Made by a program: the position numbers and the translations under genes. A stretch of DNA of 64,000 bases from Panopea generosa (lineage: Eukaryota > Mollusca > Bivalvia > Adapedonta > Hiatellidae). Position 1 is the first letter of the stretch. Every line of letters starts with the position of its first letter. Under the pieces are notes generated by a model. That model saw only the letters and a list, made by a program, of their open reading frames with translations. It searched no databases and had not been told where the DNA came from. This document shows, piece by piece, positions 1 to 64,000 of the stretch. The stretch is from positions 8,596,044-8,660,043 of the forward strand of contig CM055895.1 in NCBI GenBank assembly GCA_029582155.1. Reading direction: 5' to 3'.

Positions 1-600
1 TGAATAATAATCCGGCCTACGTAAGACCGCCTGTTATTTAACAAGAAATTGACGCTTTGTTATTACAATAATGAATGAGTTTTCTTCTGAGATATTTTAT
101 TGAAACTGACACCTGTATCAAAACCATTCAATAGAAAAAAACAGCCACTTCCCTAACATTATCTTACAAATGCAGCACGATTTTGAAAGAAACAAATCAC
201 ATCAAAAAATGATGATAATATCAAATATCATACGTCTCAACTGTATTTTTTCATTTTAATTTAGTGCATAAAAATCCTTTAAAAGAACACATTCTAGTAT
301 AATATGTGTGTGTATGTGTAACTATGACTGTTACCTTGTACTTTTAAAGTATGCACTATCTGGCCATGTTTTACATCAGTATTTTACTTTATTTGATATA
401 TGTTGAAATGATACAAAACCATTGCATCCGGGTCAGTTTTTTTTTATTTTGTCTAGTTTGACCAGTTTTGAGTGTGTTAGTAGTACCCATTAAATCCACA
501 GAGAAATTCAGATTTAAAATGGTCGCGGCCTTTGAAATTTTCAGACTTAGCGGTTGCCTCACAATACAATGTTCCTGTTTCGTATCATATAATGTATATT
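1..600. other. 3' flank, no feature recognised
   Basis: AT-rich sequence downstream of the protease gene. No coding exon, RNA gene or clear repeat seen. Confidence 0.5.
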
Positions 601-826
601 GTTGTATGGTGTTTAGCGTCGCTTTCAACAATTTTTCAGTCATATTGCGACGGTGTCTACTTGAGACAGTATTCTGAGCGCTGTCACACTGGAGTATCAT
701 GCCGCAGACACATGGTATGATACCCCACCCAGTCACATTATACTGACACAGGGTCGACCAGACCTAGAACTCTCCTCTAAATGCTGAGCGTCAAGCGAGG
801 AAGCTTCTAGTACCATTTTTAAAACA
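601..826 (-). mobile_element. SINE family 1 copy, tRNA head missing
   Basis: Shares the body of the full copy at 28590-28898: the GCGACGCTAAACACCATACA 3' end, the GGGTATCATACCATGTG block and the CTTGACGCTCAGCATTTAG block. It stops where the tRNA-like head should begin. Short open frames on both strands here are shadows of the SINE. Confidence 0.85.
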
Positions 827-2357
827 TACAAAGATTGAAAAATAAAGAAACCCCTTTGACATAATAGAATGACCCATTCCATTCAGGTTTACAATTTCCC
901 TGACAAAACTTACGAATGGAAGAAAATCGTGGAAATACTTTGAAGGTTTCGAGGGAACTGTTATGTATATTATTTCATTTATCTAATTATAATGAGTGTG
1001 ATTTTGAGGATTATTTAGTTACATTAAACTAGTCAATTAATGTTGATGAAAATAACTATAGTTAGACACAGAACATAAAGGAATATTTATTGTCAGATGG
1101 CAAACAGAACAAAATAGAAGCACAGATGGGGAAAATGATGACGTGATTATGATGTTGATGATGACAATGAAAATAAATACATTCCTGTAAAACAGTTATG
1201 GATATTGTTTTCATGTCCGTTTATTTCAACATCAGTTTTGGCTGGGTAAATTTTCATTTCCTAATCAAAGAAACAGTCATTTACCAAAATGTAGATACAG
1301 AAAATACTGGAATATGTTTTCAAATGTAGGAGTTTGGTTCCTGCTTCATTATGTAAGAAAAAAAGCAAAGAATATTAAACCAACCAAGATCTAAATTATG
1401 CAAGTTTTGTTTTGAACCTAGTTCATGGTTCATACACAAACATCCAAGGCCACCTATATAGCACTAAGTGTTTTAATTGAATGCTGTGACATAAGAACTG
1501 TATAAACAATAAAATGACATTCATTTGCTAAAACACAAAACTAAAAGTTATTTCCAAAAGGAAGCAATTGTGAATTATGGGATTTAAAACAATGACCAGC
1601 CAAGGTAAGTGTGAATTGTAACTTATTTGCATCCAAATAAAAAAGCAAGTATGCATGTATCTGAGATAAGCCATAAACTACATTGTATAATCATTTGTTT
1701 ATATATGAAAAGGGAAGAAATATTATGAAGATTGATCTTCCTAAACATGTAATTCACAAACTGAAAGTCAAACACATTATTCTACTCTGAGATATCAAAC
1801 ACTGCATGGCTCCTCACAAGTGGGTTATACACATCTCCAAGCATGTGTTGCTGTTTACACCACGTGAAAAGGGTCAAACTGGGTCAAAATTCAAATATTT
1901 AGCAAATTTTCCTTGATATTTCAATTTTAGGGTTATTATGGCAGATTTTGTTTTATGCAAATACTGATTTATTTCATAATTTGTTACTAACACGAACAAT
2001 GTTTGGATGTAATCCATGTAACTAAATTATAGAGAAAATGAAATTAGATATCACGCAATAATCAAATCGCAAACTTTTTGTATTGAACTAGGCTCATTGT
2101 AGTAGCTTTGTTAGCTAATTGTGGTTTAACTACAGTATTATTACTTAAGTGCATGTTACAATGCATATGCGAGAAGTATTTTATTAAATTTGGAAGCAGC
2201 TCGTAATTGATCTCAGTTTCATTATTTAAGTTGTTGTGACATTTTGGTATCTATAATATATAATAATATAAATTAATAGGATTTGTCGAGTTAATTAACA
2301 ATTTGGTTATTGAAGCGGATAGATAAGGCTGAGGTATATCTTGACCATTATTAAAAG
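827..2357. other. 3' flank, no feature recognised
   Basis: AT-rich intergenic sequence without recognisable exon, repeat or RNA. Confidence 0.45.
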
Positions 2358-2478
2358 TTTAGTAGACAAGGATAGTTGTATGTTTATTTAGTAGACAAGG
2401 ATAGTTGTATGTTTATTTAGTAGACAAGAATAATTGTATGTTTTATTTAGTAGACAAGGATAGTTGTATGTTTTAGTT
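2358..2478. repeat. Short tandem array, about 30-bp unit x 4
   Basis: Four near-identical units built on AGTAGACAAGGATAGTTGTA followed by TGTTTATTT, with one or two indels and substitutions between units. Confidence 0.9.
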
Positions 2479-4512
2479 GGTTACATGATCAAAAACCATG
2501 ACAGTTTCAATGCAATAACATCTGTTTTTTTTATTGATGAGGTAAAGCAGTTTATGTGTTGTTGTTTGATACTTAAAATATTCAATACATGTATTTGAGA
2601 TATTTTCTGTGCTATTGTAATACGTTCTCCAAGCATGTGTATAAAAATAAATGTAGCTTTTGTGGAGTGTATAGATATGAATTGAATTATAAATGTTTAT
2701 ACTCGTGGGTAAACCAAACAGTATATGGAAATGTTAGAGTATATACAAAATTGTTACTTTTACTGTTCATCATGAAATGTGCTTTTATATGTATCTCTGT
2801 GGGTTTAAGCATAATGGATTGAAATAAACTACTGCTATTAAAAATGATAATATTATTTATTTTACTTCGACTGTATGCAAGACAAATAATTCTTACATCA
2901 TATCAAGCATGTTCGATACATATAGCTCACTTTTACAGCTGTACAAAATTTTAACTTCGTTCATGCAATAGCATTTATGCGACTTCCTACTACTTTGATA
3001 AGTAAATAATTAAATCAATTCTTTATATAAAAAGAGTGTCCAAATTGACAGTCAATCTTTCTTGAGGTCATCTTAAAATAAAAAACATCATATTACAAAT
3101 TCCATCATATTACATATAATAAATTGTTTTAATGATAAATATACAAAATATGTAAAAACAAGAACAACAAACTGAAGAACAACAAACAAACAAACTAGAA
3201 AATAAAAAAGGAAACTTGCCATATCAATACAATCCAAGATACTCTAGAACTTCATTTATATTAAACGTTAGTAATTATTTTCACGACAACTTCTTTAAAA
3301 TATTTATTTCACATAATACCCAATTTAGGAATTTATTACCCAATTCAGAAATTTAATTTCAAATGGAATGGCTATACAATTAAGTTGACTTTTTTTTAAC
3401 ATGCTACATTCTATCATCATGACTGGTCCACGCAGCGTGACTCTCCATTGTTTTATTTGCAAGTTGCTAGACACGTTTTATCTCGGCCTCGATCTTTCAG
3501 TTTTTCAATTAATCTTCATTTCGTGTTTGATGTCACTCATTAGGATCTGAACTGCCGTTGTTATTGGAAAACAAACATTGGATTGTTGTCGTTCATCGAT
3601 CATTATTGCAAATCAGAGCTAACAAGGTCACAACGAAGAGATTATTAAACCGACATAATGTATAAACGCCGCTCTACCAAAGACATTTGTGCTACAATAT
3701 GGGACAAGCAGTCGCTTTGACATTCCTGTTACCGTCTGTCAAACACTTTTGATGTTTACAATAAAAAAAAATAACCGATATACTTGTATATTTTATGAAA
3801 GTAAGCTATGGTTTGTATGGTCAAAATGACATAGTTACATAGTATTATGTAATAAAACTGGCATCTACAAAGATTTAAAGTCGGTACTTGTCAATATAAA
3901 CTTGTTTATGTCTAACCTTCATAATGTTATTGTTTTATGGTAATCAGTTGGTTTTTCTCTTCTTTCGCATATGCATTTTCCACTTTAGAGCTTACTGCAG
4001 AGTTCACTATATTTTTTAGTTCGTTATATTGTGCAACCATCAAAAAATTTTTTTATTTTATTTCCTTGTTTTTATATTCATTTTAGTTACTGAAAGCGTA
4101 AAGCTACAGCGTAATGTATTTATACATGTATGTAACTGTGATTTCCCATGTTAATATTTACTAAAATATGCTCGTACAAGCAAGCACAATGAACCCATAA
4201 CCAAAGACAATGGCACGACAACCAAAGAAAATAATACACTGATCTATTAAAATAGTAATGCTGAACATAAGATAGTTCAGGCGTTCAAGAAAGAGTGGAT
4301 ATGTGTAGTAATCATCTGTTAGCCCTCGATGGCATATAACTTACACTACACATTCAAACATACGAAGAAAATAATTGACAATGTCACTACTGTCTTTTTC
4401 ATACACACTTTTCTCAATTTCATATTTTTTAGTTTTTCCGTTTATTTTGATGTCGTCTTAAATCCTACTTTCATAATGGAAACTCTAAAACTGTTTTCAT
4501 TATTTAAAAAAC
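2479..4512. other. 3' flank, no feature recognised
   Basis: AT-rich, with no feature beyond the candidate poly(A) signals listed separately. Short open frames here (for example 2589-2822 and 4329-4523) have no domain, motif or codon bias I can recognise. Confidence 0.45.
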
Positions 4513-4515
4513 AAC

Positions 4516-4521
4516 TTTATT
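4516..4521 (-). promoter_or_regulatory. Candidate polyadenylation signal (distal)
   Basis: A second AATAAA on the minus strand about 92 nt after the stop. Either this or the proximal copy could end the transcript. Confidence 0.4.
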
Positions 4522-4556
4522 GATAGAGATTCATTGACATCATTTCACGCGGTGTG

Positions 4557-4562
4557 TTTATT
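4557..4562 (-). promoter_or_regulatory. Candidate polyadenylation signal (proximal)
   Basis: AATAAA on the minus strand about 50 nt after the protease stop codon. Canonical motif and spacing, but the region is AT-rich, so chance occurrence is possible. Confidence 0.4.
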
Positions 4563-4612
4563 GGCATTTTCTGATTTCACTTGATTGCAAAGCACACTTT
4601 CTCCAGTACAGT

Positions 4613-4689
4613 TCAATTTTTGACAACCTTTTGTCGAATCCAGTTAACATAGTTGTAAACACGTGTGTAAACTCCAGGGCTTTTAGCAT
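4613..4689 (-). CDS. Exon 19: C-terminal strand and stop
   Basis: Acceptor AATTTCAG; phase 1 in. Encodes [20 protein letters not shown], then VVKN and TGA. The P-G-V-Y-T-R-V strand and the Y-V-x-W-I C-terminal helix are standard S1 ends. No C-terminal extension or membrane anchor follows. Confidence 0.95.
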
Positions 4690-7600
4690 CTGAAATTTTT
4701 AAATTATGATTAGAATGATTGTTATAATAAAAGAAAATTATTTTGTAAAGAAATGCAAAAGTTATATTTTATATATCACTTTTTTGAAGTTGCTCTATAT
4801 TCAAGCGTTCCATCCTTGTAAAAAAATATTATAATTTACTTTTCTGTATACGTTCAACATTGTAAATTCAGTATCATATTCAAACCAATATCTAAGCTCG
4901 TATACAATTATCACGACCACACAAAGATGTGTGTTTTTGTTTAAACATTATATATCATTCTAGAACGAATAAGATATTACTTCCACATCCTGATCCAAAT
5001 GACGTCACACCCTGCAGATACCAAACATCGTGATACTTTACAACAAGAGGTCCACCACTATCGCCCTGTTCACATAAAATCGTAAATTGGTTCAAATTGA
5101 ATAGCGGTGCTAGTTTGATTTAAAAATATACAAACCAAGTTATTAAATTGTTTACAGTATTGTTAATGTTTTGTTTGTATTTTGAAAATTTTGAACATTC
5201 ATCCTTTACACAACATTTACACAACAAAATGTGTCATATCTTTTTGTCATTAGAGTTTCAACCTTGTACTTATATGAATATATTGTGCAGACATTCTTGA
5301 GAAAAAACAATGTACCAAGCAACGATAAAAGCAATATTTGAAATGTCTTTAAAAGGCCATAATCAGATATATATATATATATATATATATATATCCTGTT
5401 TAGAGTTTGAATTGCACAATAACCATTTGTGTTTGTTTAATTTACTTTGATTTTCCAATGAACATGTAATTAAATGTTTTGGTCATTGAAAAACTGTTTT
5501 ACATGACATTTTGGCGACATAAACGAAACATTAAAACTATCAGTTTTTAATACAACGCCTGTTTTGACTGACATACGATTTTCTCTGTCTAATCATGTTG
5601 TGAGGACGTTTTGCCGTGTTAACTATTTAAATAAATATACCAAAGACAGTGCAAAAACATTGCTTTTTTATACTGACTCTTTGAAGTAATAATGGTATGC
5701 AAAACGTCGTATACATTTGAATTTATTATAATTTCATTGACTAAATACCTGACATGCGTCATGGCCACCAATATCAAATCCAGCGCAGAACATGTTGTCC
5801 GTTATTTGGTTACCAAGGTAGTCGGGTTGATTGCATTTACTATTGCTGATGATTGGAACCATGGCTTGTTTTAAAACACCTGGGCAACATGTAGCTAAAA
5901 CAATACATGATAATGGTTGAATATAAAACTGCGATGTTTTAAAGTGATGAGTTCTTCCTTTTAATATGAAAATAAAGCAACATGTATCTGAGAAAATGTT
6001 GACTGGTAGCTGAATTATTCACACAATTTAATATGTTGACATTTTCTGTTTACTTCATTGCTGCAATGACAAAATGTCTATATTTGTGATTTGTATTCTG
6101 TTTACATTGTATGATTCAATATTTTAGGAATGTTGTCTATTATACTATTTTTTAATTCAAAATTGTGTATGCTGTAATTTGCTGTTAAACGTGTGAAAGT
6201 ACAGAATAACTTAGATCTCTGATCACATAATTGCTGTATAACATAACTTAGAAATTCTCAAGTTTAAAAAAATGTATAACATTCCGTTTGTATATAAGAG
6301 TTATTCCGTATTTGTTCTATTTTTAAGTTTGTTTTTACCAACATTATACTGCTTCAAAAAAAAGATACACGATTACATATTTTGTTTGAATCATATCTAT
6401 CTAGGTTGCATTCAATACAAGTTCCTGAGTATAAATACACGTTAAGTCCCCAAGATTATCCAAATCCAAAACCGTTTACTCAGTCTGCTTTAATCGAATT
6501 TATAAAAGGTATTAATGGCTATCATTTTAAACGCCTATTTTCACAGTCTTAAATGATTTATTTCTATTTCTTTTGTCTGGATTTCCAGCCCACAGAGAGT
6601 CAACATTTTATAACTTCTTTTAAAGAATTTTCTAAAACAGTTCACGGGATTTAATTTAGGTTGAGTAAAATATGATATTGCTGTTATTTCACTTATATAA
6701 AGATTTGTTTTTCCCGTTGTCTACGCATTTCTCATAAGTCTTTTTTTTTAAATCACGATTAAGTTCGTTTATATTTTTATTTTTGAAAACGAGTCAAAGA
6801 GTTCGTGCGTTGTCTTCTTTATATTTATATTTGAGTTTATACGAGTCATCATGCAATGTTGTCGGTTTATCAATAATTAATCTTAACCCTAAAGATTTGC
6901 AAAAATTATCAATAACAGTTGATCAGAAAAAATCTCTTATTAATGCATGTTATGTTAAAGCTCAACTTATTTTTAAACAATGATACTGATACAATCGTGT
7001 TCTGTTATCTCGAAAGCATTATCAAAATCTTATGAAAAAAAACGATATTCGTGACAAATAAATCGTTCATATCGGAACTTACCGAGAGTGCAATTAACCT
7101 CCGTCGGTTGCATTTCAATAAGATTGAACAATACCGAGTAATATCCCTTATTAGCAGAGAGCGCTGCGTCTTCATTTCATATTGCCAGATCAAACGAAAC
7201 ACGTTGAAAACTGTTCGAGTAGCTGAAATCTTTTTTAAAAGTTGACCATTCCACCCCATAATTTATCAAACGCATTCTAACGCTAGTTTATATTTGATAG
7301 ATATCCGAGATAACAGCGACGAGAAACTGACGTATGGACCAATGTTGAAGAAACAAAATTTGGGGAACCGGACGAAAGAAAACAAAAAACAAGAGTAAAA
7401 ACAAAGCTGAGTGTTTGACAATGGTTGAAGAGGATCTGCTGTACTTAATTCTTCCAGATAATTTGAATTTGTATATACGAGTGGACGTCACTAGTTATAT
7501 ATTATCAGGGCTTCTGAATTTTTACATGGTTCCATAAGTGTCAACAGAAGTTTTTTAAGTGGTAAACGCGTACTTGTTATATGCAAGTCACCAATGCCTA

Positions 7601-10600
7601 GTCATTCAATGATTATTAACACAATACTGAGTATTAAGTCTTAATGTAACTATTTCTCTCTGATCCGCACATGGTGTGTGCACATGGTGAGGTAATTATT
7701 AACTTGAATTAGATAACGAAACAATGTATGCCTGATGGGACAAGTGAATAATTGCTGGCGTGTTGGGACAATTGCATAATTAAATTATATTCCTTTTATG
7801 GCAAGTGAATAATTGCTTACTTGCTAGAGACATTGTAAATATATGCATGTTTGGGCAATATAAAAATTGCTGTGTGTCTGATTGGCCAATCAACAACTTA
7901 TTGTTTGCCTATTGTGGCAATTGCTTTGTTTGCCTATTGTGATAATTGCTGTGTGTCTGATTGGCCAATCAACTACTTATTGTTTGCCTATTGTGGCAAT
8001 TGAATAATAGTTTCAAGTTTCAATAATAATTTGCAAGTTTTTGCCAACAATTATAATGGAGTTGTTAGTTACGTTGTATGTTTAACCAAACAACAAAAGT
8101 TTAGACTTTTAGAGTTACTAGGTCATTTATCAATTCAAGAGAAAAAAACAATGTTATCAAAACGCTGTAATTTGTTAATTGTCTTGCTAAAACATAAGTC
8201 ATATGTCATGTTACAAATTAAGGGTCTAAGATAAATGAAATCTTGTTTTTTTTTATAATTCAAACATACTGGCTTGGAAATTATCAGATTTTCATGTTTA
8301 AATTTTGATCTTGAATTGAGATTGATTTCTTACAGGAGACATTTTTCTATTGAAGAATATGGATATATGGAACAATTTAAGTCGCAAATATGTCATATTT
8401 TTCAATTTTGTTTTCGCTTTGTTTTCTAACCAATAGATGATATAGGTAAGCCTAACTGAAATAGATGTATTTACTTAAAATACTTTGTAAGTGTTGTTGT
8501 TGTTGTTTCGAAAGGATGTACAATCATATGATAGTATGTATTGGACTATGTTTAAATAAAATAATAATTATTTTCTGATGTTATCAAATGTAAACATTTT
8601 CAACATAACACCAAATCATGATCCATAAATTATAATTTTATAAATATATATATTAATGCACACGAACCTATGATTTTCTATTTACTAAGTAGAACCCGCC
8701 GCTGGTGTAAACGGCTTGCACTCTAACCACTACGCTACCTCCCCGCTTATATAAATATATGTGTCGATAATACGTGGCTGTAAGTATATTATGATACTAC
8801 ATATAAAAGGAAGTCTCTTTGAATATGTGTCCATGATATGCATGCTGTTAATCCGATTCATTGTTACACGACCAAATAGCAGTTTGCTCCAGCTTAACAT
8901 TTCTTTTTCTATTCGAAGTTAGTAATAAAATATTTATAGTATAACATTTTTCTTTTCACTATTAAACCTATCTTCACGCGAAAGCATTGCAGTTATTTGT
9001 TTCAAACACATTTTCAGGCGATTTGATAAACCAACTCATGATTTTAAATTCGTTAATAAAGGTCTTACAGTACATATACTTAACGTTTCTACCAGAAAAT
9101 AATATAGAAATCGTATTGTCGAAATTTAAAAGTATCTATTGTCAGGAGATATAATTTAACACCTTTTTGTACTATGTGAGAGAAATAGACTGTATTCAGT
9201 TTGCATTATTGATATCGAACTATTAAGCATTTCAATATTCTGCAGTAAACTATTATTAATTATAGTGGCTCTAAAACAAGACATAACTATAATCAGTATC
9301 TGACAAATAATCATAAACGATTGGTCAAGGTCGCTACCAGAGCGCACGCACGTAAATTTTATCAGGATAAGAAAAAAATAAGTAATTGCCAGTTTTAAGC
9401 AGTATGCGGATAAAAATTACTGAAAAAAAGTGGATATGAATAACATCATTATGGCATACTGTACTTTTGAGGCAACAATTTGAAAGAACGGTGTAGTTAT
9501 TTTAGCTTTCTTTAAAACAATGTTGTTGTAGTTGTTGTATGGTGTTTAGCGTCGCTTTCAACAATTTTCAGTCATATCGCGACAGTGTCTACTTGAGACA
9601 GTATTCTAAGCGCTGTCACACTGGGGTATCATGCCGCAGACACATGGTATGATACCCGACCCAGACACATTATACTGACACCGGGCCGACCAGACCTAGA
9701 ACTCTCCTCTCAATGCTGAGCGTCAAGCGATAAAGCTTGTAGTACCATTTTTAAAGTTTTTGGTATGACCCGGCCGGGGACTGAACCCACGACCTTCCGC
9801 GTGCGATGCAGACGCTCTAACACTAGACCACGCCGCGGTGTCTCTTTTAAACAAAGGACTGTGTCGAATATTTTCAAATCGCGTAAGCGCGCACGCTTTT
9901 CTGGACTTGTGTATAGTGAATGGAATGTTGTAGACATCTCTCCATATATACGCTAATTGTTAATGTGTAAGGTTAAAATAATCAGGTCTAGAAGCAGCTT
10001 TTGGAGTAGATAACTACAGGCAAGCACACTTTTATTTTTTCACAAACTTATATTTCATCATGCGTGCCAAGAAAAATCAAGGCCAAGCCAAGAGACGCAA
10101 GGTCCGGGGTGAAAGTTAATCAGGGGAATCTAAATCGGACGATTTAGATACAAGTCTCAAATCGAGCCCAGCAAAAGTCCGTTCAAACGGATAAGATATC
10201 ACAGAAGAGATACATGACAATAAAGGACGGGCTCAGCAACCAAACACAATTAAAACTATGTTCAAGAAAGGCAGAAATCAGAAATTCAGTGAAGAGTCGG
10301 ATTCTCTGAGCGACATTCTCAAATCTTTTGAAAGCAAGTTAAGCAATGTAGCTTCACAAAAATATATAGAAAATGCTCTTAAAAATATGCTCACAGAAGC
10401 TGTGTTTACACACAAACTAAAATATGTAAAAGCAGACATAACACAACAAATAAAATCAGAGATCGACAAAATGTACACATACATTGAAACAATAAAAAAA
10501 ACACTGGTCCTGGAGTACGAATCTAACACAAAGATCATAAAGGAATATTTAGATCTTAAAAATACTATAGATGAAATGAAAATGTCCTTCAAAGACAAAG

Positions 10601-13187
10601 AAAACGAAAACAACTAGATCGAGCAGTATACTGGAAGAAACAGTGTAAGAATATATGGTATTTATGATGACAACCCAGGTAAACAAGCTGAAGTGACAAC
10701 GGAAAAAGTCATAGAAATGGTAAAAAGACATCTACATATACAGATCAGTGCACGAGATGTTGATATAGCGCATAGAATGGGACAATTTTGCGGTGATGGA
10801 AATAGATCAATAATATGTAAATTTGTATCCAGAATGATGAAACTACGAGTGATACAAAATCGTAAAAAAAATAATAGGTAAAACAACAGTTATAAGAGAG
10901 GATCTTACGTTAAAAAATGCTAAAAGACTAGAACTGGTCAGCAGGATAGGAAATGTTACTAGAGCATGGAGTGAGGAAGAACGCATCTTTGCCATTATTG
11001 AAGATGGCTAAAAGTTGTTGTGAATTACAAGACTGACATTTCTAGGCCGTTAGTATACAGTCAACCACAGAGACGGTAAACACAATTGCCGTGAAGAAAA
11101 TATTTCAATCATCAAAATCATTTTGCTTGTGTCACCTTTGTTTTTATGTATGCCAGTGTCTTTAGATTCTAAAATACAGATCAATTAGTTATCGACAAAA
11201 CAAGAACTGAAACACTTCTGTTTACAATCAAACCGTATGCACTCGTCGGAAATTCCAAATCTATTTATAGTTATTATAGGCTTCTGCCAGGTTCAGTGTC
11301 TTTTAATAAATTAAATAGTAATTTCAAGCAGGGTACCATTCCTTTCGGGTCATATCCGGTGTAGGTCTGGGCCATGCGGGATTTTATACTTTGTTATTGT
11401 TTTCATCGAGTAAGCACAAATAACGGCGGATGCACAGTTTATTAACGTTTCGAATAATAAGTATTATGTATCACACTTTATTTCTAATTGTTTCTATAAA
11501 CCAGAGTATCAGTTAGTATGTGAAAATTAGCTAAAATGTTTACACCATCAGGAACGTTATTTGCCAAATTTAGTACGGTATTTTGAGATTTAAAACTCTA
11601 CATATCACGCATATTGGGCATTAATAAATCCAAAAACTGATGTGATCTTTAGTAAACGTACACATTGAACAACAGACTAGCGTTATTATTATGAAACAGT
11701 CTTCAAAATAAAAGAAATCTTAGAATTTATAGTTTTTTATATTGTTCAAGTTTGAAACAAAAGTAGGCATTTAACTTGCTCTATTTAACTTGTCATCTAA
11801 AACATGTTACTGTATATTTCGTATAAAAATTAAATAAAATGGCAAGGAAATGGCATGTTCAGAGATAATTATAATTGCAATATATCAATTGTACTACCAC
11901 TACCATTTCATCAGTTTAATGCTGAAGTTGTATGGTCATGATGGCCAAAATCAAAAAGAGGCTAGCTGATTTTAATTCATGTATCACAAGTGTCCAAGCC
12001 AAGAGTAAACATGTTGATATCAATGCCAACATGATAATGTTTGTTGAGGTCTTATTTGTATCAATATAAAAACACATTGAAACTCCAAAATTAAAAAATA
12101 AAACATTTTTTCCAAAGCGATGTTCCCTTTTTATTAAATAGATATTGTTAAAATATTTGTTTATTCTAATTTATTTTATAGGACATGTCTGTTGAATGTG
12201 TGGAATGTGTACCCAAGATGTAACTGGTATACCAATTAAGAAGTTTTTATTGACTGACATAAGTGTGTGGGTTAAAGCATAGGAGCAGGTGTCTATATGA
12301 ATTCTATATCGCTATTAACAGTATAATGAAGTCTTAACTTTGCTGTAAATAGTGATATAGATATAAAATTAACATTAGCCCTTGTGGATAAAAGAGTCTA
12401 ATATAATTTTCCGTTCACTAATGTACTTTCTAACTGTGTCCTTAATAGGTAAATGAGCCAAAGTTATAAACTCATGTTTGTTTGACAATTACTATAACTT
12501 AGTGATAAATATATCATAAGATATATATATTAGTGTGGTTTAAAGTGTCTGATATAACTTTTCTTACACTGATATTTATGTACTTTCTAATGAACTTATA
12601 TCATGCATAATTAATGTAAATCGATGATAAATATGGATATAACCTGGTTTAAGTACCATACAAGATGTAGGAAAGAAACAATAATGTACAGCTGATCTTA
12701 AAGAACACCTTGACTTTTCGCTTTCGGACAAGGGTTCTAGTATTGATCTGAGGTATACATGTAGTTTTAAAGGTTAACAAATACAATATAAGCAGAAGAA
12801 ATGTCTTTATTTCATGTAACAGTAATATTCAATTAACTGGAATAGTTTATAAAGAACTTGTCAATAGCTGGACATCAAATAGTCAAATAGTTAAGTAACT
12901 AAAACATTATAGCTGGGTTAACTTATATTGTATCTAATATAATTAAGCAACAGGTAAAATAAATACTGTGTTGTTTGTAAAAGTTGTGTTAAAAACAGAA
13001 AGATATGAAGATATTGTACAAGTTTACAAAATATCTTGCTAGGTTGTTATTATAATTGATTGCTATCAGTATTTTACTACATATGAAAAGTTGTTAAATA
13101 TGCTTACTTTTTTTCATTTTTGTTTTTAGGTTATGGATATAATATCAAAACAGGCGGTGCAGTTTAGGAGCTGAAAGTATACAACTT

Positions 13188-13226
<39 letters not shown>

Positions 13227-16200
13227 ATAATAATAATAGTTTTTCATTCACCTGAGCATATTGACCATTGGTGAGCCTACCTGATTGCTTTTTGTCTGTT
13301 GTAACCACAATGTCATAGCTTTTTTGCTTTGTTTTTAAAAAGAAATTGGTCTGAAAGTATATGGCCTCAGAGGCTGAAAACTTTTATTATTAAATTATCT
13401 TGGAAAGTCAGTAGATTTGGAAGTATATTATCCCTTTTCAATTATTGAGCTATATGTATGGACATGTATGTAGGTGTATACATATGTGTGTGTGTATGTA
13501 TGTATATGTGTGGGCATCGGTATGTGTATGAGTATGTATATATATTTATTTGTGTGGGCATAGGTATGTGTATGTATGAATATAAATCGTAACTTTTGTT
13601 ATTGTGAATTTAATTATCCCCCTTTATGAAATTAGATATATATGAATTCACTGTATCTATATGATCCGACGGGTTTTATAAATCTGACCTTTAAATAGCA
13701 TTTGAGTAGTCACGAATCGTTAAGTGGATCCTACTTACTCATATAAAGATATCAGTTCATGTATGTCAATATGTCCACCCTGTCCAGATGTGTTGCATGT
13801 AATTCCATAGTATAAAAGTCATGGTCGACACCAAATTTATTGGTTTGGCAGAGGCCTTGATATTGTGTCTATGGTTTGCATTGTAGCTAGGTGCACTCGC
13901 CGTAGTCTGGTCCGTACATTTATGTCTTGGTTATTCACAAATGATTATCTCCATATATATATATATATAAAGGGAGATAATTGATATGTTTATAAAGGGA
14001 TATAATTGATAATTAAAATGTATATAAATATTGGGATAACTATTGGAGAACAACCAGGCACATATGAGTGTAGAGTTGTGTGTGTATGAGATTATATATT
14101 TGTATATGTGTATATATATAAGTATATCATGTCAGTACTTCATTTTAAAAAACTGGATTGATCTTGAAAACACTGAAATATCCTAAAGTAAAAGTATGTT
14201 TTTTTATTACTGCTCTTTAAACGAGTTGCCTTACATTTTTGTGTAGATGATGTTTTTGTGTTATTTTAAATTTTTAGTATTATTTTGTTGGAGAGGAGAT
14301 GGAAATTAAGAGATGAATGTATAAAATACCTCCATTAACGCTGATCAATGCAACTTGCATACACACAGACTTTGTCTTTTTACCGGTACCACAACAATGA
14401 ATAATACATTTTTGTTAAGAACAACTTGTGTTTCTGCATATGTTATTTTTTTAGTTCATATCATAAATGAGGAGTAATATTTCAATTATATCTATGAATG
14501 TACAGGGTCTTGGAGATAAAGATAAGCGACAAGATACATTTGGCTTTCTCAAAAGTAAACAATATCAATTTATTTTCTTCAAGACACTCATTTTACTGAT
14601 GCAGATATACCTTTTATACGTACTCAGTGGAGTAATGAATGTTTTTTTAGCATTTTTTCTAGCCAATCTAGAGGTGTAGCTATTCTTTTTAACAACAATT
14701 CTGAATTCAAAGTATATTCAGCGGAAACAGACCAAAATGGAAATAAAATTATATAAGATATAACTCCATGTAATGAAAAAAAATTAAACTTATAAACAGC
14801 TATGGCCCAAATAGAGATGATCCTAATTTCTATGATAACCTGAAGGAGAATATTCTAGCAACTAATTCTTTAACCATCATTGCTGGACACTTCAATGTAG
14901 CTCTGAAACCTAATATAGACTTTTTTGAATACATTAATATAAATAATCCAAATGCTCGAAAAAGTCTTCAAGATTAATTGATTGAGTGTAATTTGACAGA
15001 TTGCTGGCGCGATCAACATTTAAAACAAATTCACAAATTTAAAAAAAAACTCTCAAAAGAAAGCAAACTTGACTTCTTTTTAATCTCAACATGTTTAATG
15101 ATGGATATTGACACTGAAGATATAACACCAGGATATAGAACTGACCATTCTCTAGTCCGTTTGATACTAGAATTTCGAAAAATTGAAAAAGGAAAATCAT
15201 ATTGGAAATTCAACAATTCGTTTTAAAAGATATAAACTATATTGATAAAATAAAGAATACAATAAACCGTGTAAAATTACAAAATGCTAAAGAGACTTTT
15301 AATAATGATATAAATAATGTTCCAAATGAGGAGTTACAATTTAATATAAGTGAGCAACTAATTTTAGGAAGTGCTTTTATTTGATATTCGTGGAGTAACT
15401 ATTTCTCATTCCTCTTACATCAAACGACAACAAGATCAAAGGGAAGCATTACCTGCTAGCTTTTTTAAAAAATATGTCGAATGATAAAAGTCCAGGCTTT
15501 GACGGATATACGGTTGAATGTTACAAATTCTTTTGGATAGACGTAGGACATTTTTTACTGCGTGCTATAAATGAGGGATATACTAAGGGAGAACTTTCAA
15601 TTTCACAAAAGCAAGGGGTCATAACATGTTTACCAAAGGGGAACAAAGATAAATCGTTTATTAAAAAAAAACTGGCGCCCAATTTCACTTTTAAATGTTT
15701 CTTACAAGTTAACATCTGGATGTATAGCCAAAATAATGAAATATATTTTACCAATTATTATTGATGAGGATCAGACACGATTTTTGTCATTGGCGAAAAT
15801 ACTCAATTATTGTATGATCTAATGTTTTATTTAGAAAAGAATCATGTACCAAGCATGTTACTACTAATTGACTTTGAGAAAGCATTCGACTCGGTCGCCT
15901 GGGCTTTTATTTTTGCTGTTCTTAATTGTTTTAAATTTGGTCCATCCTTTATTAAATGTGTCAAAGTATTTTATACAAATATAGAATCATGTGACCTGTC
16001 AATGGACACTTGTCAGAGTGGTTCTACTTACAGAGATGCTGTAGACAAGGAGACCCATTATCCCCATATATATTCGTTATATGTAGAGATCCTCGCTGTT
16101 CTAATCATAAATAACCCTAATATAAAAGGAATACAGATTGACAATACAAACTTTTTTTCATTTCACAATATGCCGATGACAACACTCATGCTTGATGGTT

Positions 16201-19200
16201 CAGAAAAATCACTTGTAAACACACTTCAAACACTCATTTTTTATGCTGAAATCTCCGGCCTAATATCAATGTTGATAAAACTAAGGCAGTGTGGATAGGT
16301 TCAATGAAGATTAGTAATATTAAGTTCTTGGTATTGGATTTTCAGTAGATCTAGACAAAATTATTAATGTGAACTTTGATGATAAAATACGTGACATAAA
16401 ACAACATCTTATCCATTGGTCAAAACGAATATTAACACCAATTGGTAAAATAACAATCTTAAAAAGTTTAGCCATATCAAAAATTAATCATATTATCTTA
16501 GCTGTACCAAACCCTAACTCAGATAAAATTAAAGAGATTAAAATTTATTTTTTAAAATTTATTTGAAATGGTAAACCGGATAAGGTGAAAAGAACTACTC
16601 TTCGCAACTCTTACATAAAAGGGGGTCTTATTTTCAAACCTACTAAAGCCTGCAAATTGGTACACATTTCCAAAAATTCCAATTTGGTTTAATCCAAACA
16701 TTAAGGTCGGAGGCACAAGTATATTTTATAACTATTGGTTCTTTAAGGGTGTTTTGTTGTTAAATGATATTATGAATACAAATGGTAATTTCTACTCAAT
16801 GATTGATTTTATTAATAGGTACAACGTAAATACAAACTTCATAGAATATGAAGGATTGCTAGCATCTGTTAAAAGGTACTTATCTAAACTTTCAATTGTT
16901 CATTTAGCTAGTAATGGAGGGGTACCTACATGTCCTTTATCAATATCAATAATTATGAATGATACAAAAGGATGTAGGGCAATTTATCAGTCTTGTATAC
17001 AAGAAAATATAATCCCTCAATCTGCTAAATGAGAAAATGATTTAGATTTAAGAACCAATTTAGTTGAAATCAAATCTTACTACCTTCCATTTAACATATT
17101 AAATGACACAAATTTACAATGGTTTCAGTACAGAATACACCGTCAAATATTAGGAACCAATTCTCTTCTTAAAAAAAATGAAAATAAAGGATACTGATAT
17201 TTACAGTTTATGAAACGGAGAAATAGAAACAATTAAACATAATTTTATCGAGTGTGACATTTCTAAACAATTTATCTCGTCTTTCATGAACCATATTCGC
17301 GAAAATGTATAGACATTAATTTAAACTGGACAAATACAGACATTATGTTTGACAAAGTTTTGAATAAAATAATATCAATTGCAAAGAAATTTATTTACAC
17401 TCAGAAACTTAAAACTGTTAAACCTACATTTGACAATTTTAAAAAACATATTATAAATCTGTATAATACAGAACGGTATCTTGCAACAATAAATCGTAAA
17501 AATCACACTTTTGATATTATTTGGAATGATTATAAGCTACTAATATCTTGATACAAATTTGAAACATTTTACGTGTTACTTTTCAGTTTAGACACATTTG
17601 TTTGATTACAAAAACATTTATATTGTGTAGATAATTAATTATATCAGTCCCCATCCCCTCCCCCAGAGTGTTTTTATTTTTTCCGTTTTTTCTTTTCTCT
17701 CTCCAATCAATTTTATTAACTGCTCATTATCAATACTAGACCTGCAATAAGAATAATTATTTAATGTTGATATACCTCAATAAAGCACTACTTTCTTGTT
17801 AAAAAATAAGTTACAAAGTCAGATAAAAGATTCCAAGCGGAATGTTTTATGACACTTGGATTGTTTTCTATGCACTTATCTATCATCAATAAATGAACTC
17901 CAACATTCAATTTAATATGTATTGTTGCTTTATAGTTTATACATTACAATAAGTGCATAGCATTTTGATAACGTAACAAGGTTGACTCTCATCAACGTTT
18001 GTTAGACTTGATGAATACTTATTAAGGATGTGTAGGTGAAATTTTGCACTTTTTAAGTTATGTAGTATTTGCTCAGGGATTTGCAGAGCTTAAGCATATT
18101 TGCTTATTATTTCAAAATATCTCTTATACAAATGATTAACCTGCCAGATGTTTAATGATATTCCACTATATAACTAACTACTTTATATTAAATTGTAAAA
18201 ACTTATTTCAATTACATGTATATTGTTCTGCACGTCTGCAAATGCAAATATGACAAAGTTGTCTTAATGTTTGGTAGCCATTGATTTGTTATACTTTATT
18301 ATTAAGTACAGAGATGTTATGACCGTATGTGGTAATTTAACTGCGAAGTATTTCAAATAATAATTAAAAGAGAAACTGAAAAATAAAATGGTTGGGGAGG
18401 ATTTCTGTTTGAATATTTTTATTAATTACAATAATCCGGCCCTTGAGATTTAAACTACACAAATAAACTATCTGGATTTAGTTGGCACTGTTTGTTACTC
18501 ATTCAATTCCCACAGACAGTGAGACACTCAATGGCTATTAGAAATTACTAAATGTATATGTAATTGTCATGAAAAAATTTGTAGCAATAAGTCTGGGGTT
18601 TTTTTGTAAAATTAAATTGGAATAAAAGTTACAAAATACAAAAAAAAACGATTGTTCTTGAAGGTAGGGTAATTATGAGAGTTATGTTTTCCTCCATTTA
18701 TTTTAAATAATTAAAACACTACCTCGCAATAAGTTCAATGCTTTATACTAAAGGTACTTGTATTAGCATTGTTTGAATATTCTCCTTTCTCGTTATATGT
18801 TGTGTGGGATTTTCCCCTAAACAGCACTACTTTATAACTATAATAAATACTAAGAAGTAAGTCTGTATATATCCAAAAAGAGATGTGACATTTAAATGAC
18901 ACAAAAGTCTGTAGAACGAACTGGGTCCGTTATATAGCAATTGTTACAAGCACGCTGATTGGCAGTTGCTTCAAGGAAAGTTTGAATGACGTCATAGTTT
19001 AGTGTTCAGTAGCTATTAATTGTGGGACATTTGCAGTAAGATTTCATTTGTTTCTTTATTCTAAAACAGCACGGGTCGCTGTGTTATTACATGTCAATTT
19101 GTGGTTGCTTTCTAATAGCGATATACTGTAGCATATAATCGTTACAAATGCATTGCTCATGAATAAAATATTTGACACATGATGTCTTCGTAAGCATCCT

Positions 19201-22200
19201 AAGCGTTTGTCTTAATACAGAAACTACTTTTCAATACACTTGAAACAAATTGATTTTATAGTTATTCCTACAAAGCCACACAATTAAACTTAGTTTAACT
19301 ATGCTTATCAAATTGTCGTCCACTTGTCTTGTAGAATAACAACCTCAACTCAACTTCAGTCAACCGTATAACTATATCGGCATAACATTTCGTTCATTAT
19401 TATTACCAATTTTAAGTACTTGTCAGTTGCCAGGAATCGTATAATTATGTTGTCACTTTGTTAAAATATTTTGAAAAATAAATTAATCTATGTTTGAAAA
19501 ATAACAACAGCATGTATAATCGCAACAAAAGATATTGCATGTAAATGACAGAGGAACCATGACAATAAGTTTTTCATGTGCAACAAAATACGTTGTTTGC
19601 AAAAAAATATAATAACCACAATAATGTAACCGGACATAACATGTAAATTATTTAACCTGAAACAACACTTCTTTCGATGTTGCATGCAATTGGCAAAGGC
19701 GCCACAACAATAAGTTGTACATGTACATCAGAAGACGTATTTTGCAAAGGATATAACAATCACACAGTGATAAGATATATAAACCTTTAACACCACTTAG
19801 ATACAACATGTAAATGTCATAGGCGCCACAACAATAACATATGCAACAAATGACGTAGTTTTCAAAAAGATATAACAATCACAATAAAAATATATGTAAA
19901 TGTTACAGAAGACGTCACAAGCAAGTGCATGTCCACCACAACAGTAAGATGTGTATGTGCAACAGAAGATGAAACATGAGAAGGGCATGGTCACCGCAGC
20001 AGTCAGCATAATCAAATAAATAATCATTATAGTAAATACGAACGAAACGAGTGTGGAGTGCAGTGCACAGTGTACTATTCGTTAACATTTAAGGTATCGG
20101 GTCATACCAGGAAAGCGTCCTATCAATTAAAATTGATGTGCGCTTATTATAGATCACACAAAGATCCATCTATTTCCATGGGTTATCAGTGTATAGAGGT
20201 GAAGGGCAGCAAACAAATCATAGCATGGCAAATAAATTGTGCCTTTAATAAAACTTGAGCTCAGCTAAGATTAATTTATATAGCTATAAATTAATATATA
20301 CAGTTTTCATTTCTTATGTTATATTAATTACATATACCCTCAATGAGATTTCGGTCATTTTTCATGGCGGATTTGCTATCTTTTACTTACAGCTGAAACT
20401 GTCAGAAGGATACTTTTAGTGTTTTTAAATGGTATGATTTGATTTATGATGAAGATAACAGTTGAATATTTGAAATTATGTGTCTGGAATTCTTTGTAGG
20501 GAAAGTTACTTTTGAACATCAGACTGTGATTAAACAAAGGAACTTAATTGGTTGTTAAATTATTGGAGAACCCAGCAACAGCTAATTGAAATACATAGTT
20601 TACCTCCGATATAACCCCATCCCGTGACGAACCCTTCGTCTCCTACTGAAGGTTCTCTATCTGGAAGGCACACGCTACTGACGTACATGTTCGTGTTGAA
20701 TGGTTGCTTCAGTTTTACTATGGCTATATCATTATTCGTGGTGAGGAAGTCGTAATGGGGATTGACGATGATTCTCTCCACATCCCTGACCTGTGTAGTT
20801 CCATCAATCTTTGTTTCGTGGTGTTTTCCAGCAGATATAGACCAGTCAGATGTTCGGCGGTTCCTTCAAAGTATGAACTACTATGTTTAAGCAATATATT
20901 TATTTTTTTCACATGGACATTTCCAAGACGTCGAGAAGTTTGCTGATTTATATCAGATCTAGTCAACATAAGTCTATATAGTATATACTTAAATCGAATA
21001 TGAACTTGAAGTGACGACAAGGGAAAGAGCGAAATTATGTAAACCCATTCGCTATGGCTAATATCCTGTTTTGATACTGAACGTTTCATATATTATGCGA
21101 AAATAACAACTGATCTGACACGAGAGCGACTATTGCTCCGTCAAATGGCAACGTAGCGTTGTTTGTCCAAGTAAATACAATATAATACAAAGTAGTGTAT
21201 ACCTAGAGACCGTTCGCTTGTCAAATGAAAATGGCGGACACGATATTGAATGCTGATTGGATTATCGGCTTGTTTGATTGGCAGTCCGCATCAGCTGAAT
21301 TGTTATGAGAAACAATTAGCTTTCATTTATAGGTAAAATTCTCATATAAGTATATGTTTTACTACACCAGTTTGATTGATTGATTGCTAACAGGCGATCG
21401 GTTAACATAACTATTGTTTCCTGGTATCCTGAAAAGTTAACCAGTACTCAAGCACACCCCGTCTCCGCAAGTAACTGATAACTTTCCCACTTGAATCAGC
21501 GGTGAGAGACGAATGATAATGAGACACAATGTCGTATATCAACTATCACGGATATTGTGACCGAGCGGGGATTCGAGCTCTACATACCTGGATTGATAGT
21601 CAGACGCGCTACCGATTAAGCTAATCGGGCCCAGCACACCAATTTGAATTTGAGTGACGTGTGAACATATTCTATAAAACCTAATCTCCTATGACCTATA
21701 TAACTATTACCATTCCCTTGTTGGATAATGTTGTATATATATTGATGCATATCATATACATACCCCTCAAAACAATGTCCAGCTGTCACCACCCACGAGT
21801 CGTCTATAAGGGTGCCACCACACGTGTGAGTACCATTAATCATCAAAGACACCATCCATGGCCAACTATGAGGTATTGCCTCACGACCACCTATTATTTT
21901 ATAGTTTGTTTCTTCAGGATGAATGGGCGGTCTGCCACATTTATAATTCGCTAGAAAAGTGAAAGACAATATCCCGTTCACGTATAATGTAAAATTAACG
22001 ATACAAGCTTTTGCTTTTCTACACTATATTAAAATTTTATTATAAGTCAAGTTGAATCGAAAATGAAAACATTTATATTTCTTATAAATAGAATAAAATC
22101 ATTACCTAGTACATAAAATATGCTCTTCTGAGATACATTAAACATGGAAACTTGTCTACCAGTAATCAGTAATATCGACTGGCGACAGGACGCAACACAA

Positions 22201-25200
22201 TTTACGTAACAACTCTAGATTGATACGATTTTAGGAGTTGTAATACTTTACAGGCGCTAATAAGTTACTTTTTGCGTGTCATGTTAAAAGAATGACAGAC
22301 GTGTGTTGTTTTGCAAATTAACTATTAACACATTATCAAAACAGTTAATATATATATTATACTAGTATGCTAAGATATTTAACTTTTGTATTAACAAAAC
22401 AGTCGTATATTCAGGCATTTTTTATATATTCTCTCGATAAGTATTGCAACCTTTAACAAAAATGACATACTTTATTAATCCTTAAATGTTTATTTTCCTA
22501 AGATTCGCAGTATTTAACACTGTCACGTTTCATGGTAAAATTTGAGGTTAATAATTTATGCAGTATTTTACATTGTTACGTTTCTTGGAGAAAAAAATGT
22601 GTCAGTATGCAGTATTTCACATTGTCACGTGTCTTGGTAAAATATGAGGTCACATTGTCACGATTCATGGTAAACTATGAGGTCAATATGCAGTATTTCA
22701 CATTGTCACGTTTCATGGTAAACTATGAGGTCAATATGCAGTATTTCACATTGTCACGATTCATGGTAAACTATGAGGTCAATATGCAGTATTTCACATT
22801 GTCATGTTGCATGGTTAACTATGAGGTCAATATGCAGTATTTCACATTGTCGCGATTCATGGTAAACTATGAGGTCAATATGCAGTATTTCACATTGTCA
22901 TGTTTCATGGTAAACTATGAGGTCAAGATGCAGTATTTCACATTGTCACGTTTCATGGTTAACTATGAGGTCAATATGCAGTATTTCACATTGTCACGTT
23001 TCATGGTTAACTATGAGGTCAATATGCAGTATTTCACATTGTCACGATTCATGGTAAACTATGAGGTCAATATGCAGTATTTCACATTGTCACGATTCAT
23101 GGTAAACTATGAGGTCAATATGCAGTATTTCACATTGTCACGTTTCATGGTAAACTATGAGGTCAATATGCAGTATTTCACATTGTCACGATTCATGGTA
23201 AACTATGAGGTCAATATGCAGTATTTTACATTGTCACGTTTCATGGTTAACTATGAGGTCAATATGCAGTATTTCACATTGTCACGATTCATGGTAAACT
23301 ATGAGGTCAATATGCAGTATTTCACATTGTCACGTTTCATGGTAAACTATGAGGTCAATATGCAGTATTTCACATTGTCACGTTTCTTGGTAAAATATGA
23401 GGTCAATATGCAGTATTTCACATTGTTACGTTTCATGGTAAACTATGAGGTCAATATGCAGTATTTTACATTGTCACGTTTCTTGGTAAAATATGAGGTA
23501 AATATGCAGTATTTCACATTGTCACGATTCATGGTAAACTATGAGGTCAATATGCAGTATTTCACATTGTCATGTTTCATGGTAAACTATGAGGTCAAGA
23601 TGCAGTATTTCACATTGTCACGTTTCATGGTAAACTATGAGGTCAATATGCAGTATTTCACATTGTCACGTTTCTTGGTAAAATATGAGGTCAATATGCA
23701 GTATTTCACATTGTCACGTTTCATGGTAAAATATGAAGTCAGTATGCAGTATTTCACATTGTCACGTTTCTTGGTGAAATATGAGGTTAAAATGTAGTAT
23801 TTCACATTGTCACGTTTCATGGTAAAATATGAGGTAAATATGCAGAAACTAAACTAGTTCGTTACTATTCTGTTCAATTATATTGCAACAGTTAAAACAT
23901 GGACGCCTAGGGGGCGCTTACCACATAAGATTTCGTCTGTTTGATCTTGACACTCCAGCACTTTATTACACACCATCTGTTCTAGTATACAGCTTCCGTC
24001 CCCACATTGATACATATCACATGGAGCTACAACAACGGTAATAATGATTTTAATGCTACTGTTTTGTTGTCTATAATATAACGTTTACGTGCATGTTTAT
24101 TACGATGATGATGATAACAGTAAAATGATTATAAATATAATAACTATAATCATAATTCAAAACAAAAGTATAAGTAAATATTTGCCTAACAGAAGGAGAA
24201 TACGCCCGCCATAATAGCACACACACACACACAATGAGTCCAACAAACATATTAATATAAACATACAGAAGTCCAAACAACAGGGGTCATCATAAAGGAA
24301 AGTTCAGTTGCTATTGGTGAGTTTAAACCTGGTTTACTGATGCGCCCCCAACGGGTCTCCCGTGGCCGAGAGGTCTAAGGCCGTCCGAAGATCACATACA
24401 TCTCACCGCTTAGGTCCTAGGTTCGAATCCCGCTCACTCTTAAACCATTATGTGAGAAAGATTGCCAGTGACTTGCTGACGGACGGTGGTCCTTCTCAGA
24501 TTCAGTTTGAGGTCTTTTTCCACCAATAAAACTGAAATGCCATAAATAACCTGAAATGTGTTGAAAATGACGTTCAATCTAATTAAAAAACAATGGATGA
24601 GCCCAAATTCGTTGTTTCCCCATTCATCCCAATATAATACATGAGACGGTGTAAAAAGCTGTAAATGATATTCCCTTACAACTGCGACAGTACGCGATAG
24701 TATGCTACAGTATGCACATGTGTAGATTGTGTACGGATAAATATGTGTATGCTCAAAAGAAACAAGTGAGTATGTATATTGAAAGATATGATGAATTGCA
24801 AAATTCAAAGCTGGAAAAGAATAATGATAAGAGGTCCATCAAAATTCTCCTTATTATAAATTGTATTATAGTATAATATGAATATAAGTATCCTTTGAAG
24901 CTTTGAAGTCCACTTTACCCAATCAACCTTCTTTTTTTTTCTTTTTTTTTTTTTTTGCTTCTTTTGTGGGGGCCGGTGTTTAATAACCCGTCGCATACAT
25001 AAACAAACATGACGTAAGTTTATACTAATTTATTTTAGCTCAATTGCGAAACAAATCTTGAATAAATCGCCTCTCGCGTCTGCTTCCTGGGTAGAACCAG
25101 TGCTGAGTGTTGTGTTGTTCTGAGAGACCAACGTATCAGGCTTACTCTTTCCATGTATATATGCATTATAACAATCCAAATAAGTAGATTAGCTGAGAAT

Positions 25201-28200
25201 AATTTTCCGACTTTGTACTTTCATTCATCCAACCAGAAAGCCATATTAGGTAAATCAATACGACCTTCACTATAATACCTATAGGCTGCCGAAACTCGTA
25301 TGTTAATTTAAAACCCGTTCCAGCAACACCTGGGTCCGAAGCGAAGTGAATGTACATAGAGTGCCCGGATGAAATTATGTCGTCGGGAAATTGCAGTCCA
25401 CAAAATTGCGCCAACTTTGATGTAAGGTTGTTATTTCCATCAAATAATGCCACATAATCATAGCTGCAGTCATCTATTCGCTCGGTCAGGAAATCCTAGA
25501 AACAAAAATTGTAAACATGTGAGTTCATAATTTTGACGATTCATATAAATGTACATTGGTGTCGTTTTATGACGGGATGCCAGGGTGACAGAGTACACGA
25601 AAGACTGATGAACAATGGGGATCGTTAGATAAACTTGTTTCATGCTTTTTGGGTTTTTTTTTTAGTAATTTAAGTCCGTCAAGACTCTGGGAGAAATAAA
25701 ATAATTGGAAACTACTTCAATGGGCACTTACTGTCGGTAAAGTGGAACTGAATCTACCGTTTGAAAACCTGATTAAATACTGTATTGTTATCGTCAGATG
25801 CAAAAATATTTTTGTAAAAAATAGAGGGAATGTGGACTATTGTTAAAATACATCACTTTTAACTTTCTGTTCATTAAATGATGGAAAGTTCATTGAATCA
25901 CTAAGAGGAAGGTTCTTCCATTTAATGGTCATGGTTGATTTCGTCATTGTGAGAAATTCGTTAATACACAGATCGACGTTTTCCGTTTTATCCGCCAATA
26001 CTTAAACTCGATACTTGCCAATGAGTAACTTTATCGCGGCACGCGATTTAGTATTTGGTCAACAATGTTAAAGATTTTTACACTACATAGACAAAATACA
26101 ATTTAAGGTATTTGACAGAATATCCATAATACATTAACGTTTGGTATAAATGTAAAGTTTTATTGCTAGGATCAAAAATATATCGGCGATGTAGGTGCTG
26201 CTTCTTCAAAAAGCACACAAATACATCCAGTGAACATTGTTTTTAAATTAGATATGATTAACGAAAACAAATTAAGCTCGTTTATCTCATTTTCAATAAA
26301 ATGTATGTGTTAACATAAAGATTTATCACTTTAATTCTTTTATGCAAATGACATATATCTCAGGTCTTTGTCGTGTTTCGCTGTTCACTTTGTTGGGACA
26401 AAGCGTGTACAAGTGTCAATGGTTTGAGTAACCATTGGTTTTTAATTAATCAAAGACACACATAATGCTATTCAACGCAGTATAGTGAATTTATAATTAT
26501 TTCTTTCAGACTCTAAGGCGGATTTGCTTTTAACCATATTCCATGTCAAAGTACTTAAGTACTAGTAACCGTAGACGGGTTTTGATGATAAAATATAAAA
26601 AATTTCATTCGCCTTTATTATACGATTTATATCAGTGTAGCGTTTGGTCAAATTCATGCAAGAATTTAACAAAGACCATACCCAAAACCGAGTTTTTCTT
26701 GCTTTACTATTAAAATATATAAAATTAAAGAACAATTGAAATTCGACGAATATAAGTAGTTCCTGTCGCGTATGATTATTTGGCGGTGATCAAAACCACA
26801 ACGCTTAATCACGCCGATAAAAGTAGGGCCTTTGGCAGGCACAACGCCTGGCTAAAATGAGAATGACTAAGAGGGTGTTGGGCTGTTAATGACATCCAAC
26901 AGAAATTTTAGGACATTCACCAGTCAGAAGTGATTAAAGAAATGATGAAATTCAATAATTAAATGGTTGTGAAATTGAAAACGTGGGGACGTTCCAATGT
27001 ATATATCATATAAATTATGTTTGTTTGTTTGTTACAGCAAATGATCGAATTTTATTTCATTGAATGAACAAATAGTATTGCCACATGTTGCAAAGCCAAG
27101 AATGAAAATATTATATGTCTGTGTTAACAATAGATCAAAACGATGAAGTAAATTTCAAAATTTATTTATTATAGTTTTATTTACAATTCTAGGGTTTTAT
27201 ATTTTATTATTTGGATGCAGTTCAGCTTCACTACCCAGTGTGATCCCAAATTCTTCAAATATATGAACGTGATACGAAATAGTTCAAATTTCACTACATT
27301 GTTGTAAAATAATCCTTAATTACAACAGCTTTACATATTTCAGCGTGATACTTAATAGTTCAAATTTCACTAAATTGTTGTAAAGAGTTCGTTAATTGCA
27401 ACAGCTTAACAAATTTCAACGTGTGATACGTAATAGTTCAAATTCCACAATAGTGTTGTAATGAGTTCGTTAATTGCAACAGTTTAACATATTTAAACGT
27501 GTGATACTAAATAGTGTAAAATCCAACACGTTATTGCAAAGACTTACTTAATTACAACTTAATCAATATACATGTATTTCAATGATAAATGATGAATTCA
27601 CTGTTTCAAACTTCAATCTTGCAAAAATATATTATATCACTTTATCTACATAATTCATCAAAGCGAATGATTTCAAGAAGGTACCTCAAATTTAATCACA
27701 ATCACTTGACCAGGTGGCGCTTCAATGATCCAGTTGCAATTCAGATTATCCTTGTAAAAACTCATTCCGTCGTATCCTGGAGATGTAATAACGCCAGTGC
27801 TCTCATTTAAATACTTTATATCACCATGACAACCATCGTCTACATAAACATCGGTTGTAACCGCTAAAGAAGAAAAGATAATGTTTAAAAGAAGATCTAA
27901 ATACAATAAAATGTTAGAGGGGAAAAAGACTGATACATTGTGTTACAATAAATAGTAATAAAATAATATATGAATAAAAATACTCGTATACATTTATCGT
28001 ACTTAACTCAATTATGAACTTGACAAATACCAGTATGCATTTATATTTTAAAACTTATGAATGTATATATCAATGTCAAAGTTAATGAATACTCAAAAAA
28101 AATTGGGCGTTTGCTTGAATGTTACAGAACATTTAGTAAGAATATAAATAAAGTCTTGGACAATTCGGGTAAAACTGGACAGTAAGCAGAACATGCACAC

Positions 28201-31200
28201 CAGTCAAAGCAACAACCAGTATTGAGGGTCTACGCAACTGAGTTGTCGTCTAAGGCGCGGTCGGCTAGTGACCACTTATCTCGCTGGGTCGTTGATTTGA
28301 GTCCAGCTCGGACTGAAAACTTAACGTGAAAAAGATTGCGATTTACTTGTGGAAAGGCGGTGGTTCTACTCATATTCTCTCTGAAATATTTCCCTTCCAA
28401 AAATCATTTGCCATATATTAAATGACATGTGCTGTGTATGGCGTTATTCCATTAAAACCGACAACGAAGTGTGTTAAATAGAAAAAAAGTTGCTATAAAA
28501 CAAAAAACATTGTATTTACAATTGTATTGTATCATTGATCAGAGGAATGGTATACTCTATATGTTGTTGTTTTTTTCTATCCGATGTGCGTGATCTAGTG
28601 GTAGAGCGTCCGCCTCGCATGCGGAAGGTCGTGGGTTCAATCCCCGGCCGGGTCATACCAAAGACTTTAAAAATGGTACTAGAAGCTTCCTCGCTTGACG
28701 CTCAGCATTTAGAGGAGATTTCTAGGTCTAGTCGGCCCGGTGTCAGTATAATGTGACTAGGTGGGGTATCATACCATGTGTTTGCGGCATGATACTCTAG
28801 TGTGACAGCGATTAGAATACTGTCTCAAGTAGACACCGTCGCGATATGACTGAAAAATTGTTGAAAGCGACGCTAAACACCATACAACAACAACAACACT
28901 ATCCGATGTGTTGATGTCGTTAACTTCAAAATATCTGTGTCTATATCCATCACAACTTTATATCGTCCAATTTGTGCAATACGATACTAAGTGTATATGA
29001 AATAAGAAGGCACTTGGTACCTTTTTTGCACCAGTGGGGCGATTTGTACGTGACAGAAGTTCTAATAGTTGTTGAACAACATATTTGATGGTCTATATGC
29101 TGGTGGACCACTGAAATTTGATTTACCATTCTCACCGAAACAGACACCATATTCTTGGTCAGGTTTGGGAATAAGATAATAGAATTTATCATTATGACAT
29201 GATATCATAGCATTTGGACGCTTATGTTTACTAGTAAATAATACGGTTTGATAATTGGGAAATATTTTGTATATCAATGCCATATTTTATTTGATATATA
29301 ATGTCAATGACTATTGGAAATTGTGTATATTGGTTTTGAACAATAAGCTTGAAATTATATTTTTGAAGGCGAGAAAATAAATCTTGTGTAAAAAAAGGTT
29401 TTATGATTTAAATCAAATCACCAGCCAAGATACGTGTAAAAGACAACGTCCTGTCGACCTCTTTGCAAGTATCTTTGACCTTCAAGTGTGATACCCTTAT
29501 CCAAAACATAACGTTGATATTCAGAGTCTTTGTTCATTACTGTGTCACCTCTATTGAAAGACCAGCCACACTGGGCTTATGACACCTAATTACTTTTCGA
29601 AGGCTAGCCTTGTCATGCACAAGGCCGTTAGACATTTGGTACCCCTTAATTCAACAAGTGGCTGGATGAGCAGCCGGTCGCATCAGAAAAAATCCAAAAA
29701 CTTCCACCTGGATTCGAACCTTCGAACTCCCGCTTCCGAGGCGAACACCTTAACCACTAGGCCACTAGAAAGACTATATAGATTCGCGAAGTGATTTTTT
29801 TCTGATTTCTTGGAAGGGTGGAGCTCATTCAGTATTGCTCGAACACAGAACTTAAGCCGTTGTTAGAATCTAGATTAATCAAACTGGGTCTTCCGTTTTC
29901 TTTTTTTTTGTGCTTCAAAAACTTGATATCTCACGAATCAGGTCTTTTAGTGGAGCGCGTGGTCCAGTGGTAGAGCACCGAACCCATGATCGGAGGGTCG
30001 TGGGTTCGATCCTCCGCCACGGCTATGTGTGGTGTCCTTGAGCAAGGCACTTTTATGCTTTGTACTGGTACTACCCAGGAAGACTTCGAGCGTGATTTGT
30101 CTAAGTTGTAAGAACTTGTTTCGCAATCGAAGTAAAATAAATAAGTTTAAAAAAAAATCAGGTCTTTAAAAGCCCAATGAAAAAGCAGAGAATTCTGTAC
30201 CGGTCCCACATTTCATAGTACCTTAACGTTTACCAAACTGTGACATCATTAAATTTTCGCTGAATCAGTTGACCAATCAACGCGCTCAGAGTTCACTGTT
30301 GCATGACGGACCAAAGCGGGAAGAGCTAGGTCCAGTCTACAGTCTAGTGCTTCCAATATGAAACATTTATCAGATATTATGTTATCATTATCTTAGAGAG
30401 TACATGTACATATAAAATATACATTGTCAGACAAATATCATGAATTACAAAATATCAAATTGTTTATTACACGAAGGCAGCCTCGGCGCAATACTGTAAG
30501 TAATGTTGAACCCTTTGTCTTCATGGCCATCTTTGTCTGAATAGAACAGCACAACCATCTCGTGACCAGTAGATACAACATCCGGTGGTATCACGTGACC
30601 ACAAAATTTTCCAAGGACATCTGATGATGCACGGAAACCATCAAAGATACGTACACCGTCTCTGAGACATAACCGTGTGTTTTCCAGACTAGTAAATATT
30701 ACCATACGATAATTTTATCACATTGTTTAATTATAATAAGCAACATTAACAAAGCCAAAATACCATTGCCATTATTTTGTTGGCATAAGCGTTAAATTAT
30801 TACAAGCGGATGGTAGTTTAGTGCATATAGTACTGACCGCTCACACTAGAGGTCACGGGTTCGTCCCCAGACTCGACCCGATGGTCTCTCAAAACCCGTC
30901 TAGTACCAAGGAAACTGACTCGAGAGTGACCCATACAAGCTCTGTGAGTTTGATACCAGGATTGACCCAACTGCCTTTCATAAACAATACTCAGTACTAG
31001 TTATACACAGGAAACGGAATCGACAGTGATTTGATTTCGTCGCAATCGAAATAAAATAAATTACAATAAACAAAGACGCAAAATTTAATTTCAATGTACA
31101 CCCACAGCTGTAATGTTTGCAAGGTGTCTTATATTTACAATTATGTAATCATTTTTCCAACATTTAAATATTATATTTTCTGATTTCATGTAATATGCTT

Positions 31201-34200
31201 AATGTTGTTAAAATCTTTAACTGCGTTTACTGAAACCGGATTTCCTTGACATTATCAAGATCGCCGTTAACGTCAAGAGGATCTGCCCTAAATTGGTATT
31301 ATTTCCATAGTTACAACAAACAGTTGTTTATAGAATAATTTATCTGTGATAACGTTATGCTATGAAATTTCAATTTTATCTTCCAATGACATTTTGTCGG
31401 TACTTAAGCTTGTTCTGGAGAGCAATTGATCACACTCGTTTTTCAGAAATAACAAACATATTGCCCGGCAACTGTAAGGTTTCATATCTTTATAACATTT
31501 TAAACGCAAATAAATATACGGGACATTTAGGGATTGTTTTTTACATTTTAGTGTGAGTGCATTTTCGAAATGTGCACGGGGCTAAAACAATTCAAACGAA
31601 AATATATATTCGATGTTTTTTTTCATATAGTTTTAAAATTAAGTGTGAGCGCATTTTCGATTTGAGATATGCACGGGACTACTAGACTTACTTGAAACTG
31701 TTAAACTGCAGAAGAATTGTTTCGTTTTGTGGCGCGATGAGTCTCCAGCTGCATATGGCGCTGGACGGATAGTTGGACACACCGAACATTGGTGAGGTGA
31801 TGTATCCGGTGCCGTTCACGTGTATAGTTTCAACACAGCCAGTGTGTGGCGCTGTGGTACTTAATCCGTCATCTACAAGATGGGAAGAAGTGTGGACTTA
31901 TGACTATACCGTAACTTTGAGTCAGTAATTTCTCTTCAGTTGATTGATTCATAAAAAACACATAAAATTTGAATTTAGCAGCTGGTGATATCATTGTAGT
32001 TCAATTTATGTATGAGAAGTTCATGAACAGACCGATGAATATTTTCTCTTCTTTTAATAGATTTCGTACTTTATGACATGTTTCGATTCATAATTTGGAC
32101 AAAATGCAACATATAGTATTATAATCAGAAAACATATGAAATATTGGCGATGACCTTTAAACGTTTAAATTCATGAAATACCATTTCGTACATATTGAGT
32201 ATGCATGTATGGAAAATAGCAACAAAACATAGTATACACTGTCACCACAACAACACAAATGTAAACGCCAACATTGAATATTTTCTCAGTGAAAACGTTG
32301 CAAACATACAGGGGGAACTGACAACAGGGTTTCCATCTTGGCGCAATCAGTGGAAACTGTCACTGTGGATATTAAACTTTGCTTAAGACATTCTATAGTA
32401 TCGTATGTAAACCACCATGACAAAAGCTCGTATTTAAATAGCATATGATATCAAACATAAGAATAAATATGTCGACAAGAGCCGTAGCTCATATCTAAAT
32501 GTCATTTGATATCAAACACAAAAACACATATGTCGACAAGAGTCGTAGCTCGTATTTAAATGTCATATGATATCAAACACAAGAACACATATGTCGACAA
32601 GAGCCGTAGCTCATATCTAAATGTCATATGATATCAAACAGAAGAACATATATGTCGACAAAAGCCGTAGCTCGTATCTAAATTAAATATGATATCAAAC
32701 AGACGAACATATACGTCGACAAGGAGTCGTAGCTCGTATTTAAATGTCATATGATATCAAACAGAAGAATACAGAAGTCGGCGAGAATCGTAGCTCGTAT
32801 TTAAATGTCATATGATATCAAACAGAAGAACACATACGTCGACAAGAGTCGTAGCTCGTATTTAAATGTCATATGATATCAAACAGAAGAACACATATGT
32901 CAACAAGAGTCGTAGCTTGTATTTAAATGTCATATGATATCAAACAGAAGAACACATATGTCGACAGGAGTCGTAGCTCGTATTTTAATATCATATGATA
33001 TCAAACATAAGAACTCATATGTCGACAAGAGTCGTAGCTCGTATTTAAATGTCATATTTTATCAAACAAAAGAACACATACGTCGACAAGAGTCGTAGCT
33101 CGTATTTAAATGTCATATGATATCAAACAGAAGAACACCTACGTCAACCAGAGTCGTAGCTTGTATTTAAATGGCATATGATATCAAACAGAAGAACACA
33201 TACGTCGACAAGGAGTCGTAGCTCGTATTTAAATGTCATATGATATTACACAGAAGAACACATATGTCGACAAGAGTCGTAGCTCGTATTTAAATGTCAT
33301 ATGATATCAAACATAAGAACACATATGTCGACAAGAGTCGTAGCTCGTATTTAAATGAAATATGATATCAAACAGAAGAACACATACGTCGACAAGAATC
33401 GTAGCTCGTATTTAAATGTCATATGATATCAAACAAAAGAACACATATGTCGACAAGAGTCGTAGCTCGTATTTAAATGTCATATGTTATCAAACAGAGG
33501 AACACATACGTCGACAACAGTCGTAGCTCGTATTTAAATGTCATTTGATATCAAACAGAAGAACACATATGTCGACAAGACTCGTAGCTCGTATTTAAAT
33601 GCCATATGATATCAAACAGAAGAACACATACGTCGACAAGAGTCGTAGCTCGTATTTAAATGTCATATGATATCAAACAGAAGAACACATATGTCGACAA
33701 GAGTCGTAGCTTGTATTTAAATAGCATATGCTATCAAACAGAAAGAGTTGTAGCATTTGTGAGTTTCGAAGTTCTCCTGCGAAATCACGTGCATACTAAT
33801 CACGTGGTCTTCACGTGGTATTTGATGAGGCATTATTACAGACCAATGTATAAAAAATATCCTCTAAAAAGCATTTAATAATACATTTGCCCGTATTGCG
33901 AAGATATAAATTGTGTGTTATGGATTAAGTGTACACATGTGTCGACAATAAAAGGTAAACCAAGAACATTTTAATCATCCCAATGATAGGTTTCATACTT
34001 TGTCAAAAGGTACAACAATCGTTAAACGCCTTAATATTCTGAAAACAAAAATTGATGGGTAGGAACCGTTTCACGTCAGAAAATATTGGCACTGATAAAC
34101 GTGTCAAATCCGTTTATGGAATACCCTAGTTAACCTTTTAAAATTGAGATTTAATTATTAATATACTGTTATATACTGTAACTATATATTTACTACAAAT

Positions 34201-34225
34201 CGTATGTGGTTTACATTCCTGGTCG

Positions 34226-34265
<40 letters not shown>

Positions 34266-37200
34266 GGTGGTGTTGTTGTTGTTGTTGTTGTTGTTGGTGT
34301 TGTTGGTGTTTTTATTATATGTATCAGCTACTTGTAGAGGCAGACGTGTAAGTAGACAATGAATGTGTATGTTTGCATTTGTATGTAGAAATACGCTTAC
34401 AAACAAGTGTGGAAATTGTAAATCAAATAAAAATGGGTCGAAAAAAGACTTTACAAACTTACCAATGAAACGTTTATCTTCTTTTGGCGCCATCCGGGTC
34501 TCTAAAACAATTAAGCAAAAGCAAATGCTGATAAATTTTAATTAAATTTTACTTTATTGGAAATAACCTGGGGGCGGGGGTTCATGTTACAGCAGGATAT
34601 AAAAAAACAAGTTTTGCCTTATCAGCGCTGATATGAATTACAAAAGAGACTGCTCAATGTTTTTAGCTGACCAAACATTTCAGAAGTTATGTATTTATTC
34701 CACTATGCGTTTCTGTTAGAAGAAAAACTGTTTTTGTAGATGTTTACCATTTGAAGATGTCAACATGTGAACTACATATCATAGTACTTAGATTCGCTGA
34801 AAAAAGATACTTATGCTTTTGTCGAAATGAACACTTTCGTTCTGCCGTGGTGCTGACGGAGTGAACATTTTTTTTTATTCTGTTGTTTCGCTGGCAGTAT
34901 GATATTTAAAACACCGACAATGAAAGTGAACATTTTGCAAAATATGTGCTTCTTCAAAAAAGCACTTAAGGACAAATGAAACAAATTGGGATATTAACAT
35001 ACCAAAGACAGCTGGTCAAAAAAGTGCAGATTTATTTATTATTGTCATGGACCTCAAATTGAGCAATTAATACAATTAATATTTGTTAATAACATGTTAT
35101 GAATATTTCAATGGTCGAAAGAATTGAACACATCTTTACGGTTTTTGACGTCATGAAACAATGGCTAGAAAACAATAGGAGTAATATTTGATGTTCCAAT
35201 CATCAACTTGACCTTAAAGACGCTACACATATATAACAATGTATATCGGTGATAGATAAATGTGAAATAGGACCTGGTGATGTAAATCAAGATTGTTAAT
35301 GTTATAAATATAAAAAAATGAACGTGTTTTTTTAACGTTCGTGATATATTAACTTACATGTAATTTTGCACGTGTTATATGTAAGTTAATATCTCAGGAA
35401 CTTTCAACAAGTAGCATCTGAATGGCCGTATCTAATTTTAAGAGAATGTGGTCAGACCCTTTTGTGTAAAATTGTATTTGTTTTATATGCATAGTATATA
35501 ATGTGATATGTGTTAAAATGGCAATAACATTTGTTTAAACTCAATATATGAAAGTCATTCTTTATTTACTCTGTTCGTACTTTAGATCGCTTGTCATTGA
35601 GATTGATTCTATCAAAGTTAAACAGCAGCATTTCTCGTCATGATTTCCTACATAAGTATTGGTTATTATGCAGTTATTGTCTTATGATGACGTCAATGGA
35701 TCCAATGTTTGTAATATTCACTAAGGCAGAAAATAGAGCTGGATATCCCATGGATTAGGTCCATTAAATTGGGTATCGGTCGATATTATCAGACAGTAAG
35801 TGCTTCAATGATATGGCATAAAGTTTTATTGTTATACATTAATATCACTTCTAAATTTAGAACATGTCACCGAAGACAATTTAATATTATAATCACTGTT
35901 TGACGTCGTATTGTATTAGATACTATGTATGGCGGTTGGCACACGTACGTTTGTTTGGAACAGTATCTCTTTTTAGGACTGGACACGTTATCTGTAATTG
36001 ACCATTTGTAAAGGCGGAAATTCATAACTAATATAATTCTTCATTTTAGCTCGACTATTCGGAGAACAAACTGAGGTATTCTACTCACCCGGGCGTCTGC
36101 GTCACACCTTGGTTAAAGTTTCGCATGCAAGTCCTTATCTTAGTAAACATTGCATGTATTGACTTGAAACTTTACACAAGTCTTCCCAGTCATCAAACCT
36201 ACTATAAAAACTAAGTAAGAATACTCTTGCATGAATACAATGCAAATTATTGCCCTTGTTTGACTAATACAATCTGGTTAAAGTTTTTCGTACAAGTACT
36301 ATCAAGTCCATATCTCACAAACCGCTTAATGTATTTGATTGAAACTTCGGACAAGCCTTCCTAGTCATCAAACCTACTACAATAACTAAAAAAACTGTCG
36401 CATAAATACAATGCAAATTATTGCCCTTCTTTAACTTAAAATTTCTGGTTAAAGTTTTTCGTGCAAGTACCATCAAGTCCGTATTTCAACAAACCACTCA
36501 ATGTATTTGATTGAAAATCAACAACCTTTGCATGTATTGGATTTAGAAAGTTAGATAACTCTTGTTTGTATGGATTTGTCATCAGTCCCAATCAAATTTG
36601 TGTTTTTGTGACAAATCTGAGATGAGTCGAGCGCGCTGTTTATCCGTCAGCTCTTGTTATATAGCTGGTTGTCTTAGAAAGCGTGCCATACTTAAACGCT
36701 TTTTATGAGCTCGTGTACAATTCATCTTATATAATAATAAAGTTGTAATAAAATTCAGTCTACAAAAGTTAAATACATGGGTTAGCCTTATAATGTTGGG
36801 TTATTTTAAATCAATTTCCATTTATTTACATTTACTATAGATCTACCGATGTCTTTTAGGTTTATTTGTCTTTCATCTCAATTATTTTAAAATAAAAATT
36901 GCTATAACCTCATAAATGAATAGGGCTTCGTTTATAAAAAGTCATAATGAAATAGTCGATTCCTATATACAACGCTTCAGACAAAATTACTTAAAATCCA
37001 TTTATATTACAATCCGTTTTATAGATTACTGAATCGATTTCTCTTATTTCCATTTTTTGGCAAATTGTCAAAAATATGATTAATACTTTTCACTGTATCG
37101 TAAGTACCAGGTCTCACTACACAGTTGAATTTGTTCTTTGTTCTATATAAAATAAAGTCTAGGATTTCCATGGTAAAATAAGAATTCCACAAAGAAGGTT

Positions 37201-40200
37201 TTTTTTCAAAGCAGGAATGTAAACCCACATAAAAATGCACAATAACTGGTAGGTTGACCAAGTTGGGTTTTTTAAAAAAAAAAAAAAAGGTGAGGCGACA
37301 TCCTGAGATATTTTGAAAAAAGTAGTCTTCAAATGTTCATAAATACATGCATAATAAAGAATTATGTTGAAATCTTATAAAAGTCACTTTTTAACACCAG
37401 TGATGTTTTATTGCTGTTTATGCTATACCAACTTTTGCTCTACTCATCTTCAGCAAGAAATCACAACTACTATGAACCATTTTGAAAATATCTCAAAACC
37501 AAATTACATAAGTCTTGTTTTCAAGCGTAAAATTCATGTTACCGTGGGGAAAAAAAGGGGGCGTAACTGTGTAGTTAGATGTACTATGTTACTGCTTTTT
37601 CTGTTAAAATATGTAAATTGAAATTCTTTTAAATAGGCCTAATTAATAATTGATATACTAGTATGTTCATTCTCCTTACGCTTAGTCAAAAAGACAGATA
37701 TTAACAATACATTTCGTGAATAGGGTGTAACGGCATTTTTATCACATTTCAGGTTATATATGGCATATCCAGTTTTATTGGTGAAGGAAAAACCTCAGAA
37801 TAAATCAAAGTAGAACCACTGTCCTACCGCAAGTAACTGGCAGACCTTCTCAAATTAAAAAAAAAATGGAGCGAGCGGGTCTCAAACTCTAGCGATGAGA
37901 GATACGTGATACTGAGGCGGCATCTTGAACACCTAGGCAACGGAGGACCTTTGTACTTGGTTAAGTACTCCGATATTCATAAATAGTGTAATCAGGTAGG
38001 CATTGTTTTTAATATATTTTTAGTAAATTTTTTTATCGAAAAAATAATTTGCAATTCGAGTTGCAAGCAAGTATGAAAACAGAAAAATATGTCGACTAGA
38101 AAGCGTTGCATCCAAGGTACACATTTTAAAAAAATGTCATTGCAACATAAAGTTAACAAGTTGCACCTTTCGTGTTGATTGCGCAGATCTATGACCTTGA
38201 CCTGTATCAATTAGCTATCAATTATGATAAGCACTACCAAGTTTGATGAAACCCGGTGTTTAATAATATAAAACACTCAAGGCCTTACATACAGGTAATG
38301 TTAGTGCAGGAAATTTCATCCGATTTCAAAGAAAGGTTAATATACGCTAAGAGTGCCGTCTTTGTCTTCTACTGTTAAATTTTCTTGACTAAGACTTTAA
38401 TTTTTTATACATTTATTTTTCCGTTTTTCGAAGCTACCCCCAAAAGTGGAAATTTACAAGCGTCAGTAGCGAATGTATGAACAATTCGCCTGGATACATA
38501 CACTCGTTATTGATGCCTATGAATAATCACTTTTGGAGGTAGCTTCGGAAAATGGAGAAAAATGCATAAAAGATTCAAGTCTCGGTCAAAAAAATTTAAC
38601 AGTAGAAGACATAGAGGGCACTCTTAAGGTATATAAACCTGTCTTTGAAAATGGAATACATTTTCCGCACTGTATGTAAGTGGTTAGTTTTCAAGGTCCC
38701 TGAGTTTACTCTAAGCAGTTCTTGAGCAGCTAGCGTCAGGTCGGAAATCCCTCCAGAGCGTAGACTAGCGGTGTTCTTCCATCATAACTAAGTTGTTTTT
38801 TATTGAACAGGTTGCTTTATCCAGAAGTCGTATTCACCAACCATTCTTATGAATCTTCATGTACTTGAACTCAAGAAAATTACACTTAGAGACCATTTTA
38901 TGATACCAAAATTTGCAAGCATGTAGGGACATCTAATATATAGTATTATAAAACAATTATTATCTGTCATGTAAACTAGATATCTAAGGATGAAATTTGG
39001 ATTTTCAAGCTTAAGTCTTAAAATAGCCTCAAGAATAGTTGGCTAGTACAACTCCAGGTATTAAAACGCCCAAATGAACAGTATTTTATAACATAATAGT
39101 AGTTTTATAGTAAAACCTGACAACTGCATTATATCAAGATAATATTTCTGTTATCATTTATCATATTACTTAAGAAGCCATATGGATACGCAATCGTCTG
39201 CACATCTCTTCTGACTCCATCATTTGAAGACTTACAGCCATGCATTTTTTACATAAACTAACGGCTTTCCATACACATTATTAAGTTTTTCTAATTTTCT
39301 GAGGCTGAATTCTGACTTGCGCAGGAGACGATTTAACAACCTAGAGGAAGTCCGCATGGCAGTTAGGTCCGCCATTGTGCCCTACGACTAGTCCTGGTAT
39401 TGTCATTTATATCAGAAATGGGTACATCGTTACAGGAAGTGCGTTAGTGCAGACAGAAATATTTTGAAAATCTTTTAACGTCATTAGCGCAATGAAGTGA
39501 TCAATGATTCGATTCATGGCTATTTCATATTTGTTGTTGTTTTATAATTAATTTGTGTATTTCTTTTATATTTTTGAATAATAGAGTAACTAATAAGAGT
39601 CTGGTAACTTACTAAAACAAACGTGTTCAATATATTTTTATTTTATTTTATAAAAGAAGAACTACACCGGAATGAAAATTGAGTATGTGTTGCTTTCTGT
39701 GTACAGTTGCTTCATAATACACACCTCATCTTGGTGAAGGGGAAGTTACTCTGAAAGACAAATAATAGCATAGTCATACAGAGTAACATATCAATTTCAC
39801 CAAGACAAAGTTTGTATATCTAAAGGAAGATAAATCAAATATTCAGTATAAATTTAACAATATAAACATAAAAATAATTGTTCAGCAATAGTTACATGCT
39901 TTCTTCAAAGATGAGTTTGAAACTTAGAATTTAAAAACAATGTTTTTGGATGTTCTCTTGTCACGTTATGTATTAAATGCATAATACTATTACAGATGAG
40001 GATTGGATTTTTATATTTTTTTAAAATAACCATTAACTATTTATCATAGCAAGTTTATACCATACAAGAAAAAAAAATCACAGAAATATCCATATTCATT
40101 TTTTTAAAATAGAGAAAAAAGATGTTCACCAATCAATGTATTTGATAAATGTCGATAGTTATTTATTTAACGTATATTTTGTATTATCATATTCATTTCA

Positions 40201-43200
40201 TATTGGATATGCTCAACTTGTACATGCACGAATAAACTACGTCAATGGAACTAAAACTTACATTCTATTTTTTCTAATTACAATATTTAATTTACCACAT
40301 AACTACTGAAGAACTTCGATCGATCCGTGTTCATAGAATGATTTATTCTTTGGTTTACATATTTTATATATATAATGTATACTTATCTATGTACGATATT
40401 ATTATCTTTGTAATATACTGTATTATGATATTGCCATTTTATATCCAATATGTCAGCAATTATTATTTAATGTTTTATCTTGAATGATTTATGATGGCAG
40501 GATAAGCCAAATTTCACAAGTGATTTATCATCTATAATTATGAAATACAAATTATTTATTTTAATCAATCTGATTTGGTATCATTTAGGAAACAAAGAAC
40601 AGGGCTTTATTTAGTTACCTGAAATATTACACATGTTACTATATATAGATAACCGGCTATTGAATATGCAGTATTCTTCCACCTGGTATTCAAGGCCTTT
40701 TCTTAATATTATAGATGTTAACAGATCACAGTCAAATATTTATGCATGACGGCGTCGTGTAGTTTGTTTTACGATGAAACGTTTAAAATACTTAAGTCAA
40801 ACCGTGAATCATATTTTTTATCTTTAAAGTTCTATACTGAACGGAACAGCTAGTCCGCCATTTTTCGTTTTTAATAGATTCGCCAAGATTTTGAATAGTG
40901 TAATCCAAATTTGTATAAGGCATGAAAAGACAAGTATGTATTAAATTTACATAACAATGTTATTTCTTATTTAAGTCAAAATTTCAAAGAAATGAATTTG
41001 GTACTTTTTTTATAAATGCATATAATCTCAGGTACATAAAGAGTCAGGTGGCAGATTACCTGTTCAGTGTACTATGTTTCTAATTTAGTATTCATACAAA
41101 ATGTATTACTTAAAAAATCACAATCGTGATTAAGTAACACGGTGCGTTTTTTAACCAGAGATTATTCGCAATGCAAGCTGTGTAGAATATAACAAATAAT
41201 GATAGGTGAATTTATTATAGGTTAAGTATCACCGTTTTTAAACACTTGTATTTTACTTTTACAAATGAATGCTGAATTGATATACTGAATTAGTGTAAAT
41301 ATTAAAAATCATAAATTTCTATTACTTTTAATATATAAAATTACAATTATTTTTGTCGTTGTAAACATTCGTACGACGCTTCCTCTCATTCAAAAATGAC
41401 GACATCCACCCCAATATTTTGTTTTTAAAGCCTACATAAAGCAGTTCATCCGACTTTCTTATTATTTGTTTGTTTATACATGTGTGTATGGGATTTTGTT
41501 AAGTATTGTTTGTTTATACATGTGTGTATGGAGTTTTGTTAACTATTGTTTGTTTATACATGTGTGTATGGAGTTTTGTTAAGATCTTTTTGCTTATACA
41601 TGTGTGTATGGAGTTTTGTGTATTTTTATCAAGAATATTTCAGTTATGTCATGATGCCCATAGTATATCCCAAAAACTGATGTCTGCTAATCAGGTCTAT
41701 TAACCACCAATGAAAAAGCAGGGAATTATATGCCTGTCCAACAATACATAGCAATTGAACATCTACTAAACTTTGACGTCATTCGAACTTTCAGATGAAG
41801 CAAATGGCCAGTTAACATGCTCAAATGTGGCTTTCCCAACGTTGCTAATTAACGGACACAGTCGGGAGAACTGGGTCCGTTCTACAGACAACGATGCCCG
41901 GTACACCTAACCATCGTTCCTCGTTCCCGTTTGGCGGTTAACCAGAACTGGACATACCTTATCTCTACATGGCACATACTATTTCTCCATAGCTATCCGC
42001 AGAACAGCGTTCGCAACCAGAGACTTGTCCGGTGGGAGAGTCGTATTAAAGACCAACATGTTCTATAAGTTTTATTTGTTATGATAATTGTTTAAACCGA
42101 GGGTGCTTTGACTTTTATAAACATTTATACCAGTATATGTTTAACTTTAAGAAGAAAATGAATATAACAACCGTTGAAGTTTTTGCAAGCAGCAAAACAT
42201 GTAAACTATGTTTAAAAATCCGGATTAACTCGAATGGTACGATATTAGATTTAGAATGTCTTGATGCAGACAACACATTTTTTTGCACAAAGTTTTGATA
42301 AACATTTCTGAATAAAAATTTTCTCTCCGTGCATCAATTTTGTTTTATTTTACATAAGTATTGTTCATCCGCTTGGCAGAAATGAAATAATATCTGTAAC
42401 TACCACAATATACACTCGAAAGATATGAAAACGCAACGCAGGAAAAGATATGAAAACGCTACGCAGGAAGATATATGAAAACGCAACGCAGGGTTTAGAG
42501 GGGAATTTCTTAGAAATGAAAAAAAGGCAGCAATGCTGGAAGTATCAAATTATTTAGGAACATCTTAAGTAAACAGCCAATAACATCAACAGACAATCAT
42601 GTCTGCAGGGCATGGATATATAAACTCGTGCTAAATATGTTGCGTTTTTTCATATCTCTATCTGTGTCTTGTTTTCATATTGCATAAGTGTATATGATAT
42701 ATATTCGTATTGATACTAAGCTGGCATTGTTTACACCTGCCATGGGCTAGTTACCCTATGGGAATACACTTGTGCTCACTTACGTAGTGCTTTCCAGTCC
42801 ACTCTGAACCCAGAGTAGTTATCAGAATCATCCGAGACAAACTCAACGTAGGCGTGGTCCCCGGGGATGGTGAGCTGTCCGGGGGATACGTTACCACAGA
42901 ACGGTCCTACAACAAACACACTACACTTGAATACAACAGTTAAAACATATCTAAGTATAACTTTTAGGATTGCAGCGTTTTTACTAATGTTACATCGATT
43001 AACCAAATGAAAATTGATACAAATACAAGTATTCAAATATGCATTAAGACAGATTTTACCATTTTCAAAAGTATTTTTTCTATTCATTATCATATATACG
43101 TGCATCTCTTACAACTAAGAACTAAATGTAAACATATAATATTATGTCCATTTTTTAAAGTTTTGCATTTTAAAGTCTTTTAGAACCGCACTCGGCTAAG

Positions 43201-46200
43201 GAAAATTATATTTTCTGAGGCCCTATAGGTCTCACTACACAGTTGCCCCCATTTTTGTCGCGATAGCAAGTTTTTTGCACCTAAAAATGTCCTGCGTAAT
43301 TTTGTTTGAAATATTTTCAAAATGGTTTATATGGGCTGTGATTTCTTGCTGCATATGGCTAAAGCAGTTAAATCTGGAGTATCATAGTATGCAATAATAC
43401 ATCACTCGTGTTAAAAAAGTGTCGTGTAGGATTTAACAGATGCATGTATTTATGAGCATTTTCTTTATTTAAAAAATACTAGAAGGGCCATTGCGCTGTC
43501 TTTAAAAATACAAGCTGGTCAATCTACTAGCTATTGTGCATTTCTATGTGCTGGTCAATCTCATTTCTATGTGCGGGTCAATCTACTAGCTATTGTGCAT
43601 TTCTATGTGCTGGTCAATCTACTAGCTATTGTGTATTTCTATGTGCTGGCAAATTCATGCTTTGAATTTTTTTTTTTTTTTTTTTTTTTTAAAGATGATT
43701 CTATGTGATTTTTACGTGAACTACTATACCTTTTTTATATAGAACAAAGAATTAAACTCAGCTGTTAAGTATGACATGAGTAGCATATATTTATACTTTA
43801 CAGCTTAAACCTAAATGTGAGAGGAACTACATAAGTTTGGTACAATTAATATTCATTATTCTATTCTATTTAACCAAATACATAGAAAACAAAATACTTA
43901 TAGTTATACTATTTTATACTACTTGAAGTAATTTTGGCACAATAGTATGGCTGGGGAAGTAATATTACCATTAGAAACATGTGTTTGCATAATAAACAAT
44001 TTTAAAATATATACGATTTTATATATTTGACTCTAAAAGCAATTTAAAAAAAGCTAGACATATATCATTGCCAATGTTGTTTCCTTTTTAAGCATATCTG
44101 CGGTTCTGTTCAGACAGTTCCATATCCAACTAACTCATGATATATCAAATAAATGTTGTTTAACCTTTGGCGTGACGGGATATAATATAATTTTCATTAT
44201 TTTAGTATTTATGTTATATCATTTATAGCATAGTATCGTCATGTTCCTTCACGAAGATTCGAAGATCAAGTATTATAACAGTAGTAGTGTAACGTTATAA
44301 CTTTAAGATAGCTTCATATACTGAACGGAATAGCTTACCCGCCATATTTGTATTTCCAATATTTTCGTCAAAATATTGAGAAGCGTTATTTGTATACGAC
44401 AAAAACAGACAAATAATATTGATTTTACTGTTCTTTCTTATTCAAGTCAAAATTTCAAAAAAATTGATTGAATACTTTTTTGAGAAAATACATAAAGTGT
44501 CAGGTACATAAAATGTCAGGTGGCGGGTTACCTATTCCGTTCATTATATTATGAAGTTGTTATTCAAATTTAAGCACTTGATTAATTAGTAGCTAAAGCT
44601 GAAGGAAGCACCAGGGGGGCTTTATGGGTGTTGTATATTTAATTATACTTCATGAACAGTATCTGCGTTTTCAATTGCATTCATTATGGGATCCGTTCGT
44701 ACGATATTACCACTTACCATGGTTGAAAGAGTGGTTATCGGTATATATGGAGACATAGTCATACGAACAGGACGTATCGGCCTCCAATCCGAATCGATCA
44801 TCAAATTTGAAGGCCAGTGTCTGAAAATAAAACAACCTATATTGCATTATACGTCATTGACATAATTAATTTTCTTCTTTTCATTCTTATCATATTCTTC
44901 AATATCGGACAAAAGTTTGTCCATGACTTGTCAAACTTCTATTAATGTGTTATATAAATTTGTAACAAAATATATAGTTTACGTGACCCAAAGTGGTGGT
45001 ATCATTGAGTTCAAGGTTATCGAAATTGTATAGAGGTAGAGATGAAATATGTAGGAGGGAAATGTGTTTAGTTAAACAAACTAGTAGATAAGAATAAAGC
45101 GTTTTATAAAGATCTTTAATTTATCATATTCATTTTATGTATAAATGATAAATCATTCTGACGTGTATTTTATAAACATCCGTTAAGTATTAAGGATTTT
45201 TGAAAATTTAAACAGATTCAAATTTATATGAATAATTATTTTCATGTTTAGCCTGGAAGGCATACTAATGTAATGCTATGTTAGGAATGTATTGTTATTT
45301 CATGCTTAGCAGGGTATTTAGAAGTTTATTGATTTCATATATGTAGTATGTATCTGATTGTGTCTATATAACCCAGGGGTAAATGAAAAAAGTGTCAGAT
45401 GCATATAACAGCATGCCAAGGAGACAGTTTCTTTCTGACCAATGCACTGCGGTAAACGAATAAGTACTCTTTATATTATGTTTTTTTTTCTATAATTTGT
45501 TAATGTAAACGGCTGATGACGATATTTCTATAAAATCAGTTCTTATTTATTTTTGTATGGTGATAAATTGTAAATTTCTTTTCAGACGAGAAAGTTGTCA
45601 ATTTAATTTAATTTCATATCGGAGGTATTGAGAGTTGTTTTATTAGGACGTAGGCTTAGGAATCTATCGGCATATTTTGTGTTGTGTATATTGTACGATG
45701 ATTATTGAAAACCAACGTTCTAGAAGTGTATGGTATTTTTATAATTGATTTGTAGATTGTCATTGTTATGTAATAAAGTGTTGTGTTATGTGGAGTGGAA
45801 GGCAAATGCTGTAATGTATATAATTAAAGCAATAACTATAGAGATAATTTTGTTACCATGAGATAGATAGACGATAATAAATGAATGTATAATCATTGCA
45901 AATGATAAAACTACCATGAAACTGATATATGGTAAGAAATGAATGTATAATCATTGTATATTGTTAAAACTACCATGAAACTGATATATGGTAAGAAATG
46001 AATGTATAATCACTGTATATTGTTAAAACTACCATAAAACTGATATATGGTAAGAAATGAATGTATTACTGCCTATTGATAAAACTACTATGAAACTTAT
46101 ATATGGTAAGAAATGAATGTATTACTGCCTATTGATAAAACTTCTATGAAACTTATATATGGTAAGAAATGAATGTATTACTGCTTATTGACAAAAACTA

Positions 46201-49200
46201 CCATGAAACTGATAGAGGGTATATATTGGTAGCCATTTCTATATATGTGTGACGAGGGTGTACACTGTAAGGACGATCTATCGGTCAGCCAGTGAATAGT
46301 ACGTATTCGTCCTATGGACGACTTGACAAAAGTTGAAAAGTTGTGGTAGGGTTGGTGCAATATATTGACACCAACGCCGTTGTACTTTTTGCAAAGAAGT
46401 ACAAGTTGGCCATGAGATAAGAATATCTGTTTATTTTTACCGTGGTAACAAGAGCCAAGATAAAGTTCTCTCGCGCTGTAACGATGGAACGACCTTATGG
46501 CGTGACTTACCATAATATTTATCTTTATATAATGTAACGTCTTATAAGCGGTCGTGAAAAAAAATGGAAAATTAAACTAAACAAACTGTTCAACTTGTTT
46601 TGAATGCAAAATAATCATTCATAACATTTTTGTTTTAACCAAGAAAGTGTGATTCGCCCTACACGGTATAGACAAATCTTGTCACTCTGGGTGTCATTGA
46701 CAACTTATATTTATCATGAACAGATTCAATAAAACTGAGTTTTTTATTTTCTTTCCCTGTGTGATTTATTAACTTCCCATGCATCTTTTTATAGGAATGC
46801 TAATATGAAGTTATATGTTGTTGTATGGTGCTTGGCGTCGCTATCAACATTTGTTCAGTCAAATCGCGACACAGTATTCTAAGCGCTGTCACACTTGAGT
46901 ATCATGCCACGGACACATGATATGATATCCAACCCAGTCACAATATACTGACACAAGACCGATCAGACCTAGAATTATACTCTAAATGCTGAGCACAAAG
47001 AGAAAAAATCCTCTAGCACCATTTTAAAATCTGTTATATGACCCACACGACCTTCCGCATGCAACGCGAACGCTCTACTCCTACACCACCGCTGTAGTTA
47101 TGCTTATATGAAAATGCAGGGTAAACATCAAACATGCTTAAAATAATGTGACCTTTGTTCCGGGATCTGCTTGTATGTAGTAGATACAGTTGGAATCACT
47201 GGGGTAGGTGGCCGGGTAATTCGGGGAGGTAATTTCCCCAGAGCTTCCCGTCAGGTTAGTTGCTCCACACTGTCCACCTGCAATAAAATCACAACGTGCT
47301 CTGAAGACAATAGGAATAGTATAAAGTCACAAGACGATCATAACGACCTAGGCAGCAGTAAATTACTTCATGAAATCTCTTCTCAGAATTATAAAAATGT
47401 ATTTATTAATTAACTATTACGTAATTTATGTCACAAGAGTGAAATCGTAGCATTCATATGGTAAGAAACACGCAATCAGTAAGCTGAGCTCGGCCAATAT
47501 GAACAGAAATTCGGTCAATACTATCAAACAAAGCCAATACGAAATCGGTGTTGTTGTTGTTGTTGTTTTTTTTGGTTTTTTTGTTAAGATGCTGGAAAAA
47601 TACCAAAACACCAAGTACGACCTCGAGCCACTACGAGAGTACTCGATATCAATGTCAATTAGTACGAATTCACTGAATTAATAACATTATAGTATCCATT
47701 TATGACTTTCTTATGCGCCCGAATCTTTTTAGAAGAAACTATTTTTTTTTTACTTTTAAACATATGTCAATAAAACTTATTTTAGAGCAAAGACTGATTT
47801 AAAATGGAGAAATCATGTTAATTTGCAAAACTTCTGATAGGACAGGCGTAAAATATTGTGATTAAACTTTGCATAAGAATTTGCTAACAAAATCATCTTT
47901 CTGCTTCATTTTATAAAAAAAAAACTTTTAAATTATATGCAAAAATGACGTATTTCTATTTATCCCTTATATTCTCTTCAACTAATACATAATGTATGAT
48001 TTTCCTTAAAAAGGTGTTTAGACAATCTAAAGCGCTTCGCCCGAAATTGTACGGGTACATGTTGGGACCGGAGGCCTTTCACGGATGTTAATAAACTGTC
48101 CCACCAGTGGTTTTAATTTAAATTTTGACTGAACTATTTAAAATGCTTTCTTGTTAACCCTGCTAGATAAATTCACGATACAAGTTTCTGCGTTGAAATC
48201 TAACAATGTTTGACAACTCTTGCAGTTTCAACACAGGCTTCGAACTATAGTTAACTCTCCTATACATTTAACGCATACATGTAGAATATGTTGATATTAT
48301 CGATATATGTTATATTTAGCATGTTTTAAAGTGTATAGTGTACAGAACACTTAGTCAATAATAAAACATGTTATATAATTCATATTACGTTAACTTCAAA
48401 GATTCACGTTAACGAAATTGGAAGAGACGAAGTGCAAATATAAAAAAGGAAATCTAAAAATAACTCTTGAATATTGATAAATTGATGAAGATGTAATCTA
48501 ATTAGTATTTCTTGAATATTGAAATACTGATAAAGATGACATCTAATAAATAGCTCTTGAATATTGATAAATTGATAAAGATGACATTTAATTAATAACT
48601 CTTGAATATTGATAAATTGACGAAGATGTAATCTAATTAGTAACTCTTGAATATTGAAATATTGATAAAGATGACATCTAATAAATAGCTCTTGAATATT
48701 GATAAATTGATAAAGATGACATCTAATTAATAACTCTTGAATATTGATAAATTGACGAAGATGTAATCTAATTAGTAACTCTTGAATATTGAAATATTGA
48801 TAAAGATGTAATCTAATTAGTAACTCTTGAATATTGAAATATTGATAAAGATGACATCTAATTAATAACTCTTGAATATTGATAAATTGATGAAGATGTA
48901 ATCTAATTAGTAACTCTTGAATCTTGATAAATTTATGAAGATGTAATCAAATAAGTAACTCTTGAATATTGAAATATTGATGAAGATGACATCTAATTAG
49001 TAACTCTTGAATACTGATAAATTGATGAAGATGTCATCTAATTAGTAACTCTCGAATATTGATAAATTGATGAAGATGTAATCTAATAAGAAACTCTTGA
49101 ATATTGAAATATTGATAAAGATCTAATAAATAGCTCTTGAATATTGAAATATTGATAAAGATGACATCTAATTAGTTGATGAATTGATAAAGATGACATC

Positions 49201-52200
49201 TAATTTATAATTCTTGAATATTGAACAATTGATGAAGATGACATCTAATTAGTTATTCTTGAATATTGATAAATTGATGAAGATGATAATTAGTAATAGT
49301 CTGGTAAAAATTCCATATATAACTCTTGAATATTGATATATATACAACTGATGAGTGTTATACTTCGTCATATTTTTAAAACCGTCGTTCATTAATGCGT
49401 TTCAGTTGGTCTGATATCCGTCACTATTATAGTTATTATCATCACCAATAGCATGGCAATGCTTACTATTGTTGCGTGTAACAGTCAGACAGGTGGTTGT
49501 CACTATAATTCTATAATTCCGAACTGTTTGGATGGAAATCTTTAGTATGCCAATGCTTACTGTTGCTGCGTGTAACAGTTAGACAGATGGTTGTCACTAT
49601 AATTCCAAACTATTTGAAAGGAACTTTTTAGCATGGCAATGCTTACTGTTGCTGCATGTAACAGTTCGACAGATCTTTGTCACTATAATTCTATAATTCC
49701 GAACTGTTTGAGTAGACAGGTATTTGTTACTATTATTCTAAATTTTCGAACTGTTTTAATCGAATAATTTAGCATGCCAATACTTACTGTTGCTGTGTGT
49801 TCCTTAGTTACAGTTAGACTGGTGTATGTCACTTTTATTATTACAAGCATCACCTATATCAATAACCTATCCTAGAACCTGATTTCTCCCGAATCAGATC
49901 TATTACCCCCATTCACCCCTATAAAAAAGCAGGGATGTCCATACCTGTCCCACAATTCATAGCTAGTGAACGCTTACTAAACTGTGACGTCATTCAAACT
50001 TTCTCTTAACCAGCTGACCAATCAACGTACTCAATTCCATTGCTTTGTAACGGACCCAATTGGAAGAACAGGGTCCGTTCTACATACTTCCTTCATATGT
50101 TTGTCGCCGTAACCGATACACCACTGATATCTATCTCTATCGTATGACTGTTTGATTTGAAATCTTAGCTTGCCACCCACTACTTACTGTTGGCGGGTGA
50201 AACTGAGTTGCAGTTCGACTGGATTTCGTCAGTATTATCGTTACAGTCATCATCACCATCACACAGCCAGTCGGACGGTACACAGTTTCCGTTACCGCAC
50301 GTGAACTCATTACCACCGCAGGAACCACCTGCAAAAGCATTTTAGTCGATAAATCATGTTGTTCTTACTGATGTTGTTATTGTTGTTGATGATATTGCTA
50401 CCGTTGCAATTTGTATTAGTTGCTGTTCGTCTGTATATTGATAGTGTAAGAGTACCTTCAAAGTACTGAAAATGTGAAAACGGAGATAGCATGGTTTTAG
50501 AGGACGCCAAGTAGGAAGGTGCATATATGTATATGGATATAATCGTATGTGAACAACCAGACACAAATCTACAGACCAGACAACGGTGAGCACGCCTAAT
50601 TACAATGCATGTTGTAGTTGTTGTGTGGTGTTTAGCGTTACTTTCAACAATTGTTCAGTTATATCGGGACGATGTCTTCTTGAGACAGTTATCTAATCAC
50701 ACTGGATTATAATGCCGCAAACACATGGTATGGTACCCCACACAGTCACATTATACTGACAATGGGCCGACAGGACCTAAAATATCCTCTAAATATTGAT
50801 CGGCAAGCAAAGAAGCTTCTGGTACCATTTCAAATCTTGTTATGATCCGACTGGGGATCGAATCCACGACCTTCCGCATACGAAACGGACGCTCTACCCA
50901 AAGACCATCGCTGTGATTAACTATACTGCAAACCAAGTACACAATACAATAGAATCAACTACATCAATAGCAATGGTTTCAACCGTTGATTATATATCAA
51001 AGTTTAACATACATAGTTCAAATAGCAGCCTTAGAAATGATTGTAGATACTTTTATTTATATATGTCCTGATTTCTTTTCACACGATTATCGCATTCCAG
51101 TATTTGTGTCTTTGCTACTGTCTGTCGGTCATTTAGTAACTTTCATTTCTGTTACATGTTAACCTGTTGTAGATCATACTGCGGTTAAAGGAGAAAACAT
51201 GTCACATGATAAAGCAGAGAAATGTTCTCAGTTAAACCTAAGTGCACACCTTCATCAACATCATATAAAGAAATGTGTAATAAAAAACAACGGCTTCATG
51301 AAACGTTATGGAAATCAATTATCTATATTATTTGGCTATTGTTAATGCACACCTGCGTTACTGTTTCATTTTATAAATGACTGTGTTGCATTTCTGTCTA
51401 CAAGTTAAGATGTTTGTAATATATGTAATGCAATTTTGAACAGTGTTGGAGTTATTTAAAGTCAATCAGCGCAATTAATTGGCGTTTCAGGCATCCGCCG
51501 TTTACTATTACTATCGACACACTATATTTTCAATCCACTGACTTCTTTCTCACATATTCAGAGTTGGGAGGTATATAGCCCTATAACAAAGTTCATGATC
51601 AGTCACCATAGACACACTAGCCGGGCAGGGACTCGAACTCAGGGCACTTGATAGGACGGTGAGACGCCTTATCTATTGATCTACTCATGTCCGATTTAAA
51701 CTAGTCAAGATAAAACGGACAGTTGTGATATTCAAGCATATACAGCATTAACGTTACCACCTTAATTTTTTATTTGGCTCTTGCAGATTTATGGTTATTA
51801 TATAAGTACTGCATATGCCTCGAACAAGGAAAGAGGGGAAATGCAAAATAAGGAATATATGAGGGTTTGTTATTTTAAAACATATGTAGAAGATAATCTT
51901 GTAGATTTAACTCAGGTTATTTTGAATAGAATATTAACGTCCATTTCAACACATAGCTGGTTAAATATGACATCTGGTTTTGTTTGAAGAGAAAGTTCTC
52001 ACATCGATGCTAAGATTGACCACCGCCCCGTTGCCATAAGCGATAGTTTCCAATGGTGTGATGGACGTAAATTAATAAAACACTACTTATGCATTTTTTT
52101 TTGCAGAGACATATTTGTATCAAATGCATATGTATGTATTTGATTGACATCTATCTATTCCGCTCATGGTATATGCATATATATGTATATCATGGTATAT

Positions 52201-55200
52201 GCATATATATGTCTACCATTGTATATATATATAAAGGGAGATAATTAAATTCACAACAACGGAATTTACGGTTTTTGGGATCTTTGTGAATAACCAAGAC
52301 ATTAATGTACAGACCAGACTACGGCGAGTGCGCCTAGCTACAATGCAAACCATAGATACAATATCAAGGCCTCTGCCAAACCAATAAATTTGGTGTCGAC
52401 CATGACTTATTTACTATGGAATTACATGCAACACATCTGGACAGGGTGGACAAATTTACATACATGAAGTGATAGCTTTTTTATGAGTAGGATCCAGTTA
52501 AGGATTCATTACTACTCACATGCTATATAAAGGACAGATTTATAAACCCGTTGGATCATATAGATACAATGAATTCATATATATTTAATTTCATAAAGGG
52601 AGATAATTAAATTCACAACAACGGAATTTACGATTTTTGGGATCTTTTCAGATGCTCATTCACAATGCATGATATATATATGGAGATATTATTTGTGAAT
52701 AACCAAGACATAGATGTACAGACCAGACTACGGTGAGTGCGCCTAGCTACAATGCAAACCATAGATACAATATCAAGGCCTCTGCCAAATCAATAAATTT
52801 GGTGTCGACCATGTCATGGTTATTCACAAATAATTATCTCCATATATATATATATATATCATGGTATATGCATATATATGCATATATACGATCAGCAGTT
52901 GCCATTGCAATGTACATACATACACATATATATCATATCACGTCTATCTCTTGGGGATATATTTGATTATGAGTTGACACTATTCGGCTAATTATAGACA
53001 CATGGTATCATCATGTTTACTTTTACGGCTAGATAGTGTAGATAGTTCACTGCTGATTGTATATACCAACCTGGTGTAACGCCATTGCAATTTTGTTCGT
53101 CACTGTCATCACCACAATCATCATCATTATCACAACGGAAGACGGCGTCGATACACTTACCATTCGCGCATTCGAACTGAGATGAGGAGGCACACGTGTC
53201 TGAAATGGTTTAACAAACAGTAGTAAAATATTGTATTGATATGTTACAGAGCAGAACAGAACAGAACATAAACTGTATTTGACTTACACATAGTATATCG
53301 TCATATAACAAACACATATACAAAATACATTTTTATCACGTTACAGAGATATTGTAATGTTAAAGTAAAAAAGCTATTAAATAGGAAAGAATAGAGACCA
53401 GTTACGTGTTAGGAAAGTTTTATAGATATATATACATTTTATAGGCATTTTTGATAAAATAGACTAAGTTAATTTTTTATTTTTTTTCTATTATAAGATT
53501 TTAGTAATTTTATAAACTTAAACATGCTTGGGTTTTGGTAAGAAGATTACGCATGCATTTTTTTCGAATATCAGAATAACAAGGACCTGTTAAAGTAAAA
53601 TGAAATTCATCTATCAAGCCCATGGTAACAGACAGAAATGAACTCCTGCGTACCAAAAGGCATCTTATAGACAATGTGGTTAACATGTGTACAAAGTTTC
53701 GTGATGTAACCTTGAACAGTTTGGGAGTTATGATCTGAAAACAATGAATTTTAAATCTTTGTCTATTGGTTTCCAGGGTAACAGAAAAAAATAGTGAACA
53801 TGTAAACTCCCTCATACCAAAACGAACTACTACACTATTATGTTGGCATGTATAGAAAGATTCCTGGTGAGACGTATTTGCAAAGCGCATGCATCAAGGG
53901 TCCGTGGTCCATTGGTCACATGTAAATGTTTAAGAATATGTGCATCTTACGATAAATACTAATAAATATATGTTTGTTTTTTTTTCCAGAAAAGCAAGCG
54001 TCCATGGTGATTGAAAGATCCGTCACAATACCACATTGCCTTAGTAGTTTCGAGTTGCTGAATCTAAGTCATGCAACGTTATAATGTAACTAATACAATT
54101 TTGAAGATACAGGTAATAAATCTTTACACAACAAGCCGTATATTGCATATTCGTTTGAAATTGATTTTTAAAGCTGTTAAATGTAACTTTTCCTGCCCAT
54201 TTTTTTTTCAAAGCAGCTTTGCTACAGTATTTTTTATTTGTGTGAAAAAACTATTTAGATAATTTCTTTAAATGTTCCTGTTTCATCAACATTTTACTAA
54301 AATATTTGACTAAGTTTTGACTGGTCATTTATCTATTGTATATTCAATATCAATGAAACCATAAACAGTTATACTGAGACCAGTCTAAAAACATGATCAC
54401 CCGGCTGCTTTATATAGATTTAAGTTTTTAAGTATTTAAGAATATGTAGGTAAAACCAGGAGTCTGAAAGAAAGTTTATTGTTGTAAAACCCTGTGGTAT
54501 CATACCAAGTGCCTGTGTCGTCGGACTACAGTGTTGTAGAACACTACTACATTATAAAGGCAAATCAAAGAAAATACCTTTAGAACATGATGTAGCATAG
54601 ACAGAAAATGATTTTAATATCGGTATGTATATGCAACGACACTTGTTCAAGATAAAGAAATTCCATTTGGAAATTGTGAAATAATGGAATGCACCCAGAT
54701 GTCGCTATATCGATCGAGCAAAGATAAGAGTACTAATTCGTAATTGTGGTATTTGGTGAACAGTTTCCAATCCTGTAATTCTAAAAGGAGTTTACGTCAA
54801 ATTGGATTTGTAATACTGTCAAAGACCGCGACTACAATTCGAACTTCATGTATAGATTTGACTCCGTGCCTTATCTCTATATGTTAAGACCATCTCAGCC
54901 AAAATGTTGTTCTGCCAGACGACACTGTCAGTGTACTAAACCGGAGTATTACATTGATGTCAAATATACCTGATAGTAAGTCTATATATGGAACCTCATA
55001 TCTCACGAATCAGGTCTATTAATCCCTTATGAAAAAGCAGGGAATTCAAGTCTGTTCCACAATTCATACACGTACACTCTTACTGAACTGTGACATCATT
55101 CAGACTTATTTCATGTAACTAATCAACGTGTTCGTAACAGTTGCTATTTAACGGAGCCGGTCTGGAGAGCTAGGGCCATTGTACAGACTCCCTGATAATT

Positions 55201-58200
55201 GAATACCTTGGAAGCATGATACCCAACCAAAAGAAGAAATTAGGAGGCTCGGTTTAATTGCTCGGTTCAACAGGACATAAAGGAATATGCAAATCACCTG
55301 CAGCCGTATTCTATTCAAATAATAACAAATTTGAATCAAAACACAGGGCAACTGTTCACAGCCGCCATATAGGACTTGTGTTATAATCGCCAATGACACA
55401 TGAACTCACCTACAAGAAGAAAATAGTAAACTCGTTTTCATTCAATATGATCATGGTTTTTAAACATGTAAAATTGGTCTCAATGTTTTCAGTAAATACA
55501 TAGACTGTTGTAGAACGGCTCTACCGCTTGCGTCTGTTACATAGCAATAGGATTTGAGCACGTTGATTGGTCAGTTGCATCAGGGAAAGTTGAACTGACG
55601 TCACAACTTGGTAAAAATTACTTTGAATTGTGAGACAGGTAAATAATTCTCTGCTTTTCAAAAATTCAAAAATATGTTCTGTTCTACTCTGTTAAATATA
55701 TCTACAGTCAAGCTTGTCTTAAGCGGCCAGTCAAGGGAAGGCGCAAAAGTGGCATTTTAAAACAGGTTGTTGCTTAATTCAGGTAAATTTGCTCTGAAAA
55801 CACAGAAATGGGAAATAGCGAATGTGACTTCTTAATACAAATGGCTGCTTAATAGAGATGGACCACTCATACAGGGTTGACTGTATATTTTAAGATGATA
55901 AAAAGTAGTACCCATCAGGAGGGTCAGCCCGTGAGACACAGAAGCATGAAAATTACACGGTTTACGACGGACTCATAGGCCTCATTAATTTTGCTTACAC
56001 TCTGTTTTCCAGTACTTTCTATAATAAGAAGAAGATTTCTAAAGTTTACCTTAAATTAAACTGTTTTTCACAGGCCCAGTGTTACAGATGGGGCCACTCA
56101 ATAAAACTTAAGCATTAATCGTCATTTCATTATGAAGAAGTCGAAAATGTGAATTGTTTACGGACGCACTAATATTTTTAGACCGTACCCCCAAGGGCCA
56201 AGCCGTGAGACCCGGGGACATGAACTTCATAATTTGTATTAAGGACTAATATGCGTCCAAAATCATGCTTACTATTTGTTTACCAGTGCTTCTTGTAATA
56301 AGAAGATATTTTCTAAAGATTATTTTGAATTTGACTATTTTGGTCCAGCCCCCCAAGGTCCCAAAGGGGTGGGAACCTTGTAATTCATAATTATTATTCA
56401 CCCTTAGGTACCAAAGCTGTATACAACATTTCATTACGAGTACGCATACGGTTATTTAGAAGAAAATAAAATAATGATTGTAACGGACGCACGGCGTACG
56501 ACGACGGACAAAAGGCGATTGCAAAAGGACGTTTGAGACAAACTCTCAGTTCACCTCAAATAGGGCATGAATATTTATACAACTTACGGATGACCGTTGT
56601 TGTGAAATTGTAGAACAATTTAAAGCCGCTCTGCTGCGTATCACCATCGGTAATAAATTGTAAAGTTAGAAATCGTCCAGTGGACGAGATTGTGTTAAAG
56701 CTGTTGCCACAGAACTTGCCCAAGCTCGGGGATGTGGTGGTGTTTCCATCGTAGAGCGTAAGGTAGTCGAAGGAGCAACTGAAATTGGAAATTTTGGTGG
56801 AAAGTAAAGTTATATATTTTGTAAATATAATAGGCATTGTAAATATAAATATCAGTTGCTATCAAGACAAACGTAAATACGATTATTTCTGTACGTATAT
56901 TGCGAAATAAATCTTTGAATGGGGCGTTCACTGACAGAGTTGTAAAATATGCTGTCTCATGACCACCTGCCTCTTTCAGGTGAAGTCGTGCAGTCGGACC
57001 CAGCTGATTATATACACTGCATGTAAGAAGGTTTACCAGCTTCTTGCGAAAACACGATTCTACTTGCATTCATTAATATACATCTGAGGTCCTCCGTTAC
57101 CAGTAAAACTGTTTGCCATGTATTGCATGTACTGTGTTGAAAATATCCGTATATATAGTCCAACTTAAGTATTTGAATTAACTTCAAAACAAAGTTATGA
57201 ATATATCAGAGTCATTTATGCTAAGATATGTTAACTTACGATGGGTCATCTTCTACATCAAAGCTTTCTGAACCGAGCGCCACAAATTGTCCAACTGGAG
57301 CCTCTATTCTCCAGATGCAGTCCATATTTTTTCCATAGTGGTGGTTAGCTTCGAATCCACCGTGGGACACAATTACGCCGTTGTCCGTGGTGTGGTAATC
57401 CAACCCGCCACAATTATAGGCTCGCTTCACTGTTAAATATTACAATTAATATTATACTTTATCCGCCATTTAAACTGTTTGAAAGTCACAGAGTGTGGTG
57501 TTAATATTAACAGAGTGGTATTTATAAGATTCATCTCAGTGTCGCTTATACTAACAACTCAGCTATAGAAGCAGGGGTGTCTTTTTGGAATATAATGGGG
57601 GTCAGGTGAGCTTAAAACAAATTTGAGCAAAAATGCATCAGAGATGTTAATCAACCACCAACACTTGCATTGTATTACTTTTAATGTTTTCAGAACGGTA
57701 CCAATCAACGTTATACAGATAAAATATTTAAATTCAAATAAAACATATCTAGATATATGCGCATATGACCCAAATTGTGTTATTAGACACAAAAACAGAA
57801 TACACAATCCCTTCTTGAACATATTCAAACCTGCCACAGCCTGCAAAATGATACACATTTCATAAAATATCCAATTTGGTTTAATCAAAACATTAAGGTC
57901 GGAGGCACAAATGTATTTTATAACCATTGGTTTTTTAAGGGGTATTAATAATTATGAATACAAATGGTAATTTCTATTCGATGATAGATTTTATCGATAG
58001 GTACAACATAACTACAGACTTCATAGAATATGAAGGATTGCTAGCATATGTTAGAATATATTTGTTTAAATTTCCAATTGAACATTTAGCTTGTAATGGA
58101 GGAGCACCTACATGTCCTTCATCAATTTCAATAATTATGAAAGATTAAAAAGGATGTAGATCTATATATCAGTCTCCTATACACGAAAATACAACCACTC

Positions 58201-60826
58201 AATCCGCTGCTAAATGGGGAGTGGGGATGGATATAATATCCAATCTGGTTGGGATCAAATTTTACAGCCTTCCTTTTAACATTACAAATGACATACATTT
58301 GCAATGGTTTCAAAACAAAATAAACCACACCTTATAAGGAATCAATTATCTTCTTAAAAATGAAAATAAAAAACTCTGATATTTGCAGTTAACAAACAGA
58401 GAAATAGAAACCATTAAACATACTTGTATTGAATGTGACATTTCTACTAAAATGCACGTAAATGTATAGGCATTAATTTAAATAGGAGAAAAACAGACAT
58501 TACTTTCGGAAATAAAAAAGTTATATCCGTCCCCATCCCCTCTCTAAAGTGCTTTGATATTTCTTTCTTTTCTTCTCATTATCACGACTAGATATTTAAG
58601 AAAATAATTATGTATTACTGATAGACTTCAATAAAGAAATCCCTTTTTTCAAAATAATGACTTTACAAATTCAGATAAAAAGATAATGCTGACTACTGAA
58701 TGTTAGTCAGATTGTTTTTATGCATTTATTAACGTCATATAATTGAAATCTGACACTCAATTTAGCTTATCTTGTTTTAACTGATTATACATCAATAACT
58801 GCAAAGGCTTGTGATAGCACTTCCGAAATTGGCAGTACATCAATGAGGATTCTCCTCAATGCTTGAGAGTCTAGATGAATAATTTAGGACTTATACATGT
58901 ATGTGAATTTTCGCATGTTTAGGTTATAATATAAAATATAATATTTATAGCTTTAAAAAGGAATCCAATACAAATGTTTAATCTACCAGATGTTTTATGA
59001 TGTCATAATACTTTAATCGTAGAAATTGATTTAAATCATATTTAATTTTGCACGTTTATAAATTCATATCTTTACAAATAATCTTAATGTTTGATAGACA
59101 TTAAGGCGTTGTCCCTGGTTTCACTTAACATATTTTCCTCATTGATAGTTTGCAATGCTGAAACATTACCTATATTAATTATACTGGATGAATATTTTAC
59201 CAATAAATACAGAGATGAAATTACTGTAATAGTGTGCGTTGATTTTATAATGATTTCAAGTAACAATTAAGAGAAATTGTCAAAAAAAATATTTGTGGGG
59301 ATTTCAGTCTGATCATTTTATTGAATACGTGAAACCTGTCCCTGAGCTTTGAACCGCACCTTTATCTGGATTGAGTGGACACTAATTTTTACTCAATCAA
59401 TTCTCACAGACACTTAATGGCTATCAGAAATACTAAAATGCGTATATTAGTGTCATGAAATATTTATGTATCAGCATGTCTGATTTTGTACTACTAAACT
59501 GAAATAAAAGTTATAAAAAAAAAAACAAATAGTATCTATGCCACTATACACTAAACGCATTTTAAAGGCATAAAATATAATTCTATACTTCTATCAAAAC
59601 CTTTCTTTTCATACGTTCTAACAAACCAGTTACTGTATATGATAAGGATCTGAGACATAATAAACTAAATGTTCTCACACTACGTGATATAAGGTGACGG
59701 TGTCAGTCAGTAAATCTAGACTAAACAACACGAAACTTGCCAAATCATCACAATTCCTTATTTGCAAAACGATGGTTTTGCTGTATGCAGACTGTATCAA
59801 AATGATGTGGCATTTTGTCACATATCATATTTCACGTACGTAACAATGCCGTGACAAACCCGGTACTCACTTCCGTAAAGTCGAACAAACTTTTTATAGA
59901 GACTTTAACGAATTTTAAAGTCACTTCGATTAATTAAATGTTTGACGAACTAAGTGACTACTTAAGATTAAATGTATTTAAGTGTACACGCGCATGCAAA
60001 TCGATATGGTATATTACATCACTATCTCAGAAGGGAAACAAATCAATTAAAATGAATCCTCAAATATTCGTCAGGTTACAGGCGGAACACCAGTTTGATT
60101 CGGTACATGGTAAAACAACTAAGGCCTTTACTTAAAAGTAAAGGAAATGATTGTGACTGCATAGCATGTCACAGCAATCACAGAGGAAAATATCGGACAC
60201 TCCGGGTAAGATAAGATGCAAATAGCACAGAACGAAATGTAGTATGGTGTTTTTTATGTGGAAGATGCATAGAGACGATATATGTCGAGGAAAGAGACTT
60301 GATGAGCATCGTGGAGCCATCTGGACACCGACAGACGAGTCTGTTGGCAACATCATTCAAAGCCACGTTAATGGTGATTTCTAAATATATATTGTACAGA
60401 AGATAAACATACCAAGAGGGAAATGGTGGAGGACATTTGGATGCAGTTTCTCGTAACATTTCTTATGATTATTATGTCATAGTCATTTCACTTGGCAACA
60501 TTATATTGAATTTAAATTATATTGACATATTTTATCTAAATAAGTTTATCATATGTATCACCTAGATTCTGTTTATATACTGAATGGAACAGCTAACCTA
60601 CCACTTGCCATGTACTAAAAATGTGGTGGGTTAGCTATATCGTTCAGTATATGATATTTCTAGCTCTGTATATATAACAAATTGATTTCTTCTGGGCTTA
60701 AGTTTCAACTGATTAAAATTCGAAACGGTATTAAATGTTCTTAATAAAAATAGTATAAATATACCTACCGGCTAGAGACTGGATAGCCGTAACCCCTAAC
60801 AATAGACAAGAAAACGACAGCAACAT
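4613..60826 (-). CDS. Secreted CUB/LDLa mosaic trypsin-like serine protease (19 exons, 917 aa)
   Basis: Gene model joined by hand from 19 exons, listed separately; all introns start GT and end AG, and all phases agree. Predicted domains: signal peptide 1-19, CUB1 about 26-141, LDLa1 149-184, LDLa2 193-229, CUB2 about 240-350, linker about 354-378, CUB3 379-493, CUB4 511-628, LDLa3 634-666, pro-segment with Cys671, catalytic domain 685-917. Activation would cut after Lys684, before IIGG. The triad is His725 (TAGHC), Asp774 (NNDIA) and Ser867 (GDSGGP). Asp861, six residues before the Ser, predicts cleavage after Arg/Lys. There is no transmembrane segment, so secretion is inferred. From family knowledge, CUB and LDLa modules bind protein partners and calcium, and Cys671 probably ties the pro-chain to Cys794 after activation. 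The substrate is unknown; developmental, digestive or immune roles are all possible. The domain order differs from the matriptase, enteropeptidase, MASP and ovochymase layouts as I know them. Confidence 0.93.
4981..5065 (-). CDS. Exon 18: catalytic Ser
   Basis: Acceptor TGTGAACAG, donor GGAA|GTAATA; phase 0 in, phase 1 out. Encodes [20 protein letters not shown] and then TSFGSGCG. Ser867 is the nucleophile. Val occupies the position of Cys201, matching the loss of its partner Cys136 in exon 16. Confidence 0.95.
5371..5393. repeat. (AT)n microsatellite
   Basis: About 11 AT dinucleotides in intron 17. Confidence 0.9.
5749..5894 (-). CDS. Exon 17: trypsin domain, S1 pocket Asp
   Basis: Acceptor TTGTTTTAG, donor CAG|GTATTT; phase 1 in, phase 0 out. 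Encodes [20 protein letters not shown], then C836, DNMFCAGF and GGHDACQ. Asp861 occupies chymotrypsin position 189. A second in-frame acceptor (TGCCCAG) 15 nt further on would start the exon at 5879 and drop five residues that include both vicinal cysteines. Confidence 0.92.
7740..8015. repeat. Tandem repeat with 79-bp unit
   Basis: The segment with TGTGTGTCTGATTGGCCAAT and TTGTTTGCCTATTGTGGCAA occurs at 7871 and again 79 bp later. Degraded relatives (AAGTGAATAATTGC) precede it from 7740. Confidence 0.75.
8690..8748 (-). mobile_element. tRNA-like SINE head remnant
   Basis: On the minus strand, GAGGTAGCGTAGTGGTTAGA (A box) is followed by GCGGGTTCTAC, a decayed B box. No matching acceptor stem, so a SINE fragment rather than a tRNA gene. 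Confidence 0.45.
9531..9838 (-). mobile_element. SINE family 1, near full length
   Basis: tRNA-like head at the high-coordinate end (GTGGTCTAGTGTTAGAGCGT, then GGGTTCAGTCCCCGGCCGGG as B box), the family body, and a (CAA)n-type tail at the low-coordinate end. About 310 bp. Close match to the copy at 28590. Confidence 0.88.
10060..11011 (+). pseudogene. Decayed LINE ORF1 (L1-like RNA-binding protein)
   Basis: Starts at an ATG ([14 protein letters not shown], basic) and stays in one frame to about 10880 with three stops (near 10117, 10192 and 10615), then needs one frameshift to reach the TAA at 11009. The middle is Lys/Glu-rich and looks like a coiled coil. It is followed by [32 protein letters not shown] and [15 protein letters not shown], the RRM plus C-terminal-domain layout of L1-type ORF1p. 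Non-functional. Antisense to the host gene, inside intron 16. Confidence 0.75.
11012..14466. other. Gap between LINE ORF1 and ORF2
   Basis: About 3.4 kb, far longer than the ORF1-ORF2 spacing usual in L1-like elements, so later insertions are likely. It holds a two-unit degenerate repeat (about 12340-12660), an (AT)n run at 13195-13221, TG/TATG-rich low-complexity sequence at 13440-13580 and an inverted-repeat element at 13590-13985. The rest is not recognised. Confidence 0.6.
13590..13985 (-). mobile_element. MITE-like element, family B, inverted copy
   Basis: Reverse complement of the sequence at 52232-52650: shared blocks include GGTCGACACCAAATTTATTG, TCTATGGTTTGCATTGTAGC, CCACCCTGTCCAGATGTGTT and the terminal GGTTATTCACAAATGATTAT. 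Ends in a (TA)n run. Confidence 0.8.
14467..17551 (+). pseudogene. Decayed LINE ORF2: endonuclease and reverse transcriptase (L1/Tx1-like)
   Basis: Begins [18 protein letters not shown], the APE-type endonuclease start. After a frameshift comes [13 protein letters not shown], then AGHFNV (AGDFNV in active enzymes, so the catalytic Asp is lost), and [10 protein letters not shown] blocks follow: [38 protein letters not shown]. The YADD codons at 16169-16180 are legible but flanked by frameshifts. Later come [15 protein letters not shown] and [16 protein letters not shown]. At least six frame breaks or stops: clearly dead. Clade assignment is by motif memory only. Confidence 0.88.
17552..18650 (+). 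mobile_element. 3' region of the L1-like element, repeated near 58500-59530
   Basis: No open frame. Homology to the second copy continues about 1 kb past the ORF2 stop (TCCCCATCCCCTC, TTCAATAAAG, CAATGGCTAT, GTCATGAAA, GAATAAAAGTTACAAA) and ends in an A-rich tract near 18640. This is read as a long 3' UTR. Confidence 0.7.
18907..19040 (-). repeat. Dispersed repeat family R4, inverted partial copy
   Basis: Minus-strand match to the R4 end GGGTCCGTTCTACAGAC and its middle, with the palindrome TGACGTCA at 18987-18994. Confidence 0.75.
19490..20030. repeat. Degenerate tandem array, roughly 120-160 bp units
   Basis: Repeated words: GATATTGCATGTAAATGACA, CGCCACAACAATAA, ATGTGCAACA-AAGACG and AAAGATATAACAATCACA, in the same order several times with heavy divergence. 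Confidence 0.75.
20604..20863 (-). CDS. Exon 16: trypsin domain, catalytic Asp
   Basis: Phase 2 in, phase 1 out. Acceptor TTTGAAG is weak, without a clear polypyrimidine tract, but it gives the correct join [18 protein letters not shown]. Encodes [20 protein letters not shown] with catalytic Asp774, SSVCLPD with the Cys expected to bind the pro-chain, and VTGWG. The residue at chymotrypsin position 136 is Gly instead of the usual Cys. Donor GGAG|GTAAAC. Confidence 0.93.
20864..21763 (-). other. Intron 15
   Basis: Holds a tRNA-headed SINE-like fragment at 21430-21632. I see nothing in 20864-21430. Confidence 0.6.
21430..21632 (-). mobile_element. SINE family 3 copy
   Basis: On the minus strand, GGGCCCGATTAGCTTAATCG leads into GTAGCGCGTCTGACTATCAA and then GCTCGAATCCCCGCTCGGTC, a tRNA-like A/B-box pair. 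The CAAGTGGGAAAGTTATCAGT body resembles the copies at 24351 and 37780. Confidence 0.6.
21764..21950 (-). CDS. Exon 15: pro-segment, activation site and catalytic His
   Basis: Acceptor CTTTTCTAG, donor GAGGG|GTATGT; phase 1 in, phase 2 out. Encodes a pro-segment with KCGRPP (Cys671), the activation site YK|IIGG, the substrate-strand CGGTLID and WVVTAGHC with catalytic His725. This is the standard first exon of an S1-family domain. Confidence 0.96.
21951..22524. other. Intron 14, part before the minisatellite
   Basis: AT-rich intron sequence; nothing recognised. Confidence 0.4.
22525..23850. repeat. 48-bp minisatellite, about 27 copies
   Basis: Unit built on AATATGCAGTATTTCACATT, then GTCACGTTTCATGGTAAACT and ATGAGGTC. 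Variation is mostly CGTTTC/CGATTC, GTAAAC/GTTAAC and ATGG/TTGG. The unit is divisible by three and stop-free, so the plus strand stays open for 421 codons (22532-23797), repeating [16 protein letters not shown]. It lies wholly in intron 14 of the minus-strand protease. Confidence 0.97.
23922..24026 (-). CDS. Exon 14: LDL-receptor class A repeat 3
   Basis: Phase 1-1 exon of 105 nt. Acceptor GTTGTAG, donor TGTG|GTAAGC. Encodes [19 protein letters not shown], then [11 protein letters not shown]: six cysteines in LDLa spacing with a D-x-T-D-E calcium cage. It sits directly before the protease pro-segment, as in many mosaic proteases. Confidence 0.93.
24351..24590 (+). mobile_element. SINE family 3 (tRNA Leu/Ser-like head)
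   Basis: Head CCCGTGGCCGAGAGGTCTAA with B box GGTTCGAATCCCGC, followed by GTGAGAAAGATTGCCAGTGA and a downstream A-rich stretch. Class-II tRNA-like, with a longer variable region. Too diverged at the 5' stem to be a tRNA gene. Confidence 0.65.
24591..25019. other. Intron 13, middle part
   Basis: Contains a long T-rich tract near 24928-24957; otherwise nothing recognised. Confidence 0.4.
25020..25110 (-). mobile_element. SINE family 2 tail fragment
   Basis: Minus strand reads GGTTCTACCCAGGAAGCAGA, then TTGTTTCGCAATTGAG and AAAATAAATTAG, matching the 3' part of the SINE at 29948-30155. The tRNA head is absent. Confidence 0.65.
25279..25495 (-). CDS. Exon 13: CUB4, second half
   Basis: Acceptor TTTCTAG, donor ATAG|GTATTA; phase 0 in, phase 1 out. 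Encodes [27 protein letters not shown] and [17 protein letters not shown]. Contains the third and fourth CUB cysteines and the calcium-type CSYDY motif. Confidence 0.92.
25496..27264. other. Intron 12, upper part
   Basis: About 1.8 kb of AT-rich intron with no exon, RNA or repeat recognised. Confidence 0.4.
27265..27565. repeat. Tandem repeat, about 77-bp unit x 4
   Basis: Each unit carries CGTGATAC...ATAGTTCAAATTTCAC, TTGTTGTAA and TTAATTGCAACAG. TTGTTGTAA and TTGCAACA can pair within a unit. It ends about 120 nt from the donor of exon 12. Confidence 0.85.
27685..27863 (-). CDS. Exon 12: CUB4, first half
   Basis: Acceptor TTCTTTAG, donor GAG|GTACCT; phase 1 in, phase 0 out. Encodes [20 protein letters not shown], then PGYDG and [20 protein letters not shown]. 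First two CUB cysteines and the C-N-W-I-I-E-A-P core are present. Confidence 0.93.
28236..28485 (+). mobile_element. SINE family 3, diverged copy
   Basis: Decayed tRNA-like head (GGTCGGCTAGTGACC, GATTTGAGTCCAGC), then GTGAAAAAGATTGCGATTTA and GGCGGTGGTTCTACTC, matching the body of the copy at 24351. Confidence 0.55.
28590..28898 (+). mobile_element. SINE family 1, full length with target-site duplication
   Basis: Body of 309 bp flanked by identical 12-bp repeats CTATCCGATGTG at 28578-28589 and 28899-28910. Head GTGATCTAGTGGTAGAGCGT (A box) and GGGTTCAATCCCCGGCCGGG (B box), then the family body, ending in a short (CAA)n tail. This is a clean tRNA-derived SINE and the reference copy for the other four. 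Confidence 0.93.
29697..29772 (-). mobile_element. tRNA-like segment, probable SINE head
   Basis: Minus strand GTGGCCTAGTGGTTAAGGTG and GTTCGAAGGTTCGAATCCAG look like Leu/Ser-type A and B boxes. The acceptor-stem ends do not pair, so it is not called a tRNA gene. Confidence 0.5.
29921..30345 (+). repeat. Dispersed repeat family R4, split by a SINE
   Basis: Left part 29921-29947 and right part 30156-30345 form one R4 copy (ACTTGATATCTCACGAATCA ... GTGACATCATT ... GGTCCAGTCTACAG) interrupted by the SINE at 29948-30155. The order of events is therefore R4 first, SINE second. Confidence 0.85.
29948..30155 (+). mobile_element. SINE family 2, full length with target-site duplication
   Basis: Head GGAGCGCGTGGTCCAGTGGT and B box GGGTTCGATCCTCCGCC, then GTGTCCTTGAGCAAGGCACT, CTACCCAGGAAGACTTCGAG and TTCGCAATCGAAGTAAAATA with an A-rich end. 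Flanked by AATCAGGTCTTT at 29936-29947 and 30156-30167. Related tails occur at 25020, 30806 and 61132. Confidence 0.93.
30471..30688 (-). CDS. Exon 11: CUB3, second half
   Basis: Acceptor TTTACTAG; phase 2 in, phase 1 out. Donor TCGT|GTAATA was chosen because only phase 1 joins exon 12. Encodes [13 protein letters not shown], then [20 protein letters not shown] and [10 protein letters not shown]. The third-Cys motif is CLRDG rather than the usual C-x-Y-D-Y, so CUB3 is the most divergent of the four CUB domains. Confidence 0.9.
30806..31066 (+). mobile_element. SINE with family-2-like tail
   Basis: A tRNA-like head (GCGGATGGTAGTTTAGTGCA, GGTCACGGGTTCGTCCCC) is joined to a different body and ends in TCGTCGCAATCGAAATAAAA, nearly the family-2 3' end. 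This looks like a distinct family sharing its tail, as SINEs that use the same LINE often do. Confidence 0.65.
31547..31690. repeat. Two-unit tandem repeat, about 92 bp
   Basis: AGTGTGAGTGCATTTTCGAA ... GCACGGGGCTA is repeated as AGTGTGAGCGCATTTTCGAT ... GCACGGGACTA, directly next to the donor of exon 10 (31691). Confidence 0.7.
31692..31872 (-). CDS. Exon 10: CUB3, first half
   Basis: Acceptor ATCTTGTAG, donor TTCAA|GTAAGT; phase 1 in, phase 2 out. A Ser/Thr-rich entry (LSTTAPHTG) leads to [20 protein letters not shown] and then [19 protein letters not shown]. First two CUB cysteines and the C-S-W-R-L-I-A-P core are present. Confidence 0.92.
32395..33755. repeat. 61-bp minisatellite, about 22 copies
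   Basis: Unit reads GTCGACAAGAGTCGTAGCTC, GTATTTAAATGTCATATGAT, ATCAAACAGAAGAACACATA, T. Occasional one-base insertions (AAGGAGTCG) and CpG-type variants. Lies in intron 9 between the linker exon and CUB3. Confidence 0.97.
34220..34312. repeat. (GTT)n microsatellite
   Basis: About 30 trinucleotides with a few GTG interruptions; about 150 nt from the linker exon. Confidence 0.95.
34463..34501 (-). CDS. Exon 9: 39-nt linker exon between CUB2 and CUB3
   Basis: Short phase 1-1 exon, acceptor GTTTTAG, donor ATTG|GTAAGT. Encodes roughly [13 protein letters not shown], a basic, domain-free linker. It is isolated between an 8.3-kb and a 2.6-kb intron. Exons 8 and 10 would also join in frame without it, so it could be a cassette exon. 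Support is phase, perfect donor and placement only. Confidence 0.65.
35339..35396. repeat. Perfect-arm hairpin
   Basis: GATATATTAACTTACATGTAA is mirrored by TTATATGTAAGTTAATATCT, with a short loop. No flanking structure; too short to name. Confidence 0.6.
36050..36660 (+). repeat. Interspersed repeat with internal about 160-bp tandem units
   Basis: Starts near AGCTCGACTATTCGGAG and ends near GATGAGTCGAGCGCGCTG. Inside, units with TGGTTAAAGTTT, CAAGTA, TCAAACCTACTA and AATGCAAATTATTGCCCTT recur three times. The style resembles a repeat I associate with bivalve genomes (from memory). Confidence 0.7.
37780..37955 (-). mobile_element. SINE family 3-like fragment
   Basis: Minus strand GGTCCTCCGTTGCCTAGGTG and GAGTTTGAGACCCGCTCGCT form a decayed tRNA-like head; GAGAAGGTCTGCCAGTTACT and GGACAGTGGTTCTACTTTG match the family-3 body. 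Confidence 0.6.
38268..38715. mobile_element. Large foldback (inverted-repeat) element
   Basis: Two long arms are reverse complements over most of about 190 bp: AAGAGTGCCGTCTTTGTCTT, CTACTGTTAAATTTTCTTGA and CGAAGCTACCCCCAAAAGTG on the left match AAGAGTGCCCTCTATGTCTT, CTACTGTTAAATTTTTTTGA and CGAAGCTACCTCCAAAAGTG read from the right. A short unpaired centre lies near 38455-38540. No coding capacity. Confidence 0.88.
40833..41073. mobile_element. MITE family A copy
   Basis: Left TIR TATACTGAACGGAACAGCTA then GTCCGCCA; the right TIR read inward is TACACTGAACAGGTAATCTG then CCA. Body shares TTAAGTCAAAATTTCAAA and AGGTACATAAAGAGTCAGGT with the copy at 44317. Confidence 0.85.
41455..41625. repeat. 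40-bp tandem repeat x 4
   Basis: Unit ATTGTTTGTTTATACATGTG then TGTATGGAGTTTTGTTAA. Confidence 0.92.
41671..41890 (+). repeat. Dispersed repeat family R4 copy
   Basis: Contains CTAATCAGGTCTATTAACCA, GAAAAAGCAGGGAATTATAT, TGACGTCA at 41774-41781 and ACTGGGTCCGTTCTACAGAC. Confidence 0.85.
42415..42495. repeat. About 25-bp tandem repeat x 3
   Basis: AGATATGAAAACGCAACGCA followed by GGA, three times with one or two changes. Confidence 0.9.
42784..42906 (-). CDS. Exon 8: CUB2, last third
   Basis: Acceptor TTGTTGTAG, donor CTAC|GTAAGT; phase 1-1. Encodes [20 protein letters not shown] and then [18 protein letters not shown], with the fourth CUB Cys and the closing F-x-S-D-x-S-x-x-x-G-F motif. 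GC content is clearly higher than in the surrounding intron. Confidence 0.93.
42907..43500. other. Intron 7, part near exon 8
   Basis: No feature recognised. A 109-codon open frame runs on from exon 8 into this intron on the minus strand and has no further domain. Confidence 0.4.
43505..43650. repeat. 36-bp tandem repeat x about 4
   Basis: Unit CTGGTCAATCTACTAGCTAT then TGTGCATTTCTATGTG, one unit partly deleted. A poly(T) tract follows at 43667-43690. Confidence 0.92.
44317..44550. mobile_element. MITE family A copy
   Basis: Left TIR TATACTGAACGGAATAGCTT then ACCCGCCA; right end TGGCGGGTTACCTATTCCGT then TCATTATA is its near-perfect inverse. About 234 bp, no coding capacity. Insertion lies about 170 nt from exon 7. 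Confidence 0.9.
44718..44820 (-). CDS. Exon 7: CUB2, middle
   Basis: Acceptor TATTTTCAG, donor CATG|GTAAGT; phase 0 in, phase 1 out. Encodes the [20 protein letters not shown] strand and then YVSIYTD. This holds the third conserved Cys with the CSYDY signature and an upstream Glu, as in calcium-binding CUB domains. Confidence 0.92.
44821..45850. other. Intron 6, part near exon 7
   Basis: AT-rich intron sequence; nothing recognised. Confidence 0.4.
45853..46215. repeat. 56-59-bp tandem repeat x 6
   Basis: Unit TACCATGAAACTGATATATG, GTAAGAAATGAATGTATAAT, then CATTGTATATTGTTAAAAC. Later units switch to a shorter variant with TTACTGCCTATTGATA. Confidence 0.93.
46821..47098 (-). mobile_element. 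SINE family 1, diverged copy
   Basis: Minus-strand family-1 body (GCGACGCCAAGCACCATACA 3' end, GATATCATATCATGTGTCCG) with a decayed tRNA head near 47040-47098. Ends about 55 nt from the donor of exon 6. Confidence 0.82.
47153..47277 (-). CDS. Exon 6: CUB2, first third
   Basis: Acceptor TTTATTGCAG; phase 1 in, phase 0 out. Donor AAG|GTCACA is non-consensus after GT, but only it joins exon 7 in frame. Encodes [20 protein letters not shown], a textbook CUB opening, and then [14 protein letters not shown] with the second Cys. The SINE at 46821-47098 sits only about 55 nt into the following intron. Confidence 0.9.
47278..48455. other. Intron 5, part near exon 6
   Basis: A short (GTT)n run near 47547-47567; otherwise nothing recognised. 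Confidence 0.4.
48456..49290. repeat. 45-bp minisatellite, about 18 copies
   Basis: Unit TAACTCTTGAATATTGATAA, ATTGATGAAGATGTAATCTA, ATTAG. Two main variants (GTAATCTAATTAG and GACATCTAATAAATAG) alternate over part of the array, suggesting a 90-bp higher-order unit. Confidence 0.95.
49400..49860 (-). pseudogene. Decayed tandem copies of the LDLa2 exon end plus flanking intron
   Basis: About four or five diverged units resemble the live exon at 50188-50328 and its downstream flank. The copy ending near 49783 keeps the donor CAACAGTAAG and on the minus strand reads [16 protein letters not shown] before a stop, against [17 protein letters not shown] in the live exon. The other units keep only the exon tail (SNC... 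and CAGTAAG) and the intron words AACTGTTTG...GAAAT. All carry deletions or stops. The alignment is by eye. Confidence 0.7.
49871..50098 (+). repeat. Dispersed repeat family R4 copy
   Basis: CCTGATTTCTCCCGAATCAG ... TGACGTCA (49985-49992) ... CAGGGTCCGTTCTACATACT. It abuts, and probably interrupted, the nearest decayed LDLa copy. Confidence 0.85.
50188..50328 (-). CDS. Exon 5: LDL-receptor class A repeat 2
   Basis: Symmetrical phase 1-1 exon of 141 nt. Acceptor CTTTTGCAG, donor CAACA|GTAAGT. Six cysteines: [14 protein letters not shown], then [20 protein letters not shown]. The acidic calcium cage is present, with T-D-E in place of the usual S-D-E. Decayed copies of the 3' part of this exon plus flanking intron lie just below it at 49400-49860. 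Confidence 0.94.
50611..50915 (-). mobile_element. SINE family 1, diverged copy
   Basis: Minus-strand body with AACGCTAAACACCACACAAC at its 3' end and a tRNA-like head (GGTCTTTGGGTAGAGCGTCC, GTGGATTCGATCCCCAGTCG). Confidence 0.85.
51545..51692 (-). mobile_element. tRNA-headed SINE fragment
   Basis: Minus strand GTAGATCAATAGATAAGGCG, then GAGTTCGAGTCCCTGCCCGG, a clear B box. The 3' part (GAGAAAGAAGTCAG) is family-3-like. Confidence 0.55.
51693..52230. other. Intron 4, middle part
   Basis: Ends in a TATATGCATATATATG-rich stretch (52160-52230). Nothing else recognised. Confidence 0.4.
52232..52650 (+). mobile_element. MITE-like family B, long copy
   Basis: The block AAAGGGAGATAATTAAATTC ... 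TTTTTGGGATCTT occurs at both ends (about 52232 and 52597) as direct repeats. The interior carries GGCCTCTGCCAAACCAATAA and GTTGGATCATATAGATACAA, which match the inverted copy at 13590-13985. Confidence 0.75.
52672..52851. mobile_element. MITE family B, short copy with 40-bp terminal inverted repeats
   Basis: Left TATATATATGGAGATATTAT then TTGTGAATAACCAAGACAT; the right end read inward is TATATATATGGAGATAATTA then TTTGTGAATAACCATGACAT: one indel and one mismatch over about 40 bp. About 180 bp, embedded in (TA)n, which fits TA-targeted insertion. Confidence 0.88.
53071..53199 (-). CDS. Exon 4: LDL-receptor class A repeat 1
   Basis: Symmetrical phase 1-1 exon of 129 nt. Acceptor CCATTTCAG, donor CACCAG|GTTGGT. 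Six cysteines in LDLa spacing: [15 protein letters not shown], then [18 protein letters not shown]. The C-x-D-x-S-D-E signature that coordinates calcium is intact. A symmetrical single-exon module like this can be duplicated without shifting the frame. Confidence 0.95.
53510..53905 (-). repeat. Two-unit repeat of about 170-bp modules
   Basis: Both modules carry GGTAACAG, AAATGAACTCC/ACATGTAAACTCC, CGTACCAAAA/CATACCAAAA and TTAACATGTGTACAAAG/TGGCATGTATAGAAAG in order. A 126-codon open frame across it (53510-53890) is judged a by-product. Confidence 0.6.
53906..54990. other. Intron 3, middle part
   Basis: Nothing recognised. Exons 3 and 4 join in frame without any sequence from here. Confidence 0.4.
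54991..55190 (+). repeat. Dispersed repeat family R4 copy
   Basis: GAACCTCATATCTCACGAAT, CAGGTCTATTAATCC, GAAAAAGCAGGGAATTC and TGACATCATTC, in the same order as other copies. The CRE-like core has decayed by a CpG-type G-to-A change. Confidence 0.85.
55501..55662 (-). repeat. Dispersed repeat family R4, inverted partial copy
   Basis: Minus-strand match including the stretch CAACGTG and TGACGTCA at 55596-55603. Opposite in orientation to the copy 300 bp below, so the pair could fold back. Confidence 0.75.
55880..56560. repeat. Interspersed repeat with two similar internal modules
   Basis: Two modules share CCGTGAGACAC/CCGTGAGACCC, AAGCATGAA/GGACATGAA and TAATAAGAAGAAGAT/TAATAAGAAGATATT. It ends with GGACGCACGGCGTACGACGA and CGGACAAAAGGCGATTGCAA, a tail I associate with bivalve repeats (memory only). 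It ends about 30 nt from exon 3. Confidence 0.65.
56588..56778 (-). CDS. Exon 3: CUB1, second half
   Basis: Acceptor AATTTCAG, donor C|GTAAGT; phase 2 in, phase 1 out. Encodes [11 protein letters not shown] with the third Cys, LGKFCG with the fourth, and the closing SGFKLFYNF strand. These are standard CUB landmarks. The acidic residues around CSFDY and the ITDGD loop could bind calcium (inference from cbCUB domains). Confidence 0.93.
57240..57429 (-). CDS. Exon 2: CUB1, first half
   Basis: Acceptor TTTAACAG, donor TC|GTAAGT; phase 1 in, phase 2 out. Encodes the start of a CUB domain: YNCGG with the first conserved Cys, the G-V-I-x-S-x-G-G-F strand, then [17 protein letters not shown] with the second Cys and the typical C-x-W-x-I-x-A-P core, and the acidic run [10 protein letters not shown] that precedes the third Cys. 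Confidence 0.93.
57830..59530 (+). mobile_element. 5'-truncated copy of the L1-like LINE (ORF2 end and 3' region)
   Basis: Matches 16640-18650: [18 protein letters not shown] and [15 protein letters not shown] are recognisable, against [18 protein letters not shown] in the larger copy. Stops and small deletions throughout. Homology continues through the non-coding end (CTTTATCTGGATT, CTCAATCAATTCTCACAGAC, GTGTCATGAAA) to an A-rich tail near 59515. Inserted antisense in intron 1. Confidence 0.85.
59531..60574. other. Intron 1, middle part
   Basis: No confirmed feature. 60160-60370 is less AT-rich than its surroundings and may be decayed coding sequence (see findings). Confidence 0.4.
60575..60652. 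mobile_element. MITE family A, minimal 78-bp hairpin copy
   Basis: TATATACTGAATGGAACAGC then TAACCTACCAC is followed, after a loop of about 17 nt, by its inverse GTGGTGGGTTAGCTATATCG then TTCAGTATA. The ends match the TIRs at 40833 and 44317, but the interior is gone. Lies about 115 nt past the donor of exon 1. Confidence 0.88.
60769..60826 (-). CDS. Exon 1: start codon and signal peptide
   Basis: Reads [19 protein letters not shown] and then one base of the next codon (phase 1). The hydrophobic core and small residues before the junction fit a cleavable signal peptide. The start has A at -3 (AAACATG). The donor is G|GTAGGT. A later GT four bases on (GTAG|GTAT) would break the frame into exon 2, so the first is preferred. 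The frame stays open for some codons upstream, but only this ATG gives a signal peptide. Confidence 0.82.
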
Positions 60827-61131
60827 GTTTTGCCGGTGCAAGTCCAACTTGAAGTGAAGAAATCGTGAAACAAAAGGTTCAACGTACGAGCAAAACTTTC
60901 GAAATCTAACGGAGAGATAAGATAGAAGACGCTCTCAATTAAGACACTTGTACATGTGCCTTTTATCTTGTCTGACATATATGTGTTTACATATGTGTTT
61001 GGCTTCGTTATATGATGTTTCACCTGCATTTTATTGCTATTAAAACTAGTAAAAAAACTAGAACGTATAGGCCGTGTCTCGTTTTCCTTACCGCGCATTT
61101 TAAACATTCATACATATTTAATATGTTTTTA

Positions 61132-61336
61132 ACTTATTTATTTTACCTCGATTGTGAAACAAGTTCTTACAACTTAGAAAAGTCAAGCTCGACGTCTTTC
61201 TGCGTATAACCATTACTAAGCATATCCAGATAAAGTGTCTTGCCCAGGACACCGAGCATAGCCGCGACGGAGGATCGAACCCACGACCCTTCGATCATGG
61301 GTGCGATGCTCTATAACTGGACCACGCGCTCCACTC
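61132..61336 (-). mobile_element. SINE family 2 copy
   Basis: Minus strand: GTGGAGCGCGTGGTCCAGTT head, GGGTTCGATCCTCCGTCGCG B box, GTGTCCTGGGCAAGACACTT and TTTCACAATCGAGGTAAAAT tail. Same order as the copy at 29948. Lies in the 5' flank of the protease. Confidence 0.88.
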
Positions 61337-61358
61337 ATTTAATAAAGTAACTGTAATA

Positions 61359-63073
61359 TCAAGTTTCAAGTTTCAAGTTTATTGGCATATCAGCAAAACA
61401 TTGCCTATGGCCATTTACACATTCAAATTAATTTAAATATGGCATAGACATACAATTATATGAAATACAAACAAATACATACAATTATATGTAATACAAT
61501 CAAATACATACATATCACATATTCAAACTGAAGCAGTCATGTTATTTATACATCTATAATTACAGAATCATTTATAATCATATCAATAATCAATCAAATT
61601 GTTTAAAGTTTCTTGCCTTAGCTTTTGAGCTTCGGTTATAAATTTTGCCAGATTACAAATACTTTTTTTATTCCTTGATGACATAATGTTTTTAAAACTA
61701 TTAATATTTGGAAAAGCACTATGTTTAATATATTTACTTCTGATTGTTCTATATGTAGGACAACATAATAGAAAATGATACTCCGATTCAACCAACCTCC
61801 CATTACATACTCTACAAAAACGATTTTCCCTTTGTACATTTGTGTATCTCCCAGTTTCAATTTCTAAATTATGCGCACTCAGTCTAAATCTTGTTAAATT
61901 TTTACGGTTTGTTTCATTTGGAATAAAATCCAAGTAAAATTCATATTCAAGACATGTTTTAAATTTTCTTAAATAGTCTAATTTGGGCATATTTTGAAGA
62001 GCTGTATTCCAATTTTGTAAATACTGATCACAAATCCTTTGTTTTAACATGGGGAAATAATTTGCGTTTAAATTGTAATTCAACCAAATATCTCCAAAAC
62101 CCAGCCGATTTAAAAGCATGTGCATACTACCAGCCCAACAGCTGGTATTTTGTAAAGTACATTGTTCATTAAAAACTTTAAATTGAATAGAATTGTTTTT
62201 TTTCATAACTTTTGTCCAATAGCTTATAGCACGTTGTTTACAGATAACAGATAATGGAAATCTCCCTAGTTCACCTAATACAGCTACGTTAGGAGTTTGT
62301 GGTTTAACACCTAAGATGCGTTTGCAAAACTTAATATGTAATTTATCTAATTCTATATTTTCATAAATACCCCAAATTTCTGATCCGTATAATAAAATTG
62401 GCACAACCATAGAATCAAATAAAGATAATTTAGTTTTGATATCTAATTTAACCCTAGTGAATACTGAAAGTAAACTGTTATATGCTCTGAGTGCTTGATC
62501 TGATAATGCCTTTACAGCATGTGACATATTTCCAGTGTAATGGAATTTAATACCCAAGTAGCAGAAATTATCAACAATTTCTATTTTTTCATTATTTATA
62601 AACCATTCATGGTTATGTTGTTGTTTTCTTTTTTCAAAGATACAAATTTTTGTTTTATCTACATTTATTTTTAATCCCCATTTGGTTGAATATTGAAATA
62701 AATTATCAATTTGTTTTTGTAAACTTAGTGGATTTGTTGTAAACAATGCTATGTCATCAGCAAAAAGTAACATATATAAAGATAACTGTTCTACATCTTT
62801 GTCAGTTAATTCATTAAGATCAATAGTAGTGCTTATATCGTTAACAAAAAGAATAAACAGAAGCGGAGAGAGTGGTTCCCCTTGTTTTAAACCTAGCGAT
62901 ACATCAAAGAAATTTGAGAACGACAAATCATTTAACTTAACACATGATTTAACGTTGCCGTAAATTGCTTTAATTATGTTAACCATCTTACAACTTATAC
63001 CGGATTGGACTAGCTTAATCCAAAGGGCATCATGAATAACGGTATCGAGAGACGGTAATTTGATAATTGATTA
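61359..63073 (-). mobile_element. 5'-truncated non-LTR retrotransposon (Jockey/CR1-like)
   Basis: Open reverse-transcriptase frame 63070-61583, a 3' UTR of about 200 bp, then CAATAAACTTGAAACTTGAA: a (TTGAAAC)n tail like those of CR1-type elements. An in-frame stop lies at 63071-63073, and no endonuclease sequence is seen above it, so insertion was 5'-truncated. Confidence 0.88.
61583..63070 (-). CDS. Partial LINE reverse transcriptase (open frame)
   Basis: The frame is open from 63070, with the first Met at 62986 giving 467 codons. LDTVIHDALWIKL is the start of the palm; SLGLKQGEPLSPLLF and LLFADDIALF are RT motifs with the catalytic Asp pair intact; GLKINVDKTK is the next block; LYGSEIWG and FCKRILGVKPQTPN follow. 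The C-terminus has a Cys/His cluster, FCRVCNG...EYHFLLCCPTYR, as in many invertebrate LINEs. No stop or frameshift interrupts it, so it is fairly young, but it lacks the endonuclease and ORF1 and cannot be autonomous. It is not a host gene. Confidence 0.9.
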   Translation of the reverse strand, partial: SIIKLPSLDTVIHDALWIKLVQSGISCKMVNIIKAIYGNVKSCVKLNDLSFSNFFDVSLGLKQGEPLSPLLFILFVNDISTTIDLNELTDKDVEQLSLYMLLFADDIALFTTNPLSLQKQIDNLFQYSTKWGLKINVDKTKICIFEKRKQQHNHEWFINNEKIEIVDNFCYLGIKFHYTGNMSHAVKALSDQALRAYNSLLSVFTRVKLDIKTKLSLFDSMVVPILLYGSEIWGIYENIELDKLHIKFCKRILGVKPQTPNVAVLGELGRFPLSVICKQRAISYWTKVMKKNNSIQFKVFNEQCTLQNTSCWAGSMHMLLNRLGFGDIWLNYNLNANYFPMLKQRICDQYLQNWNTALQNMPKLDYLRKFKTCLEYEFYLDFIPNETNRKNLTRFRLSAHNLEIETGRYTNVQRENRFCRVCNGRLVESEYHFLLCCPTYRTIRSKYIKHSAFPNINSFKNIMSSRNKKSICNLAKFITEAQKLRQETLNNLIDY

Positions 63074-64000
63074 AATCAAACTGTTTGTTGGATCTTGTAG
63101 TCGGTTTAACAGGTGCATAGATCCACGATGTAATGTCGGTGCAGAATGGTATGTAGGAGCGGCTATTGTGCAACAGCTATATTTTTTACCTGTCTGTTAT
63201 TATATAAAGTTTTTCTAAAAATACACCATTACCTTAAAGTACACCATTACTGACTGCTGAAATGTGTATAAACACAGTTCATGTTTACCAGTTAAACAGA
63301 CCTCATAAGCACCTTCCTAGAATTACAAATTTTAGGCAGTTGGAGTTATTTTTTTTTTATTATTTAGTTTTAATTCAAACTGCATATAGCAAACACTTTT
63401 TGGAAACTATCATTTTGGAGTATTCAAATTATAACAAAAGCAATGCAGTGGTAAGTTTATAATTTTGAAAAAGAGTTTTCTGATTTGAATCATGTATAGA
63501 GTTAAGTAAAGCCTGCGCAAGAGTAATCTTGCGACTTTTATATCGCAGTCGGGGTTCTAACTAAACTCTATATCGACTCATAATATACATCATCAAGCGA
63601 TGTCATGCATTCAGCAAACGTTTTCAAATCGCTTAAGGTTTGAAAACATGTCTTTCTTTTATTCTAAGAACTATTATCAACACGCTTTTAGAATATTTCC
63701 AAATAAGTTCTGACAGCTCAATTTAGATTTAAAACATTAGGCTTATCTAATGTCCGTGAAACTGGAATGAATTTCACTTTTCGTATCCATGACATATATT
63801 CGCCATCCTGGATATCTGGTAATTGTCTGAAATAGTATTTCTTGTTGGAATCATATAATCAAGTGGCAATGGTATTAACATTAATGCTTCATTCTCCAAG
63901 TATTGCTAATCTTAGTTTATTCAATTCCCTATATCCATTGGTTGTATTTTCTTTTAAAGGAGTACTGTCTGCAGATTTCTTTCTTATCCAAACCAATGAG
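63074..64000. other. 5' flank, no feature recognised
   Basis: No exon, RNA or repeat seen. No promoter element (TATA or initiator) could be assigned for the protease anywhere above 60826. Confidence 0.4.

Follow-up and report, generated by a model that had tools for sequence, protein, structure and literature searches.

An apparently intact gene for a mosaic serine protease with the domain order CUB-LDLa-LDLa-CUB-CUB-CUB-LDLa-trypsin

The stem of enteropeptidase carries MAM and SRCR domains, and the receptors LRP3, LRP10 and LRP12 start with the order CUB-LDLa-LDLa-CUB. In S1 proteases a pocket formed by Asp189, Gly216 and Gly226 gives Lys/Arg specificity, and the genes show the intron phase pattern 1-2-1-0. 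According to the parts of the published accounts available to us (PMC11312191, PMC5577568, PMC1761132, PMC11172050, PMC5331069, PMC3520120, PMC10376093, PMC6331135, PMC9265791, PMC10850435, PMC4593178), the LRP3/10/12 group together with Lrad3 carries two CUBs along with between three and five ligand-binding repeats (PMC5331069), and matriptase-2 consists of a SEA domain, two CUBs, three LDLa repeats and the protease (PMC10376093). MASP is described in the same way as CUB-EGF-CUB-CCP-CCP-protease, with molluscan MASP-like proteins lacking the CCPs (PMC11312191), and ovochymase of the ascidian Halocynthia as a protein in which CUBs follow protease domains and alternate with them (PMC9265791); 'LDL' does not occur in the text of the latter paper. 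The barnacle CUB-SP, as presented in the available part of its description, is a protein of 569 residues with a signal peptide, two CUBs and a trypsin-like protease, which blots suggest is split into two parts; two proteins compared with it have one CUB each, and the legend of the motif figure lists LDLa, so that one of the proteins drawn there may carry this module (PMC4593178). Honey bee mosaics are reported, again in the text available, to have the order CUB-protease or LDLa-containing stems (PMC1761132).

The window analysed here is a stretch of 64,000 bases (32.5% G+C, no N), in which six-frame scans found minus-strand motifs of CUB, LDLa and trypsin from about 57.3 kb to 4.6 kb. Exons were obtained by scoring open exons with AG/GT edges together with a codon model for which 15 recognisable anchor segments served as the training set, start exons being scanned separately from internal exons. 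Full-length exons resulted for 12 of the 15 anchors, the other three (the second half of CUB3 and the last two protease exons) not being settled by the scoring, and for two parts of CUBs that were still lacking, the segments 31872-31692 and 44820-44718 each came out as the top-scoring non-anchor candidate of its place among the eight rows listed. The joined model on the minus strand, 60826-4613, comprises 18 exons with 2,691 bases and 897 codons (896 residues plus the stop), as follows.

Exon 1, 60769..60826, minus strand: start codon and signal peptide (19 residues), with a phase-1 donor; from hydropathy and the start-exon scan
Exon 2, 57240..57429, minus strand: first half of CUB1
Exon 3, 56588..56778, minus strand: second half of CUB1 (CUB1 79.4 bits)
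Exon 4, 53071..53199, minus strand: LDLa1 (43.3 bits)
Exon 5, 50188..50328, minus strand: LDLa2 (47.7 bits)
Exon 6, 47153..47277, minus strand: first part of CUB2
Exon 7, 44718..44820, minus strand: middle part of CUB2
Exon 8, 42784..42906, minus strand: last part of CUB2 (CUB2 93.6 bits)
Exon 9, 31692..31872, minus strand: first half of CUB3, after an intron of 10,911 bases
Exon 10, 30495..30688, minus strand: second half of CUB3 (CUB3 92.8 bits); weak acceptor and donor, other ends possible
Exon 11, 27685..27863, minus strand: first half of CUB4
Exon 12, 25279..25495, minus strand: second half of CUB4 (CUB4 96.1 bits)
Exon 13, 23922..24026, minus strand: LDLa3, adjoining the protease (31.6 bits)
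Exon 14, 21764..21950, minus strand: Cys1 (residue 650), activation site Lys663/Ile664 and His57 (residue 704)
Exon 15, 20604..20863, minus strand: Asp102 (residue 753) and Cys122 (residue 773)
Exon 16, 5749..5894, minus strand: Asp189 (residue 840), after an intron of 14,709 bases with LINE-like remnants
Exon 17, 4981..5065, minus strand: Ser195 (residue 846) in GDSGG, and Gly216 (residue 867)
Exon 18, 4613..4689, minus strand: C-terminal end of the trypsin domain with Gly226 (residue 877), then the stop codon

The original prediction had placed the start at 60826 and the end at 4613 of the minus strand and had claimed unbroken phase; both ends recur in the 18-exon model, which likewise translates in an unbroken frame with no inner stop. 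Its count of 19 exons and 917 codons was not reproduced (here 18 and 897, stop counted), and a single-exon scan of the 17 introns found no extra phase-compatible exon of 60 nt at the thresholds used. GT-AG was imposed as a search condition at every junction and so is not independent evidence for the chain. Introns 9, 10, 12 and 17 have a weak splice site; the ends of exons 10 and 17, like the start of exon 18, were fixed by eye to suit the phase, the chosen acceptor of exon 10 scored below an alternative that would shorten CUB3, and those of exons 6 and 8 scored slightly below candidates of another phase. A few exon edges may shift by several codons, the domain order being unaffected. Intron phase says more about the chain than the GT-AG edges do. 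The introns at module borders (introns 1, 3, 4, 5, 8, 10, 12 and 13) are in phase 1 in eight cases out of eight, a count weakened by the weak sites just named, by the intron 10 donor, hand-picked for phase, and by the exon 6 acceptor, which sets intron 5 and was also phase-chosen; the nine introns inside modules, including intron 7, which is set by the choice of exon 8 acceptor, have mixed phases. Within the protease the phases follow 1-2-1-0 with one extra phase-1 intron. Apart from introns 8 (10,911 bases) and 15 (14,709 bases), intron lengths range from 291 to 3,388 bases. When the protein was compared with the window by tblastn, 44 of 45 matches fell on model exons and the remaining one (E 0.33) contains a stop, no second copy of any module being found in the 64 kb. 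The gene appears to be intact and to encode one mosaic protease.

The spliced model reads signal peptide, CUB-LDLa-LDLa-CUB-CUB-CUB-LDLa-trypsin, stop, the domain order being as had been predicted, and Pfam recovers this order on the 896-residue protein with four CUB stretches (3e-103), three of Ldl_recept_a (6.1e-25) and one of Trypsin (2.1e-71). Scanned singly, all seven stem domains exceed their own Pfam cut-offs, the lowest-scoring being LDLa3 (31.6 bits against a cut-off of 24.1), Trypsin likewise passes its cut-off in the full protein, and the domain calls are far beyond chance. The cysteine count fits, with four per CUB and six per LDLa. Each CUB keeps acidic residues which, from the CUB alignment, we take to be calcium ligands; LDLa1 and LDLa2 appear to retain the acidic calcium motif, while in LDLa3 two positions of this putative motif are occupied by Asn and Glu. 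The CUBs match those of cubilin, PCPE-1, neuropilin, NETO2 and MASP, and the first LDLa pair matches repeats of the LDL-receptor type. There was no Pfam match in the 896-residue protein for SEA (E up to 0.001), EGF, CCP, Ig, MAM or SRCR. The protein looks like familiar parts newly arranged and not like a new kind of protein.

The S1A trypsin-like domain is complete (Pfam Trypsin 240.7 bits, profile positions 1-220 of 220). The catalytic triad (His704, Asp753 and Ser846), the activation site (Lys663/Ile664) and the trypsin-type pocket are all intact, the pocket residues Asp189, Gly216 and Gly226 being Asp840, Gly867 and Gly877 as located from motifs and from the plasmin alignment. This alignment (213 bits) covers residues 2-245 of the 250 given; six extra residues stand ahead of the Asp102 motif, and there are minor gaps at other places. 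In the top 60 of the 250 solved sequences that the protease matched, the nearest are plasmin/plasminogen (213 bits), TMPRSS11D (190 bits), and enteropeptidase and plasma kallikrein (both 189 bits), and matriptase is absent from these 60; the comparison set consists of solved structures alone and does not place the protease in a clade. The prokaryote library NCBIfam gave nothing for the protease domain. The protease cysteines are Cys1, 42, 58, 122, 168, 182, 191 and 220. Cys650 (Cys1) and Cys773 (Cys122) align with plasmin cysteines that presumably form an interchain disulfide pair, and plasmin cysteines 136 and 201, which we also take to be a disulfide pair, are both replaced. The adjacent Cys797-798 in exon 16 have no obvious partner; this exon has two candidate acceptors 15 bases apart, at 5894 (used) and 5879, and use of the latter would remove the adjacent cysteines but shorten the protease.

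With the matriptase subgroup (matriptase, TMPRSS6 and TMPRSS7) the protein shares the order CUB-CUB-LDLa-protease at its C-terminal end and a zymogen cleavage site ahead of the protease, yet it has one LDLa before the protease where those proteins have three or four, an extra CUB-LDLa-LDLa-CUB block, and a signal peptide in place of an anchor, and no SEA was found. Its N-terminal end resembles that of LRP3/LRP10/LRP12 in the order of the domains. The CUB-LDLa-LDLa-CUB start of these receptors is present here; however, they are transmembrane proteins with further LDLa repeats and no protease, whereas here there is a protease and no second hydrophobic stretch, and thus no transmembrane segment followed by a cytoplasmic tail. 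Enteropeptidase, too, has LDLa and CUB modules ahead of the protease; its heavy chain aligns over CUB1-LDLa1 (60.9 bits) and its protease is a near relative (189 bits, in the best 60 of 250), but no MAM, SRCR or SEA was found in our protein, nor does it have a membrane anchor. Going by the available parts of the respective papers, it is like Halocynthia ovochymase in being a trypsin-like, putatively secreted protease with several CUBs, but it has a single C-terminal protease, with the stop at 4613, in place of more than one protease with CUBs C-terminal to one (PMC9265791); and it is like the crustacean CUB-serine proteases in having a signal peptide, CUBs and then a trypsin-like protease, but with four CUBs and three LDLa repeats in place of the two CUBs of barnacle CUB-SP (PMC4593178). 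The original prediction had inferred that the order is unlike that of known families, and it does differ from those of matriptase-2, MASP and ovochymase as given in the accessible text and from that of enteropeptidase. With no membrane anchor and no SEA, EGF, CCP, MAM or SRCR domain found, the protein fits none of the named families (matriptase, enteropeptidase, ovochymase, MASP/C1r/C1s and LRP3/10/12). The same order was not found in the parts of the open-licence literature text consulted, figures excluded, which is a weak absence. Searches of viral contigs (one pattern match) and genome contigs (three pattern matches) gave no relatives; neither is an animal collection, and the result has no bearing on rarity.

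We consider it probable that this single gene produces a zymogen with trypsin-like specificity that is secreted, depends on calcium and belongs to an extracellular protease cascade, docked by its modules, activated at Lys663 and tethered by a disulfide. In such a scheme the four CUB and three LDLa modules, presumably with bound calcium, would dock the zymogen on a ligand, which might be a glycoprotein, a lipoprotein, an egg or epithelial coat, or a surface-bound recognition protein. A trypsin-like enzyme or a neighbouring copy, as putative activator, would cut after Lys663, freeing Ile664 and switching on the protease. A predicted Cys650-Cys773 disulfide would tie the protease to the docking chain, and for that reason cleavage of its presumed substrates after Lys/Arg would stay local. 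The protein would be a candidate regulator in an invertebrate whose cascade proteases are poorly known.

Alternatively, the locus could hold two neighbouring genes, one for a CUB-LDLa-LDLa-CUB protein, receptor-like or soluble (60826-42784), and one for a CUB-CUB-LDLa-protease (31872-4613), the halves having been joined on paper through compatible phase-1 edges. Exons 8 and 9 are separated by 10,911 bases, the second longest intron, although the protease part itself holds an intron of 14,709 bases, so that great intron length is nothing foreign to the gene. Each half is a complete module set, and the CUB2 frame meets a stop no more than two codons past the exon 8 donor (the open reading frame ends KALRK at 42779). 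At 434 bases beyond exon 8 there is an AATAAA/ATTAAA site; since 11 of 17 exons have one within the next 600 bases, it is not special. At the thresholds used, a scan for first exons of signal-like type and with a phase-1 donor had no hit in the gap between exons 8 and 9 (the only one across the 17 introns is in intron 4), and the frame ahead of exon 9 has several stops with no start codon near that exon. As far as sequence can tell, the first-exon scan, the closed frame and the poly(A)-site counts favour one gene, and we regard a pair of genes as unlikely.

The N-terminus of the single-gene product is signal-peptide-like (hydropathy maximum 1.98 over 19 residues), and the spliced model contains no second hydrophobic helix, the maximum 19-residue hydropathy after residue 25 being 1.23 and no later transmembrane-type stretch being found; from this we infer that the protein is secreted. 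Provided that exon 1 is right, it lacks the N-terminal transmembrane anchor of a matriptase-type TTSP, and an anchor exon could lie beyond the window. It is very unlikely, in our estimation, that an anchor-bearing true first exon was missed and that the gene encodes a type II membrane protease on the lines of matriptase or enteropeptidase. The stem of matriptase-2 as described in the text available, with two CUBs and then LDLa repeats before the protease (PMC10376093), would suit such a protein, and an open reading frame upstream of exon 1 (61115-61024, minus strand) encodes a hydrophobic stretch with basic residues ahead of it and has a fair donor (3.9). However, this frame ends in phase 2 and cannot join directly to exon 2, which needs phase 1, whereas the start at 60826 offers a signal-like stretch together with a donor that scores highest in the gene (6.2) and suits exon 2 in phase; nor did Pfam find the SEA domain. 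Although CUBs stand before a trypsin-like protease as in MASP/C1r/C1s, CUB2 matches the CUBs of MASP-1/2/3, C1r and C1s, and a molluscan MASP without CCPs is said, in the part of the account available, to bring about cleavage of C3 (PMC11312191), we consider it most improbable that this is a lineage-specific protease of complement type (MASP-like), in that no EGF, CCP or Ig was found, three LDLa repeats are present, and cubilin, PCPE-1, neuropilin-1 and NETO2 outscore every MASP with both stem halves.

As to how the arrangement of this putatively secreted protease arose, the original prediction had suggested two ancestral modules fused into one protein, a notion less well supported than the single intact gene. 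The resemblance of the two blocks to two known orders is in keeping with that idea, and it is possible that a CUB-LDLa-LDLa-CUB block like that of LRP3/10/12 was joined upstream of a matriptase-like CUB-CUB-LDLa-protease block; a duplication of one block, by contrast, is unsupported by the CUB identities. Among all six CUB pairs compared, the closest are CUB3-CUB4 (39.3%) and CUB1-CUB4 (39.1%), against 35.8% for CUB2-CUB4 and 32.4% for CUB1-CUB3. Duplication of a four-module block, which would make CUB1 the counterpart of CUB3 and CUB2 that of CUB4, is not supported, since those pairs are not the closest. Introns inside the CUBs are in phase 2 (CUB1), 0 and 1 (CUB2), 2 (CUB3) and 0 (CUB4). CUB1 and CUB3 thus share phase 2, but by eye the introns of CUB3 and CUB4 lie close together, and therefore the introns do not decide on block duplication. 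The simplest reading of the history, taking fewer steps, is exon shuffling in which modules of phase 1-1 entered an S1 protease gene one after another. A more speculative explanation, and in our view a rather unlikely one, is a gene fusion in which the start of an LRP3/10/12-type receptor ectodomain was combined with a matriptase-like protease minus its anchor, giving a soluble enzyme whose cascade would be peculiar to the lineage and serve immunity, fertilisation or the handling of lipoproteins; if this were true, the ligand-binding block of a receptor would have come to be used to aim a protease. Mosaic S1 proteases bear on how exon shuffling builds new extracellular cascades, and a fixed receptor-like block together with a protease block would offer a clean example in which such a fusion could be dated and tested. 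Should the order prove common in related animals, the locus would call for routine annotation only.

A number of other features were observed in the window. Intron 15 (14.7 kb) contains a LINE-like remnant on the opposite strand (10195-17548, plus strand); of its six open reading frame pieces, one (15768-16295) gave a sub-threshold Pfam match to reverse transcriptase and five gave none. Upstream of exon 1, at 61586-63070 on the minus strand, a frame of 495 codons with a reverse transcriptase match (65.2 bits) looks like a piece of a retroelement. Rfam gave nothing at gathering score in the window, and ARAGORN made a single tRNA-Pro(cgg) call in intron 10 (29699-29772, minus strand), which could represent either a gene or a repeat derived from a tRNA. 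There are tandem arrays in introns 5 (48452-49290, a 45/135-base repeat with 18.8 copies of 45 bases), 8 (32425-33743, a 61-base minisatellite with 21.6 copies and 90% matches) and 13 (22650-23845, a 48-base minisatellite with 24.9 copies and 94% matches). As 48 is a multiple of three, the last of these produces an open frame of 431 codons on the plus strand of intron 13, which is most likely meaningless.
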